64,000 nucleotides of DNA, taken from positions 186,001 through 250,000 of the forward strand of contig NZ_JAVFJK010000001.1 in assembly GCF_030908215.1 (NCBI RefSeq). The letters run 5' to 3'. Shown in pieces: positions 1 to 64,000 of this stretch. Made by a program: the position numbers and the translations under genes. This stretch comes from Sinomonas sp. ASV486 (GTDB lineage Bacteria > Actinomycetota > Actinomycetes > Actinomycetales > Micrococcaceae). Every line of letters begins with the position of its first letter. Positions within the stretch are counted from its first letter, which is position 1. The notes beneath the pieces are model-generated. The model was given only the letters and a program-made list of their open reading frames with translations. It made no database searches and had not been told where the DNA came from.

Positions 1-1
1 C

Positions 2-160
2 AAGCTCGCCAACCTCGCCCAGTACCGCGCGCGGTTCCCCAGTGCGCGCAAGGTCGTGACGTCCAACGCCGAGGAGAACGTGCACATGCTCGCAATCAAC
101 GAGGCCCTCGGCTTCAGGCCGGCGGGGTACGACGGCGAGTGGTACCGGAGGCTTGCGTGA
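2..160 (+). CDS. GNAT-family N-acetyltransferase, C-terminal fragment
   Basis: The last 52 residues of a protein whose start lies outside the window. The stretch SNAEENVHMLAINEALGF followed by a GEWYRRLA tail matches the end of the GNAT fold, where an Asn-x2-Asn-x2-Met-x-x-x-Asn-x2-LGF pattern contributes to acetyl-CoA binding. The substrate cannot be inferred. The stop overlaps the GTG of the next gene (GTGA), so the two are probably translationally coupled. Family assignment rests on this short motif only. Confidence 0.7.
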   Translation, partial: KLANLAQYRARFPSARKVVTSNAEENVHMLAINEALGFRPAGYDGEWYRRLA

Positions 161-1284
161 GCCGGGACGCCGGGCCCGACCACAGGCGCCGCACGCCCGG
201 CGACCGGCTGGGGGAGCCGATGACGGCGACCGCCGTCGAGGCGCACGCCCTCCTCGCGGCATTTGCGGCCGTCCTCCTGGGCCTTGCGGTGGCACTTGCG
301 GCCTTCGCCGGCCGCCGTCCGGCACTTTCCGGCGACCACGGCGTGGGGGACGTCGCGGCGCTCGTGGCCGGATTCGCCGCTCTCCTGGCCTGCGCTGTCG
401 CCTACCGCCGCTCCTATGCGGAGCCCGACCGAAGATGGCTCGCCGAGCGGGCCCTATGGAGGCGGCTGCTCGGCCTGGTCGCGCTCGCGTTCGCGCACGC
501 AGCCATCGCGTTCATGGTGACGTGGGCGAGCTTCCAGATCTTCCAGCGGGCTTTCAGCGGCGTCACGCTCGACGCGTTCGCGGCGGCACTCCTGACCTCG
601 CTCGCGGGCGCGCTCGCCTCCTACGCTGCCTATCAGTCCGGCTCGCGCATGGACAGCTATGCGCTCTCGAACCTCATTGCCACATTCCTGGCTGCCGGGG
701 TCCTGACCTCGATGGTCACGACCAACCGCTCCGACTGGTGGCAGGTCAACATGAGCGTGCTCGGAGCGGCCGACTATGGGGTCTCCCTCGCGTTCAACGG
801 AACGCTCGTGACGGCTGGCGCCGTGATTGCGCTGCTCGCCGAGTACATGACCCGCGACGTGCGGGCGCTCGACCTCTACCGCGAGCATGCGGGCGTCGTG
901 CTGGCCCGGAACCGCGAGGCCGTTCTGCTGGCGTGCATCGCCGCCATCGGCGCGTTCCTTGCGGCTACCGGGCTCGTGGCGGTGGACCTCTCCATTCCGG
1001 TGCACAACTCAATGGCCACGGCCATGACCGCCGTCTACACCCTGCTCGTGCTCCGCGCGCACGCATGGCTTCCCGGGCTCAGCCGGACGTTCTACCTCGC
1101 CGGTTACTTCATGCTGGCGGGGGCGGTCCTCTCGGTCATGATGTGGTGGCCGCTCGGGTACTACAACATGACCGCGATGGAGCTCGTCGTCGCGGGGGAC
1201 ATCCTAGCGTGGCTCGTGCTGTTGACGAGGAATGTCGCGGCCGCCGTCGAGGATGCGCGTCGGCTTGAGGACCCGCTCTCCTAA
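157..1284 (+). CDS. Polytopic membrane protein of unknown function
   Basis: A 375-residue protein with about ten hydrophobic segments and a basic, cytoplasmic-looking N-terminus. I do not recognise the family. The GTG start at 157 is chosen because GGAGG lies at 147-151, five bases upstream, and the start overlaps the stop of the acetyltransferase (GTGA). An ATG at 220 is the alternative and would remove 21 residues of charged sequence before the first membrane segment. It ends 85 bases before narG and is not an obvious part of the nitrate module, although co-occurrence with it cannot be excluded. No catalytic motif, metal ligand cluster or transporter signature was seen. Confidence 0.65.
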   Translation: MSRDAGPDHRRRTPGDRLGEPMTATAVEAHALLAAFAAVLLGLAVALAAFAGRRPALSGDHGVGDVAALVAGFAALLACAVAYRRSYAEPDRRWLAERALWRRLLGLVALAFAHAAIAFMVTWASFQIFQRAFSGVTLDAFAAALLTSLAGALASYAAYQSGSRMDSYALSNLIATFLAAGVLTSMVTTNRSDWWQVNMSVLGAADYGVSLAFNGTLVTAGAVIALLAEYMTRDVRALDLYREHAGVVLARNREAVLLACIAAIGAFLAATGLVAVDLSIPVHNSMATAMTAVYTLLVLRAHAWLPGLSRTFYLAGYFMLAGAVLSVMMWWPLGYYNMTAMELVVAGDILAWLVLLTRNVAAAVEDARRLEDPLS

Positions 1285-1357
1285 AGCTGGTATCGAATTA
1301 GAGCAAATTTGTGTGCCCTAGGGACTTATGGCCTTCCCTCGGCGATCCTCCGATTCT

Positions 1358-1369
1358 TAGAGTGTGCCC
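1358..1369 (+). promoter_or_regulatory. Candidate -10 element of a leaderless narG promoter
   Basis: TAGAGT at 1358-1363 is followed by six bases and then the ATG at 1370. That spacing puts the transcription start on the A of the ATG, the geometry of leaderless actinobacterial mRNAs. No Shine-Dalgarno sequence precedes the ATG. A -35 hexamer is not convincing, which would fit an activator-dependent anaerobic promoter. An AT-rich patch lies at about 1288-1315; I could not find a clear FNR/CRP palindrome in it. Confidence 0.4.
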
Positions 1370-4300
1370 ATGGCAGCCGGACCGATCCGCTCAGGACTCG
1401 ATGGAAGCGCTTCAGACGCGATGCTCGCGATGGGGCGCTTCTTCACACGTTGGGAGGAGACGGACGATGGGCGTGCCGTCTTCCGCGAGGGCGGACGGGC
1501 CGGTGACGTGTTCTACCGGGACCGGTGGAGCCACGACAAGGTGGTGCGCTCGACCCATGGCGTGAACTGCACAGGGTCCTGTTCGTGGAAGGTGTACGTC
1601 AAGGACGGCATTATCACCTGGGAGTCGCAGCAGACCGACTATCCGTCCGTCGGACCGGACCGTCCGGAATACGAGCCGAGAGGCTGCCCGCGCGGTGCCG
1701 CCTTCTCGTGGTACACGTACTCGCCGACGCGCGTGCGCTACCCCTACGTGCGAGGCGTGCTGCTCGAGATGTACCGCGAGGCGAAGCACCGCCTCGGGGA
1801 CCCGGTGCAGGCCTGGGCCGACGTCGTCTCGGACCCGGAGCGTCGGCGACGCTACCAACAGGCGCGCGGCAAGGGCGGACTCGTCCGCGCGAGCTGGAAC
1901 GAGGCCGTCGAGATGGCCGCGGCCGCCCATGTCCACACGATCAAGACCTACGGGCCGGACCGCTGCTCTGGCTTCTCTCCCATCCCGGCCATGTCGATCG
2001 TGAGCCACTGCGTGGGTACGCGGTTCATCCAGCTCATCGGCGGCGTCATGACGAGCTTCTACGACTGGTACGCCGACCTGCCCGTGGCAAGCCCCCAGGT
2101 GTTCGGCGACCAGACCGACGTCCCGGAGTCGGGGGACTGGTGGGACTCGACCTACCTCGTGATGTGGGGATCGAATGTCCCGGTGACCCGTACGCCGGAT
2201 GCCCACTGGATGACCGAGGTGCGCTACCGGGGCACGAAGGTCGTCGTCGTGAGCCCGGACTACGCGGACAACACCAAGTTCGCCGACGAGTGGATGGCGC
2301 CGCAGGCCGGTACCGATGCGGCGCTAGCGATGGCCATGGGCCACGTAATCCTCAAGGAGTTCTACCTCGACCGCGAAGTGCCGTTCTTCACCGACTTCGC
2401 GAAGCGCTACACGGACCTGCCGTTCCTCATCACGCTGGTCCCCTCGCAGGACGGCGCGGGGCTCGTGCCGGGCAAGTTCCTCACCGCCGCGGACCTTCCG
2501 GGGCAGGAGGGCCAGGCCGACGCCGCGTGGAAGACGGTCCTGCTCGACTCCGCCACGGGGGAGCCCGTGGTCCCGAACGGATCGATCGGCTTCCGGTACA
2601 ACTCCTCCGACGAGGGCCGCTGGAACCTCGATCTGGGCAGTGTCGACCCGCTGCTCTCCGCGGCCGACGGCGGCGGGGTCGCCCCGCCGTCGCGCGTCGC
2701 CGAAGTGATGCTCCCGTGCTTCGAAGCCGCGGACGGCTCCGGATCGGTGCTGCGCCGCGGTGTCCCCGTGCGCGAGGTGTCCGGCAGGACCGTCACGACG
2801 GTGTTCGACCTCATGCTGGCCCAGTACGGCGTGGCCCGTCCCGGCCTGCCGGGGGAGTGGCCCACCGGCTACGAGGACGCAAGCACCCCCTACACCCCGG
2901 CCTGGCAGGAAGGCATCACCAACGTTCCCGTCGCCCAGTGCCTCCGGGTCGCCCGCGAGTTCGCCCGCAACGCCGAGGAGTCCAACGGCCGGTCCATGGT
3001 GATCATGGGCGCCGGCATCTGCCAGTGGTTCCACGGCGACGTCACGTATCGCTCGGTCCTCTCCCTGCTGCTTCTGACTGGCTCGATGGGACGCAACGGC
3101 GGGGGATGGGCCCACTACGTAGGCCAGGAGAAGACCCGCCCGCTCACGGGCTGGGTCTCGCTGGCGAACGGACTCGACTGGTCGCGGCCGCCGCGCACGA
3201 TGACGGGTACCTCGTACTGGTACATGCACACCGGCCAGTGGCGCAACGACGGCTACTCCGCCTCGTCCCTCGCCTCGCCGCTGGCCGAGGGCAACCTCGA
3301 CGGCATGCATACGGCGGACGCCATCGCGCAGTCGGCCCGGCTCGGCTGGATGCCTTTCTACCCCCAGTTCAACCGCAGCCCGCTCGAGGTCGCCGATGAG
3401 GCCCACGAGGCCGTCGCGGCCGGGGCCGCGGAGACTGAGGCCGCCTACGTCGCTGCACAGCTCAAGGCCGGCGCCCTTACCGCCGCGGTCGACGACATCG
3501 ACGCCCCCGAGAACTGGCCCCGGACGCTCGTGCTGTGGCGCTCGAACCTTCTCGGATCGTCCGCGAAGGGCAATGAGTACTTCCTCAAGAACCTCCTCGG
3601 GACGCACCACAACGTCATGGGGAACGAGGCCGAGCCGGGCATGCCGCACCCGCGGGACGTCGCGTGGCGCGAGGAGACGCCGGAGGGCAAACTCGACCTG
3701 CTGATGTCTGCGGACTTCCGCATGACGTCCACGACGCTCCTCTCCGACATCGTGTTCCCCGCCGCGACCTGGTACGAGAAGCACGATCTCTCCTCTACCG
3801 ACATGCACCCCTACGTGCATGCCTTCAGCCCCGCGATCGATCCGCCGTGGGAGACGAAGACGGACTTCGAGATGTTCCACCTGCTCGCGCAGGAGCTGTC
3901 CAAGCAGGCCCGCACCCACCTCGGGGTCCGGCGAGACCTCGTCACGGTGCCGCTCCAGCATGACACGCCGGGACAGATCGCCCAGCCCGGCGGCGTCGTG
4001 CGTGACTGGCGGGACGCGGACGTCCCGGCCATCCCAGGCGTGACCATGCCGCAGGTGACCGTCGTGGAACGCGACTACACTGCCATCGCCGAGAAGCTCG
4101 CGGCCATCGGTCCCCTCGCCCGTGAGAAGGGGTTCACGGTCAAGAACGTGACGTTCGAGCTCGGGCACACGCTCGACCGGCTCGCGGGCGCGAACGGCGT
4201 CATGTCCCACGGCGTGGCGGCGGGCCTGCCGGCGATCGACACGGACGCGAAGCTCGCCGAGGCGGTCCTCGCCTTCTCGGGAACGACCAACGGCGAACTC

Positions 4301-5101
4301 GCCGTGCAGGGCTTCCGCCAGCTCGAACGCCGCACGGGCCGCCGCCTCGCAGACCTCGCCGAGGGCTCGGAGGAGAAGCTGATCCGGTTCGCGGACACCC
4401 AGGCCGCCCCGGTCCCCGTCATCACGAGCCCCGAATGGTCGGGGTCCGAGACCGGTGGTCGGCGGTACGCGCCGTTCACCATCAACGTCGAACGCCTCAA
4501 GCCCTGGCACACGCTCACCGGGCGGATGCACTTCTTCCTCGACCACGACTGGATGCGGGATCTGGGCGAGGCGCTGCCGATCTACCGGCCGCCGCTGGAC
4601 ATGCACCGGCTCTTCGGCGAACCCCGGCTCGGGCAGAACGGCATGGAGGTCACGGTGCGGTTCCTCACCCCGCACAGCAAGTGGTCCATCCACTCCGAGT
4701 ACCAGGACAACCTGTTCATGCTCTCGCTCTCGCGGGGCGGCCCGACGTGCTGGATGAGTTCCGAGGACGCTGCCGCAATCGGCGTCGAGGACAACGACTG
4801 GATCGAATGCGTCAACGCCAACGGCGTGTTCGTGGGGCGCGCGATCGTGAGCCACCGCATGCCGGCCGGCGTCGTGTATGTGTACCACGCCCAGGAGCGC
4901 ACGATCGACGTCCCGAAGTCGGAGGCCACGGGACGGCGCGGCGGCATCCACAACTCGGCCACCCGGCTCCTGGTGAAGCCGACGCACCTCATCGGCGGTT
5001 ACGCGCAGCTCTCGTACGCGTTCAACTACCTCGGCCCGACAGGCAACCAGCGAGACATGGTCAGCACCATCCGCAAGCGTTCGCAGGAGGTCACGTACTG
5101 A
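1370..5101 (+). CDS. narG: Respiratory nitrate reductase alpha subunit NarG
   Basis: Catalytic molybdenum subunit that reduces nitrate to nitrite on the cytoplasmic face of the membrane, taking electrons from NarH. The protein is 1243 residues, normal for the family. Near the N-terminus the FS0 iron-sulfur ligands are visible as His63, Cys67 and Cys71 (HGVNCTGSC) and Cys106 (RGCPRGA), with 34 residues between the last two cysteines as in E. coli. The YDWYADLP motif near residue 232 holds the Asp that ligates molybdenum in NarG, and the stretch WGSNVPVTRTPDAHW follows it. The ATG at 1370 is preferred over a GTG two codons upstream because of the -10 element six bases before it. First gene of narGHJI. 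Confidence 0.97.
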   Translation: MAAGPIRSGLDGSASDAMLAMGRFFTRWEETDDGRAVFREGGRAGDVFYRDRWSHDKVVRSTHGVNCTGSCSWKVYVKDGIITWESQQTDYPSVGPDRPEYEPRGCPRGAAFSWYTYSPTRVRYPYVRGVLLEMYREAKHRLGDPVQAWADVVSDPERRRRYQQARGKGGLVRASWNEAVEMAAAAHVHTIKTYGPDRCSGFSPIPAMSIVSHCVGTRFIQLIGGVMTSFYDWYADLPVASPQVFGDQTDVPESGDWWDSTYLVMWGSNVPVTRTPDAHWMTEVRYRGTKVVVVSPDYADNTKFADEWMAPQAGTDAALAMAMGHVILKEFYLDREVPFFTDFAKRYTDLPFLITLVPSQDGAGLVPGKFLTAADLPGQEGQADAAWKTVLLDSATGEPVVPNGSIGFRYNSSDEGRWNLDLGSVDPLLSAADGGGVAPPSRVAEVMLPCFEAADGSGSVLRRGVPVREVSGRTVTTVFDLMLAQYGVARPGLPGEWPTGYEDASTPYTPAWQEGITNVPVAQCLRVAREFARNAEESNGRSMVIMGAGICQWFHGDVTYRSVLSLLLLTGSMGRNGGGWAHYVGQEKTRPLTGWVSLANGLDWSRPPRTMTGTSYWYMHTGQWRNDGYSASSLASPLAEGNLDGMHTADAIAQSARLGWMPFYPQFNRSPLEVADEAHEAVAAGAAETEAAYVAAQLKAGALTAAVDDIDAPENWPRTLVLWRSNLLGSSAKGNEYFLKNLLGTHHNVMGNEAEPGMPHPRDVAWREETPEGKLDLLMSADFRMTSTTLLSDIVFPAATWYEKHDLSSTDMHPYVHAFSPAIDPPWETKTDFEMFHLLAQELSKQARTHLGVRRDLVTVPLQHDTPGQIAQPGGVVRDWRDADVPAIPGVTMPQVTVVERDYTAIAEKLAAIGPLAREKGFTVKNVTFELGHTLDRLAGANGVMSHGVAAGLPAIDTDAKLAEAVLAFSGTTNGELAVQGFRQLERRTGRRLADLAEGSEEKLIRFADTQAAPVPVITSPEWSGSETGGRRYAPFTINVERLKPWHTLTGRMHFFLDHDWMRDLGEALPIYRPPLDMHRLFGEPRLGQNGMEVTVRFLTPHSKWSIHSEYQDNLFMLSLSRGGPTCWMSSEDAAAIGVEDNDWIECVNANGVFVGRAIVSHRMPAGVVYVYHAQERTIDVPKSEATGRRGGIHNSATRLLVKPTHLIGGYAQLSYAFNYLGPTGNQRDMVSTIRKRSQEVTY

Positions 5102-5133
5102 TGGGAACTCTCCACCGGAAGGCAGTCTCATGA
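5101..5133 (+). other. Ten-codon bridging ORF between narG and narH
   Basis: The ATG at 5101 overlaps the narG stop (TGATG), and the TGA at 5131-5133 overlaps the narH ATG. It encodes MGTLHRKAVS. It spans the 28-base narG-narH gap exactly and contains the narH ribosome binding site (GGAAGG, 5117-5122). It may carry ribosomes from narG to narH, or it may be chance. Confidence 0.2.
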
Positions 5134-6803
5134 GGGTCATGGCCCAAGTCGGCATGGTGATGAACCTCGACAAGTGCATCGGGTGCCACACGTGCTCCGT
5201 GACCTGCAAGCAGGCCTGGACCAACCGCGCGGGCACGGAGTACGTGTGGTTCAACAACGTCGAGACCCGCCCTGGTCAGGGCTACCCCCGCAGGTACGAG
5301 GACCAGGAGCGGTGGCGCGGCGGGTGGGAACTGAACCGGCGCGGACGCCTCCGGCTCAAGGGCGGGGGGCGGGTCAAGAAGCTCCTCGGGATCTTCGCGA
5401 GCCCGGTCCAGCCCGAGCTCAAGGACTACTACGAGCCCTGGACCTACGACTACAAGACGCTCATCGAGGCCCCGCTCGGCGATGACTTCCCGGTGGCCCG
5501 GCCCAAGTCCCTCATCACGGGCGAGGACACGAAGATCACGTGGAGCGCGAACTGGGACGACGATCTCGGCGGTTCCATGCAGAACGGCGAACTCGATCCG
5601 ATCGTTGAGAAGCTCCGCCGGGAGTCGAACGAGAAGATCAAGTTCGAGTTCGAGCAGACGTTCATGTTCTACCTCCCGCGCATCTGCGAGCACTGCCTCA
5701 ACCCCTCCTGCATGGCCTCCTGCCCCTCAGGGGCTATCTACAAGCGGGCCGAGGACGGGATCGTGCTGGTGGACCAGGACCGCTGCCGTGGCTGGCGCCA
5801 ATGCATCACGGGCTGCCCGTACAAGAAGATGTACTTCAACCACAAGAGCGGCAAGGCCGAGAAGTGCACGTTCTGCTACCCGCGCATTGAAATCGGCCTG
5901 CCGACCGTCTGCTCCGAGACCTGCGTGGGCCGCCTCAGGTACCTCGGCATCTTCCTCTACGACGTCGACGCGGTGACCGCGGCGGCGTCGACCCCCGATC
6001 CGAAGGACCTCTACCGCGCCCAGCTCGACCTCCTGCTCGATCCGAACGACCCCGACGTGATTGCAGCGGCCCGCCGCGACGGGATCCCCGAGGACTGGCT
6101 CGACGCCGCTCGGCGCTCGCCGATCTACAAGCTGGCCAAGGTCTACCAAGTGGCCCTGCCGCTGCATCCCGAGTACCGGACCATGCCGATGGTCTGGTAC
6201 ATCCCGCCGCTGTCCCCGATCGTGGACCTCCTCAGCAGCCAGGGCCACGATGCGGAAGACGCCGGTACCCTCTTCGGAGCCATCGACGCCCTCCGGATTC
6301 CGTCCGAGTACCTCGCCGAGCTGTTCACCGCGGGAGACACCGGCATCATCGACGGCGTGCTGCGGCGCCTCGCCGCGATGCGCGCCTACATGCGCGGAAT
6401 CTCGCTCGGGACAGGCACCGACGAGTCGATCGCCGAGGGCGTCGGGCTGGATGGACAGACGATCCAGGAGATGTACCGGCTCATGGCGATCGCGAAGTAC
6501 AGCGATCGCTACGTGATCCCGAAGGCCCACGTCGAGCAGGCGCACAACCTCGAGGAGATGGGCTGCTCCCTCGACTTCGAGGACGGCCCCGGAATGTACC
6601 CGTCGGACGTGTTCGGCGAGGGCAGCGGCAAGCCCGTCCCCGTGGCGGTGGAGACGTTCCACGCGCTCAAGCAGCGTCAGACGTCGGGAGGCGAGGCGCA
6701 GCCGGGCTCCCTGCGCGGGCGCGTCAACCTGCTGAACTGGGACGGTCGCGGTGTGCCGGACGGCCTGTTCCCGACGAACGGGGGCGGCGATGCGGGGGAC
6801 TGA
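5130..6803 (+). CDS. narH: Respiratory nitrate reductase beta subunit NarH
   Basis: Electron-transfer subunit with four iron-sulfur clusters between NarI haem and NarG. It has 557 residues, somewhat longer than E. coli NarH. Cysteine groups are visible at the N-terminus (CIGCHTCSVTC), in the middle (CEHCLNPSCMASC), then CRGWRQCITGC and, further on, CTFC and CSETC. The Trp in CRGWRQC replaces one cysteine, as expected for the single 3Fe-4S cluster of this family. The start is chosen from GGAAGG seven bases upstream; a second Met lies three codons in. The 3' end overlaps narJ by 14 bases. Confidence 0.97.
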   Translation: MRVMAQVGMVMNLDKCIGCHTCSVTCKQAWTNRAGTEYVWFNNVETRPGQGYPRRYEDQERWRGGWELNRRGRLRLKGGGRVKKLLGIFASPVQPELKDYYEPWTYDYKTLIEAPLGDDFPVARPKSLITGEDTKITWSANWDDDLGGSMQNGELDPIVEKLRRESNEKIKFEFEQTFMFYLPRICEHCLNPSCMASCPSGAIYKRAEDGIVLVDQDRCRGWRQCITGCPYKKMYFNHKSGKAEKCTFCYPRIEIGLPTVCSETCVGRLRYLGIFLYDVDAVTAAASTPDPKDLYRAQLDLLLDPNDPDVIAAARRDGIPEDWLDAARRSPIYKLAKVYQVALPLHPEYRTMPMVWYIPPLSPIVDLLSSQGHDAEDAGTLFGAIDALRIPSEYLAELFTAGDTGIIDGVLRRLAAMRAYMRGISLGTGTDESIAEGVGLDGQTIQEMYRLMAIAKYSDRYVIPKAHVEQAHNLEEMGCSLDFEDGPGMYPSDVFGEGSGKPVPVAVETFHALKQRQTSGGEAQPGSLRGRVNLLNWDGRGVPDGLFPTNGGGDAGD

Positions 6804-7464
6804 ACCGCGCAACCGTGTCCTGTACGCGGCGGCCGCCGTGCTCCTCGACTATCCGGACGTGCGGGTCCGCGGACTGCTCCCCACGCTGCGGGCCGCGCTC
6901 GCAGAGCAAGCTGGTCCGCTGCCGCGGCTCCTCGAGGCGACCGCGGCTCAGATAGCGGACGACGACGAGCCGGTCGCGTGCCGCCGCTACGTGGACACGT
7001 TCGACCTCTCGCGACGGCACGCCCTGCACCTTTCCTACTGGACAGACGGGGACACGCGCCGCCGCGGAGAGACCCTCGGGCGGTTCAAGCAGCGGTACCG
7101 CGACAGCGGCTGGCTCGTGGACCTCGGCGGTGAACTCCCCGACTTCCTTCCGCTCGTCCTCGAATTCACCGCGCGGGTGGACTATACAGTCGGCCGATCG
7201 CTCCTTGCGGAGTACCGTGCGAGCCTCGAGCTCCTGCGGATCGAGCTGGCCGCCGATGCGCCGGTCTATGCGCCCGTCCTCGAGGCGGTCTGCAGCACGC
7301 TGCCAGGCCCGTCGCCCACGAGCCGTGCTGAGGCCATGGCGCTCGCGGGCCCGCCCGTCGAGCAGGTGGGCCTCGAGCCCTTCGACCCCCGGCTCCTGCC
7401 GCTTGCAGAGGCCACGCCGCCGCAGAACCGGAGCGGCCGCACTGTGACTCAAGGAGCGCACTGA
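6790..7464 (+). CDS. narJ: Nitrate reductase molybdenum cofactor assembly chaperone NarJ
   Basis: A 224-residue cytoplasmic chaperone that holds apo-NarGH during molybdenum cofactor insertion; it is not part of the final enzyme. The N-terminal LLDYPD segment and the RRYVDTFDLSRRHALHLSYW block are typical of the NarJ/TorD-like fold. The ATG lies inside the end of narH (14-base overlap), and the stop overlaps the narI ATG (TGATG), so the whole operon is tightly coupled. The C-terminal 30 residues are Pro/Leu-rich and look poorly conserved. Confidence 0.93.
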   Translation: MRGTEPRNRVLYAAAAVLLDYPDVRVRGLLPTLRAALAEQAGPLPRLLEATAAQIADDDEPVACRRYVDTFDLSRRHALHLSYWTDGDTRRRGETLGRFKQRYRDSGWLVDLGGELPDFLPLVLEFTARVDYTVGRSLLAEYRASLELLRIELAADAPVYAPVLEAVCSTLPGPSPTSRAEAMALAGPPVEQVGLEPFDPRLLPLAEATPPQNRSGRTVTQGAH

Positions 7465-8213
7465 TGGACGTCCTGCTGTGGGGCGTTGCCCCGTACCTCA
7501 TGGTGCTGATCCTCATCGGCGGCAGTATCTGGCGCTACCGGTTCGACCAGTTCGGCTGGACCACGCGCTCGTCCCAGCTGTACGAGTCCAGACTCCTGCG
7601 GATCGCCTCGCCGATGTTCCACTACGGCCTCGTGTTCGTCGTCGCTGGGCACTTCGTGGGGCTCGTGATCCCGAAGTCCTTGACCGATGCCGTGGGCATG
7701 TCAGAGGCCCTCTATCACGCCCTCGCGCTCTCGGTGGGCCTCATCGCGGGCGTCTCGACGCTGCTGGGCATTGTCCTGCTCGTCATCCGCCGACGGCGGA
7801 CCGGCCCTGTGTTCATGGCCACGACCCGGAACGACAAGGCGATGTACGTCTTCCTCGTCGGGGCCATCGCGCTCGGCGTGTGGACCACTCTCGTGAGCGC
7901 CGCGCAGCCCTCCAACACCGCCTTCGACTACCGCGAGACCGTGAGCCCTTGGTTCCGATCGCTCTTCGTGCTGCAGCCGGACGTCGCCTCGATGGCCGCC
8001 GCGCCGATGGAGTTCAAGTGGCACACGGTCGTGGGAATGATCCTGTTCGCGATGTGGCCGTTCACGCGGCTCGTGCACGCCCTGACGGCACCGTTCCACT
8101 ACCTGTTCCGTCCCTACATCGTCTACCGCACGCGCGACGAGGGCGCGGCTCCGGGCGCCCGCGAGGTTCGCCGAGGCTGGGAGACCACCGGCACGCGTGA
8201 CCGCGACCATTGA
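7464..8213 (+). CDS. narI: Respiratory nitrate reductase gamma subunit NarI
   Basis: Cytochrome b subunit that anchors NarGH and oxidises menaquinol. It has 249 residues and five predicted membrane segments. Haem-ligand histidines occur in the expected pairs: HYGLVFVVAGH (two His ten apart) and, near the C-terminus, a His pair 18 apart in the segment KWHTVVGMILF to LVHAL, matching E. coli His56/66 and His187/205. Translation probably couples to narJ through the TGATG overlap. A short polar tail follows the last helix. Confidence 0.96.
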   Translation: MDVLLWGVAPYLMVLILIGGSIWRYRFDQFGWTTRSSQLYESRLLRIASPMFHYGLVFVVAGHFVGLVIPKSLTDAVGMSEALYHALALSVGLIAGVSTLLGIVLLVIRRRRTGPVFMATTRNDKAMYVFLVGAIALGVWTTLVSAAQPSNTAFDYRETVSPWFRSLFVLQPDVASMAAAPMEFKWHTVVGMILFAMWPFTRLVHALTAPFHYLFRPYIVYRTRDEGAAPGAREVRRGWETTGTRDRDH

Positions 8214-8263
8214 GCCAAGCAGCACTGAGCACCTGAGCACCCATCCCCAGGCCAGGAGGACCC

Positions 8264-9538
8264 GTGAGCACCGCACCCGACCCTAGATCCCGCCGAGCTG
8301 CCGGCCCTGCGGCAGCCGCCACGGGTGATCCCGCGGCATCCCACCCGGGGGCCGCCCGCAACCTCACCCTCGCGACCCTGGCCTCCGTGGTGGGCTTCTG
8401 GGGCTGGACCGTGATTGCGCCCCTCGGCACGCGCTATGCGCATGATCTGGGACTCAACGCGGCGCAGACGGGTGCACTCGTTGCCATGCCCGTCCTCGTC
8501 GGCGCCGTAGGCCGCGTGCCCGTGGGCGTTCTGACCGACAAGTTCGGTGGAAGGCGGCTCCTGACCGTCATCCTCGTGCTGACTGCGCCCCTCGTCCTGC
8601 TCATCGCGCTCGCGGGCAGCATGAAGTCGTATGCGCTCCTGCTCGTCGTCGGCTTCTTCCTCGGAGTGGCGGGCACAGTGTTCACGGCCGGCATCCCCTT
8701 CTCTGCGGCGTGGTACCCGAAGAGCAGACAGGGCTTTGCAACAGGGATCTTCGGGATGGGCATGGGAGGCACGGCGCTCTCGGCGTTCCTGACGCCGCGA
8801 TTGGTCACCTCGATCGGATACTGGCAGACCCACATCATCGTTGCCGCCCTCCTCCTGATCATGGCGGCGGTCGTGTTCTTCTTCATGCGCGAATCGCCGA
8901 CCTGGACACCGGTCACCTCCGGGAGCTTCGGCAAGCTCGTGAACGCCGCGAAGATGGCAGTCACGTGGCAGCTCTGTTTCCTCTACGCCGTGGTGTTCGG
9001 CGGGTTCGTCTCCTTCAGCACGTACCTTCCCACCTACCTGCGGGACATCTACAGCTTCGACCTCACCTCGGCCGGCACGCGCACGGCAGGCTTCGCACTC
9101 GCGGCGGTCATCGCCCGCCCGATCGGCGGGATCATCGCCGACCGGATCGGGTCGAAGCTGGTCGTGGTCGTTGCGCTCATCGGCGTCTCTGGCCTCGCGT
9201 TCGTCGTGAATTCCCAGCCCTCCGGCGAGGTCGCCACCGGACTCACGTTCCTTGCGATGGCCGCATCCCTCGGGCTCGGCACGGGCGGCGTATTCGCATG
9301 GGTCGGCAAGCAGGCCCCTCCCGGAACTGTCGGCGCCGTGACAGGCGTGGTGAGCGCTGCGGGCGGACTGGGCGGCTACTTCCCGCCGCTCGTCATGGGT
9401 GCCACGTACAATGCCCAGGAGCACTCCTACGCGATCGGGCTGCTGCTTCTGGCCGCGACTGCCCTGGTGGCACTTGTCCTGGCCCTGTTGATGGGCCGCA
9501 GGCGCGCGCAGGCTGCGGCAGGACGCGCGCCGGCCTGA
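8264..9538 (+). CDS. narK: Nitrate/nitrite transporter, NarK-type MFS protein
   Basis: Major facilitator with about 12 membrane segments in 424 residues, expected to import nitrate and/or export nitrite. The loop after the second helix contains GVLTDKFGGRR, the MFS signature, and two glycine-rich helices (GMGMGGTALSAF; GAVTGVVSAAGGLGG) resemble the nitrate signature regions of the NNP family. AGGAGGA five bases before the GTG start supports it. It sits 50 bases after narI, so it is probably cotranscribed. Whether it is a nitrate/proton symporter or a nitrate/nitrite exchanger cannot be told by eye. Confidence 0.9.
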   Translation: MSTAPDPRSRRAAGPAAAATGDPAASHPGAARNLTLATLASVVGFWGWTVIAPLGTRYAHDLGLNAAQTGALVAMPVLVGAVGRVPVGVLTDKFGGRRLLTVILVLTAPLVLLIALAGSMKSYALLLVVGFFLGVAGTVFTAGIPFSAAWYPKSRQGFATGIFGMGMGGTALSAFLTPRLVTSIGYWQTHIIVAALLLIMAAVVFFFMRESPTWTPVTSGSFGKLVNAAKMAVTWQLCFLYAVVFGGFVSFSTYLPTYLRDIYSFDLTSAGTRTAGFALAAVIARPIGGIIADRIGSKLVVVVALIGVSGLAFVVNSQPSGEVATGLTFLAMAASLGLGTGGVFAWVGKQAPPGTVGAVTGVVSAAGGLGGYFPPLVMGATYNAQEHSYAIGLLLLAATALVALVLALLMGRRRAQAAAGRAPA

Positions 9539-9550
9539 CACCTCACGCGA

Positions 9551-9601
9551 CGCACGACGCCGGCGGGCCGGTCGCCGCCGGTGAGTCACCGACGTCGTGC
9601 G
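9551..9601 (+). terminator. Hairpin after narK
   Basis: Outer arms CGCACGACG (9551-9559) and CGTCGTGCG (9593-9601), with an inner pair CCGGCGG (9560-9566) and CCGCCGG (9575-9581). There is no T-tract. It is the likely end of the nar transcript. The outer arm belongs to the recurring CGCACGACG hairpin family of this window. Confidence 0.5.
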
Positions 9602-9658
9602 CGTCCCGGGCGGCGGAACGTACCCCGGTCCGCCTCTCGGGCCCCCTCCGCCCGGCCC

Positions 9659-9706
9659 CGGTCCAGCCCGCCCGATCGGACGCGGTCCAGCCCGCCTGAT
9701 CGGACG
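9659..9706 (+). repeat. Two tandem 24-base repeats upstream of the rplJ promoter
   Basis: Units 9659-9682 and 9683-9706 are identical except for one C/T difference. They end ten bases before the -35 hexamer of the predicted rplJ promoter, so they could act as an upstream element or could be neutral. Confidence 0.7.
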
Positions 9707-9715
9707 CGCTTCGAT

Positions 9716-9744
9716 TTGGCATGCTGGGCATCGTCGCGTACTGT
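9716..9744 (+). promoter_or_regulatory. Predicted sigma-70-type promoter for rplJL
   Basis: TTGGCA at 9716-9721 and TACTGT at 9739-9744, separated by 17 bases. Transcription would start near 9751 and give a 5' leader of about 200 bases that contains the L10 leader element. Confidence 0.6.
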
Positions 9745-9746
9745 TG

Positions 9747-9910
9747 AAGGACCAAAGACCGCCGGTCGATGGATGGTGCGTGCCGATAAGCGGTACGCGT
9801 CTCCACCGAAGGTCCCCGAGCATGGGGCGGCCTGCGCAGGTGAACTGAGCGAACGCTCGCGGCCGACAAGCCCGAATGCCACGCCCCGTGCATCTGCGCG
9901 GGGCGTTTCA
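9747..9910 (+). promoter_or_regulatory. Ribosomal protein L10 leader with terminator-like hairpin
   Basis: The untranslated region before rplJ carries a conserved-looking block GACCAAAGACCGCCGGTC near 9749-9767, similar to the L10 leader in which an L10(L12)4 complex binds and represses its own operon. It ends with the hairpin ACGCCCCG (9881-9888) / CGGGGCGT (9899-9906) followed by TTC. That hairpin could act as an attenuator. The assignment comes from position and partial motif; a covariance-model search was not possible. Confidence 0.55.
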
Positions 9911-9957
9911 CGTTCCCGGGACCGCCCCCACCGGCACTGTTCCCCGGAAGGAGGGTT

Positions 9958-10563
9958 ATGGCAACGCCTAACAAGGTGGCAGCTGTCGAGGAGATCACCA
10001 AGGATTTCCAGGAGTCGAACGCTGCAGTCCTGACCGAATACCGCGGGCTCACCGTCGCCCAGCTCAAGAAGCTGCGTCGTTCGCTCGGCACCGAGAACAA
10101 GTTCTCGGTCGTCAAGAACTCCTTGACCGCCATCGCCGCGAAGGAGGCCGGCGTCGATGCGTTCGACGGCCAGCTTGCCGGACCGACCGCGATTGCGTTC
10201 ATCAAGGGTGACGCCGTTGCGGCTGCCAAGAGCCTGACCGACTTTGCCAAGGACAACAAGCAGCTGGTCATCAAGACCGGCTTCTTCGAGGGCAAGGCGC
10301 TCGATGCGAGCGCCGTTGCTGCCCTTGCGGCACTGGAGTCCCGCGAGCTGCAGCTCGCCAAGGTTGCCGGCATCCTCAAGGCCCCCATGGCCGCGGCTGC
10401 ACGCACCATCGACGCACTGCGTCTCAAGCTCGAGGAGGAGGGTGGCGCTCCGGCTGCCGCCGACGCTCCCGCTGCTGAGGAGGCCACGGCGCAGGAGGCT
10501 GCGGCTCCGGCCGAAGCACCTGAGGCTCCGGCCGCCGCCGAGGCCCCCGCCGAAGAGAACTGA
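9958..10563 (+). CDS. rplJ: Large ribosomal subunit protein uL10
   Basis: A 201-residue base of the L7/L12 stalk. The N-terminal rRNA-binding domain ([18 protein letters not shown]) and the helix that binds L7/L12 dimers are recognisable. The last 35 residues are an Ala/Glu/Pro-rich acidic tail, longer than in E. coli (165 residues). GGAAGGAGGG precedes the ATG. It is followed 76 bases later by rplL. Confidence 0.97.
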
Positions 10564-10639
10564 TTCTCTTCCACCCACCCCCACTCTCGGTGCGGCGCTG
10601 TACGACGGCGGAGCACCACCTAGCGAAAGGACGCCAATC

Positions 10640-11017
10640 ATGGCGAAGCTCACCCAGGACGAGCTGATCGAGGCCTTCAAGGAGCTTACGATCATCGAGC
10701 TCTCCGAGTTCGTGAAGAAGTTCGAGGAGGTCTTCGAGGTCACCGCTGCTGCGGTTGCCGTCGCGGGCCCCGCCGGCGGCGCCGAGGCTGCTGCCGAGGA
10801 AGAGCAGACTGCCTTCGACGTCATCCTCGAGGCTGCTGGCGACAAGAAGATCGCGGTCATCAAGGAGGTGCGCTCCCTCACGTCCCTCGGTCTCAAGGAG
10901 GCCAAGGACCTCGTCGACGCCGCCCCCAAGGCCGTCCTCGAGGGCGCGACCAAGGAAGCTGCCGAGAAGGCCAAGGAGGTCCTCGAGGCCGCTGGCGCCA
11001 GGGTCACCCTCAAGTAG
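10640..11017 (+). CDS. rplL: Large ribosomal subunit protein bL12 (L7/L12)
   Basis: A 125-residue stalk protein that recruits translational GTPases. It shows the N-terminal dimerisation helix, an Ala/Gly-rich hinge near residues 40-55 and the factor-binding C-terminal domain ending in AAGARVTLK, with the conserved KxxxVIKEVR..T.LGLKEAK pattern. GAAAGG lies ten bases before the ATG. Confidence 0.98.
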
Positions 11018-11050
11018 GTTCCCCGCTTCACCCGGAGCCCCGGCTCCTGC

Positions 11051-11092
11051 GAAGAGCCCCGCAACCGTCTACGACGGATGCGGGGCCTCTTC
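11051..11092 (+). terminator. Terminator between rplL and the converging ybaK-like gene
   Basis: GAAGAGCCCCGCA (11051-11063) pairs with TGCGGGGCCTCTTC (11079-11092) with one bulged base. The T-tract is poor. It lies between convergent genes and could serve both strands. Confidence 0.65.
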
Positions 11093-11150
11093 CGTGTGGA
11101 AGGGATCGTTCACGAACGGTGCGCTGCGGCGCCAGCTGTCGGAGCGGGCG

Positions 11151-11741
11151 TCAGGCGGGGTCGCTGATGTCCGCGACGGACGCCCCGAGGGCTGCGAACA
11201 GCTGGCCCGAATCGACGAACGCACTGCGCCCGTGGACACCTGCCCCGAGCGAGATGCGGCCCGAGATCGACGAGTCCGCCCACACCGGCCACGCGGTCGT
11301 AGACCCGAGCGGGGTAATGGTGCCGCGCTCGTAGCCCGTCGCCTCGAGGGCCACCCCGGCCGGAGGCATGGACAGCTTGTTGACGCCGACGAGCTTTCGG
11401 AGCTTGGGCCAGGAGATCTGCCGGTCGCCGGGAATCAGCGCGAACAGGAACGAGCCGTCCGAGCGCTTCACCACGAGCGACTTCACGATGTCCCGTGGCT
11501 CGATCCCCAGGTTGGCGGCCGCCTCTTCGAGGCTGTGCGCCCGGCCCCTCTCGGCCACCTCGACCTCGACGCCGCGCGACTTGGCGTCGGCGAGGAACCG
11601 CGCATGGCCATCTGTGGGCTTGCCGTCGGTGGGCTCTCCATCGCCGGGGGCGCCCGACGCCGGTCCCGCACCCCGCGCGGGAGCCGCGCCTCGGGCGGCA
11701 CCCGGCCCGGCGCCGTCGTGCGCCACGTCGTCGTCGTTCAC
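11151..11741 (-). CDS. YbaK/EbsC-family aminoacyl-tRNA deacylase
   Basis: A 196-residue protein. Residues from about 46 onward match the YbaK/ProX editing fold (KSLVVKRSDGSFLFALIPGDRQISWPKL; the Lys of IVKSLVVK is the usual essential residue), which removes mischarged amino acids from tRNA, often Cys or Ala from tRNA-Pro. The first 45 residues are a Gly/Ala/Pro-rich extension with no homologue I recognise, so the true start may be internal. It lies three bases after the thiolase gene and is probably cotranscribed with it. Confidence 0.85.
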   Translation of the reverse strand: MNDDDVAHDGAGPGAARGAAPARGAGPASGAPGDGEPTDGKPTDGHARFLADAKSRGVEVEVAERGRAHSLEEAAANLGIEPRDIVKSLVVKRSDGSFLFALIPGDRQISWPKLRKLVGVNKLSMPPAGVALEATGYERGTITPLGSTTAWPVWADSSISGRISLGAGVHGRSAFVDSGQLFAALGASVADISDPA

Positions 11742-11744
11742 GGG

Positions 11745-12947
11745 TCAGTCCCTGTAGAGGAGGAGCGCCTCGCCCTGACCGCCGCCGCCGCACAGCGACA
11801 CGGCGGCCTTGCCCGAACCGCGGCGGGCGAGCTCATGGGCTGCGTGGCCAGCGAGCCGGGCCCCAGAGGCGCCGATCGGGTGGCCGAGCGCGATCGCGCC
11901 GCCGTGGATGTTGCACTTCTCGAGCGAGTAGTGCAGGTCCTTGAGGGACTGCACGGCCACGGAGCCGAAGGCCTCGTTGATCTCGATGAAGTCGAGGTCC
12001 TCAGTGGTCCACCCGGCACGGGAGAGCGCCTGCTGGATGGCGTGGGAAGGCTGCGAGTGCAGCGAGTTGTCGGGGCCAGCAACCTGTCCCGGCTTCCCCA
12101 CCACGGCGAGCCAGGGCAGCCCGTGCTCCTCGGCGTAGGCGCGGGTCGTCACCACGAGGGCTGCGGCGCCGTCGGAGAGGGGAGAGGAGTTGCCTGCGGT
12201 GATCGTGCCGTCGGAGGCGAAGGCCGCCCTCAGCGGTGCGAGGGTCTCGAGCGAGGTGCCGGGGCGGACGCCCTCGTCCTCGGTCAGCGTGATCGGATCG
12301 CCCTTGCGCTGCTTCACAACGATGGGCGCGATCTCGCCCTCGAACACGCCCTCCTTCTGCGCGATCGCGGCGCGCACGTGCGAGGCCACCGCGACCTCGT
12401 CCTGGGACTTGCGGTCGATCCCGAGGGTCAGGTTCTTCGCCTCGGTGGACAGGCCCATGGACTGTCCGTCGAAGGCGTCCGTGAGGCCGTCATGCGCCGC
12501 GACGTCGAGCGCGCCGACAGTTCCGTAGGTCCAGCCCTGGCGGGAGCCGGGAAGGACGTGCGGCGCGCGGGACATGGACTCCTGACCGCCCGCCACGACG
12601 ACCGTCGCCTCGCCCGAGCGGATGAGCCGCGCGGCGTCGATCACTGCGGTGAGCCCCGAGAGGCACACCTTGTTGATGGTCACGCACGGGACGTTCCAGC
12701 CCACTCCCGCGGCGACGGCGCTCTGCCTGGCGGGGTTCTGGCCAGCACCGGCCTGCAGGACCTGGCCCATGATGACGGCGTCGACCGCGTCGGCTCCGAT
12801 GCCCGCCTGGGCGATCGCCGCGGTGATGGCATGAGCCCCGAGGTCCACCGCGCTGAACGAGACGAGCTGCCCGTTGAGCCGACCCAGCGGGGTCCGCGCG
12901 GCGGACAGGATGACAACATCATTGTTGCCGGAAGCACCGTTGCTCAT
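11745..12947 (-). CDS. Acetyl-CoA C-acetyltransferase (thiolase)
   Basis: A 400-residue thiolase that condenses or cleaves acetoacetyl-CoA in beta-oxidation or ketogenesis-type pathways. The nucleophilic cysteine is in INKVCLSGL near residue 90, NEAFGSVA carries the family Asn-Glu-Ala-Phe block, GHPIGASGAR carries the catalytic His, and CGGGGQGEALL carries the second Cys. AAAGGAGAG six bases upstream fixes the ATG; the open frame continues far upstream without another good start. Its promoter region is shared, divergently, with rpoB. Confidence 0.93.
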   Translation of the reverse strand: MSNGASGNNDVVILSAARTPLGRLNGQLVSFSAVDLGAHAITAAIAQAGIGADAVDAVIMGQVLQAGAGQNPARQSAVAAGVGWNVPCVTINKVCLSGLTAVIDAARLIRSGEATVVVAGGQESMSRAPHVLPGSRQGWTYGTVGALDVAAHDGLTDAFDGQSMGLSTEAKNLTLGIDRKSQDEVAVASHVRAAIAQKEGVFEGEIAPIVVKQRKGDPITLTEDEGVRPGTSLETLAPLRAAFASDGTITAGNSSPLSDGAAALVVTTRAYAEEHGLPWLAVVGKPGQVAGPDNSLHSQPSHAIQQALSRAGWTTEDLDFIEINEAFGSVAVQSLKDLHYSLEKCNIHGGAIALGHPIGASGARLAGHAAHELARRGSGKAAVSLCGGGGQGEALLLYRD

Positions 12948-13182
12948 GGATCTCTCCTTTGATCTCCTGTGCATCAGGCTACAGCCCAACCACCTCTCTG
13001 CGACCGGCGCATCCCTCTGTGATACCTCTGTGCTACCGGCGCACCCGCGCCATCGGCGCACCCGCTCGCGGTCTGTCCCCCGGGTGTACAGTGTTGCTCG
13101 CGGTTTGCCTCCGGCGACTCGTTGAGACTGCCCCTCCGGGGTCGTCTCCGAGGAGACACTTGACCGGGGACGGAGTCTGCGG

Positions 13183-13211
13183 TAGACACGTGCGCCCATC
13201 TGCGGTATGGT
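13183..13211 (+). promoter_or_regulatory. Predicted rpoB promoter in a 411-base intergenic region
   Basis: TAGACA (13183-13188), 17 bases, then TATGGT (13206-13211). A second possible pairing, TTGACC (13160-13165) with TAGACA as its -10, overlaps it. Further down, TCATATAGCGG (13244-13254) is identical to a sequence before rpoA. The rest of 12948-13358 contains no gene I can support; it would form a 5' leader of about 140 bases. Confidence 0.5.
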
Positions 13212-13358
13212 GATTCTTTGCGTTCTCCCTTTAACCGTTGCCTTCATATAGCGGTGGGCTCTCGGGACGGCAATCACGGTCAACTGAACAAGTTGGGTGG
13301 GTCTTGCCTTGTCTGGGGAGGGTGCGGACAATCCTGAAGGTCTGTGGAAGGATCCCTC

Positions 13359-16859
<3,501 letters not shown>

Positions 16860-16919
16860 TCCCTCCGCCACCACCGGCAGCAGCAAAGACTCTAGAGACA
16901 CGAGAGATAAGGGACCACA

Positions 16920-20819
<3,900 letters not shown>

Positions 20820-20850
20820 GTTCGTAGCGTTCATAGTGCACGCGCCTCGT

Positions 20851-20971
20851 GCGCACGACGGCGGCCGGTACCCTTCGCGGGGTGCCGGCCGCCGGCGTCT
20901 GCCCGCCTCGCCTCGGCTGGCCCCCGAGGTAGGGGAGTGCACAGCGTTCGGCGAGGGCCGCCGTCGTGCGC
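20851..20971 (+). terminator. Large compound hairpin after rpoC
   Basis: Sixteen-base perfect arms, GCGCACGACGGCGGCC (20851-20866) and GGCCGCCGTCGTGCGC (20956-20971), enclose 89 bases. Inside, CGGCCGGTACCC and GGGTGCCGGCCG (20862-20891 region) can form a second stem that competes with the outer one. CGTTTTC follows. It is the probable end of the rpoBC transcript. The rest of 20820-21247 holds the rpsL leader and no gene. Confidence 0.6.
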
Positions 20972-21247
20972 CGTTTTCAGTCGGAGACCCCGGCCGTGAT
21001 AGGCTTTCTTCGATTGTTTCTGTGTGGCAATGGATGAAGGCCGTCAGATTGGACGCGTCCGCGCGGCGATGACGGGGCCTGTTTCCGGGTTGCGGGGTTG
21101 GTGCGCAACGGATGCCACACTTTTGCACGCCTACGGTTGGTTGCCCGCGGAAGTGCGAAGCAACCGACAGCGTCTACCGAATCCCCGACAGGGGCCCGCG
21201 TCGGCGAAAGTTCAACGAAGTACGCAAGTACAAAGTACGGAGCGAAA

Positions 21248-21622
21248 GTGCCTACTATTCAGCAGTTGGTCCGTAAGGGCCGCACGCCGAAGGTCTCCAA
21301 GACCAAGGCTCCTGCCCTCAAGGGCAGCCCCATGCGTCGTGGCGTGTGCACCCGTGTGTACACCACGACCCCGAAGAAGCCGAACTCTGCCCTCCGCAAG
21401 GTTGCGCGTGTCCGCCTCAACGGCGGCGTCGAGGTCACGGCGTACATCCCCGGCGTCGGCCACAACCTCCAGGAGCACTCGATCGTGCTCGTCCGCGGTG
21501 GCCGCGTCAAGGACCTCCCGGGTGTCCGCTACAAGATCGTCCGCGGCGCGCTTGACACCCAAGGTGTCAAGAACCGCCAGCAGGCACGCAGCCGCTACGG
21601 CGCCAAGAAGGAGAAGAAGTAA
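21248..21622 (+). CDS. rpsL: Small ribosomal subunit protein uS12
   Basis: A 124-residue decoding-centre protein. Lys43 ([12 protein letters not shown]) and Lys88 ([14 protein letters not shown]) are the streptomycin-sensitive residues. The GTG at 21248 gives [12 protein letters not shown], the family start, with GGAG at 21239-21242. Three AAGTAC repeats (21218-21238) stand directly upstream. The stop overlaps the rpsG ATG (TAATG). Confidence 0.98.
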
Positions 21623-22092
21623 TGCCTCGTAAGGGCCCGGCCCCGAAGCGTCCTCTCGTCGTCGATCCGGTCTACGGTTCGCCGCTCGTGACGCAGCTCA
21701 TCAACAAGGTCCTCGTCGACGGCAAGAAGTCCACCGCCGAGCGCATCGTCTACGGTGCCCTCGAGGGTGCGCGCCAGAAGACGGGCGGCGATCCCGTCGC
21801 CGCGCTGAAGAAGGCCATGGACAACGTCCGCCCGACCCTTGAGGTCAAGTCCCGCCGCGTCGGCGGCGCGACCTACCAGGTTCCGGTCGAGGTCAAGCCG
21901 GGCCGCGCGACCGCGCTGGCCCTCCGCTGGCTCGTGGGCTACTCCAAGGCCCGCCGCGAGAAGACGATGACCGAGCGTCTCCAGAACGAGATCCTCGACG
22001 CTTCCAACGGCCTCGGCGCCGCGGTGAAGCGCCGCGAGGACACTCACAAGATGGCCGAGTCGAACAAGGCCTTCGCCCACTACCGCTGGTAA
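21622..22092 (+). CDS. rpsG: Small ribosomal subunit protein uS7
   Basis: A 156-residue 16S-binding assembly protein, the usual length. It starts [10 protein letters not shown] and contains the [12 protein letters not shown] segment of the family. The start overlaps the rpsL stop by one base; fusA follows after 75 bases. Confidence 0.98.
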
Positions 22093-22103
22093 GACCAGGG
22101 TTC

Positions 22104-22130
22104 GCCGCCGGCCCCACGAGGGCCGGCGGC
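22104..22130 (+). other. Intercistronic hairpin rpsG-fusA
   Basis: An 11-base perfect stem, GCCGCCGGCCC (22104-22114) and GGGCCGGCGGC (22120-22130), with a five-base loop and no T-tract. It may be an attenuator or an mRNA processing or stability element within the str operon. Confidence 0.5.
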
Positions 22131-22167
22131 GGGCGCGCAGCCAATTAGGGACAAACAGGGAGACACC

Positions 22168-24282
22168 GTGGCACTCGACGTGCTTACCGACCTCAGCAGG
22201 GTCCGCAATATCGGCATCATGGCGCACATCGATGCCGGCAAGACCACCACGACCGAGCGCATCCTCTTCTACACGGGCATGACGCACAAGATCGGCGAGA
22301 CGCACGACGGCGCGTCGACGACCGACTGGATGGAGCAGGAGAAGGAGCGCGGCATCACGATCACGTCTGCCGCCGTGAGCTGCTTCTGGAACAACAACCA
22401 GATCAACATCATCGACACGCCGGGCCACGTGGACTTCACGGTTGAGGTTGAGCGCTCCCTGCGTGTCCTCGATGGCGCCGTTGCCGTCTTCGACGGCAAG
22501 GAGGGCGTCGAGCCCCAGTCGGAGACGGTGTGGCGTCAGGCTGACAAGTACGACGTTCCGCGCATCTGCTTCGTCAACAAGATGGACAAGCTCGGTGCCG
22601 ACTTCTACTTCACCGTAGACACCATCATCAAGCGTCTCGGTGCCAAGCCGCTCGTCATGCAGCTGCCCATCGGCTCCGAGAGCGACTTCATCGGTGTTGT
22701 AGACCTGCTGACCATGAAGGCCCTCGTGTGGCCCGGCGACGCCAAGGGCGACGTGACCATGGGTGCCTCCTACGAGACGCAGGAGATCCCTGCCGACCTC
22801 CAGGAGAAGGCCGAGCAGTACCGCGCCGACCTCGTCGAGGCCGTTGCCGAGGCTTCCGAAGAGCTCATGGAGAAGTACCTCGAGGGCGAAGAGGTCTCGG
22901 TCGACGAGCTCAAGGCGGGCATCCGCAAGCTCACGGTCAACTCCGAGATCTACCCGGTCTTCTGTGGCTCCGCGTTCAAGAACCGCGGCGTCCAGCCGAT
23001 GCTCGACGCCGTCATCGACTACCTCCCGTCCCCGCTGGACGTCCCGGCCATGGTCGGCCACGATCCCAAGGACGAGTCGATCGAGCTCACCCGCAAGCCG
23101 AGCGAGGACGAGCCGTTCTCGGCTCTCGCGTTCAAGATTGCGGCGCACCCGTTCTTCGGGCAGCTCAACTTCATCCGCGTCTACTCGGGCAAGGCCACCT
23201 CGGGCATCCAGGTGCTGAACTCGACGAAGGGCAAGAAGGAGCGCATCGGGAAGCTCTTCCAGATGCACGCCAACAAGGAGAACCCCGTCGATGAGGTCCA
23301 CGCCGGCCACATCTACGCGGTGATCGGCCTCAAGGACACCACGACCGGTGACACGCTCTGCGACGTCAACGCGCCGATCGTCCTCGAGTCGATGTCCTTC
23401 CCGGAGCCGGTGATCTTCGTGGCCATCGAGCCGAAGACCAAGGGTGACCAGGAGAAGCTGTCCACGGCCATCCAGAAGCTCTCCGCCGAGGACCCGACGT
23501 TCACCGTCTCCCACAACGAGGAGACGGGCCAGACCGAGATCGGCGGCATGGGCGAGCTCCACCTGGACATCCTGGTGGACCGCATGCGCCGCGAGTACAA
23601 GGTCGAGGCGAACGTGGGCAAGCCCCAGGTCGCGTACCGTGAGACCATCAAGAAGAAGGTCGAGAAGGTCGACTACACGCACAAGAAGCAGACTGGCGGT
23701 TCCGGCCAGTTCGCCAAGGTGCAGGTCACGTTCGAGCCGCTCGACACCGCCGAGGGCACGATGTACGAGTTCGTGAACGCCGTCACGGGTGGCCGCGTGC
23801 CGCGCGAGTACATCCCGAGCGTCGACGCGGGCATCCAGGACGCCATGCAGTTCGGCATCCTGGCCGGCTACCCGATGGTCGGCGTCAAGGCGTCGATCAC
23901 CGATGGCGCCTACCACGACGTCGACTCCTCGGAGATGGCGTTCAAGATCGCCGGTTCGCAGGTGTTCAAGGAGGGCGCACGCCGCGCCAACCCTGTGCTC
24001 CTCGAGCCGCTGATGGCCGTCGAGGTCCGTACGCCTGAGGAATACATGGGCGACGTCATCGGCGACCTCAACGCCCGCCGTGGCCAGATCCAGGCCATGG
24101 AGGACGCTGTCGGAGTCAAGGTCATCCGCGCCCTCGTGCCGCTGTCCGAGATGTTCGGCTACATTGGCGACCTTCGGTCGAAGACCCAGGGCCGTGCTGT
24201 CTACTCGATGCAGTTCGACAGCTACTCTGAGGTCCCGAAGGCTGTTGCCGACGAGATCATCCAGAAGTCGCGCGGCGAGTAG
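22168..24282 (+). CDS. fusA: Elongation factor G
   Basis: A 704-residue translocation GTPase. The G1 loop [20 protein letters not shown] (G3) and NKMDKLGAD (G4) are present. Domains II-V follow in normal order and length. GTG start with GGGAGA about five bases upstream. No second EF-G copy is visible in this window. Confidence 0.98.
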
Positions 24283-24299
24283 TTCTGGACCGCGGCTCG

Positions 24300-24347
24300 C
24301 CGCCGTCGTGGGTGCTCTCCCGCACGGGAGAACGCGCACGACGGCGG
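24300..24347 (+). terminator. Hairpin between fusA and tuf
   Basis: CCGCCGTCGTG (24300-24310) pairs imperfectly with CACGACGGCGG (24337-24347), and the inner TCTCCC / GGGAGA forms a tight stem with a GCAC loop. There is no T-tract. The right arm contains the recurring CGCACGACGGCG (24335-24346). Confidence 0.55.
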
Positions 24348-24369
24348 TGGGTCACCCTCCGCGCGGGGG

Positions 24370-24375
24370 TATACT
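24370..24375 (+). promoter_or_regulatory. Candidate -10 box of a tuf promoter
   Basis: TATACT, the closest match to TATAAT near this gene, 109 bases before the tuf GTG. No good -35 is seen. It suggests that tuf has its own promoter after the fusA hairpin. Confidence 0.45.
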
Positions 24376-24483
24376 TCCGCGTGATTTCACGAAAAAACAC
24401 AGCCCACAGTAGACTTGCAAAAGTTTCAGCTGCGACAGTCGCGGCTGGAAGCAAGTCTTCTGTATCAGTTCTAGGAGGAACCA

Positions 24484-25674
24484 GTGGCGAAGGCAAAGTT
24501 CGAGCGGACTAAGCCGCACGTCAACATCGGCACTATCGGCCACGTTGACCACGGCAAGACGACGCTGACCGCTGCCATTTCGAAGGTGCTTGCCGACAAG
24601 TACCCCGATCTCAACGAGAAGCGCGACTTCGCGCAGATCGACTCCGCTCCTGAGGAGCGCCAGCGCGGCATCACCATCAACATCTCCCACATCGAGTACC
24701 AGACGGAGAAGCGCCACTACGCTCACGTCGATGCTCCGGGTCACGCTGACTACATCAAGAACATGATCACGGGTGCGGCGCAGATGGACGGCGCCATCCT
24801 CGTGGTTGCTGCGACGGACGGCCCGATGGCCCAGACGCGTGAGCACGTTCTGCTTGCCCGCCAGGTTGGTGTTCCGTACCTGCTCGTCGCCCTCAACAAG
24901 GCCGACATGGTCGACGATGAGGAGCTCCTTGACCTCGTCGAGATGGAGGTGCGCGAGCTCCTCTCCTCGCAGGGCTTCGATGGCGACAACGCCCCGGTGA
25001 TCCGCGTCTCGGGCCTCAAGGCTCTCGAGGGCGATCCCAAGTGGGTCAAGTCGGTCGAGGAGCTCATGGAGGCTGTGGACGAGAACGTTCCGGACCCGAT
25101 CCGTGACCGCGACAAGCCGTTCCTCATGCCTATCGAGGACGTCTTCACGATCACCGGTCGTGGCACCGTCGTGACGGGCCGCGCCGAGCGCGGTACCCTC
25201 GCCCTGAACTCCGAGGTCGAGATCGTCGGCATCCGCCCGGTCCAGAAGACCACGGTCACGGGTATCGAGATGTTCCACAAGCAGCTCGACGAGGCATGGG
25301 CCGGCGAGAACTGTGGCCTTCTGCTCCGTGGCATCAAGCGCGAGGACGTCGAGCGCGGCCAGGTCGTCGTGAAGCCGGGTTCCATCACCCCGCACACCGA
25401 CTTCGAGGCGAACGTCTACATCCTCTCCAAGGATGAGGGCGGCCGTCACAACCCGTTCTACTCGAACTACCGCCCGCAGTTCTACTTCCGTACCACGGAC
25501 GTGACCGGCGTCATCACCCTCCCCGAGGGCACCGAGATGGTCATGCCCGGCGACAACACTGAGATGACCGTTGCGCTCATCCAGCCGATCGCCATGGAAG
25601 AGGGCCTCGGCTTCGCTATCCGTGAGGGTGGCCGCACCGTTGGCTCGGGCCGCGTGACCAAGATCATCAAGTAG
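24484..25674 (+). CDS. tuf: Elongation factor Tu
   Basis: A 396-residue GTPase that delivers aminoacyl-tRNA. [18 protein letters not shown] and NKADMVDD are the G1, G3 and G4 motifs. Start GTG with AGGAGG seven bases upstream. It is the only tuf copy in the window. Confidence 0.99.
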
Positions 25675-25720
25675 TCTCCTCACTTTCGAGGAACTGCCGC
25701 CCTTCAGGGCTGGTCCCAGA

Positions 25721-25750
25721 GGACCCCGTCGCTTCACCGCGACGGGGTCC
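25721..25750 (+). terminator. Rho-independent-type terminator after tuf
   Basis: A 12-base perfect stem GGACCCCGTCGC (25721-25732) / GCGACGGGGTCC (25739-25750), loop TTCACC, followed by TTTCGG. Confidence 0.85.
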
Positions 25751-25867
25751 TTTCGGCTCTATGGGGTGCCTGCGCGGAGCGATATTCTTCGTCTGACAAA
25801 TGGATAAATGATGCCCGATCGGATAGACGTTGCACGATCGGGCAGACCGCAGGCGACGGAGGCAGTC

Positions 25868-28800
25868 GTGGACGCTAGGGCACCAGAAGGGCAGGGTCCC
25901 TACGAGGCCGGCTACACGGACGGTCATCGGGCGGGATACCTCGAAGGGCACCGCGCTGGGTACTACGAGGGCCACCGTGCCGGTTGGGCCCAGGCCCTGC
26001 GGACGTCCGCCCCGGCGCCCGTGGTGCCCAAGGCCCCTGCCGCCCTGCCCACGCCGGCGGCGCCGTCGGCCGTCGCGGTGCCGGGCAGTTGGCCGGCTGT
26101 CGGCTCGGGAGCGCCGCCCATGGCGTCGCCCGGTGCGCCCACCGTCTGGGGCCCAGCCCAGCCCGGAGCGGCAGCAATGCCGCGCGCGGGCCGCCGGGTG
26201 ATGTCCATTCCGACGGCTCCCCGCCGCCAGGCGCCATCGCCCATGCCCAGCCGGTCTCCTGAGGAAATGGCCGAGGAGGCCGCACGCCGCAGGGAACGGC
26301 GCGGGATCCAGAGTGCGAACATCGCCCTGTACGCTGCTGCCCTCCTGATGGTGGCGGCAGCCGCGCTCTTCCTCACGAGCAGCGTCGACAAGGGCCTGCG
26401 CCTCGCCGGGCTGGCGGGGGTTACCGCACTGTTCTACGTCGCCGGCCTGGTGGTCCATGCGCGGTTCCCCAGGCTCCGCCCTGCGGCCGTTGCCTTCGCC
26501 GGGACGGGCCTCGCGCTCCTACCGGTCACGGGCCTCGGCCTCGATATCGTCGTGCTGCACAGGCCCAGCCTCTCGTGGCTCATCACGAGCCTGGTGGGGC
26601 TCGTCGCCTTCGGCTTTGCCGCCGTCCGCATCGAAAGCCGGGTCCTCGTCTACCTGAGCCTGACGTTCGTGTTCACCACAGCCTGGTCTGGCACGGAAGT
26701 GCTCGGCGGTGCCCTCGCGGCGGACTATGCAGCCCTCATCGGGGCCGCGGCAGTCCTCGCGCTGGTCTCCGCAGTTGAGCCCAGATGGGTGCCGCCCCTG
26801 TATCTCCGGCCCATCGCACAGCTGCACCCCTACGTGGTGCCATCGACCTTCGTTGCCGCCACCGTCACGGTCCAAAGCCTGGACCGCTGGCAGTATCCGG
26901 GCCTTGTGGCGGCGATGAGCGTCTACCTTGCCGCCACCTCGTTCCTCACCGGGCGTGCGCTCATGCGGCGACTCTCGTGGTGGGGCGCACGCACGACGTC
27001 GGCGATCGCTGCCGGGGTCGGCGCGGCGCAGGCGGCGGACGCCGGGCTGACCTGGTTCGGACACTCCGCCCTGGCGGCCGGGGCGGTGGCCGCCGTCGTC
27101 ATGATCGCGCTGGGGACTCTCGCCTCCGCCGCGCTCGAGTGGCGGGCGGCGCCCGGGCTTGGCCTGTCGCCGCGCGTGGCACGGGTGGAACAGGCGACCG
27201 GGGTCTTCGTGCAGGCCGCGCTGGTCGCCGTTGTCTCGGCCGTGTCGACTCCGGGGGCGGACGGCTACCTCTTCATTGCCGCGGCCGTGTTCGGGGTCAC
27301 GGCGCAGTTCGTGGCCTGGCGGTGGGGTGCGCCGGCCGATTGGCTGCCGGTCCTCGCGTTCGCGGTGCTGCCGTTCCTCGATCTGGCCCGTTGGCCCCTC
27401 GCTGTCCTCGCCGTGGAGGGCTGCCTCTACTTCGCCTCGAGGGCGGTGTGGCCGCCAGCCCGGGCGGTCGAAGATTCCCTGCCCGTCTGGGGACGGATCC
27501 ATTTCGTTGCGGCCGCGCGGCTCGCATCCCTGCTTGCCGTGCCCTCGATCGTGGCGGCGCTCCTGCCCGACTCGACGCGCCCCTCATCCAGGGTCGCGGC
27601 CGTCGCGTTTGCGGTCCTGGCCACAGCCGCCGCCCAACTGGCCGGGACAGGCGTGCTGGGGGCAGCGCGGCTTCCGGAGTACCGTCGGGGTGCGATGACG
27701 TGGGTGCTGGCCTCGACCGCCTTCGTGTCCGTGACGACAGTCGGCGTCGCGGGTGGGACCTTGTTCGCCCCGGCGAGCCATCTGTCGCCACTCTACGGTC
27801 CCGCCGTGTCTGTCGCCTGCGCGGGTGCCGTGGGCCTCTGGGCTGGGCTCTTCCTCGTGCCGTCAGTCCCGGTCGGCCTGGATCCCGACGGCTCGGTCAC
27901 CGGCCGTCCGGGGCTTGTAGCCGTGGGGGAGTCCGTGCCGAACCTCCTGCTCGGTGTGCTTGCCCTCGAGGCCTTCCTTGTCGGCGAAGGCGGGCTCTCC
28001 AACGCGGTGCTGGCCCTTTCCGTCTCGGTGCTCGGCATCTCCGCGTGGCGTGCGTCGTCCACCATCCGGCGTTGGGCATACATCTGGCTGGCCCGAGGTG
28101 CCGCGACACTCCTGGCCCTCGGTGTGTTCCGAGAGCTCGAGCTCGACGGGTGGCGGCCGGTGGCGTTCGGCGAGCGCATCACGGGCGTGCACATCTTCGC
28201 CGCGGTGGTCCTCGTGCAGGTTGCCGTCCCCATCGCGGTCGAGCTGTGGGGCCACCGCACGGGACGCCGCTTCCGGTGGACGCTCGAGGACGCGGCAGTC
28301 GTCCTCGGCGTCGCCCTTCCTGCGACCGCCGCGGTGGCGATGGAGCGCCTCCGCGGTGTCGGCATGACCGACTCGCTCAGCCACCTCGCCGCGATCATCG
28401 TGGTCGCCTTCGCCGTAGCCTCGGCGCTCGCAGGGATGGCGCTCCGTCTACGGCGTGCCTCGGCCGCCGTCGCGCCGGTGGCGCTGGCGGTCATGGCCGT
28501 CGTCGCGGCTCGAGACCTCCGGGTCCTCGAGATCCTCACCGCGCTGTTCACGGTGTTCTCGGCCGCCATGGTGTATCTCGCTCCCCAGGCCGCATCCAAG
28601 GGAGCGCACCTCGTGGCTGCCCGCGCCCTCCCCGTGGCGCTGGCCATGCTGGTGGCCCAGGACGCCACGGCGTCGCCCACATGGATCAGCGTCGTCCTCG
28701 CGGTGGGGCTGGCGCTCCAGCACGTCGTCCGCCGCGTCCTGGCCCACGCGACGGCGGCGCTGCCGTTCCAAGAAGCGACCTACTGGAGCGGCCTCGCGGG

Positions 28801-30124
28801 CCAGCTCGCGGTACCGCTCGGCTATCTCCTGTTCGCCCGGCAGGGGCCGGAGGGCGGCCGTTGGGTCATCCTGCTCGAGGCGCTGTTCGTGGTGGTGAGT
28901 GTCCTCGCGACGCTCCGGAGCCACCCCAGGGCGGGGTACGTGGGTGTCGCGGGGCTCCTTCTCGGTGCCGTGGCACTCGGGCCCAGCATGCACTTCCAGG
29001 CCGGGCAGATCCTTGTCCATCCTCTGCTCAGCGGCCAGTCGACCGCGCTCCTCCTCGCTGCGGTCGCGCTCGCCCACATCGCGGGCATGGCCCGGTGGGA
29101 GCCGCGCGCGCAGCGGGGTGGACAGGTTCTTCCCTGGGCGTGGACTGCCGGTGCTGGAGCCTTTGCGGTGTCCGCAGTCGTCCTTGCCATGCCGGAGCGC
29201 TCGTGGATTCTCGGCGTGGCGGTCGGGGCGGCCGCGGCGGTGCTTCTCGCCGCGAGCTACGTGTGGACGGCGACTGAGTGGATCAGCGTGATCACCTTCC
29301 CGCTCGGCGTCCTCCTCACCCTGTCCGCCGGGTCGTCCATTGCGCTCGATCTCGTCGATGGGCTTCCGGTGGTCTGGCGCGAGCCGGTGCGGGTCATGGC
29401 CGGAACACTCGTCCCCGCGGCCGCAGCTGTTGCGCTGCGCTGGTCGGGCAGGTGGCCCGGGCGCCGGGGGCAGCGCGTCGGGGCGGCGGGTCGGTTTGCC
29501 GCCGATCCGGTCCGCCGTTGGTCGCTCTCGGGCGCCGCAGTCGTGGCCCTCGCGGCCTCGGGCACGACGGCGTGGAATGCGCCCGCCGCCGTAGTCCTCC
29601 CGTTCCTCGTCGCGGCGCTCGTCGCCGTCGTCGTACCCGAGCTGTGGCCCAGGTTCCGCCGGCTCGGCGTCGAGGTGGGCGCGGTCGTCCTGACCGCCGC
29701 TGTGCAGCGCGCGGTCTTTGCCGGTGGCCATGACCCGAGCACCTTCTGGCTCGTGCAGTGGTACGTGGTTGTCGCCGCCGTCATAGCCCTGCTGCGCTAC
29801 TACGTCCGACGCTCCGTGGCCGTCGGCAGGGCTTGGCTCGAGGGATCCTCCGGCGCCCTGACGCTCACGGGCCTGTGGACGCTCTTCGAGGGGGACAACG
29901 CCCAGCAGGTCTGGCTCCTCGTGGCCTTCGCGGTGCTCACGCTGGCAGGGCTCCTCCTGAGCGAGAGGCGCTTCACGATCTGGGGCGTGGCCGGCGTGGT
30001 GGCGTGTGTGCTCTGGTCCGTACGCGCCTACGTGTACGCGCTGCTGGGCATCCTCGGCCTCGCGATCATCGCGGCGGCCGTCTGGTGGCTGGCGCGCCGC
30101 CCGCGTGGCACCCTGCTACGGTAG
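25868..30124 (+). CDS. Very large polytopic membrane protein with N-terminal GHRAGY repeats
   Basis: A 1418-residue protein of unknown function. Residues 14-40 contain three tandem octads (AGYTDGHR, AGYLEGHR, AGYYEGHR) and a partial fourth (AGWAQ). A Pro/Ala-rich linker follows to about residue 145, then a basic segment, then more than 30 hydrophobic segments to the end. The overall plan, many short Ala/Leu/Val helices after a disordered soluble N-terminus, resembles large actinobacterial membrane proteins of the DUF2339 or SCO7613 type, but I cannot assign it. The GTG start is chosen from GGAGG five bases upstream; an ATG 60 bases earlier is open but has no ribosome binding site. Placed between tuf and the S10 operon. 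Confidence 0.8.
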   Translation: MDARAPEGQGPYEAGYTDGHRAGYLEGHRAGYYEGHRAGWAQALRTSAPAPVVPKAPAALPTPAAPSAVAVPGSWPAVGSGAPPMASPGAPTVWGPAQPGAAAMPRAGRRVMSIPTAPRRQAPSPMPSRSPEEMAEEAARRRERRGIQSANIALYAAALLMVAAAALFLTSSVDKGLRLAGLAGVTALFYVAGLVVHARFPRLRPAAVAFAGTGLALLPVTGLGLDIVVLHRPSLSWLITSLVGLVAFGFAAVRIESRVLVYLSLTFVFTTAWSGTEVLGGALAADYAALIGAAAVLALVSAVEPRWVPPLYLRPIAQLHPYVVPSTFVAATVTVQSLDRWQYPGLVAAMSVYLAATSFLTGRALMRRLSWWGARTTSAIAAGVGAAQAADAGLTWFGHSALAAGAVAAVVMIALGTLASAALEWRAAPGLGLSPRVARVEQATGVFVQAALVAVVSAVSTPGADGYLFIAAAVFGVTAQFVAWRWGAPADWLPVLAFAVLPFLDLARWPLAVLAVEGCLYFASRAVWPPARAVEDSLPVWGRIHFVAAARLASLLAVPSIVAALLPDSTRPSSRVAAVAFAVLATAAAQLAGTGVLGAARLPEYRRGAMTWVLASTAFVSVTTVGVAGGTLFAPASHLSPLYGPAVSVACAGAVGLWAGLFLVPSVPVGLDPDGSVTGRPGLVAVGESVPNLLLGVLALEAFLVGEGGLSNAVLALSVSVLGISAWRASSTIRRWAYIWLARGAATLLALGVFRELELDGWRPVAFGERITGVHIFAAVVLVQVAVPIAVELWGHRTGRRFRWTLEDAAVVLGVALPATAAVAMERLRGVGMTDSLSHLAAIIVVAFAVASALAGMALRLRRASAAVAPVALAVMAVVAARDLRVLEILTALFTVFSAAMVYLAPQAASKGAHLVAARALPVALAMLVAQDATASPTWISVVLAVGLALQHVVRRVLAHATAALPFQEATYWSGLAGQLAVPLGYLLFARQGPEGGRWVILLEALFVVVSVLATLRSHPRAGYVGVAGLLLGAVALGPSMHFQAGQILVHPLLSGQSTALLLAAVALAHIAGMARWEPRAQRGGQVLPWAWTAGAGAFAVSAVVLAMPERSWILGVAVGAAAAVLLAASYVWTATEWISVITFPLGVLLTLSAGSSIALDLVDGLPVVWREPVRVMAGTLVPAAAAVALRWSGRWPGRRGQRVGAAGRFAADPVRRWSLSGAAVVALAASGTTAWNAPAAVVLPFLVAALVAVVVPELWPRFRRLGVEVGAVVLTAAVQRAVFAGGHDPSTFWLVQWYVVVAAVIALLRYYVRRSVAVGRAWLEGSSGALTLTGLWTLFEGDNAQQVWLLVAFAVLTLAGLLLSERRFTIWGVAGVVACVLWSVRAYVYALLGILGLAIIAAAVWWLARRPRGTLLR

Positions 30125-30170
30125 GCGCAGGCCCGGAGTCCCGTGAGCCAACCGAGGGAAGGCCTTCGCC

Positions 30171-30296
30171 GTGAGCTGGATCGTCGTCATCGCCTTCGCC
30201 ATCGTCCTGGTGGCTGGCTACTTCTGGGTGCGCAAGAACTTCAAGCGCGAAATCGAGCGCTTCCGGCAGATCCGCAGATCGGACCGCGGGGAGTAG
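30171..30296 (+). CDS. 41-residue single-pass membrane peptide
   Basis: One hydrophobic segment (IVVIAFAIVLVAGYFWV) followed by a basic amphipathic tail (RKNFKREIERFRQIRRSDRGE). GAGGGAAGG lies about eight bases before the GTG start. It follows the large membrane protein by 46 bases and may be cotranscribed with it. Function unknown. Confidence 0.6.
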   Translation: MSWIVVIAFAIVLVAGYFWVRKNFKREIERFRQIRRSDRGE

Positions 30297-30369
30297 GGCC
30301 GGTCCGCTTGAGTGCGGGCCCCGGCTTGGGGTAGCGCGGGTGGGGGCAGCGCGGGCACGGGTGGGTCCG

Positions 30370-30388
30370 GCGCCAGTCGGGCTGGCGC
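30370..30388 (+). terminator. Short hairpin between convergent genes
   Basis: GCGCCAG (30370-30376) / CTGGCGC (30382-30388), loop TCGGG. It lies between the small membrane gene and the beta-glucosidase gene. No T-tract. Confidence 0.4.
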
Positions 30389-30404
30389 GACGCCGGCGCG
30401 GGCC

Positions 30405-31838
30405 TCACGCGCTCACGGCTGGCCGGTGCCGAGCCCGGGCCAGCTGCTGAAGCCAGTAGTACGAGGCCTTCGGCGTGCGCTCGAGCGTCGCGAAGTCGGT
30501 GTGCACAAGCCCGAACCGCTGGGTGTAGCCCGCGGCCCACTCGAAGTTGTCGGTGAGGGTCCACACGTACCAGCCGCGCAGGTCGACCCCTTCGGCAGGG
30601 CCGCCCGGTCCGACGGCTGCGAGCGCAGCCTCAAGATGCGACGCGAGGTAGGCGACGCGCGCGTCGTCGTGCATCATGCCGTCCGATTGGGACGGCTCCG
30701 GGAAGCTCGCCCCGCTCTCGGTGATGTAGACCGGCGGCAGGGAAGCACCGTAGCGCTGCTTGAGCTCGCCGAGCACCACCCCGCAGTACTCAGGCGAGAT
30801 GGGCCACCCGAAGCCGGTCACCGCGTATTCGGGGAGCTCGGCGAGGTGGAATGGCGTCTTGCCGATGGCGGCCGTGTGCTGGACCCCGTTGGGGGTCGGA
30901 CCTGGGCCCGTACGGATCCGTGCGGGGTAGTAGTAATTGAGGCCGTAGAAGTCGAGCGGCGCGTGGATGGTCGCGAGATCGTCCGCGCGCGTGCGGCGGT
31001 CGGTGGGGTTGAGTCGCCGGCCCAGGGACGGAATCCTCGGGTAGCGGCCCAGCAGCACGGGGTCTGCGTAGAGCCTGTTCAGCAGGACGTCGGCACTCTT
31101 GGCATGGATCCAGTCGAGCGGGCCGCGGCTCGCCGGGTGGACCGGCGCGTGCATGTTCGTGATGCCGATCTGCCCGCGCACACGTGCTGCGCGCAGCGCC
31201 TGGACCGCTAGTCCGTGGCCCAGGAGCTGGTGGTGAGCGGCAGGCAGGGCGTCGAAGAGCAGCTGCCTCCCCGGCGCGTGGATGCCGAGTGCATAGCCGT
31301 TGAGGGTCAGTGAGACCGGCTCGTTGAGCGTGACCCAGCGGTCCACCCGGTCGCCGAACCGCCTGCCGGCCTCGGCGGCATACTCGGCGAACCGCAGGGC
31401 GGTCGCCCGGGCCAGCCACCCGCCGTCGTGCTCGAGGGCGAGCGGTGTGTCCCAATGGAAGAGCGTGGCCATGGGTGAGAGGCCGCGCGCGAGCATGCCG
31501 TCGATGAGCCGGTCGTAGAAGTCCCACCCCTTCTCGTTCCACGCGCCGCGGCCCTCGGGCTGCACACGGGACCATGCGATGGAGAAACGGTAGGCGTCCA
31601 CTCCGAGGCCCGCCACGAGGTCCAAGTCCTCGCCGCTTCGGTGGTAGTGGTCGCACGCGAGGGCGGGGGAGCCGTCGGAGTCGATCACGCCCGGGCGCGC
31701 CGCGAATTCATCCCAGCTCGAGGATCCTCTGCCATCCTCGTCGAGGGCGCCCTCGATCTGGAACGCGGAAGTCGCGACACCGAGAGTAAAGTCGTGTGGA
31801 ATCAGGCTGGCGAGGCGTTCGACGGCGGCACGCGGCAT
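30405..31838 (-). CDS. Glycoside hydrolase family 1 beta-glucosidase
   Basis: A 477-residue cytoplasmic retaining glycosidase, probably cleaving beta-linked glucosides. The acid/base glutamate is in TLNEP and the nucleophile glutamate in YITESGAS, where Ser replaces the more common Asn of ITENG. The N-terminal FTLGVATSAFQIEGA and C-terminal WSLTDNFEWA-like segment (WTLTDNFEWAAGY) are classic GH1. The ATG at 31838 is preferred; an ATG-like start 36 bases upstream adds 12 basic residues. No signal peptide. It is transcribed away from the S10 operon and stands alone. Confidence 0.93.
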   Translation of the reverse strand: MPRAAVERLASLIPHDFTLGVATSAFQIEGALDEDGRGSSSWDEFAARPGVIDSDGSPALACDHYHRSGEDLDLVAGLGVDAYRFSIAWSRVQPEGRGAWNEKGWDFYDRLIDGMLARGLSPMATLFHWDTPLALEHDGGWLARATALRFAEYAAEAGRRFGDRVDRWVTLNEPVSLTLNGYALGIHAPGRQLLFDALPAAHHQLLGHGLAVQALRAARVRGQIGITNMHAPVHPASRGPLDWIHAKSADVLLNRLYADPVLLGRYPRIPSLGRRLNPTDRRTRADDLATIHAPLDFYGLNYYYPARIRTGPGPTPNGVQHTAAIGKTPFHLAELPEYAVTGFGWPISPEYCGVVLGELKQRYGASLPPVYITESGASFPEPSQSDGMMHDDARVAYLASHLEAALAAVGPGGPAEGVDLRGWYVWTLTDNFEWAAGYTQRFGLVHTDFATLERTPKASYYWLQQLARARHRPAVSA

Positions 31839-31904
31839 GCGCCTATCTTCGCGCCGACCGCAGGGGTCCGCCAAGAGGTGCGGCGAAGCGGCCGCGTGCG
31901 TCGA

Positions 31905-31934
31905 TTGGCGCTACGGGCAGTTGTCTGGCAGACT
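31905..31934 (+). promoter_or_regulatory. Candidate S10 operon promoter and leader
   Basis: TTGGCG (31905-31910), 18 bases, CAGACT (31929-31934). Transcription from here would give a leader of about 290 bases before rpsJ, consistent with r-protein feedback control, but I could not identify a specific L4-binding structure. The remaining bases of 31839-32231 hold no supported gene. Confidence 0.35.
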
Positions 31935-32231
31935 AGATGAGTTGTTCAAGCGCTCCTTCGCGTCCCGATCCGGATAATGCCGGGTGCAGGGTCCAGGCTG
32001 GAGACCAAATATGACCCACCTTCGCAAAAGGCTAAGGGTACGTGCGTGCCAATCGGCGCGACACGCCCGACCGCGGGGGTCGGAGTGGCCGGTTGTCTGA
32101 GGAACCCGGGAATCCGGATTCAGGCAGTGCGGCCGGTGGTGGTTACAACCTTGAATGCTTCGGCAGCCACAGCCAACAGAACAGTGAACTGACACCAGCA
32201 GGGCTAGACAGACGAAAGCGAGTCAGGCGAT

Positions 32232-32540
32232 ATGGCGGGACAGAAGATCCGCATCCGGCTGAAGTCGTATGACCACGAGGTCATCGATACTTCGGCTCGG
32301 AAGATCGTTGAGACGGTCACGCGCGCAGGCGCAACGGTAGTGGGCCCCGTTCCGCTGCCGACGGAGAAGAACGTGTACTGCGTCATCCGCTCTCCGCACA
32401 AGTACAAGGACAGCCGCGAGCACTTTGAGATGCGCACGCACAAGCGGCTGATCGACATCATCGACCCGACGCCGAAGGCGGTCGACTCGCTCATGCGCCT
32501 CGACCTGCCGGCTGACGTCAACATCGAAATCAAGCTCTAG
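32232..32540 (+). CDS. rpsJ: Small ribosomal subunit protein uS10
   Basis: A 102-residue first gene of the S10 operon; it also pairs with NusB in antitermination. [14 protein letters not shown] and the [19 protein letters not shown] loop are conserved. rplC follows after 20 bases. Confidence 0.98.
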
Positions 32541-32560
32541 AGGGAGGTGCTGAGAAAACT

Positions 32561-33211
32561 ATGACCGCTACCCGTAATGTGAAGGGCCTGCTGGGCACGA
32601 AGCTCGGCATGACCCAGGTCTGGGACGAGACCAACAAGCTCATCCCCGTCACTGTTGTTAAGGCCGACTCCAACGTCGTCACCCAGCTGCGCAACCCCGA
32701 GACCGACGGCTACACCGCGGTCCAGATCGGCTACGGCCAGATCGATCCGCGCAAGGTCAACAAGCCGCTGACCGGACACTTCGAGAAGGCTGGCGTGACC
32801 CCGCGCCGTCACCTCGTCGAGGTCCGCACCGCCGACGCCGACTCGTACGAGCTGGGCCAGGAGATCTCCGTGGAGACCTTCGAGGCCGGCCAGAAGATCG
32901 ACGTCGTCGGCACCACCAAGGGCAAGGGCTTCGCCGGTGTCATGAAGCGTCACGGCTTCCACGGCGTCGGTGCCTCCCACGGTGCTCACAAGAACCACCG
33001 CAAGCCCGGTTCCATCGGTGCCTGCGCCACCCCGGGCCGCGTCTTCAAGGGCCTCCGCATGGCCGGTCGCATGGGCAATGAGCGCCAGACGACCATGAAC
33101 CTCACCGTGCACGCCGTGGATGCCGAGAACTCGCTGCTCCTCATCAAGGGTGCCCTTCCGGGTGCCCGCGGCTCGGTCGTCCTCGTCCGCACCGCCGTGA
33201 AGGGAGCCTGA
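32561..33211 (+). CDS. rplC: Large ribosomal subunit protein uL3
   Basis: A 216-residue protein. [15 protein letters not shown] at the start and the [17 protein letters not shown] loop, which reaches the peptidyl-transferase centre, identify L3. Four bases separate it from rplD. Confidence 0.98.
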
Positions 33212-33215
33212 ACTC

Positions 33216-33851
33216 ATGGCTAACGCAACTGTCAACGTTGATCTCCCCGCAGAGATCTTCGACGTCCAGACGAACGTCCCGCTGCTGCACCAGGTCGTCG
33301 TTGCCCAGCTGGCCGCTGCACGCCAGGGCACGCACAAGGTGAAGGGCCGCGGCGAAGTGTCCGGCGCCGGCCGCAAGCCGTTCAAGCAGAAGGGCACCGG
33401 CCGCGCCCGTCAGGGTTCGATCCGCGCCCCGCACATGACCGGCGGCGGCGTCGTCCACGGTCCCGTGCCGCGTGACTACAGCCAGCGCACCCCCAAGAAG
33501 ATGAAGGCTGCTGCCCTCCGCGGCGCCCTCTCTGACCGCGCCCGCAACGGCCGCATCCACGTCGTCGAGTCCCTCGTCTCCGGTGAGAAGCCGAGCACGA
33601 AGGACGCGCTCAGCACCCTGCGCTCCCTCTCGGACCGCAAGAACCTGCTCGTCGTGATCGACCGTGCCGACGAGGCCGCTGCCCTTTCGGTGCGCAACCT
33701 CGCCGAGGTCCACGCGATCTACGCCGACCAGCTGAACACGTACGACGTTCTCGTCTCCGACGACGTGGTCTTCACGAAGGCTGCATTCGATGCGTTCGTG
33801 GCGTCGAAGTCCCAGGGACACAGCACTGCGAATGAGGAGGCTTCCAAGTGA
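33216..33851 (+). CDS. rplD: Large ribosomal subunit protein uL4
   Basis: A 211-residue exit-tunnel protein. The extended loop [21 protein letters not shown] is intact apart from normal variation. L4 is the usual autogenous regulator of the S10 operon in enterobacteria; whether it regulates here is unknown. The stop overlaps the rplW start (GTGA). Confidence 0.97.
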
Positions 33852-34156
33852 ACGCATCCAGCTACAAGGACCCGCGGGACGTCGTCATCGCGCCGGTTGT
33901 CTCGGAGAAGAGCTACGGCCTGATCGACGAGGGCAAGTACACCTTCCTGGTGGACCCGCGCTCCAACAAGACCGAGATCAAGATCGCCATCGAGCGCATC
34001 TTCTCGGTCAAGGTCGACTCGATCAACACTCTCAACCGTCCGGGTAAGCGCAAGCGGACCAAGTTCGGCTGGGGCCAGCGCAAGTCCACCAAGCGTGCCA
34101 TCGTCACCCTCAAGGACGGCAGCACGATCGACATCTTCGGCGGTCCGCTCGCCTGA
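33848..34156 (+). CDS. rplW: Large ribosomal subunit protein uL23
   Basis: A 102-residue exit-site protein that docks SRP and trigger factor. [18 protein letters not shown] and [15 protein letters not shown] are family blocks. GTG start overlapping rplD by four bases. Confidence 0.97.
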
Positions 34157-34186
34157 GCGGAGACCACTTTAACGAGGAACAGGTAA

Positions 34187-35026
<840 letters not shown>

Positions 35027-35038
35027 GAGCCTGGACAC

Positions 35039-35320
35039 ATGCCACGCAGCCTGAAGAAGGGTCCTTTCGTTGACCAGCACCTCTTTGTGAAGGTCGCCAG
35101 GGAAAACGATAAGGGCACCAAGAACGTCATCAAGACCTGGTCCCGCCGCTCGATGATCATCCCCGACATGCTCGGGCACACGATCGCCGTGCACGATGGG
35201 CGCAAGCACATCCCGGTCTTCGTCACCGAGTCGATGGTCGGGCACAAGCTCGGCGAATTCGCCCCGACGCGGACATTCCGCGGCCACGTGAAGGACGACA
35301 AGAAGGGCAAGCGCCGCTGA
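35039..35320 (+). CDS. rpsS: Small ribosomal subunit protein uS19
   Basis: A 93-residue 30S head protein. [12 protein letters not shown] and the [18 protein letters not shown] end are typical. Confidence 0.98.
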
Positions 35321-35373
35321 TCCCTGCCGTGAGGCAGCAGCAGCGCTTAGCTCTGAGAAAGAGAAGGAAAGCA

Positions 35374-35739
35374 ATGGAAGCCAAGGCAATTGCGCGTCAC
35401 ATCCGCGTAACGCCGATGAAGGCCCGGCGCGTCGTCAACCTTGTTCGTGGCAAGCAGGCGAATGAGGCTCTGGCAATCCTGAAGTTCGCCCAGCAGGCAG
35501 CTTCGGAGCCGGTCTACAAGGTCCTCGCCTCGGCGATGGCCAACGCCCGTGTCCTCGCCGACCGCGACGGCGTCGCGTTCGACGAGAGCGACCTCTACAT
35601 CTCTGAGGCGTTCGTCGACGAGGGCCCGACCATGAAGCGGTTCCAGCCGCGTGCCCAGGGTCGCGCATACCGCATCAAGAAGCGCACCAGCCACATCACT
35701 GTGGTCGTGGCGACCCCGGAGAACGAGGAGGCCCGCTAA
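35374..35739 (+). CDS. rplV: Large ribosomal subunit protein uL22
   Basis: A 121-residue exit-tunnel protein. The start at 35374 gives [20 protein letters not shown], matching relatives, with GAAGGA about eight bases upstream; an upstream in-frame start adds 15 unlikely residues. The beta-hairpin [13 protein letters not shown] is intact. rpsC begins on the next base. Confidence 0.97.
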
Positions 35740-36594
35740 ATGGGACAGAAGGTCAACCCGCACGGGTTCCGACTCGGCATCACCACCGACCACGTCTCGC
35801 ACTGGTTTGCCGATAGCAGCAAGCCCGGTCAGCGCTACAAGGACTTCGTCCGTGAGGACGTCAAGATCCGCCAGCTCATGACCAACGGCATGGAGCGCGC
35901 CGGCATCGCCAAGGTCGAGATCGAGCGCACCCGCGACCGTGTCCGCGTGGATATCCACACGGCCCGTCCGGGTATCGTGATCGGCCGCCGCGGCGCCGAG
36001 GCGGACCGCATCCGCGGCGAGCTCGAGAAGCTCACCGGCAAGCAGGTCCAGCTGAACATTCTCGAGGTCAAGAACCCCGAGATCGAGGCACAGCTCGTCG
36101 CCCAGGGCGTTGCGGAGCAGCTCTCGAGCCGCGTCGCGTTCCGCCGCGCGATGAAGAAGGCCATGCAGTCGGCGCAGCGCGCCGGTGCCAAGGGCATCCG
36201 TATCGCGTGCTCGGGCCGCCTCGGCGGCGCCGAGATGTCTCGCTCGGAGTTCTACCGCGAGGGCCGTGTGCCCCTGCACACCCTCCGCGCGAACATCGAC
36301 TACGGCTTCTACGAGGCCAAGACCACCTTCGGCCGCATCGGTGTGAAGGTCTGGATCTACAAGGGCGACGTGACGTCGAAGGAGCTGGCTGCCCAGGCAG
36401 CCGCCGCTCCGTCCCGCGGCCCCCGCGGCGACCGCGGCGACCGCGGCGACCGTCCGGGTCGTCCCGGTGGCGAGCGCCGCCGTCGTCCGGCCGGCGACCG
36501 TCCGGCTCAGGCTGCCCCCGCGGCAGCCGAGGCCCCTGCAGCCTCGGCAGCAGAAGGAGCCGCTGCTCCGGCGGCAGAAGGAGGAGAGGCTTAA
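35740..36594 (+). CDS. rpsC: Small ribosomal subunit protein uS3
   Basis: A 284-residue mRNA-entry protein with a KH domain ([15 protein letters not shown]). After about residue 225 a low-complexity tail follows: [10 protein letters not shown] repeats, an Arg-rich patch and an Ala/Glu/Pro end, about 60 residues longer than the E. coli protein. Starts directly after the rplV stop. Confidence 0.97.
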
Positions 36595-37011
36595 ATGCTT
36601 ATCCCGCGTCGTGTGAAGCACCGCAAGCAGCACCACCCGGGTCGTTCCGGCGCTGCTACCGGCGGCACCAAGGTCTCGTTCGGCGAGTACGGCATCCAGG
36701 CCCTCACGCCTGCCTACGTGACCAACCGTCAGATCGAGTCCGCTCGTATCGCCATGACCCGTCACATCAAGCGTGGCGGCAAGGTCTGGATCAACATCTA
36801 CCCGGACCGTCCGCTGACCAAGAAGCCTGCCGAAACCCGCATGGGTTCCGGTAAGGGTTCTCCGGAGTGGTGGATCGCCAACGTCAAGCCCGGCCGTGTG
36901 CTCTTCGAGCTCTCCGGTGTCTCTGACGAGGTGGCGCGCGAGGCCCTGCGCCTCGCCATCCACAAGCTCCCGTTGAAGGCGCGCATCGTGCGCCGCGAAG
37001 GTGGTGAATGA
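36595..37011 (+). CDS. rplP: Large ribosomal subunit protein uL16
   Basis: A 138-residue protein beside the A-site t[22 protein letters not shown] and the [20 protein letters not shown] block identify it. It starts on the base after the rpsC stop. Confidence 0.98.
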
Positions 37012-37013
37012 GA

Positions 37014-37334
37014 ATGGCAGTCGGTTCGAAGGACCTGACGGCTGAGAAGCTCGACCAGCTGGACAACGAGCGCCTCTTCGAGGAGCTCAAGAAGGCCAAG
37101 GAAGAGCTGTTCAACCTGCGCTTCCAGTCGGCCACCGGCCAGCTCGAGAACCATGGCCGCTTCCGTGCGGTCAAGAAGGACATCGCCCGCATCTACACGA
37201 TCCTGCGCGAGCGCGAGCTCGGCATTCGTGCCGAGGCCGCTCCGGCGGTCGTCGAGGCGAAGGACGACAAGAAGGCGGCTAAGAAGGCTGCCAAGGCCGA
37301 GCAGGCCGAGGCTGCCGAGGAGGACGCCAAGTGA
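37014..37334 (+). CDS. rpmC: Large ribosomal subunit protein uL29
   Basis: A 106-residue protein; the core ends near residue 72 ([13 protein letters not shown]), then an Ala/Lys/Glu tail of about 34 residues. The ATG at 37014 is preferred because GAAGGTGG is eight bases upstream; an ATG at 37008 overlapping the rplP stop is also possible. The stop overlaps the rpsQ start (GTGA). Confidence 0.95.
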
Positions 37335-37624
37335 GCGAAGAGAACAACGTGACGGAGAACGCTTCTGCCCAGGAGCGCGGTCAGCGCAAGACCGCCCGCG
37401 GCTACGTCGTGTCCGACAAGATGGACAAGACGATCGTCGTCGAGGTTGAGGACCGCGTGAAGCACTCGCTTTACGGCAAGGTCATCCGCCGTACCGAGAA
37501 GCGCAAGGCCCACGATGAGAACAACTCCGCCGGTATCGGCGACCTTGTTCTCATCGCGGAGACCCGGCCGCTGTCCGCCACCAAGCGGTGGCGCCTTGTC
37601 GAGATCCTCGAGAAGGCCAAGTAA
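37331..37624 (+). CDS. rpsQ: Small ribosomal subunit protein uS17
   Basis: A 97-residue protein; the core from [20 protein letters not shown] onward is typical and about 15 polar residues precede it. GTG start with a four-base overlap to rpmC. Last gene of this transcript: a terminator follows and the spc genes start 2.2 kb later. Confidence 0.97.
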
Positions 37625-37659
37625 GGACTCGCGGCTCCCGCGTCTCCCTGCAGTGCTGC

Positions 37660-37695
37660 GAAGGCCCGTTCCCTCTTCGGAGGGGGCGGGCCTTC
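37660..37695 (+). terminator. Terminator after rpsQ
   Basis: GAAGGCCCG plus CCCTC (37660-37675) pairs with GAGGG plus CGGGCCTTC (37680-37695) around a TTCG tetraloop; the two internal TT/GG positions can wobble-pair. It ends the S10 transcript. Confidence 0.8.
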
Positions 37696-37747
37696 CGCCT
37701 TGCGCCTTGCGGCCGCAATCCCTGCTCTGCACAATCACTACTCGGGC

Positions 37748-37804
37748 AGCGCTGACGTAGCGGACAAGGCGCTCTCAAGCGCGCTCGTCGGCTACGTCAG
37801 CGCT
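37748..37804. repeat. Left palindrome flanking the AbiEi/DUF559-like gene in the r-protein locus
   Basis: Perfect 14-base arms AGCGCTGACGTAGC (37748-37761) and GCTACGTCAGCGCT (37791-37804); the interior is also partly self-complementary (GGACAAGGCGC and GCGCGCTCGTC). It aligns closely with the palindrome at 39138-39188, sharing GTAGCGGACAA and the outer GCTG-CGTAGC arms. Confidence 0.8.
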
Positions 37805-37819
37805 TCCCGGGGGTGCCGG

Positions 37820-37871
37820 GCTGGTGGGTGCCGGGCCCGGGGCGCTGAGCTGGTGGGTGCCGGGCCCGGGG
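37820..37871. repeat. Direct repeat, two 23-base copies with 29-base period
   Basis: 37820-37842 and 37849-37871 are identical G-rich units; a degenerate third follows near 37892-37915. Noncoding. Confidence 0.65.
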
Positions 37872-37924
37872 TGCCGGGGTACCGGACCTCGGTGGGTGGG
37901 CCCGGGGTGCCGGGTCTGGGTGCA

Positions 37925-37965
37925 GGACCCGAGCGGCAGACCTGTCGGTCAGTCCGCTCGGGTCC
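37925..37965. repeat. Inverted repeat upstream of the AbiEi/DUF559-like gene
   Basis: Perfect 12-base arms GGACCCGAGCGG (37925-37936) and CCGCTCGGGTCC (37954-37965) with a 17-base loop that itself contains GACC/GGTC. Confidence 0.65.
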
Positions 37966-38056
37966 GTCGGCACGACTGGGCAGGCGTGGGCCCCATGGAC
38001 CGGACTCGGTCGCTCGTCCTCCTCCCTCGTCCTCCACAGGCGGACCGCAGCGCGTG

Positions 38057-38067
38057 TTGTCCACATA
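38057..38067 (+). promoter_or_regulatory. TTGTCCACATA motif upstream of the first AbiEi/DUF559-like gene
   Basis: TTGTCCACATA, whose first nine bases equal the actinobacterial DnaA-box form TTGTCCACA. It ends 50 bases before the chosen ATG. The same 11-mer occurs twice before the second AbiEi/DUF559-like gene. Role unknown: operator, promoter part or DnaA site. Confidence 0.5.
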
Positions 38068-38117
38068 GCGCGGACTGGGGCATGCGCGTCGCGTTCTCGG
38101 CCGCAAAACTCGTGGTC

Positions 38118-39164
38118 ATGGACCCACTCGGACATCTCATTGACACGTCGCGCCGCGACCTCCACGGGCCCTCGGCCGATCCGCGGAGCCAGTTCGCGGC
38201 TGGGGCGATCGCGAGGTTGCGCCGTGGTTTCTATGTCCCGACCGACGTGTGGTGCGGCCTTGAGGCCGATGGCCGTTTCCGCCTGACGTTGGCGGCGCAC
38301 GCGCTGGCCAATCCAGGCGTGGTCTTCTGCGGCGAGACCGCCTTGTTCCTTCATCGGGTTCCCACGGTGAAGGCGCCGCTGACGGTAGATGTCGCGACAG
38401 TGACAACCAGCCGACTTGGCGTGCGGCCGAGCACCTTTGACGTCCGGGGGGAATCGGCGTCCGCAATGCAGGCCAGAGAACGTGGTTCGCACCAGATCCG
38501 ACGGCACCACCACGCCGCCATCGAGTCAATCCCGGTCGGCGAGTTCGAAGCTGTCCCGCTCGCCGATGCGCTTGCGGAGGTTCTAGCTACAGCGAAGTTC
38601 GCGCGGGCGCTGACCGTCGCAGATGGGGTTCTTCGCCGTCAGCCCGATGTCCCGCTGCTTGACCGCGCTGCGGTGGCCGACGCGATCGCAGCGCTTCCGC
38701 ACCGCTCGCACCGATCCCGGGCGGAGCGGATCGCACGCCTGGCCCGCTCGGGCGCCGAGTCGCCGGGTGAGTCCGTGGGGCGGGCGCTGATGCTGCTCTT
38801 CGGCTTCCCGGAACCGATGCTCCAGGCGGAACACTTCGACCAGCTCGGATTCGTGGGACGCACTGACTATTACTGGGGCGACGTTGAGGGGAACCGTGCC
38901 GTGACGGCTCCGGGGAAGCTCGAGCCGGTTGGCGAGTTCGATGGCTGGGGCAAGTACTTCCGCACCGAACTCACGCATGGCGAGGACCCCCGCGAGATCA
39001 TCCGCCGCGAGAAGAAGCGGGAGAATCGGCTCCTCGGTCTCAACCATCCGGTGCTGCGGCTCGATTGGTCCGATCTGAAAAGGCCTGCCCAGTTTCGCGC
39101 GAAGCTCATCCAGATGGGCCTGCGACCAGCCAGCAGCGCTGCCGTAGCGGACAAGCGCGCTTGA
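38118..39164 (+). CDS. AbiEi-type HTH plus DUF559/PD-(D/E)XK-like protein, first copy
   Basis: A 348-residue protein. The N-terminal half resembles the AbiEi antitoxin-type winged helix and sensor region (ARLRRGFYVP, then an NPGVVFCGETALFLHRVP block). The C-terminal part has the layout of a Vsr/DUF559-like nuclease: ESPGESVGRAL (Glu), FVGRTDYYW (Asp), GEFDGWGKY (Glu-Phe-Asp-Gly and Lys) and REKKRENRLLGL with LRLDWSDL. No partner toxin gene is adjacent. The ATG at 38118 is chosen because the upstream motif then lies at the same distance as in the second copy; an ATG at 38082 is possible. The stop codon lies in the loop of a perfect palindrome. It sits alone between rpsQ and rplN. Function unknown. 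Confidence 0.75.
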   Translation: MDPLGHLIDTSRRDLHGPSADPRSQFAAGAIARLRRGFYVPTDVWCGLEADGRFRLTLAAHALANPGVVFCGETALFLHRVPTVKAPLTVDVATVTTSRLGVRPSTFDVRGESASAMQARERGSHQIRRHHHAAIESIPVGEFEAVPLADALAEVLATAKFARALTVADGVLRRQPDVPLLDRAAVADAIAALPHRSHRSRAERIARLARSGAESPGESVGRALMLLFGFPEPMLQAEHFDQLGFVGRTDYYWGDVEGNRAVTAPGKLEPVGEFDGWGKYFRTELTHGEDPREIIRREKKRENRLLGLNHPVLRLDWSDLKRPAQFRAKLIQMGLRPASSAAVADKRA

Positions 39165-39188
39165 AGGGCGCTTGTCCGCTACGGCAGC
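39138..39188. repeat. Right palindrome overlapping the gene end
   Basis: Perfect 21-base arms at 39138-39158 and 39168-39188 around a nine-base loop containing the TGA stop of the preceding gene. It shares GTAGCGGACAAGCGC-like sequence with the palindrome at 37748-37804. It can act as a terminator; there is no T-tract. Confidence 0.85.
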
Positions 39189-39230
39189 ACTGCCAGTGGG
39201 AGCACGACGTCGGGACCCCAGCGGCGTCGT

Positions 39231-39537
39231 CGGGCGTTCCTGCCTGTGCGGGCTGCTCAGTGGGCGTTCGGGTGGGCGTGGGCGTTCGGGGTGGAGATGA
39301 GCGGCGTCGGGCGTTCCCGCCTGGGCGGGCTGCTCAGTGGGCGTTCGGGGTGGACGTGAGCGTCGTCGGGCGTTCCTGCCTGCGCGGGCTGCTCAGTGGG
39401 CGTTCGGGGTGGGCGTGGGCGTTCGGGGTGGACATGAGCGGCGTCGGGCGTTCCTGCCTGCGTGGGCTGCTCAGTGGGCGTTCGGGGTGGAGGCGAGGGT
39501 TGGAGGTGGGCGTTCGGGGTGGACAGGAGCGCCGTGG
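39231..39537. repeat. Four imperfect tandem repeats upstream of rplN
   Basis: Units start at 39231, 39308, 39367 and 39445 (lengths 77, 59, 78 and about 93). Each begins CGGGCGTTCCTGCCTG or close to it, continues GGGCTGCTCAGTGGGCG, and contains one or two GGGCGTTCGGGGTGGA sub-repeats. Length differences come from one or two sub-repeats per unit. No coding potential I would defend. Confidence 0.85.
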
Positions 39538-39543
39538 TACGAT
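39538..39543 (+). promoter_or_regulatory. Candidate -10 box of the spc operon promoter
   Basis: TACGAT directly after the last tandem repeat unit; TTCGGG 19 bases upstream inside the repeat is a weak -35. A leader of about 250 bases without a supported gene (39550-39800) would precede rplN. Confidence 0.3.
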
Positions 39544-39800
39544 ATTGAGCTTGTACGGTTGGCTTCGCCATGCCGTCAGTACCTCGTGAACCATCGTGCC
39601 ACCGCATAATGCCCTTCTGCCGAAGGGGAGCGCCCCGGCGCTGCTCTCGGGCAGGAAGGGGACAAATGCGCTCGGCACGGTGATTCAGGCCCGTTCTGGC
39701 CACATCCAGACGGGTCGAGAGACGCCCCAACAACCGTTCCGCAAGGCTCGGCCGCATGCTGCAACGCGGTACGAGAACCGGCGTGACGTAAGGAGTAGAA

Positions 39801-40169
39801 GTGATTCAGCAGGAGTCGCGGCTCAAGGTCGCCGACAACACGGGTGCGAAGGAAATCCTCACCATCCGTGTTCTCGGTGGATCTGGCCGCCGCTACGCAG
39901 GCATCGGCGACGTGATCGTCGCCACCGTCAAGGACGCGATCCCTGGCGGCAACGTGAAGAAGGGCGACGTGGTCAAGGCCGTCGTCGTCCGTACCAAGAA
40001 GGAGCGCCGCCGTGCGGACGGCTCCTACATCAAGTTCGACGAGAACGCTGCAGTCATCCTCAAGAACGACGGCGACCCCCGTGGCACGCGCATCTTCGGC
40101 CCGGTCGGCCGCGAGCTGCGTGACAAGAAGTTCATGAAGATCGTCTCGCTGGCTCCGGAGGTGCTCTGA
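39801..40169 (+). CDS. rplN: Large ribosomal subunit protein uL14
   Basis: A 122-residue protein; [20 protein letters not shown] and [28 protein letters not shown] are classic (each family-wide). GTG start with AGGAG nine bases upstream. First gene of the spc operon. Confidence 0.98.
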
Positions 40170-40172
40170 CTT

Positions 40173-40535
40173 ATGGGCGCAAAGATCAAGAAGGGCGACC
40201 TGGTCCAGGTCATCACCGGCACCAAGCAGGACAAGGGCGGTGACAAGGGCAAGCAGGGCAAGGTCCTGAAGGTGTTCACCGAGACGAACCGCGTGCTCGT
40301 CGAGGGCATCAACCGCGTCACGAAGCACACCAAGGTCGGCCAGTCGCAGCGCGGCACCAAGACCGGCGGCATCGAGCAGGTCGAAGCCCCGATCCACGTC
40401 TCCAACGTGGCCCTCGTGGACCCCGAGACGAAGAAGCCCACCCGGGTTGGCTTCCGCGTCGAGACGGTGGAGAAGGACGGCGTCACGAAGAACGTCCGCG
40501 TCCGCTACTCCAAGGCCACCGGGAAGGACATCTGA
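40173..40535 (+). CDS. rplX: Large ribosomal subunit protein uL24
   Basis: A 120-residue assembly-initiator protein with the KOW segment [11 protein letters not shown]. The internal stretch [16 protein letters not shown] is slightly longer than in E. coli. The stop overlaps the rplE ATG by one base (TGATG). Confidence 0.97.
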
Positions 40536-41113
40536 TGACTGAGACTGTCGAGACTCCGGTGAAGGTCGTTCCTCGTCTGAAGACGAAGTACGCGGAGAAC
40601 ATCAAGCAGGCGCTCCAGGAAGAGTTCAAGTACGAGAACGTCAACCAGGTTCCCCGCCTGGTCAAGGTTGTCGTCAACATGGGCGTCGGTGACGCCGCCA
40701 AGGACTCGAAGATCATCGAGGGCGCCGTGCGCGACCTCACCCTGATCACTGGCCAGAAGCCGCAGGTCACGAAGGCCCGCAAGTCGATCGCCCAGTTCAA
40801 GCTTCGTGAGGGCATGCCGATCGGCGCCTTCACGACGCTTCGCGGCGACCGTATGTGGGAGTTCGTGGACCGCCTCGTCACCCTCGCGCTGCCCCGTATC
40901 CGCGACTTCCGTGGCCTCTCGGGCAAGCAGTTCGACGGCAACGGCAACTACACGTTCGGCCTCACCGAGCAGGTGATGTTCCACGAGATCGACCAGGACA
41001 AGATCGATCGCCTCCGTGGCATGGACATCACGGTTGTCACGACCGCGAAGACCGATGACGAGGGCCGTGCGCTTCTGAAGCACCTCGGCTTCCCGTTCAA
41101 GACCGAAGACTGA
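40535..41113 (+). CDS. rplE: Large ribosomal subunit protein uL5
   Basis: A 192-residue 5S-binding protein. [15 protein letters not shown] and the VVNMGVGDA and FREGMPIGA-like ([16 protein letters not shown]) blocks are conserved. Next is rpsH with no rpsN (S14) between them, unlike the enterobacterial order. Confidence 0.97.
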
Positions 41114-41188
41114 ATCACTGCGTGAAAGGTCCGGCGCGCCCAAGAGGGCACAGCCGGAAACCGTTACGAGGAAGGGCATGAGCCCACA

Positions 41189-41587
41189 ATGACTATGACT
41201 GATCCCGTCGCAGACATGCTTACCCGTCTGCGCAACGCCAACTCGGCCTACCACGACACGGTCTCCATGCCGTCGTCGAAGCTCAAGGTCCGTGTTGCAG
41301 ACATCCTGAAGGCAGAGGGCTACATCGCCAGCTGGAAGGAAGAGGACGCCGAGGTCGGCAAGAAGCTGACCCTGGACCTCAAGTTCGGCCCGAACCGTGA
41401 GCGTTCGATCGCCGGTGTTCGCCGCATCTCCAAGCCGGGCCTCCGCGTGTACGCGAAGTCCACGAACCTCCCGCACGTGCTGGGCGGCCTCGGCATCGCC
41501 ATCCTGTCGACTTCTTCTGGGCTCCTGACTGACCGTCAGGCCGCCAAGAAGGGCGTCGGCGGCGAAGTCCTCGCGTACGTCTGGTAA
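41189..41587 (+). CDS. rpsH: Small ribosomal subunit protein uS8
   Basis: A 132-residue protein, [18 protein letters not shown] start and [26 protein letters not shown] end. In E. coli S8 represses the spc operon; here no S8-like mRNA site was identified. Confidence 0.98.
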
Positions 41588-41605
41588 GGGAAGGAAGAAG
41601 AAGAT

Positions 41606-42142
41606 ATGTCCCGCATTGGACGTCTCCCCATCACCGTCCCCGCCGGCGTCGAGGTCAAGATCGACGGCTCCGTGGTGACCGTCAAAGGCACCAAGGGCGA
41701 GCTGACCCACACTGTGGCCAGCCCGATCGAGGTCTCCCTCGACGACACGACCCTCTCGGTGACCCGCCCGAACGACGAGCGCGCCTCGCGTTCGCTGCAC
41801 GGCCTGACCCGCACCCTGATCTCGAACATGATCGAGGGCGTGACCAAGGGCTACGAGAAGAAGCTCGAGATCGTCGGCACCGGTTACCGTGTGCAGGCCA
41901 AGGGCTCGAACCTCGAGTTCGCGCTCGGCTTCTCGCACCCCGTGAACGTCGATGCCCCCGAGGGCATCACGTTCGCGGTCGAGAACCCGACGAAGTTCTC
42001 GGTCTCCGGCATCAACAAGCAGCAGGTCGGTGAGGTTGCGGCCAACATCCGCAAGCTGCGCAAGCCCGACCCGTACAAGGGCAAGGGCATCCGCTACGCC
42101 GGCGAAATTGTCCGCCGCAAGGTCGGAAAGGCTGGTAAGTAA
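41606..42142 (+). CDS. rplF: Large ribosomal subunit protein uL6
   Basis: A 178-residue protein: [17 protein letters not shown] start, and [25 protein letters not shown] end. Two bases separate it from rplR. Confidence 0.98.
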
Positions 42143-42144
42143 CC

Positions 42145-42528
42145 ATGGCTCTGGGTATCAACAAGAAGCGCGCCGCCAAGTCCAAGCAGCAGGCTCGGAC
42201 CCGTCGCCACTTCCGTCTCCGCAAGAAGGTCATCGGTTCCGCCGAGCGTCCCCGTCTCGTGGTGAACCGTTCCTCGCGTCACGTCTTCGTCCAGGTTGTC
42301 GACGACAGCAAGGGCATCACGCTGGTCTCCGCCTCGACCCTCGAGGCCGACCTCCGCGCGTTCGACGGCGACAAGACCGCCAAGGCCAAGCGCGTGGGCG
42401 AGCTCATCGCCGAGCGTGCGAAGGCTGCTGGCATCGAGGCCGTCGTGTTCGACCGCGGTGGCAACAAGTACCACGGCCGCGTTGCTGCGATCGCGGACGG
42501 CGCACGTGAAGGTGGGCTGGCCCTGTGA
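42145..42528 (+). CDS. rplR: Large ribosomal subunit protein uL18
   Basis: A 127-residue 5S-binding protein; [20 protein letters not shown] and [24 protein letters not shown] identify it. The stop overlaps the rpsE GTG start (GTGA). Confidence 0.98.
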
Positions 42529-43229
42529 GCGCAGAGAACGCAGTGAACGCAGAGAAGGACAACGTGTCTGAGCAGAATGCACCCGAGGCTGCTGAGTCCG
42601 CTCCCGCCACCGATGACCGCCGCGGCGGCCGTCGTGGCGAGGGTCGTGGCCAGGGCCGCGGCGACCGTGGTGGCCGTGGTGGCCGCGACGGTGGTCGCGA
42701 TGCCGAGAAGAGCCAGTTCATCGAGCGCGTGGTGACCATCAACCGCGTCGCCAAGGTCGTCAAGGGCGGCCGTCGCTTCAGCTTCACCGCCCTCGTGGTG
42801 GTTGGCGACGGCAACGGCATGGTCGGCGTCGGCTACGGCAAGGCCAAGGAGGTCCCCGCGGCCATCGCCAAGGGCGTGGAGGAGGCCAAGAAGTCCTTCT
42901 TCCGCGTGCCGCGCGTCGGCACGACCGTCCCGCACCTCGTGCAGGGTGAGGCCGCTGCAGGCGTCGTCCTGCTCCGTCCGGCTGCCCCGGGTACCGGTGT
43001 TATCGCCGGCGGTCCGGTGCGCGCCGTGCTCGAGTGCGTCGGTATCCACGACGTGCTGTCCAAGTCCCTCGGGTCCTCGAACGCCATCAACATCGTCCAC
43101 GCGACGGTCAAGGCGCTCAAGAACCTCGAGGAGCCGCAGGCCGTGGCTGCACGCCGTGGCCTTCCGCTGGAAGATGTCGCTCCGGCTGCACTCGTGCGGA
43201 ACCTCCAGAACACGAAGGCAGGTGCATGA
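42525..43229 (+). CDS. rpsE: Small ribosomal subunit protein uS5
   Basis: A 234-residue protein. The core from [21 protein letters not shown] to the end is normal. The first 60 residues are an acidic then Arg/Gly-rich extension ([20 protein letters not shown]), absent from E. coli S5 (167 residues). GTG start overlaps rplR; a GTG at 42564 is an alternative that would shorten the acidic part. Confidence 0.96.
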
Positions 43230-43232
43230 GTC

Positions 43233-43439
43233 ATGGCGAAGAACCTGGCTCCCTCCGACGCCACGTTGGAGATCACGCAGATCAAGGGCGTCGTCGGCGC
43301 CAAGCAGAACCAGCGCGATACCCTGCGGTCGCTCGGCCTCAAGCGGATCGGCCACACGGTCACCCGTAAGGCAGACGCGGTCACCGTTGGCATGGTCAAC
43401 ACGGTTCCGCACCTCGTGAAGGTTGAGGAGGCGAAGTAA
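43233..43439 (+). CDS. rpmD: Large ribosomal subunit protein uL30
   Basis: A 68-residue protein; [20 protein letters not shown] and [10 protein letters not shown] are the family core. rplO starts on the next base. Confidence 0.97.
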
Positions 43440-43934
43440 ATGGCTGAGAACGAAAACGCTGCCAAGGCAGAGACTGAGAAGGCTGAGAAGTCTTCCGCGC
43501 TCAAGGTCCACCACCTGCGTCCCGCCGTTGGCGCCAAGACCGCGAAGACCCGTGTGGGTCGCGGTGAGGGCTCCAAGGGCAAGACCGCCGGTCGTGGCAC
43601 CAAGGGCACGAAGGCCCGCTACCAGGTCAAGGCTGGCTTCGCTGGCGGGCAGCTTCCGCTGCACATGCGCCTGCCGAAGCTCCGTGGCTTCAAGAACCCG
43701 TTCCGCGTCGAGTTCCAGGTGGTGAACCTGGACCGTCTCTCCGAGCTCTTCCCGGAGGGTGGCGCTGTTTCGGTCGAGGATCTCGTGGCCAAGGGCGCCG
43801 TTCGCAAGAACGAGCCGGTCAAGGTTCTCGGCTCCGGCGACATCACCGTCAAGGTCGACGTCACGGCGCACGCCTTCTCGGCGTCCGCCTCGGAGAAGAT
43901 CGTCGCGGCCGGCGGTTCCGCGAACGTCCTCTGA
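43440..43934 (+). CDS. rplO: Large ribosomal subunit protein uL15
   Basis: A 164-residue protein with about 18 extra Lys/Glu/Ala residues at the N-terminus before [13 protein letters not shown]. The [19 protein letters not shown] and FEGGQMPL-like ([19 protein letters not shown]) blocks are present. Last gene before a strong terminator, so secY is on a separate transcript. Confidence 0.97.
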
Positions 43935-43970
43935 GAGGCTAGTGGCACCCGGCTGACGCCGTGAGCACAA

Positions 43971-44016
43971 AGGCCCCGGTCGGCGTCGTGATTATTCACG
44001 ACGCCGACCGGGGCCT
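43971..44016 (+). terminator. Strong terminator after rplO
   Basis: A perfect 20-base stem (43971-43990 with 43997-44016) and ATTATT loop, followed by CACGCTTTAAG. Its inner part is GGCGTCGTG/CACGACGCC, related to the recurring hairpin-arm family. A single unpaired CGCACGACGGCG is at 44055-44066. Confidence 0.9.
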
Positions 44017-44152
44017 CACGCTTTAAGTCGGCCCCAGCGTGCGGCGGCGCGGGGCGCACGACGGCGACCGGGCCCTTCCCCGTTCGCCGCACCGTAGGTG
44101 CCGCTCGGCCCGGGACGGGGCGCCCAATTATCCGCTCAGGGGCCCGTGCCGC

Positions 44153-44158
44153 TAGACT
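44153..44158 (+). promoter_or_regulatory. Candidate -10 box for secY-adk-map
   Basis: TAGACT with an upstream GC; the -35 is weak. A promoter is expected here because of the terminator 140 bases earlier. It leaves a leader of about 75 bases. Confidence 0.35.
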
Positions 44159-44241
44159 CGTGAGCTGGACCCATGCTCCGAAGCGCTCACCCGCGTCTCG
44201 GAGTGACGACTCTACATTCCTCGACTCGGGGGAGGAGAAGC

Positions 44242-45558
44242 GTGCTTTCTGCGATTGGCCGGGCATTCCGGACGCCCGACCTGCGGCGCAAGCTGCTGTT
44301 CACGCTCGCGATCATTTCCATTTTCCGGCTCGGGGCCTTCATCCCCTCGCCGGGAGTGAACTACCACAACGTCCAGGTGTGCATCTCCCCGGGCGTCCAG
44401 GGCGAGCAGACCGGCATCTACCAGATGCTGAACCTGTTCAGCGGCGGCGCGCTCCTCCAGGTGTCGATCTTCGCGCTCGGCATCATGCCGTACATCACGG
44501 CGTCGATCATCGTGCAGCTGCTCCGCGTGGTCATTCCGCGGTTCCAGGAGCTGTACGACGAGGGCCAGTCCGGCCAGACGAAGCTGACCCAGTACACGCG
44601 CTACCTCACGATCGCGCTGGGCCTGCTGAACGCGACGACGCTGGTCTCGCTCGTCCGTTCGGGCCAGCTGTTCCCGAACTGCCAGCTGCCGATCATCCCG
44701 GACACGAGCATCGTCGCCACGATCCTCGTGGTCATCACGCTCACGGCCGGAACCGGCCTCATCATGTGGATGGGCGAGCTCGTGACGGAGAAGGGCATCG
44801 GCAACGGCATGTCCCTGCTGATCTTCACGTCCATCGCCGCGCAGTTCCCGTCCTCGCTGGGCGCGATCTGGACCTCGAAGGGCCCGGGCACCTTCTTCAT
44901 TGTGCTCGTGATCGGCCTCGTCACCATGACGCTCGTCATCTTCGTCGAGCAGTCCCAGCGCCGCGTGCCGGTTCAGTACGCGAAGCGCATGATCGGCCGC
45001 CGCACCGTGGGCGGGACGAGCACGTACATCCCGATCAAGGTCAACATGGCCGGCGTGATCCCCGTGATCTTCGCTTCGTCCATGCTCTACCTGCCCGCGC
45101 TCCTCGCGCAGTTCAACACCCCGCATGACGGCTCCGCGCCCGCGGGCTGGGTCGAGTGGATCAACAACAACCTGACCCGCGGCGATCACCCGATGTACAT
45201 GGTCATCTACTTCCTGCTGATCATCTTCTTCACATACTTCTACGTCGCGATCACCTTCAACCCTGAAGAGGTCTCCGACAACATGAAGAAGTACGGGGGC
45301 TTCATCCCCGGCATCCGTGCCGGGAAGCCTACTGCGGACTACTTGCAGTACGTACTTTCGCGCATCACGATGCCGGGTGCCCTGTACCTGGGAATCGTGG
45401 CTCTTATCCCGCTCATCGCGCTCGTGCTCGTCAACGCGAACCAGAACTTCCCGTTCGGTGGCACGTCGATCCTGATTGTGGTGGGCGTTGGCCTGGAGAC
45501 GGTCAAGCAGATCGATGCGCAGCTCCAACAGCGGCACTACGAAGGACTATTGCGATGA
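44242..45558 (+). CDS. secY: Protein translocase channel subunit SecY
   Basis: A 438-residue ten-helix membrane channel. The GTG at 44242 gives MLSAIGRAFRTPDLRRKLLFT, the family start, with GGAGGAG about five bases upstream. RLGAFIPSPGV (helix 1-plug) and the cytoplasmic loop QRRVPVQYAKRMIGRR are conserved. The stop overlaps adk by four bases (ATGA). Confidence 0.98.
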   Translation: MLSAIGRAFRTPDLRRKLLFTLAIISIFRLGAFIPSPGVNYHNVQVCISPGVQGEQTGIYQMLNLFSGGALLQVSIFALGIMPYITASIIVQLLRVVIPRFQELYDEGQSGQTKLTQYTRYLTIALGLLNATTLVSLVRSGQLFPNCQLPIIPDTSIVATILVVITLTAGTGLIMWMGELVTEKGIGNGMSLLIFTSIAAQFPSSLGAIWTSKGPGTFFIVLVIGLVTMTLVIFVEQSQRRVPVQYAKRMIGRRTVGGTSTYIPIKVNMAGVIPVIFASSMLYLPALLAQFNTPHDGSAPAGWVEWINNNLTRGDHPMYMVIYFLLIIFFTYFYVAITFNPEEVSDNMKKYGGFIPGIRAGKPTADYLQYVLSRITMPGALYLGIVALIPLIALVLVNANQNFPFGGTSILIVVGVGLETVKQIDAQLQQRHYEGLLR

Positions 45559-46136
45559 CGAGAATGCTCCTTATTGGCCCTCCCGGCTCCGGCAAGGGCA
45601 CCCAGGCAGAACGTGTGTCCGAGCGCCTCGAGATCGTAGCGATCTCCACGGGAGACATCTTCCGCTACAACGTCAAGGAGCAGACTCCGCTTGGCATCGA
45701 GGCCAAGAAGTTCATGGACGCAGGCGACTTCGTCCCGGACTCCGTGACGAACAACATGGTGCGTGACCGCCTCCTCGAGGACGACGCCGCCAACGGCTTC
45801 CTCCTCGACGGCTACCCCCGCACGGTGGCCCAGGTCGAGTACCTCGACGGGATCCTCGCGGAGAAGGGCCAGCAGCTCGACGTCGTGCTCCAGCTCACCG
45901 CGGACGACGACGAGCTGGTTGCCCGCCTCCTGAACCGCGCCAAGGAGACTGGCCGCAGCGACGATACCGAGGCCGTGATCCGTCACCGCCTCCACCTGTA
46001 CCACACGCAGACTGAGGCCGTGGTGTCGCAGTACGCGGACCGCGGCACGCTGACCCGCGTGGACGGCATCGGCGCCGTCGACGAGGTCACCGAGCGCGTG
46101 CTGGCGGCCATCGAGTCCGTCAAGTCGGCCTCGTAG
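45555..46136 (+). CDS. adk: Adenylate kinase, short form
   Basis: A 193-residue enzyme converting ATP plus AMP to two ADP. P-loop GPPGSGKGTQ at residues 7-16; DGYPRTVAQ carries the AMP-binding Arg. The LID is the short type without zinc cysteines, as in actinobacteria. Coupled to secY. Confidence 0.97.
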   Translation: MTRMLLIGPPGSGKGTQAERVSERLEIVAISTGDIFRYNVKEQTPLGIEAKKFMDAGDFVPDSVTNNMVRDRLLEDDAANGFLLDGYPRTVAQVEYLDGILAEKGQQLDVVLQLTADDDELVARLLNRAKETGRSDDTEAVIRHRLHLYHTQTEAVVSQYADRGTLTRVDGIGAVDEVTERVLAAIESVKSAS

Positions 46137-46228
46137 AGGCTTTTTGAGCACGACGACGCGTGGCGCCGTCCGGCGGGCAACCTCCGGGCGGCGCTTCGTC
46201 AGTCCTGAGGGTGAGTGACGAGGAGAGG

Positions 46229-47062
46229 ATGGCTGTGGGCAGCCAGCGGAAGATCGAGTACAAGAACAACGGGCAGCTGCGGATCATGGCGGAGGCGGGC
46301 GTCCTGCTGAGCCGGGCGCTGGACGCGGCCGTGGCCGCCGTGAAGCCGGGAGCCACGACCGACGAGATCGACGCGGCGTTCGCCGAAGTGGTTGACGCCG
46401 CCGGCGCCCAGTACAACTTCCTCGGTTACTACGGCTACCCGAAGCACATCTGCGTGTCCGTCAACGACGAGGTGGTCCACGGCATCCCCGGCCCGCGGAA
46501 GCTCGTCGACGGCGACATCCTCTCGATTGACGGCGGGTGCATCGTGCGCGGCTGGAATGCCGACTCGGCCCGGACAGTGATCGTGGGGGAGGGCGATCCG
46601 GAGGACGTGCGCCTGTCCGAGATGACGCGCCAGGCCATGTGGCGGGGCATCGCGGCGTTTGCCACCGGGTCCCACGTGGGCGACGTCGGTGACGCGATCG
46701 ACGACTTCGTGTCCGCCCAGGACGGCGCTCCGCTCGGCATCCTCGAGGACTATGTGGGGCACGGCATCGGCTCCGAGATGCACATGGCGCCCGACGTGCT
46801 GAACTACCGCACCGGCCACCGCGGCGCCAAGATCAAGCCGGGCATGGCCCTCGCGATCGAACCGATGCTTGTGCGCGGATCCATCGAGACCAAGACCCTC
46901 GACGACGAGTGGACCGTCGTGACGACGGACGGCGCGCGCGCCTCCCAGTGGGAGCATTCCGTGGCGCGGCACACGGGCGGCATCTGGGTGCTCACGGCGG
47001 AGGACGGCGGCGCCTCCGAACTGGAGCCCCTCGGGGTCGCCCCGGTCCCGATCCCGTCCTGA
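46229..47062 (+). CDS. map: Methionine aminopeptidase type I
   Basis: A 277-residue enzyme that removes the initiator Met. The metal ligands are in SIDGGCIVRGWNADSA (two Asp), GHGIGSEMH (His), EPML (Glu) and WEHSV (Glu), with the substrate His in HGIPGPRK. The exact start is uncertain: AGGAGAGG at 46221-46228 fits an ATG at 46229 (tight) or a GTG at 46235 (better spaced); upstream GTG codons are also open. In most relatives infA follows; here 9.7 kb intervene. Confidence 0.94.
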   Translation: MAVGSQRKIEYKNNGQLRIMAEAGVLLSRALDAAVAAVKPGATTDEIDAAFAEVVDAAGAQYNFLGYYGYPKHICVSVNDEVVHGIPGPRKLVDGDILSIDGGCIVRGWNADSARTVIVGEGDPEDVRLSEMTRQAMWRGIAAFATGSHVGDVGDAIDDFVSAQDGAPLGILEDYVGHGIGSEMHMAPDVLNYRTGHRGAKIKPGMALAIEPMLVRGSIETKTLDDEWTVVTTDGARASQWEHSVARHTGGIWVLTAEDGGASELEPLGVAPVPIPS

Positions 47063-47099
47063 CGGAATACCTCTCGGCAGCGCCGGGTTGGCCACAGGC

Positions 47100-48023
47100 A
47101 TGAAGGCATTGACTTATAGCACCTACGGCTCCGCGGACGTCCTCGAGCTCACTGACCTCCCCACGCCGCATCCGGGCTCCGATTCCGTGCTCGTGAAGGT
47201 GAAGGCCGCGAGCATCAACCCTGTGGACTACAAGGCCCGCGAAGGCTACCTCCGCAGTGTGCTCGATACCGTGTTCCCCGCGGTGCCGGGCTGGGACGTC
47301 GCCGGCGTCGTGGTCAGGCCGGGCCTGGACACTCCCGAGTTCGCCGCGGGCGACGAGGTCCTCGCCTATGCCCGCAAGGACGTGATCTCCGGCGGGACGC
47401 TTGCCGAGTACGTGGAGGTTCCCGTGCGGACGGCGGCTCGGAAGCCTGAGGGCCTGAGCTTCGAGCCCGCCGCCGCGCTGCCGCTCACCGGCCTCACGGC
47501 GCTCCAGACCGTGCGGCGGGCGGGCGTCTCGGCCGGGCAGACCGTGCTCATCCATGCCGCCGCGGGCGGCGTGGGCTCCTTCGCAGTCCAGCTCGCGGTC
47601 CTCGCGGGCGCGCGTGTGATCGGCACGGCGTCGGAGCCCAACCACGGCTACCTCCGCTCGCTCGGGGCGGAGCCTGTCGCCTACGGAGACGGCCTCGTGG
47701 ACGCCGCGAGGGCCCTGGCCCCCGAGGGCTTCGACGTGATCCTCGACTTCGTGGGCGGCGACGCGATGGACACGGTCCCGCAATTGCTCCGCGAGGGCGG
47801 CATGGTTGCCTCGATCACCGACCCTCGCGCCCGCGACACCTACGGCGGCCAGTACGTGTGGGTCCGCCCCCACTCGGAGCAGCTCGCCGAGCTGGCACAG
47901 CTCGCGGCCGAGGGAACGCTCAAGGTCGAGATTGCCGATGTCTTCGAGCTCGACCATGCCGCCGAGGCCTACCGCAGGCTCGAGACCGGCCACGTGCGCG
48001 GCAAGCTCGTCGTCCGGGTCTGA
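47100..48023 (+). CDS. NADP-dependent quinone-oxidoreductase-like MDR protein
   Basis: A 307-residue zinc-free medium-chain dehydrogenase/reductase. ASINPVDYKAREG in the GroES-like domain and AAAGGVGSFAVQLA (nucleotide-binding GxxGxxG) identify the quinone oxidoreductase branch, which reduces quinones or enones with NADPH. The substrate is unknown. It starts 37 bases after map and may be cotranscribed with it. No catalytic zinc cysteines are present. Confidence 0.88.
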   Translation: MKALTYSTYGSADVLELTDLPTPHPGSDSVLVKVKAASINPVDYKAREGYLRSVLDTVFPAVPGWDVAGVVVRPGLDTPEFAAGDEVLAYARKDVISGGTLAEYVEVPVRTAARKPEGLSFEPAAALPLTGLTALQTVRRAGVSAGQTVLIHAAAGGVGSFAVQLAVLAGARVIGTASEPNHGYLRSLGAEPVAYGDGLVDAARALAPEGFDVILDFVGGDAMDTVPQLLREGGMVASITDPRARDTYGGQYVWVRPHSEQLAELAQLAAEGTLKVEIADVFELDHAAEAYRRLETGHVRGKLVVRV

Positions 48024-48050
48024 TCCGTCCTCCGACGCCCGTGAAGCGCG

Positions 48051-48084
48051 ACGACGCCGCTCACCCCGGGAGGTGAGCGGCGCC
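48051..48084. terminator. Bidirectional terminator between convergent genes
   Basis: CCGCTCACC (48057-48065) / GGTGAGCGG (48072-48080), extendable by ACGACG / CGCCGT with one mismatch, loop CCGGGA-like. It serves the oxidoreductase and the transporter operon on the other strand. Confidence 0.6.
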
Positions 48085-48111
48085 GTTGTGTGCGGTTGCC
48101 GCAGGCGGAGG

Positions 48112-49458
48112 CTAGGCCTTCAGCTTCGGCTTGACGTCCTTCTCGTAGATGCCGGTCAGCGTCTTCTTGAGGTCCGCGAGCGTGGCCTTGACGTCGCCCT
48201 GCTGAGTGACGATCTTGGCGACGGCCTTGCCCATCTCCTGGTCCGCACCCGGGAGGAAGACGCGGGCGTTGTCCTGGACCTTGGTCACGGCGAGCTGGTC
48301 GATCGCGGTCTGGATCTGCGGTGTCTTGGCCAGCACTGCGGTCATGTCCGCGGACTTGCGCACCGGCATGTAGCCGGTTGCCGAGGAGAAGAGCGCGGCG
48401 TTCTCGGGCTCGCCCACGAACTTGATGAACATGGCCGCGGCGAGCTGCTGCTCCTTGGTCACGCCCGCGGAGATCGCGAGCCCGGCGCCGCCGGTCGGGA
48501 CCACGGGCTTGGAGGCCTTGGGGCCGCCCGGGAGGAAGCCGACGCCCACGTTGAACTTCGAATCCTTGAGGATGCCCACGAGTCCGCCGGTCGAGTTGAT
48601 CGTGGTAGAGGCGATGCCTGCCGCGAAGTCGGCGCCCTGATCCTTCGAGGACACGCCGGCCCACTTGTCCTTGTAGACCGAGTCCTGGATCCACTGCATC
48701 GCGGCGACGGCGTCGTCCGAGTCACACGTGATGTCCCAGCCCTTGGACCAGCCCGAGCCCCAGCCCCACAGGTTGTTCTGCATGGTCCAGCCGGCGTAGC
48801 CCGCCAGCGGGCCGTACTGGAACGCGTTCTGCGCAGCGCCCAATGCCTTGAGCTTGGGGGCCCATTCAGCGAACTCGGTCCACGTGGTCGGCGCACGGTC
48901 AGGCAGACCAGCGGCCTTGAAGTGGTCCTTGTTGTAGTAGAACAGCGGCGTGGACCGGGCATACGGCATGGCCCACTGCTTGCTGTTGTACTGGTAGTCC
49001 TGCACGAGCGAGTCGCGGTAGTCGCCCACGTTGACGCCCAGCTGCTTGTTGAGCGAGTCCAGCGAGATGATGCTGTCGTTGATGAAGAAGCGGAACCACC
49101 ACACGTCCGAGAGCACCGAGACGGCCGGCAGGCCCGTGTTCGCGGCCAGGGCGGCCTGGAGCTTCTGTGCGGTCTCCTCGTAGTTGGCGCCCGCCGTGAC
49201 GAGGTTGACCTTGATGCTCGGGTTGGCGGTCTGGAACTTCTCGATGAGCTGCTTCTCGACATCCTCGGACTTGCCGGGGTGGCTCGACCAGAAGTCGAAC
49301 GTCGCGGCGGGCTTGACGCCCGAAAAGTCGATGTCCGCTGCGGCGGTGGTTGCCGCGGTGCCCGAGGTGTCCGGGCCACCGCACGCGGCGAGGGCCGCAG
49401 CGGCTGTGCCGGCTCCGGCCAGGCCCAGGAAATGGCGGCGGTCGAGTCGGAATGACAT
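48112..49458 (-). CDS. ABC transporter substrate-binding lipoprotein, sugar/glycerol-phosphate type
   Basis: A 448-residue extracellular binding protein (family 1 solute-binding). The N-terminus has a twin-arginine signal (RRHFLGLAGAG) and a lipobox ending LAAC, so it is probably exported folded by Tat and lipid-anchored at Cys26. The region STPLFYYNKDHFKAAGLPDRAPTTWTEF is typical of UgpB/MalE-like proteins. The ligand may be glycerol-3-phosphate or a sugar; the UgpB idea is only an inference from length and partner layout. It is last in the operon and preceded by a hairpin, and may have separate expression. Confidence 0.85.
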   Translation of the reverse strand: MSFRLDRRHFLGLAGAGTAAAALAACGGPDTSGTAATTAAADIDFSGVKPAATFDFWSSHPGKSEDVEKQLIEKFQTANPSIKVNLVTAGANYEETAQKLQAALAANTGLPAVSVLSDVWWFRFFINDSIISLDSLNKQLGVNVGDYRDSLVQDYQYNSKQWAMPYARSTPLFYYNKDHFKAAGLPDRAPTTWTEFAEWAPKLKALGAAQNAFQYGPLAGYAGWTMQNNLWGWGSGWSKGWDITCDSDDAVAAMQWIQDSVYKDKWAGVSSKDQGADFAAGIASTTINSTGGLVGILKDSKFNVGVGFLPGGPKASKPVVPTGGAGLAISAGVTKEQQLAAAMFIKFVGEPENAALFSSATGYMPVRKSADMTAVLAKTPQIQTAIDQLAVTKVQDNARVFLPGADQEMGKAVAKIVTQQGDVKATLADLKKTLTGIYEKDVKPKLKA

Positions 49459-49500
49459 GGTGTGCCTTTCGTTATGGGTGCTTTGGGGAACGGGTCTGGG

Positions 49501-49559
49501 GGCGCACGACGGCGGGTGGCCAGCGTCGCGCTCGAGGCGAGCGGGCGGCGTCGTGCGCC
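49501..49559 (-). other. Intercistronic hairpin between permease and binding-protein genes
   Basis: GGCGCACGACG (49501-49511) / CGTCGTGCGCC (49549-49559), with an inner CGCTCG/CGAGCG stem (49529-49543). It contains CGCACGACGGCG (49503-49514). No T-tract: it may attenuate, or mark a processing site so that the binding protein is made at a different level. Confidence 0.6.
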
Positions 49560-49576
49560 GACTCCGCCCGCAGCGC

Positions 49577-50476
49577 CTAGCCGGTGACGGAGCCCTGGGT
49601 GAGGCCAGCGACGATGTAGCGCTGGAGCATCGCGAAGACGATGAGCACCGGAAGGATCACGAGGACAGCGCCCGCCATGAGGATGCCCCAGGTGCCGCCA
49701 CCGCCTTCGGAGTTCTGCAGCAGGGTCAGGCCTACGGGCAGCGTCATGACCTCGGGCTTGTCCGTGATGATGAGGGGCCAGATGTAGTCGTTCCACTCGG
49801 ACACGATCGTCACGAGCGCCACGGTGGCGATCGAGGGGACCGAGATCGGCACCACGACCTGCCACAGGCGCTTCCAGTGACCGGCGCCGTCGATCTCCGC
49901 CGCCTCGAGGATCGAGCCGGGCAGCGTCATGAAGTGCTGTCGAAGGAGGAACGTACCGAATGCCGTGCCGAGGCCCGGGAGGATGATGCCCCAGAGGGTG
50001 TTCTTCCCGCCGATGCCCGCGATGAGCACGTAGTTCGGCAGGATCGAGACCTGCGAGGGAACCATGAGCGCCACGAGGATGAGCACGAAGATCACGTTCT
50101 TGAACGGGAAGCGCACAAACACTAGGGCGTACGCGGTCATGATCGCGAGGGTGACCTTGACGGTGGCTCCGACGGCGGTGACGATCGCCGAGTTGAGGAA
50201 GAACCGCCCGAACGGCACGGTGGTCATGGCCGTGGCGTAGTTGTCCAGGGTGACCGAGTCGGGGAGGATCTTGAGGTCCGTCGTGAGGATTTCGTGTGGC
50301 GTCTTGAACGAGCTCAGCACCATCCACAGCAGGGGCAGGGCAATGATGAGCGTCGCGATGATGAGCGGCAGGTAGCCGCCGGCGATGGTGCGGACGAGGT
50401 TCTGCGACGAGAACGGACGCGGTCGGACGGGTTCACCGGCGTGGGCGGAGACTTCGACGGGTGCGGGGGCGCTCAT
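49577..50476 (-). CDS. ABC transporter permease, MalG/UgpE type
   Basis: A 299-residue inner membrane protein with six helices. The EAA loop AAEIDGAGHWKRLWQVVVPIS is present; it contacts the ATPase. The start overlaps the stop of the other permease gene by four bases (ATGA). The first 30 residues are Pro/Ala-rich and cytoplasmic. Confidence 0.93.
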   Translation of the reverse strand: MSAPAPVEVSAHAGEPVRPRPFSSQNLVRTIAGGYLPLIIATLIIALPLLWMVLSSFKTPHEILTTDLKILPDSVTLDNYATAMTTVPFGRFFLNSAIVTAVGATVKVTLAIMTAYALVFVRFPFKNVIFVLILVALMVPSQVSILPNYVLIAGIGGKNTLWGIILPGLGTAFGTFLLRQHFMTLPGSILEAAEIDGAGHWKRLWQVVVPISVPSIATVALVTIVSEWNDYIWPLIITDKPEVMTLPVGLTLLQNSEGGGGTWGILMAGAVLVILPVLIVFAMLQRYIVAGLTQGSVTG

Positions 50477-51426
50477 GCGTAGTGCACCTTCTTCTCGACG
50501 AAACGGATCTGCACCACGGTGATGACGAGCAGGATCACGAAGAGGACCACGGAGATCGAGGCCGAGTAGCCGGCGCGGTTGTACGCGCCGAAGGCCTGGA
50601 GGTAGGCCTCGTAGATCAGGGTGCTCGTGCCGTTGCCGAGCGGGGTCATGATCCTGATCAGGTCGAAGGCCTGGAGGCTCGAGATGATCGTGGTGATGAG
50701 CAGGAAGAACGTGGTGGGGGAGAGCAGCGGGAGGCTGATGCTCAGGAAGCGGCGCACAGGCCCGGCGCCGTCGAGCGACGCGGCTTCCATGACGTCGTTC
50801 GGGAGGGACTGCAGCCCCGCGAGGTACACCACCGCGCAGTAGCCCAGGTTCTTCCAGACATACACGATGATGACCATCGTCAGCGCGAGCTGCGGGTTGT
50901 TGAACCACTCCGGGCTCTTCGCGCCGAAGCTCCGCAGGACCCACGAGAGGGCGCCGTAGCCGGGGTCGAAGATGAACATCCAGACGAGGCCCACGCCCAC
51001 GCCCGAGAGGACGTAGGGGGCGAACACCGCTGACCGAGCGAATGTGGTGCCGCGGACCTTCGCGTTCAGGGCGAGGGCCACGAGGATCCCCAAGACCATG
51101 GAGAGCCCCACGGTGAGTACCGTGAAGAGGCCCGTGGTGCCGAGGACTCGGGGGGCGTCGTCGCTCGTGAAGAACGTGACGTAGTTGTCGAGCCCGATGT
51201 TCCGGGCGGTCTTCGAGCCGAGCGTCCAGTCGAGGAACGAGTACTGGAGGTTCGTGAAGAGCGGTCGGTACGTGAACACCCCGATCAGCACCAGGTTCGG
51301 GAGGGCGAACGCGAGGAAGACCCAGAAATCGCGCCGCGTGCGGCCTGCGAATCGTGGGCGCCGGTGCTCTGGCTTCGGCTGAGCTGATGGGGACTGCGAA
51401 CTGCGTTCCAGTGTTAGATCGCTCAT
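50473..51426 (-). CDS. ABC transporter permease, MalF/UgpA type
   Basis: A 317-residue inner membrane permease with six helices after a basic cytoplasmic N-terminus; EAA loop EAASLDGAGPVRRFLSISLP. First gene of the permease-permease-binding protein operon. No ATPase gene is nearby, so a shared MsmX/UgpC-type ATPase elsewhere is expected. Confidence 0.93.
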   Translation of the reverse strand: MSDLTLERSSQSPSAQPKPEHRRPRFAGRTRRDFWVFLAFALPNLVLIGVFTYRPLFTNLQYSFLDWTLGSKTARNIGLDNYVTFFTSDDAPRVLGTTGLFTVLTVGLSMVLGILVALALNAKVRGTTFARSAVFAPYVLSGVGVGLVWMFIFDPGYGALSWVLRSFGAKSPEWFNNPQLALTMVIIVYVWKNLGYCAVVYLAGLQSLPNDVMEAASLDGAGPVRRFLSISLPLLSPTTFFLLITTIISSLQAFDLIRIMTPLGNGTSTLIYEAYLQAFGAYNRAGYSASISVVLFVILLVITVVQIRFVEKKVHYA

Positions 51427-51641
51427 GGACGAACCCGGCGGATGGCATAGGACATTGAGAAGACCTTCCTTCGGTCTTGGGCATACTCCAAAACCCCCCG
51501 GGATAGTGGATCATGGCGCGATGTTACGGGTCACCGAAATCTGGTGAACGTGGGATGAATTTCCCCTCGTGTATCCGAGAGTTAACCCTGTGTTGGTATC
51601 GGGAGTGGCCAACATCACGGGCCCCCGCGTTGAATGGGCCC

Positions 51642-52676
51642 ATGGGATCCCTTCTCGATGTGCCCGGGCTCCGGGTTGGACACGCACAGCGCACGGACGG
51701 TGGGTGGCTCACGGGAGTGACCGCCGTCGTGCTTCCTCCCGGCAGCGCCGGAGGGGTGGACGTGCGAGGGGGTGGGCCTGGAACGATCGAGACTGACGCC
51801 CTCGACCCCTCGACCCTCGTGCAGACCGTGGACGGGATCGCGTTGACCGGCGGGAGCGCGTACGGGCTCGCCTCCGCCAGCGGTGTCCAGCTGTGGCTCG
51901 AGGAGCAGGGTCAGGGGCATCCTGTGATGGGCGGCGTGGTGCCGATCGTGCCCGGGGCTGTGATCTTCGACCTCGGCCGCGGGGGCGACTTCCGCGCGCG
52001 ACCCGATGCCGCGATGGGGTACTCGGCCGCTGCCGCTGCCGTGGGTCTCGAGGACGCGTCCGACGGCGGCCTCCGCGGCTGCGTCGGGGCCGGCACCGGT
52101 GCGGTGCTCGGCAGGGGGCAGTACAAGGGCGGCGTCGGGATGGCTTCCGTGCGACTTCCCGGCGGGGCCGTGCCGGGGCCGCCCGGGGCGCCCGAGGTCT
52201 CGCTGCCTGAGGGGATCGTCGTGGGAGCGATCGCCGTGGTGAACGCTGCGGGGTTCCCGGTCTTCGCCGAGGCTGGCGCGCATATGGGGGAGGGCTGGTC
52301 CGGCGCGCCCGTGGTCAACGGCACCGTGCACGACGCCGCCCGCTCGCCCGAGTCGCTGAACACGACGCTCGCGGTGGTCGCCACCAACGCGGCACTGACA
52401 CCGGCGGAGAGCAGGCGGCTCGCGACCGCCGCGCACTCGGGCCTGGCCCGGGCCCTGGACCCCAGCCATACGCAGGTCGACGGCGACACGATCTTCGGTG
52501 TCTCGACGAGGGCCATCGAGTTCGACCGCTCGACGGACGCGGGCCGCGTCGTGGGGCTCATGATGGTCCAGATCGCCGCCGCCCAAGCTGTGCGCGAGGC
52601 GATCCTCGACGGAGTCCGTTCGGCCACCGCTGTCACAACGCCCGCTGGTTCCTGGGAGCCCTACCCGGCGGCGTGA
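51642..52676 (+). CDS. P1/DmpA-family N-terminal nucleophile aminopeptidase
   Basis: A 344-residue protein of the L-aminopeptidase/D-esterase (DmpA/BapA) family. Members self-cleave in front of a Ser or Thr; SLNTTLAVVATNAAL near residue 245 is the candidate site. GVTAVVLPPGSAGGVDVRGGGPGT near the start and GGSAYGLASASGVQ are typical. The ATG at 51642 gives MGSLLDVPGLRVGH; upstream in-frame starts (51555 and others) add sequence unlike the family. No ribosome binding site is seen. TTGAAT lies six bases before the ATG, so a leaderless start is possible but weak. Confidence 0.85.
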   Translation: MGSLLDVPGLRVGHAQRTDGGWLTGVTAVVLPPGSAGGVDVRGGGPGTIETDALDPSTLVQTVDGIALTGGSAYGLASASGVQLWLEEQGQGHPVMGGVVPIVPGAVIFDLGRGGDFRARPDAAMGYSAAAAAVGLEDASDGGLRGCVGAGTGAVLGRGQYKGGVGMASVRLPGGAVPGPPGAPEVSLPEGIVVGAIAVVNAAGFPVFAEAGAHMGEGWSGAPVVNGTVHDAARSPESLNTTLAVVATNAALTPAESRRLATAAHSGLARALDPSHTQVDGDTIFGVSTRAIEFDRSTDAGRVVGLMMVQIAAAQAVREAILDGVRSATAVTTPAGSWEPYPAA

Positions 52677-52790
52677 GCGGCGTGCGGGCTGACTGGTGGG
52701 TTGGCGGCGGGGGCCTGTCGGCTCGTGGCTGGCGCGCGGATAGAGGTTTGCGCGTGCTGTGGTCGGCCTCGGAGGCGGCCACGCGAGCGT

Positions 52791-52908
52791 GTACCGTGGT
52801 CCCCAGCTCTTGGGGCCACCCGCGTTGCAGCGTGTCCGCGAGCCCCTTGATCATGCGGGTTGAAGGCAGAAGCTGGGGACGAAGGCACCGAAAGGTGGGG
52901 AGGAACGC
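52791..52908. repeat. 118-base hairpin element, copy A
   Basis: It begins GTACCGTGGTCCCCAGCTCT and ends GAAAGGTGGGGAGGAACGC. Same length and order of conserved blocks as copy B at 54086-54203. The two ends can pair (GTCCCCAGCT with AGCTGGGGAC, 10 bases). It ends five bases before the stop of the second AbiEi/DUF559-like gene and may be its terminator. The rest of 52677-52913 has no supported gene. Confidence 0.7.
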
Positions 52909-52913
52909 ACGCC

Positions 52914-53759
52914 TCACAGGACTGGCAGCCTGCCCATGGAAAGCCGAGCCGCCACGACGGCCTTGACCCGCTCAACCATCTGATCCGGATGATGCACCAC
53001 ATCGCCGTAGCCGACCCGAACTACCGCCAGACGCAGCGTCTGCGCGTGGGCATCACGCGCGTAGTCCTTGTACCGGCTCGCGGGCTTCTGGTGCTCCTTG
53101 CCGTCGGTCTCGAGGATCACGCATTCCTCGACGAGGTGATCCACCCAACCGACGCCTCCAATCTCTACCTGCGACCGTACGCGCAGGCCTGCCCGGCGCA
53201 GATGGGTCCGGGCAAGAGTCTCCACGAGCGAGTCGGCCCCCGGCTCGATCAGATCGAGCACCGCGCGTACACGGCCGTTGCGGCGCCCTGGCAACTGCGC
53301 GAGCAGGTAGTCCTTCGACAATCCCTTCTGGACAGCGGACTCGGCAATCACGAGGGCCTCAAGCTCGGGCAGGCAGGAGAGGGCATGCAGCACCACGTCG
53401 GCGAGGGATGCGAACCGGCTCCCCGGGTCGGCAGCGGCCCACGACTGCCGGTGCACTACGGCTCGGTCCGACACCAGGCGCCCGTCGGACCGGAGCAGAT
53501 GCACCTTCTCGGGCTCGTGCAGCACCCAGAGTCCGTGGTTTTCGGCTGCGGACACGCAGGTCAGGAGGGAGTTGGTCGTCAGGCACCGCACGAGCAGGGG
53601 GTCGGCGTCGGGAAGTGCGACGACGCCCCGCGCCGGCTGCTCGATCGAGCCCTTCGCCAGCGCTGCCTGCAGTTGACGGCGGCTCACGCCCAGGGACAGG
53701 AGTTCCCCCGTGCGGGCGGCGCCATTCCTCAGAGCGACGAGCTCCTTGACGTTGGGCAT
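52914..53759 (-). CDS. AbiEi-type HTH plus DUF559/PD-(D/E)XK-like protein, second copy
   Basis: A 281-residue protein. The N-terminus (NGAARTGELLSLGVSRRQLQ ... AARGVVALPD-like, then LTCVSAAENHGLWVLHEPEK) is an AbiEi-antitoxin-type helix-turn-helix region. The C-terminus has the DUF559 plan: SLVETLARTHLRRAG (Glu), VGWVDHLVEE (Asp), VILETDGKEHQ (Glu-x-Asp-Gly-Lys) and LRLAVVRVGYGDV. Same architecture as the first copy but clearly divergent. The ATG at 53759 is preferred over an upstream TTG, which overlaps a ribosome-site-like GGAG. No toxin partner is adjacent. Flanked by two 118-base hairpin elements. Function unknown. Confidence 0.75.
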   Translation of the reverse strand: MPNVKELVALRNGAARTGELLSLGVSRRQLQAALAKGSIEQPARGVVALPDADPLLVRCLTTNSLLTCVSAAENHGLWVLHEPEKVHLLRSDGRLVSDRAVVHRQSWAAADPGSRFASLADVVLHALSCLPELEALVIAESAVQKGLSKDYLLAQLPGRRNGRVRAVLDLIEPGADSLVETLARTHLRRAGLRVRSQVEIGGVGWVDHLVEECVILETDGKEHQKPASRYKDYARDAHAQTLRLAVVRVGYGDVVHHPDQMVERVKAVVAARLSMGRLPVL

Positions 53760-53808
53760 GCCCTCATCGTCGCTGGCTCCAATCCGGTACTGCGGCGGCT
53801 TCAACTCC

Positions 53809-53837
53809 TATGTGGACAACAACTCATATGTGGACAA
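53809..53837 (-). promoter_or_regulatory. Two TTGTCCACATA motifs upstream of the second copy
   Basis: Read on the minus strand, TTGTCCACATA occurs at 53837-53827 and 53819-53809, 18 bases apart. The nearer copy ends 49 bases before the ATG, against 50 in the first gene. Confidence 0.55.
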
Positions 53838-53985
53838 GGTGCGACACGGTGGTCCGGCGTGGGCAAGGTGCCGCATCGACGCGAAGGGACGCGTTGCGGC
53901 CGGCTGGCAGCCGAGAAGGCCTTCGAGGGCCTTCCGCGCAGGAAGCACTCTTCGCGAGAGGACCTCTAGGGCGGGCCGAGTCCGG

Positions 53986-54098
53986 TGGGTGCTGCACGGA
54001 TGGCTGATCGGTACCGTGCTCCCTAGGTCTCGGATGAGACGGCACCCGGTCGGGTCTCTCTGGGTGCTGCACGGATGGCTGATCGGTACCGTGCTCCC
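53986..54098. repeat. 38-base perfect direct repeat
   Basis: 53986-54023 and 54061-54098 are identical, 75 bases apart start to start. The second runs into hairpin element copy B. The whole of 53838-54449 has no supported gene apart from these repeats. Confidence 0.8.
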
Positions 54099-54203
54099 CA
54101 GCTCTTGGCGCGTGCCGGCGCTCGGCGCTCGCGGGTTCCGCGGGATCCTGCGGGTTGAAGGCTAAAGCTGGGGAGCACGGTACCGAAAGGTGGGGAGGGA
54201 CGC
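54085..54203. repeat. 118-base hairpin element, copy B
   Basis: Copy B (54086-54203) matches copy A in order and length. Its arms are a perfect 19-base inverted repeat, GGTACCGTGCTCCCCAGCT (54085-54103) and AGCTGGGGAGCACGGTACC (54166-54184), with a 62-base loop. Confidence 0.8.
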
Positions 54204-54449
54204 GCGGGATCCTGCGGCCGCCGGCTCCGGGGCCCCAGCTTCCAGCGGCGCCTACGGGCCTCCCTCTTGCGGGTTGCGGCTTCGGCGCCTTGGCCCCGGC
54301 TTGTCGGCCTCCGGCCGATGGCTTCTGCGGCCGTCGGCATCGCGACCCCGGGGACCTTCTCCTCTGGGCCGGCCGTCCGCGATTCGCTTGACTGAAGGCG
54401 CAGCCGATCCGAAGGCGGCCTGGCCGCCCTCCCAGAGGAGATGAGAACG

Positions 54450-55358
54450 ATGGCACAGAGCCTCGTCCGGAGCGTCACGATCAATGCCCCCGTGGAAAAG
54501 GTGTTCGCCTTCTTGAGCGATCCGACCGATTGGATGCTCGCGTTCCCCAGTGAATCCGAGGTCACCGACCTCGACATCAAGCCCGGCGGAGTGGGTACGT
54601 CGGCCAAGTGGACCGCCAAGATCTTCGGCGTCAACATGTCTGTGACTCACGAGTATCGGGAAGTGATCCCCAACCAGCGCATCGTTTCCAAGGCCTCGGC
54701 CGGACCCGTTGTGACGTTTGCCCTCGAGCCGGTCGAAGGCGGGACCGCCCTCACGGTTGACGAAGACATCGACGTTCAGACGCCGCTCGTTCGCGTCCCG
54801 CTCCACGCGCTGCTGGTCAAATGGACCGAAGGCGACATTGAGGCAATGGTGGCGAACGTCAAGAGCCTCGTCGAGACGGGGCAGAAGGCGGTCACCGCTG
54901 CCGACGAGAAGCCCCGGGGCACTCACCTCCTGGCCGCGTCGGACGAGATCAGCATCGCGGCGCCGGTCGAGAGGGTGTTCGAGCTCGTCAAGGACCCCTC
55001 GGTGTGGCTGGGGGAAGACGTCGAGATCTCAAACCACACGGTCACACCCGCGGGTGTTGGGACAACGTTCACGGCGTCTTGGAAGGTTTTGGGCATCCCG
55101 CTGAAGACGACCCACGAGTACACCGAGTACGTCCCGGACGAGCACTTCACCTCGAAGTCCTCCTTTGGCCCCGAGTTCAGAATCTCCGTGGCTCCGGAGG
55201 GCAGCGGGACCAAGCTCACGTACGCATACGAGGTACTCCCGTCCAACTGGGCTGATGCGGCCGTGGACTCCCTCGTGATGAAGATGTCGGAGCGCAGCCA
55301 GACGGAACTGCTCGAGAAGATCAAGGCCACTGCTGAGGCAGGGGCCAGCCAGTCCTAG
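54450..55358 (+). CDS. Protein with two tandem SRPBCC (START-like) domains
   Basis: A 302-residue protein. Domain 1 (about 3-135) begins SLVRSVTINAPVEKVFAFLSDPTDW; domain 2 (about 162-295) begins ASDEISIAAPVERVFELVKDPSVW. Both have the helix-grip start INAPVEKVF-like and the pattern GGVGTSAKW / AGVGTTFTASW ... THEY, so one arose by duplication. This fold binds hydrophobic ligands; the ligand is unknown. GAGGAG nine bases upstream favours the ATG at 54450 over 54441. The stop overlaps, tail to tail, the stop of the next gene (CTAG). Confidence 0.85.
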   Translation: MAQSLVRSVTINAPVEKVFAFLSDPTDWMLAFPSESEVTDLDIKPGGVGTSAKWTAKIFGVNMSVTHEYREVIPNQRIVSKASAGPVVTFALEPVEGGTALTVDEDIDVQTPLVRVPLHALLVKWTEGDIEAMVANVKSLVETGQKAVTAADEKPRGTHLLAASDEISIAAPVERVFELVKDPSVWLGEDVEISNHTVTPAGVGTTFTASWKVLGIPLKTTHEYTEYVPDEHFTSKSSFGPEFRISVAPEGSGTKLTYAYEVLPSNWADAAVDSLVMKMSERSQTELLEKIKATAEAGASQS

Positions 55359-56485
55359 CCCGCGGCAGACGCCGAACGCCGGTGCACCACGTAGCCATGC
55401 CTCTCGTCGCGGTCGAGCGCAAACGGCGTTGCCACGAGCGCATCCTGAAGCATCCCGGCGAACTTGCTATACCCGACGTCGCTGAAGTCGGTTCCGGCAA
55501 CATGCCGGCGCACGAGCAACCCGGCCTCGGCGGCGGGCAGCCGCTTCCTTGCGTCCACCACCGCGCCAAGCGGTCCGCTCAGGAAGAGGGCCCGAACGGC
55601 ACGGAGGTAGGCCGCTCGGTTCTCGTCGTCGGAGGGCTCCGCGGACGACGGCGGCGCGCTGGCTTGCGTGGATGGGCTCACCCGGCGCTGGGGCTCCGGC
55701 GGGGCCGCAGGTGCCGTGGGGGCACCGGGCCGGTGGACCGCGAGCCCGCAGTGCTCTTCGACGAAGGCGCCGAGCGTGGCCGAGCCGAAGTCCTTGAACG
55801 TCACGGAGGGCCACTTCTGCCGCAGATGCTGGCCGAGGGGAGAGCCGTCGACTCTGCCTTTGACCCGCATCCCGGGGTTGCGTTCGATCGCCGCGAGGAT
55901 CTCGGCGCGGTATTCCTTGAGGGTCGGACCGGTAGCCCGGCCGGGCGCGGCGGCCGGTTTCGCTGGTGCTGGCTCAGGCGAGGCGACCTCGAGCACGTGG
56001 TACTCGTCGGCGGCCGATGCCAGGAGGCGGTTGACGGCGCCAGCGGCTGCGTGGTTGGTCGAGGCCACGATCACGCGCTTGTTGAGCTGTCGGAGCCGGC
56101 GGACGAGCGGGACGAATCCGCCGTCGCCGCTCACGATGACGAAGGTATCCGTCCACGGCCGGTCCTGAGCCTCAGCAAGGACGTCGACGCACATTTGGAT
56201 GTCCGCCGCGTTCTTGACGTTCCGGGTGAAGGAGAAGACCTGGACGGCCTCGATCCCGTGGGCGAGGAGATCGTCCTGATAGGAGCGCATGGCCGGCTGG
56301 GCCCAGTTCGCGTAGGCGCGGATAGCCGTGGCCCGGGCCCGGTTCCCGTTGTGGAGGAGGCTCAGGAGCTGCCTGGCGATCGGCGCCAGTGGCACCGAGC
56401 CCACGTCCTTGGAATACCCTCCGAACAGATTCTCCAGATCAATGAATACGGCAGCGTTTCCCTGACGCTGAGCAGCCTCGGCCAT
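55355..56485 (-). CDS. NYN-domain ribonuclease-like protein with two LOTUS/OST-HTH-like domains
   Basis: A 376-residue protein. Residues about 10-160 form a NYN (PIN-like) domain: NAAVFIDLENL carries the first acidic residue, then AADIQMCVDVLAEA and TFVIVSGDGGFVPLVRRLR the others. A Pro/Ala linker leads to a LOTUS/OST-HTH-like domain (LKEYRAEILAAIERNPGMRV ... FKDFGSATLGAFVEE). After a second linker a similar region occurs at the C-terminus (FSDVGYSKFAGMLQDAL ... HGYVVHRR). This arrangement suggests RNA binding plus cleavage. Start uncertain: an ATG at 56527 adds 14 residues. Confidence 0.8.
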   Translation of the reverse strand: MAEAAQRQGNAAVFIDLENLFGGYSKDVGSVPLAPIARQLLSLLHNGNRARATAIRAYANWAQPAMRSYQDDLLAHGIEAVQVFSFTRNVKNAADIQMCVDVLAEAQDRPWTDTFVIVSGDGGFVPLVRRLRQLNKRVIVASTNHAAAGAVNRLLASAADEYHVLEVASPEPAPAKPAAAPGRATGPTLKEYRAEILAAIERNPGMRVKGRVDGSPLGQHLRQKWPSVTFKDFGSATLGAFVEEHCGLAVHRPGAPTAPAAPPEPQRRVSPSTQASAPPSSAEPSDDENRAAYLRAVRALFLSGPLGAVVDARKRLPAAEAGLLVRRHVAGTDFSDVGYSKFAGMLQDALVATPFALDRDERHGYVVHRRSASAAG

Positions 56486-56601
56486 TCGTCCCCCCAAGCG
56501 GTCCCTCAGATTGAGGAATTCTCCCATGCCGCGTGCAGGACTCGGTCTCGGGCGGCCGCGGGCGGACCGGTCGGGCAGGGGCCCGTGTACCATGGGCCGA
56601 T

Positions 56602-56630
56602 TTAACTTCCGGTCCCATGAGGCGTACAGT
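56602..56630 (+). promoter_or_regulatory. Predicted infA operon promoter
   Basis: TTAACT (56602-56607), 17 bases, TACAGT (56625-56630). It gives a leader of about 110 bases before infA. Confidence 0.5.
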
Positions 56631-56747
56631 TGTGTGTTGGCTGTCGGTCCTCCCATGCCCTTTTGGGGGTGCGGGGACGCCAGTCGTCAAACCATACACG
56701 TCCGTCGGGGGCACAGTGCGCCCGGCGGCAGACAGTAAGCGGAGGCT

Positions 56748-56969
56748 ATGGCCAAGAAGGACGGTGTCATCGAGATCGAGGGCGTCGTGACTGAAGCGCT
56801 GCCCAACGCGATGTTCCGCGTTGAGCTGACGAACAAGCACGTCGTACTTGCTCACATCTCGGGGAAGATGCGCCAGCACTACATTCGCATCCTCCCTGAG
56901 GACCGCGTAGTGGTGGAGCTCAGCCCGTACGACCTGACCCGCGGCCGGATCGTCTACCGCTACAAGTAA
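56748..56969 (+). CDS. infA: Translation initiation factor IF-1
   Basis: A 73-residue OB-fold protein binding the 30S A site. [21 protein letters not shown] and [33 protein letters not shown]-type blocks are the normal actinobacterial form. It opens the infA-rpmJ-rpsM-rpsK cluster. Confidence 0.98.
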
Positions 56970-57034
56970 GCAGCACGCCCGGGGGCACCCGGGCGTTCAT
57001 GCTGACCACCTGCAGAACACGCAAAGGGAACACC

Positions 57035-57148
57035 ATGAAGGTCAAGCCGAGCGTCAAGCAGATCTGCGACAAGTGCAAGGTGATCCGCCGTAACGGGCGG
57101 GTCATGGTGATCTGCGAGAACCCGCGCCACAAGCAGCGCCAGGGCTGA
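57035..57148 (+). CDS. rpmJ: Large ribosomal subunit protein bL36, zinc-binding form
   Basis: A 37-residue protein, [20 protein letters not shown] start. Cys11, Cys14, Cys27 and His32 are all present, so this is the zinc (C+) form, as opposed to the zinc-free paralogue some actinobacteria carry. AAAGGGA lies about seven bases upstream. Confidence 0.97.
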
Positions 57149-57333
57149 TCCTTCCCCGTCAGGGAGAGGGACTAACCCGGGCAACGCCCACGCAATAACT
57201 AGAGAAGGCAGCACAAGCTGCGCTGGGACGAATGGGCCCGGACAGCTGACCCCCGGTCCGGAGGCTGGGGCCGCTCGAGAACGAGCGGGTGTACTGCCTA
57301 CGACCTCCGGTGAACACAAGGAGAACCGCCACT

Positions 57334-57711
57334 ATGGCTCGTCTCGCTGGCGTTGACATTCCCCGCGAAAAGCGGCTGGAAATCGCGCTTACTTACATCT
57401 ATGGCGTGGGTCGCACCCGTGCAAAGGAAACGCTCGCTGCCACGGGCATCAGCGCGGACGTCCGGGTCAAGGACCTGACGGACGCCGAGCTGGTCCAGCT
57501 GCGTGACTACATCGAGGGCAACTACAAGGTTGAGGGTGACCTCCGCCGCGAGGTGGCCGCCGACATCCGCCGCAAGGTCGAGATCGGCAGCTACGAGGGT
57601 CTGCGCCACCGCCGGGGTCTCCCGGTCCGCGGCCAGCGCACCAAGACCAACGCTCGCACCCGCAAGGGTCCGAAGCGCACCGTCGCCGGCAAGAAGAAGG
57701 CCGGCCGCTGA
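57334..57711 (+). CDS. rpsM: Small ribosomal subunit protein uS13
   Basis: A 125-residue protein; [20 protein letters not shown] and [19 protein letters not shown] are conserved. AAGGAG lies about ten bases before the ATG. A 185-base leader after rpmJ has no gene. Confidence 0.98.
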
Positions 57712-57755
57712 TAGCGGCTTCGGTCACCCAGAAACCTCAGGTAGGAGAGAGCTAA

Positions 57756-58157
57756 ATGCCCCCGAAGACTCGTGCTGCGGTCCGCAAGCCGCGCCGCAAG
57801 GACAAGAAGAATATCGCGCTCGGTCAGGCGCACATCAAGAGCACCTTCAACAACACCATCGTGTCCATCACGGACCCGTCCGGTGCTGTGATCTCGTGGG
57901 CCTCGGCCGGTGAGGTCGGCTTCAAGGGCTCCCGCAAGTCCACCCCGTACGCCGCCCAGCAGGCTGCGGAGTCGGCTGCGAAGCGCGCCCAGGAGCATGG
58001 CCTCCGCAAGGTCGACGTGTTCGTGAAGGGTCCGGGTTCGGGCCGCGAGACCGCGATCCGCGCGCTGCAGGCCGCTGGCCTCGAGGTCGGTTCCATCTCG
58101 GACGTGACCCCGAGCGCGCACAACGGCTGCCGCCCGCCCAAGCGCCGCCGCGTCTAA
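57756..58157 (+). CDS. rpsK: Small ribosomal subunit protein uS11
   Basis: A 133-residue platform protein: [19 protein letters not shown] and [13 protein letters not shown]-like C-terminus. There is no rpsD (S4) between rpsK and rpoA, as in other actinobacteria of this group. Confidence 0.98.
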
Positions 58158-58202
58158 CAAGTTGCCGGGGCCGGTGGGACCCGTCCGCGAGAGGTGACCG
58201 CC

Positions 58203-58236
58203 CGGCGTCGTGCGTCAGAAATGGCGCACGACGCCG
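58203..58236 (+). terminator. Hairpin between rpsK and rpoA
   Basis: CGGCGTCGTGCG (58203-58214) / CGCACGACGCCG (58225-58236), perfect 12-base stem, ten-base loop, no T-tract. Member of the CGCACGACG family. Confidence 0.65.
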
Positions 58237-58306
58237 AGTGCCCGCCTCGAACGGATGCCCCGCCTGGCTTCATTACTTAGTTCAGACCCCATCCATCTGT
58301 GTTGCG

Positions 58307-58317
58307 TCATATAGCGG
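58307..58317 (+). promoter_or_regulatory. Possible rpoA promoter element shared with rpoB
   Basis: TCATATAGCGG, identical to 13244-13254 before rpoB. If CATATA is a -10, transcription would start near 58320 and leave a short leader containing AAAGGA (58328-58333). Confidence 0.35.
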
Positions 58318-58340
58318 ATGCTTCCTGAAAGGAAAACCAA

Positions 58341-59354
58341 GTGCTCATTGCACAGCGCCCCACCCTGTCTGAAGAAGTAGTATCCGAAAACCGCTCCCGC
58401 TTCGTCATCGAGCCGCTGGAGCCGGGCTTCGGGTACACCCTGGGCAACTCGCTGCGCCGTACGCTGCTCTCCTCGATCCCGGGGGCGGCAGTGACCAGCA
58501 TCCGCATCGACGGCGTGCTGCACGAATTCACCACGGTCGAGGGGGTCAAGGAGGATGTCACCGAGATCATCCTCAACCTCAAGAGCCTCTCGATTTCCTC
58601 GGATCAGGACGAGCCCGTCGTCGCGTACCTGCGCAAGCAGGGCCCCGGCGTCGTGACCGCCGCGGACATCGCGCCGCCGGCCGGCGTGGAGATCCACAAC
58701 CCGGATCTGCACATCGCCACCCTGAACTCCAAGGGCAAGTTCGAGCTCGAGCTGACCATCGAGCGCGGCCGCGGCTACGTGTCTGCGGCGCAGAACAAGT
58801 CCGGGGATGCGGAGATCGGCCGGATTCCGGTGGACTCGATCTACTCGCCCGTGCTGAAGGTGACCTTCCGCGTGGAGGCGACCCGTGTTGAGCAGCGCAC
58901 CGACTTCGACAAGCTCATTGTCGACGTCGAGACGAAGCCGGCCATCGTGCCGCGCGACGCCGTTGCTTCCGCCGGCACCACCCTCGTGGAGCTGTTCGGT
59001 CTCGCCCGCGAGCTGAACACCGCCGCCGAGGGCATCGAGATCGGCCCGTCCCCGACGGATGCCGCACTCGCCGCGGACATGGCGCTTCCGATCGAGGATC
59101 TGGACCTCACCGTCCGTTCGTACAACTGCCTCAAGCGCGAGGGCATCCACTCCGTGGGTGAGCTCGTGGCCCGTTCCGAGGCGGACCTGATGGACATCCG
59201 GAACTTCGGCGCGAAGTCGATCGACGAGGTCAAGGCCAAGCTCCTCGAGCTCGGCCTCTCGCTGAAGGATTCGCCCGTCGGATTCGACCCCCTCGCCGCG
59301 CGCGCTGCCGCGGGCGACGAGGACGACGCTGCCTTCAGCGACGACGAGCTCTAA
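58341..59354 (+). CDS. rpoA: RNA polymerase alpha subunit
   Basis: A 337-residue protein: N-terminal dimerisation domain ([28 protein letters not shown]) and C-terminal UP-element-binding domain ([22 protein letters not shown] ... [14 protein letters not shown]). The end is an acidic tail ([13 protein letters not shown]). GTG start with GAAAGGA about eight bases upstream. Confidence 0.98.
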
Positions 59355-59367
59355 GACAATTCTGCCC

Positions 59368-59390
59368 GCTGCCGGTCCCGTGCCGGCAGC
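59368..59390 (+). other. Intercistronic hairpin rpoA-rplQ
   Basis: GCTGCCGG (59368-59375) / CCGGCAGC (59383-59390), loop of seven. No T-tract. Confidence 0.4.
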
Positions 59391-59413
59391 GTCCCACACG
59401 AGGAGAAACTACT

Positions 59414-60058
59414 ATGCCAGCACCCGCCAAGGGCCCGCGTCTGGGCGGTGGCGCTGCTCACGAGCGCCTCATGCTCGCGAACCTTGCTACGGCTCTTTTC
59501 GAGCACAAGCGGATTACCACCACCGTGACGAAGGCCAAGCGCCTCCGCCCGGTCGCCGAGCGCCTCATCACGTTCGCGAAGCGCGGCGACCTCGCCTCGC
59601 GCCGCCGTGTCCAGGCCGCCATCTCGGCGCGCACCAACACGAACAAGGGCATCATCCACGAGCTCTTCACCGAGATCGCCCCGCAGATGGCGGAGCGCAA
59701 CGGTGGCTACACCCGCATCACCAAGATCGGCAACCGCAAGGGCGACAACGCGCCCATGGCTGTCATCGAGCTCGTGCTCGAGCCGATCTCGGGCAAGCAG
59801 GCTGTGGTGAAGGAGGCCTCCTCGGCCACCGCCAAGGCTGCCCCCAAGGCTGACGCCACCGTCGAGGCTCCGGCCGTTGAGGTCGAGGAGACCGAGGCTG
59901 TCGAGGCTGAGGTCGCCGAGTCGGAGACCGAGGTTGTCAAGGAGGAGGCCGCCGAGGCCGAGTCCGCTGCTGAGGCTTCCCGCGAGACCGCAGCCGAGGC
60001 CGAGTCCGCCGAGGCCGAGGCTGCTGCCAACGAGAACGCCGAGAAGCGCTCCCGCTGA
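59414..60058 (+). CDS. rplQ: Large ribosomal subunit protein bL17 with acidic tail
   Basis: A 214-residue protein. The core ([19 protein letters not shown] ... [24 protein letters not shown]) ends near residue 125; the remaining 90 residues are Glu/Ala/Val-rich low complexity, ending with a basic EKRSR. E. coli L17 is 127 residues. The last r-protein gene of this cluster. Confidence 0.96.
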
Positions 60059-60078
60059 AACGCGCCATGACGCCTCGA

Positions 60079-60090
60079 TAGACTGGGCTC
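60079..60090 (+). promoter_or_regulatory. Candidate leaderless promoter of truA
   Basis: TAGACT (60079-60084), six bases, then ATG at 60091: the same geometry as before narG. The -35 region is weak. The promoter lies upstream of the rplQ terminator, so transcripts from it must pass the hairpin. Confidence 0.4.
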
Positions 60091-61083
60091 ATGAGTGCAG
60101 AGAAGGCCCCCGTTCCCGATTCTGGGAACGGGGGCCTTCTGGCGTCTTCGGGGGGTCCTGGGACGCCTCTGGTGGTCTCTGGGGCGCACGACGGCGCGGG
60201 CTCGGGCGCCGCTCTTCAGAGCCGTTCGGTGCGGGTGCGGCTCGATCTCGCGTACGACGGCGCGCCGTTCAGCGGCTGGGCCATGCAGCCCGGGCTTCGC
60301 ACGGCTCAGGGGACGCTCGAGGAGGCGCTCGCGCTCCTGTTGCGTCGGCCGGTCCGTGTGGTGGTCGCCGGGCGCACCGATGCTGGGGTGCACGCGCGCG
60401 GGCAGGTGGTGCATCTGGACCTCACGGGGGACGAGTGGGCCGGTCTCTCGCGGCGGTCATCGGAGTCGCCGGAGCACGCCCTCGTGCGGAGGCTGGGCGG
60501 CGCTCTGAGCCGCGTGCTCGGGGAGGCGACGGGCGCGCTCGTGGTGCATCGCGCGGTCGTTCCTCCGCCGGGGTTCGACGCGCGGTTCTCGGCGCTGTGG
60601 AGGCGCTATTCGTACCGGATCGCGGACCGGCCCGAGGACTGGGACCCGGTGCTGCGCGGTACGACGCTGTGGCACCGCGCGGAGGTGGACGTGGCGCGCA
60701 TGAACGCCGCCGCCGAGCAGCTTCTGGGGCTCCAGGACTTCCTCGCGTTCTGCAAGCCGCGGGAGGGGTCCACGACGGTCCGGACGCTCGAGGAGCTCTC
60801 GTTCGAGCGGCTGGACGGCGGCGTGGTGGTTGCCCGGGTGCGCGCGGACGCCTTCTGCCACACCATGGTGCGCGCCCTCGTCGGCTCGGCGCTGCGGGTG
60901 GGGGAGGGGCTCGAGAGCGTTGAGTGGCTGCACGAGCGCATGCTCGCCCGTGTGCGGGACGCGAAGACGCGCCTCGCGCCGGCGCACCCGCTCGTGCTCG
61001 AGGAGGTCGGGTACCCGGAATCCGCGGCGGAGATGGCCGAGCGGGCGGAGCTCACGCGGGCACGACGGGAGCAGATCAGCTGA
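60091..61083 (+). CDS. truA: tRNA pseudouridine(38-40) synthase TruA
   Basis: A 330-residue enzyme when started at 60091. The catalytic Asp is in AGRTDAGVHARGQVVHLDL. The recognisable fold starts at VRVRLDLAYDGAPFSGWA (about residue 47), so a start at GTG 60229 would give a normal 284-residue protein. The ATG at 60091 has a leaderless-type -10 but makes the first 46 residues partly from a terminator hairpin and the CGCACGACGGCG element (60185-60196). Which start is used is not settled. It converges with the acyltransferase gene (10-base gap). Confidence 0.9.
   Translation: MSAEKAPVPDSGNGGLLASSGGPGTPLVVSGAHDGAGSGAALQSRSVRVRLDLAYDGAPFSGWAMQPGLRTAQGTLEEALALLLRRPVRVVVAGRTDAGVHARGQVVHLDLTGDEWAGLSRRSSESPEHALVRRLGGALSRVLGEATGALVVHRAVVPPPGFDARFSALWRRYSYRIADRPEDWDPVLRGTTLWHRAEVDVARMNAAAEQLLGLQDFLAFCKPREGSTTVRTLEELSFERLDGGVVVARVRADAFCHTMVRALVGSALRVGEGLESVEWLHERMLARVRDAKTRLAPAHPLVLEEVGYPESAAEMAERAELTRARREQIS
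60101..60140 (+). terminator. Terminator hairpin lying inside the 5' part of the truA frame
   Basis: A perfect 17-base stem (60101-60117 with 60124-60140), loop GATTCT. It is the likely end of the rpoA-rplQ transcript, but it falls in codons 4-17 of the truA frame if that starts at 60091. Confidence 0.8.
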
Positions 61084-61093
61084 GACGGCGTGC

Positions 61094-62275
61094 TCAGTTC
61101 TGATCGAGGGACGAAGCCGGAGTACGCCGCGCTGCGCGTAAGGCACTCCACGCTTTTCGGGCTCCGAGTGCTGGGCGCTCCACCAGCACGCAACTTAGCA
61201 TCGCCAGCGGCCACGTTCCCACTAGGGCCAACGCAGCATACGCAAGAGGGGGTGCGTTGGCAGGCACGTGCGTAAGCGCTAGGACTTGCTGTACGGGCCA
61301 ACCATAGATGTACAGGCCATAGGAGATGTCGTATCGGGCCCCGATCCTGGACAGTCTGCTGCTTGAGCCAGCCCTCAAGACAATGTAGGCGAGGGGGAGG
61401 GACGCTAGAGCAGGACCTAGCCCGGAGGCGAATGCTGCCCACGATGCGCCGATCGCCAATGTGAGCGTCCAAGGGCCAGTCGGTACGTGGTGGCGTACGA
61501 GAGCAAGCAAGGATCCGGCGAGGAAGATTCCGATGAGAGGCGGCGCCATCAGGATCGGGTGGGGTGACGCCGTGAGACCTGCGGCAGCTCGGGCCAGCGT
61601 CACCAAAGTCACGATCGCTAGCAGGCTGAGGATGACCAGCGGGAGGAATCTGGCACGAACTTTCTGCCCGATGACGAAGACCACGAATCCGATGACGACG
61701 TAGCACAGCGCCTCCCACGTAAGTGTCCAAAGAGGACCGTCCCATTGGAGCGGGTCGCTGTTTCCCTGCAAGGCTGTCCCGACGCGGGGACTCGGCAGTA
61801 TGCCGAGGAGGAGCGTGAGAGCTGTGACAATGAACGCCGCCGCCCCTTCGAGATCAAAGGAACCAGGATTCATCAACGCCCCAATCGCCGCGGCGGCGAA
61901 TCCGACCAACGGTGCGGCAACGATGAGGGGCGGGTAGATTCGCGCGAACCTGCTGGCGAAGAAGTCCACGGCTGAATGAGTTCGCTGGGCACTCAGGGTG
62001 ATGAGGTATCCGGAAATGGCAAAGAAGCCGGTGACGGCCGCGCCTCCGAGCGTGAGCCCATACAGCGACGGTTCCGGTCCGTAGCCGCCGAGGGACCATG
62101 CATGGGACACAATGACGGCTACTGCGAACACGAGTCGGAGAGCGTTGAGGGAATTGCCTCCGAATTCGGCAAGGGTGTCGCGTCTTGTACTAGGGCTGAG
62201 GAGCCCCCTCCCGGGTCTGGGTTCCGGGAGGGGGCTCCGTCTGTAGGGCCCAGAACGGGCGTGTGAGGGCGTCAC
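61094..62275 (-). CDS. Acyltransferase family 3 membrane protein
   Basis: A 393-residue O-acyltransferase-like protein with about ten helices. NSLNALRLVFAVAVIVSHAW (with the conserved His) and GVTGFFAISGYLI-like segments (GAAVTGFFAISGYLITLSAQRT) define the family, which acylates sugars or cell-wall glycans. The only in-frame conventional start is the GTG at 62275, overlapping the flp stop (GTGA). This makes the first 30 residues pass through a terminator hairpin at 62200-62238. A non-canonical start nearer NSLNALRL is possible. Confidence 0.85.
   Translation of the reverse strand: MTPSHARSGPYRRSPLPEPRPGRGLLSPSTRRDTLAEFGGNSLNALRLVFAVAVIVSHAWSLGGYGPEPSLYGLTLGGAAVTGFFAISGYLITLSAQRTHSAVDFFASRFARIYPPLIVAAPLVGFAAAAIGALMNPGSFDLEGAAAFIVTALTLLLGILPSPRVGTALQGNSDPLQWDGPLWTLTWEALCYVVIGFVVFVIGQKVRARFLPLVILSLLAIVTLVTLARAAAGLTASPHPILMAPPLIGIFLAGSLLALVRHHVPTGPWTLTLAIGASWAAFASGLGPALASLPLAYIVLRAGSSSRLSRIGARYDISYGLYIYGWPVQQVLALTHVPANAPPLAYAALALVGTWPLAMLSCVLVERPALGARKAWSALRAARRTPASSLDQN
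62200..62238 (-). terminator. Terminator hairpin after flp, inside the acyltransferase frame
   Basis: GGAGCCCCCTCCCGG (62200-62214) / CCGGGAGGGGGCTCC (62224-62238), perfect 15-base stem, nine-base loop. Read on the minus strand it follows flp by 33 bases. Confidence 0.75.
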
Positions 62276-62472
62276 GGGATACCGAGAATGGTCCTGATCG
62301 ATGTCGCAGCTGTTGTGAAGTAAGTTCCCAGAGCCGCACCGAATAGACCAATACCCACCGAAATGACCACAGCGATAAGGCCTAACAGTGCGGCATACTC
62401 GGTCGCAGTCGCTCCTCGTTCAGGGTGTTCCGCGCCTCGCCGAAATATGCGCTCAGATCTGTGAAGTTCCAC
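62272..62472 (-). CDS. Flp-family type IVb prepilin
   Basis: A 66-residue prepilin of a Tad pilus. A polar leader ends ERG, and the mature part starts ATATEYAALLGLIAVVI: cleavage after Gly leaves the family Glu5-Tyr6 pair and one hydrophobic helix. Expected to be processed by a TadV-type peptidase elsewhere. GTG start; nine bases after tadC. Confidence 0.88.
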   Translation of the reverse strand: MELHRSERIFRRGAEHPERGATATEYAALLGLIAVVISVGIGLFGAALGTYFTTAATSIRTILGIP

Positions 62473-62481
62473 GGCGGGCCT

Positions 62482-63360
62482 CTACGAGAAGGTCTTGATG
62501 ATGCCCATGATTGCTGGGCCGAGGATGATGATGAACATGGCCGGAAGGATTGCGAAAATCAGGGGGAAGAGGATCTTCACGGGAATCTTCATGGCATGCT
62601 CCTCGGCCCGCTGCCGTCGCTTGAGCCGCATCTCCTGGGCCTGCGTTTTGAGGACCTTGGCGATGGCGATGCCGTACTGGTCGGCTTGGACGATGGATCG
62701 AACAAACGACCTGATATCCGGGAAGCTGGCCCGGGCGGCCAGATCAGTATAGGCCTCGCGGCGTGAGCGGCCCACCTGGATATCCTGCAGTGTCCTGACG
62801 AATTCATCGGACAATGGACCCGTCGTGCTTTCAGAAGCCCGAGCCATGGCGCCTTCGAATCCGATGCCTGCCTCGACCGAGATGAGCATTTGGTCGAGCA
62901 TGTTGGGCAGCGCCAGTTGCATCGCGTGCCGCCTCTTCTGGGCGGAGTTGTTCAGGAGGATGTCGGGCACGAAGTAGAACAGCACCCCGAGGGCGATCAG
63001 CAGGAGGAAGCGAGGGCCGTCCGGGTGGGGGAGCAGAACAAGTATGCCGAGGAAGAGCCCGAGGAGGGCCAGAAGGGGCTTGGCGACGAGCACGCGGTCC
63101 AGGGGCCATGACCGAGGCCGTCCGGCGCCTGCAAGCTTTCCGTCGAGCCATGCGGTGTAGCCGACGGGAGTGATCCTGCGAGACAGAGCCGTGAGGGCCT
63201 CCGAGATCGACGTCGTGGAATGCTTCGGCCCGGCTTTGAGGAGTCCGAGGTTCTTCTCGATCGCGGCTCGCGCGCTCCGGTCTGGTGTGACGATGCTCCA
63301 GGTCAGGAAGGCGACTGGAAGCACGATCGCAAGGATTGCTCCAATTGCTAAGACGTTCAT
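62482..63360 (-). CDS. TadC-like pilus platform protein (type II secretion F family)
   Basis: A 292-residue inner membrane protein. The T2SF domain has ALPNMLDQMLISVEAGIGFEGAMARASE and LQDIQVGRSRREAYTDLAARA. A hydrophobic N-terminal segment and two helices near the C-terminus are visible. GAGGAG precedes the ATG. Ten bases after the TadB-like gene, same operon. It forms the inner platform with TadB. Confidence 0.88.
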   Translation of the reverse strand: MNVLAIGAILAIVLPVAFLTWSIVTPDRSARAAIEKNLGLLKAGPKHSTTSISEALTALSRRITPVGYTAWLDGKLAGAGRPRSWPLDRVLVAKPLLALLGLFLGILVLLPHPDGPRFLLLIALGVLFYFVPDILLNNSAQKRRHAMQLALPNMLDQMLISVEAGIGFEGAMARASESTTGPLSDEFVRTLQDIQVGRSRREAYTDLAARASFPDIRSFVRSIVQADQYGIAIAKVLKTQAQEMRLKRRQRAEEHAMKIPVKILFPLIFAILPAMFIIILGPAIMGIIKTFS

Positions 63361-63370
63361 GTCTAGCTCC

Positions 63371-64000
63371 TCAGTACTTCGGCTTGATGAGTCGGCTGAG
63401 CCAGAAGGTGCCCACGAGCAGCATGATGACGACGACGGTGAGCATGATCCAACCCGGCACGGTCGTGAGGAAGGTGGTCGCGTAGTACGGATTCACCAGC
63501 ATCATGAGGAAGAACATGATGATCGGCAGCGACACGAGCACTACACCAGACGTACGGCCCTCAGCGCTCAGGGCCCGCACTTGGCGGGCGATCTGGGCTC
63601 GTTCGCGGATCGTCTCGTTTACGTTGTCGAGGAGTTCGGCGAGATTGCCGCCGACTTCCCGATGGGTCTCTATGGCTTGGGCCACCCAGAGGAAATCCTC
63701 GCTCTTCATGCGCGACGCAGTCTCGAGCAGTGATTCCGTGAGGTCACGGCCGATACGCGATTCGTTGACCACGCGCCGCAACTCCTCACCCATGGGAGAT
63801 TCTGCCTCGCTCGCCGCTCCATCGACGGCCCGCAGCAGGCTGTGGCCAGCTCGCATGCTTCCGGAGAGCATCTGCAGCGTGTCCGGCAGCTGCTCCGCGA
63901 ACTTGGCCTGCCGACGTGAGGCGAGGGTGTTGAGGCCCACAACGAAGAGGATGGGAACCACCACGGCGAAAAGGAGGCCGAGGGCCAAGCCACCGAGGAC
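63371..64000 (-). CDS. TadB-like pilus platform protein, 5' truncated by the window edge
   Basis: At least 209 residues, open to the last base, so the N-terminus is missing. LPDTLQMLSGSMRAGHSLLRAVDGAASE and VAQAIETHREVGGNLAELLDNVNETIRERAQI are the T2SF core; two helices follow at the C-terminus. Upstream tad genes (ATPase TadA, TadZ) should lie beyond 64000. Confidence 0.88.
   Translation of the reverse strand, partial: VLGGLALGLLFAVVVPILFVVGLNTLASRRQAKFAEQLPDTLQMLSGSMRAGHSLLRAVDGAASEAESPMGEELRRVVNESRIGRDLTESLLETASRMKSEDFLWVAQAIETHREVGGNLAELLDNVNETIRERAQIARQVRALSAEGRTSGVVLVSLPIIMFFLMMLVNPYYATTFLTTVPGWIMLTVVVIMLLVGTFWLSRLIKPKY

Follow-up and report, generated by a model that had tools for sequence, protein, structure and literature searches.

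Two related genes and the site before them

The window (the whole 64-kb stretch of DNA that was analysed) contains two genes on opposite strands, which fall in one similarity group and are each preceded by the 11-mer TTGTCCACATA, hereafter the box, at the same distance from a −10-like hexamer (Table 1). A search of the window confirmed all three copies of the box that the first-pass annotation had placed there, the gaps to the ATGs at 38118 (+) and 53759 (−), and the additional upstream copy before gene 2, whose start is offset from that of its neighbour as claimed. The first T is absent from the −10 hexamers of both genes.

Table 1. Positions of the two genes and of the elements upstream of them, in window coordinates
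Feature	Position	Strand	Remarks
Second TCCACA, within TCCTCCACAGG	38033..38038	+	27 bases 5′ of the main-box core
Box TTGTCCACATA, gene 1	38057..38067	+	37 bases 5′ of the −10-like hexamer, 50 bases 5′ of the ATG
−10-like hexamer AAAACT, gene 1	38105..38110	+	Predicted; hexamer end 7 bases 5′ of the ATG; leaderless type
Gene 1, 348 aa	38118..39164	+	AbiEi/DUF559-like by sequence relatedness
Gene 2, 281 aa from the ATG	52914..53759	−	AbiEi_4 HTH and DUF559 domain
−10-like hexamer GACGAT, gene 2	53766..53771	−	Predicted; hexamer end 6 bases 5′ of the ATG
Proximal box TTGTCCACATA, gene 2	53809..53819	−	37 bases 5′ of the −10-like hexamer, 49 bases 5′ of the ATG
Distal box TTGTCCACATA, gene 2	53827..53837	−	Direct repeat, 18 bases upstream

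Both genes had been described as combining an AbiEi-type HTH with a DUF559-like nuclease domain. Gene 2 exceeds both Pfam cut-offs (AbiEi_4 with 30.6 bits against 25, DUF559 with 21.7 bits against 20.6); gene 1 reaches no cut-off (AbiEi_4 with 12.1 bits, no nuclease model). The protein of gene 1 carries a C-terminal EFDG..KY nuclease-like motif, and its relative L085 passes AbiEi_4 (28.4 bits) and misses MTES_1575 (27.2 of the required 38.2 bits). The profile of the gene family matches an endonuclease-like protein (PDB 3hrl), and a fold of gene 2 predicted from the single sequence was left out of use (mean pLDDT 46). Gene 1 is surrounded by ribosomal-protein genes and gene 2 by other ORFs; among these neighbours, read by eye only, no AbiEii-like partner was recognised. 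For the family of gene 2, three plasmid records gave matches of 27–29% identity, and none of the 64 pattern-matching stretches in viral_contigs was confirmed as a phage copy.

The expected number of boxes in the window is 0.00 (100 dinucleotide shuffles), and TTGTCCACA, expected 0.19 times, occurs at the same three sites only. In the whole genome (4.28 Mb), the box is found 13 times and its reversed sequence 0 times, with corresponding counts of 29 and 6 for TTGTCCACA. Literature matches to the 11-mer all concern, judging by their titles, animals, people, human viruses or yeast.

The box in gene families and related genomes

The first-pass annotation had suggested that the box, at its fixed distance, is a conserved control or target site, and had proposed that the upstream DNA of other family members be compared. 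A protein search in 11 genomes yielded 52 strong members, 11 of them seed genes. TCCACAT with at most one mismatch stands at the same gap before 45 of the 52 (37 exact), as against 0–10 of the 52 in ten gap-shifted controls, and before 34 of the 41 that remain once the seeds are removed, so that the idea of a conserved control site is borne out. Among weak homologues the box precedes only 8 of 31 (shifted controls 0–5).

Across 80 genomes of the bacterial family, the box followed by 46–52 bases and an ATG occurs 73 times and the reversed pattern twice, the strict pattern being present in only 22 of the 80. Together with the shuffle expectation and the genome count given above, this rules out chance as the origin of the box. 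The promoter set consisted of 60 records, 14 of 74 having been dropped, and the identity of the downstream genes was taken from Pfam on representative genes. In 59 of the 60 promoters an nAnnnT hexamer ends 5–8 bases before the ATG, whereas moving the hexamer window 10, 15 or 20 bases upstream gives 1, 2 and 9 of 60; the distance from box to hexamer is 35–38 bases in 59 of 60 (36–37 in 47 of the 59), and that from box to ATG is 47–51 bases with a mode of 49 (search window 46–52). A second TCCACA at a spacing of 26–28 bases is found in 9 of the 60, gene 1 included. DNA-uptake or DNA-processing genes (Tad pilus, comF, recA, helicase, HNH) lie behind 39 of the 60 promoters, AbiEi/DUF559-like genes accounting for 14 of these 39; boxed genes lacking a known link to transformation encode DUF488, adenylosuccinate lyase, an MFS transporter, aminotransferase IV, DUF1877 and DUF5129. 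Beyond the organism's own family, the strict 11-mer is at control level (11 matches against 9 for the reversed pattern in 393 genomes of the class), and therefore only the TCCACA core at comEA can be called widespread.

In the organism's own genome, the boxed genes include comEA (a weaker copy), the tadZ-tadABC pilus operon, a comF-like gene, recA, an HNH gene whose product carries an N-terminal hydrophobic stretch, and the AbiEi/DUF559-like genes, the two of the window among them. The names tadZ-like and comF-like are our assignments, presumed from gene order and weak or general Pfam matches; the tadZ-like gene heads genes bearing T2SSE and two T2SSF domains. There are two cpaB paralogues, one boxed and one without a box, and of the 7 RcpC/CpaB genes that three genomes of this genus carry, only 3 are boxed. 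No RcpC match for CpaB was obtained in three Micrococcus-type genomes.

Among the targets found, comEA is the most widely conserved. With the start codon chosen blind to the box, 38 of 65 actinobacterial records have the core TCCACA in place, its end 50–54 bases from the start and never at 0–49, and the 200 bases upstream hold only 2 reverse-complement copies in the 65 records; the exact core is lacking at that position in the other 27. In a set of 74, the exact core is at the right gap in 44, compared with 1–18 at ten shifted gaps, the maximum falling at the place of the second copy. The own genome and 39 relatives with comEA gave 12 exact TCCACAT at a gap of 46–52 and 19 with one mismatch, a count taken without a shifted control. 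The Micrococcus site reads GCGTCCACCGT (imperfect) or CCATCCACAGA, and nothing convincing was seen before comEA of Agromyces, Cryobacterium, one Leifsonia, Lacisediminihabitans, Saccharopolyspora and Rothia.

A putative competence regulon and its alternatives

The box is a conserved site that stands at a fixed position relative to the promoter, precedes a recurring set of genes including those for DNA uptake (comEA, pilus, comF), and is rarer at shifted or reversed positions. It is probably the site through which an activator controls a natural-competence regulon whose promoters would be leaderless, and both window genes would belong to that regulon. Specifically, a putative transcription activator would bind the box and switch on competence (transformation) genes. 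Lying 35–38 bases 5′ of the −10 and roughly 50–60 bases before the predicted start site, with no clear −35, the box would have the position of an upstream activator; the start site would mostly be the ATG itself, giving a leaderless mRNA. The second direct copy that part of the promoters carry 18–28 bases further up suggests that more than one protomer binds, in head-to-tail fashion. Activation, competence timing, the leaderless start and nuclease activity are what we infer from sequence. The shared site, apparently a promoter element, points to an undescribed common switch for natural transformation in Actinobacteria, under which the window genes would fall.

Two possibilities raised by the first-pass annotation were rejected as the main reading. 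That the encoded AbiEi-type HTH binds the box before its own genes, as an autoregulatory operator, would agree with the HTH in gene 2 and with the boxes before most strong family members, but the same box precedes comEA (in many actinobacteria), tadZ-like, cpaB, comF-like, recA and many other genes of unrelated types, and this reading is therefore unsupported and very improbable. Even less credible is the idea that the encoded nucleases recognise or cleave the box: the site does recur beside nuclease-like genes, but its fixed distance to the −10, its single orientation at comEA and its presence before non-nuclease genes leave the proposal unsupported. A broader stress or DNA-repair regulon, with the transformation genes as one branch only, would suit targets such as recA, RecQ-like helicases, an alkyltransferase-like gene and many HNH/DUF222 and DUF559 genes; we consider it unlikely, since the box also precedes comEA, tadZ-like, cpaB and comF-like genes and no target found is conserved more widely than comEA.

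Alternatively, the box could be an ordinary DnaA box, with DnaA itself activating the promoters and coupling DNA uptake to replication initiation. This is compatible with the regulon reading, the two differing over which protein reads the box. The 9-base core is identical to TTGTCCACA, which we take to be the actinobacterial DnaA box; comEA boxes in Amycolatopsis, Umezawaea, Herbihabitans and Sphaerisporangium melleum read TT[GA]TCCACA; and in 12 of 12 genomes a single protein exceeds the DnaA_C cut-off, so that there is no DnaA-like paralogue to account for the core. A paralogue as activator was rejected for these genomes: at E values up to 1 they gave just three further matches, in G080, G019 and G046, all far below that cut-off. 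Boxes next to dnaA, collected by the pattern TTNTNCACA in the 1,100 bases after the gene in 12 genomes (9 shared with the 11 that supplied the family boxes), however, read TTATCCACA with a G after it in most cases (21 of 26), and TA or TG follows the core in 0 of 26, against 24 of 32 non-seed family boxes with the exact core: the regulon boxes do not share the preferences of the dnaA-adjacent ones. The window boxes match TTNTNCACA, whereas the 5′ TT is absent from many comEA boxes (CTT and GTT keep it in part; CCA and CAG also occur), a comparison limited by the fact that dnaA-adjacent boxes without TT could not appear in a collection made by that pattern. As to the earlier suggestion of DnaA control, the core is that of a DnaA box and the 3′ extension differs from the boxes beside dnaA; DnaA as the reader is unlikely but a serious alternative. 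Less likely still, a single DnaA-box-like site, read by DnaA or another activator, might have governed transformation since early Actinomycetota, the abundant solitary DUF559 and DUF222-HNH genes encoding nucleases timed to competence, which would process or restrict DNA as it enters, or would spread themselves by cutting recipients, transformation repairing the cut.

BldC-type HTH_17 regulators bind direct repeats head to tail, which is what tandem boxes would need, and they are a lead only. No HTH_17/BldC-like regulator adjoining cpaB/tadZ was found by a motif scan of nine loci and seven cpaB loci, and at 30 of 47 HTH_17 places in six genomes (tblastn) there was no cpaB/tadZ relative within about 1.5 kb; some loci had only about 0.2 kb of upstream sequence, which makes this negative weak, and the gene of Torasso 2021 remains a lead. 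In M. luteus, the HTH_17 protein Mlut_14660 is reported to alter comEA promoter activity (PMC8467076).

Relation to known systems

The competence regulon of M. luteus was described as currently unknown in the accessible text of a 2026 paper, with upstream signals and the regulatory cascade still to be identified (PMC12849477), and the available sections of the M. luteus transformation studies describe no box, regulon or activator site (PMC4322843, PMC8467076); M. luteus is reported to lack a ComK homologue (PMC4322843). A box of defined position would offer a target-gene list, a bait for the activator and a point of mutation in existing comEA reporters, and it hints at when and to what end actinobacteria use their solitary DUF559/AbiEi-like and DUF222-HNH genes.

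Competence boxes known elsewhere are the ComK box, the cin-box of SigX/ComX and the CRP-S sites, in Firmicutes and Gammaproteobacteria. There, likewise, a single short site ahead of the genes for uptake, pilus and recombination unites them in a regulon, whereas the actinobacterial box has another sequence, another position and leaderless-type promoters. Compared with the DnaA box (TTGTCCACA / TTATCCACA), the regulon boxes have a 3′ TA/TG extension, a freer 5′ end and a fixed distance to the −10. The com/tad system of M. luteus (comEA-comEC, tad, cpaB), implicated in transformation there, is boxed here (PMC4322843, PMC8467076); a cpaB (Mlut_14650) knock-out in M. luteus lowered transformability 10^4-fold (PMC8467076), and a missense mutation in an FtsK-type gene lowered it at least 1000-fold (PMC4322843, PMC8467076), the boxed FtsK-type genes of two relatives (L129, L135) being putative counterparts of the latter. 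Known AbiEi/DUF559 (Vsr-like) proteins are matched by gene 2 in both domains, and the boxed AbiEi/DUF559-like genes differ from them in occurring in many copies per genome and under the box.

A shared box and promoter in the Sinomonas genome

The first-pass annotation had described three copies of an 11-mer (the box) with gaps, counted from box end to ATG, of 50 and 49 bases before two AbiEi/DUF559-like genes; the copies lie exactly as described, where chance would give none. Both genes also have the same 37 bases between the box and a -10-like hexamer just before the ATG (AAAACT in gene 1, GACGAT in gene 2), suggesting a leaderless-type promoter. Gene 2 has its second perfect box 18 bases upstream, and gene 1 has TCCACA, the core of the box, 27 bases upstream of its box's core.

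Coordinates of the genes and neighbouring features
Feature	Position	Strand	Description
Gene 1	window 38118..39164	+	AbiEi/DUF559-like, 348 aa
Gene 2	window 52914..53759	-	AbiEi/DUF559-like, 281 aa
Repeats directly after gene 1	window 39200-39530		imperfect, with a GGGCGTTCGGGGTGG-type unit (by eye)
Stretch between gene 2 and next gene	window 53987-54190		GGTGCTGCACGGATGGCTGATCGGTACCGTGCTCCC-like, in direct repeat; part seems inverted just downstream
recA promoter (L009)	G000:C7:29678-29800		CTGTCGGTGG between box and -10 TAGCGT
Frame resembling DNA polymerase I (by eye)	L075:10714-12735		divergent to a tadZ-tadABC operon

Across the 4.28 Mb genome TTGTCCACATA occurs 13 times, versus 0 for the reversed sequence. 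Apart from the two sites before gene 2 and the one before gene 1, another four stand 48-50 bases ahead of the ATG of genes for a tadZ-like protein, a DUF4192 protein, a comF-like phosphoribosyltransferase and a 258-aa protein that combines a hydrophobic N-terminal stretch with a GmrSD_C/HNH domain. At recA, one site stands 49 bases ahead of a short leader ORF, with the recA start 109 bases after the box, and three precede DUF5129 genes, whose ATG is 88 bases off and whose hexamer TAGGCT begins 37 bases after the box; no such gene follows TTGTCCACATA at the other two (L004, L012). The DUF5129-type genes L005, L007 and L013, on three contigs, are the same in box, adjoining upstream DNA and protein ends, reflecting either recent duplication or an assembly repeat. 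The sequence between box and -10 at recA resembles the PafBC-dependent damage promoter, and two controls may overlap there.

The variant TTGTCCACATG adds two more DUF559-like genes, an M23 peptidase gene and ssb (box at 90 bases, -10 not clear). Downstream of the tadZ-like gene, which itself reaches no Pfam family, come genes for T2SSE and two T2SSF domains, as in the tadABC order. The comEA gene carries CCTTCCACATG at gap 49, and one of two cpaB (RcpC) genes carries TCGTCCACATA (contig 18, gap 49, TAGCTT), the copy on contig 1 having no box; with one of three in genome G006 and one of two in G036, 3/7 cpaB genes are boxed.

The promoter pattern and its genes in relatives

In 80 family genomes, taken to be Micrococcaceae, TTGTCCACATR followed by 46-52 bases and ATG gave 73 matches in 22 genomes (one G004 site being counted twice), versus 2 in the reversed control. 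The DNA at all 73 was retrieved. Of the resulting 74 locus records, 10 from the own genome and 64 from others, the alignment leaves out 14: L104 and L109 as repeats of counted sites, and twelve judged by eye to have no plausible gene behind them or to lie within coding DNA (L087, L088, L096-L100, L105, L128, L140, L141, L143). In the 60 aligned promoters, whose box columns are fixed by the search itself, the strongest signals elsewhere are A (-11) and T (-7) relative to the ATG; weaker ones are C at -1, G at -5, A at -12, G right after the box, T 15 bases after it (28/60), at the expected start of a -35, and, some 20 bases ahead of the box, a weak A or C. An nAnnnT hexamer ends 5-8 bases before the ATG in all but L092 (59/60), versus 1, 2 and 9 of 60 with the window moved 10, 15 and 20 bases upstream, and its start lies 35-38 bases downstream of the box (36-37 in 47/59). 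A second upstream TCCACA occurs nine times at a spacing of 26-28 and once each at 16, 18 and 39, against about 0.1 per 10-base bin expected from base shuffles.

The genes behind these promoters were classed by similarity group, with Pfam names for representatives and the others named by similarity. AbiEi/DUF559-like genes number 14 of 60 (13 in one group, plus L040 with a broken frame); tadZ-like, DUF4192 and DUF222-HNH genes six each; M23 peptidase four; comF-like, RecQ-like helicase and DUF488 three each; cpaB, FtsK, adenylosuccinate lyase and short frames two each; and HNH, recA, alkyltransferase-like, Phd antitoxin, aminotransferase IV, DUF1877 and MFS transporter one each. Counted as DNA uptake or processing are 39/60 (DUF559-like, tadZ-like, cpaB, comF-like, HNH, recA, RecQ-like, DUF222, FtsK and alkyltransferase-like); for 20 of them (DUF559-like, DUF222) the nuclease-like label comes from their domains only. 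The DUF222-HNH (13E12-type) genes with the same box come from two genera (L089, L111, L120-L122, L125), and this family may also be competence-timed.

The first-pass annotation had also proposed checking for the motif and its position before other genes of this architecture. Profile searches with gene-2-type (A1) and gene-1-type (A2) proteins covered 11 genomes, and the upstream DNA of 83 places was read, one G056 gene being entered twice and a number of fragments and weak matches left out. Among 52 strong members (140 bits or more, including the 11 seeds, all boxed), TCCACAT, one mismatch allowed, stands 46-52 bases ahead of an in-frame start in 45 (37 exact), versus 0-10 in ten shifted windows (exact 0-6); the raised counts at shifts +20 to +40 would fit the second box copy. 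Non-seed strong members give 34/41 (26/41 exact), and weak homologues 8/31, with shifted controls of 0-5.

A comEA gene was found at 40 of 41 loci, one in the Sinomonas genome and the rest in 39 relatives; among these, TCCACAT at gap 46-52 is exact in 12, has one mismatch in 19 and two or more in 9, a count without a shifted control. A named set fetched by ComEC provided, in its best 80 loci, 74 with comEA; with all candidate starts scanned, exact TCCACA stands at the right gap in 44/74, versus 1-18 at ten shifted gaps, the highest at +30, where the second copy lies. No good match appeared in that scan for Agromyces, Cryobacterium, one Leifsonia, one Lentzea, Lacisediminihabitans, Saccharopolyspora, Rothia and others, and these misses are real. 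When the start was chosen only from -10 and start codon (65 usable records), exact TCCACA ends 50-54 bases before it in 38 (48-52 from the 11-mer end) and never at 0-49; 30 further copies lie upstream, mostly at 69-83 bases, and reverse-complement copies number two. Among the 38 are Arthrobacter, Pseudarthrobacter, Yaniella, Auritidibacter, Nesterenkonia, Salinibacterium, Cellulosimicrobium, Amycolatopsis, Umezawaea, Lentzea, Herbihabitans, Actinokineospora, Sphaerisporangium and an Acidothermales MAG. Micrococcus comEA records carry GCGTCCACCGT and CCATCCACAGA, M. luteus itself being absent from the loci.

Candidate readers of the box

Boxes were listed for 12 genomes in the presumed oriC region, the first 1,100 bases past dnaA; 11 genomes hold 26 (TTATCCACA 16, TTGTCCACA 8, TTTTCCACA 2) and G080 none. 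The next base is G in 21/26, and TA or TG follows in 0/26. At position 10, non-seed family boxes carry T in 28/34, a figure slightly biased to T by the one mismatch allowed in TCCACAT; of the 32 with an exact core, 24 have TA or TG. The two lists share only 9 genomes. For this family, the difference from the boxes near dnaA favours some reader that is not DnaA. DnaA itself is still a candidate, since comEA boxes of several other orders resemble plain DnaA boxes. The literature offers another candidate, the HTH_17 protein Mlut_14660: mutations in it arose in mutants with raised comEA promoter activity, according to Torasso 2021 (PMC8467076); no tie between this protein and the box was established.

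Gene products and known competence systems

Gene 2 exceeds the Pfam cut-offs for AbiEi_4 and DUF559, and the profile built from its family hits PDB 3hrl (endonuclease-like protein; E 1.3e-4), with D207, E217 and D219 invariant in six aligned sequences. Gene 1 is below every Pfam cut-off; it groups with relatives, one over the AbiEi_4 cut-off, and has the EFDG..KY motif too. The products are putative nucleases, whose likely roles, from most to least, would be processing or restriction of incoming DNA in competence, competence-coupled selfish spread, and repair.

In literature that takes in few subscription papers, titles and abstract openings on the 11-mer itself, on competence in M. luteus and other Actinobacteria, on DUF559 or AbiEi, on DnaA boxes at competence genes and on DUF222/13E12 describe no such box, and the M. 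luteus competence regulon is currently unknown according to PMC12849477. In M. luteus, transformability falls 10^4-fold on loss of cpaB (Mlut_14650) and at least 1000-fold through a missense mutation in an FtsK-type gene that neighbours tad-1 (Torasso 2021, PMC8467076). In the freshwater actinobacterium R. lacicola, light-off raises all tad genes and comEC, not comEA (PMC8591293), an example of how com and tad genes need not move together.
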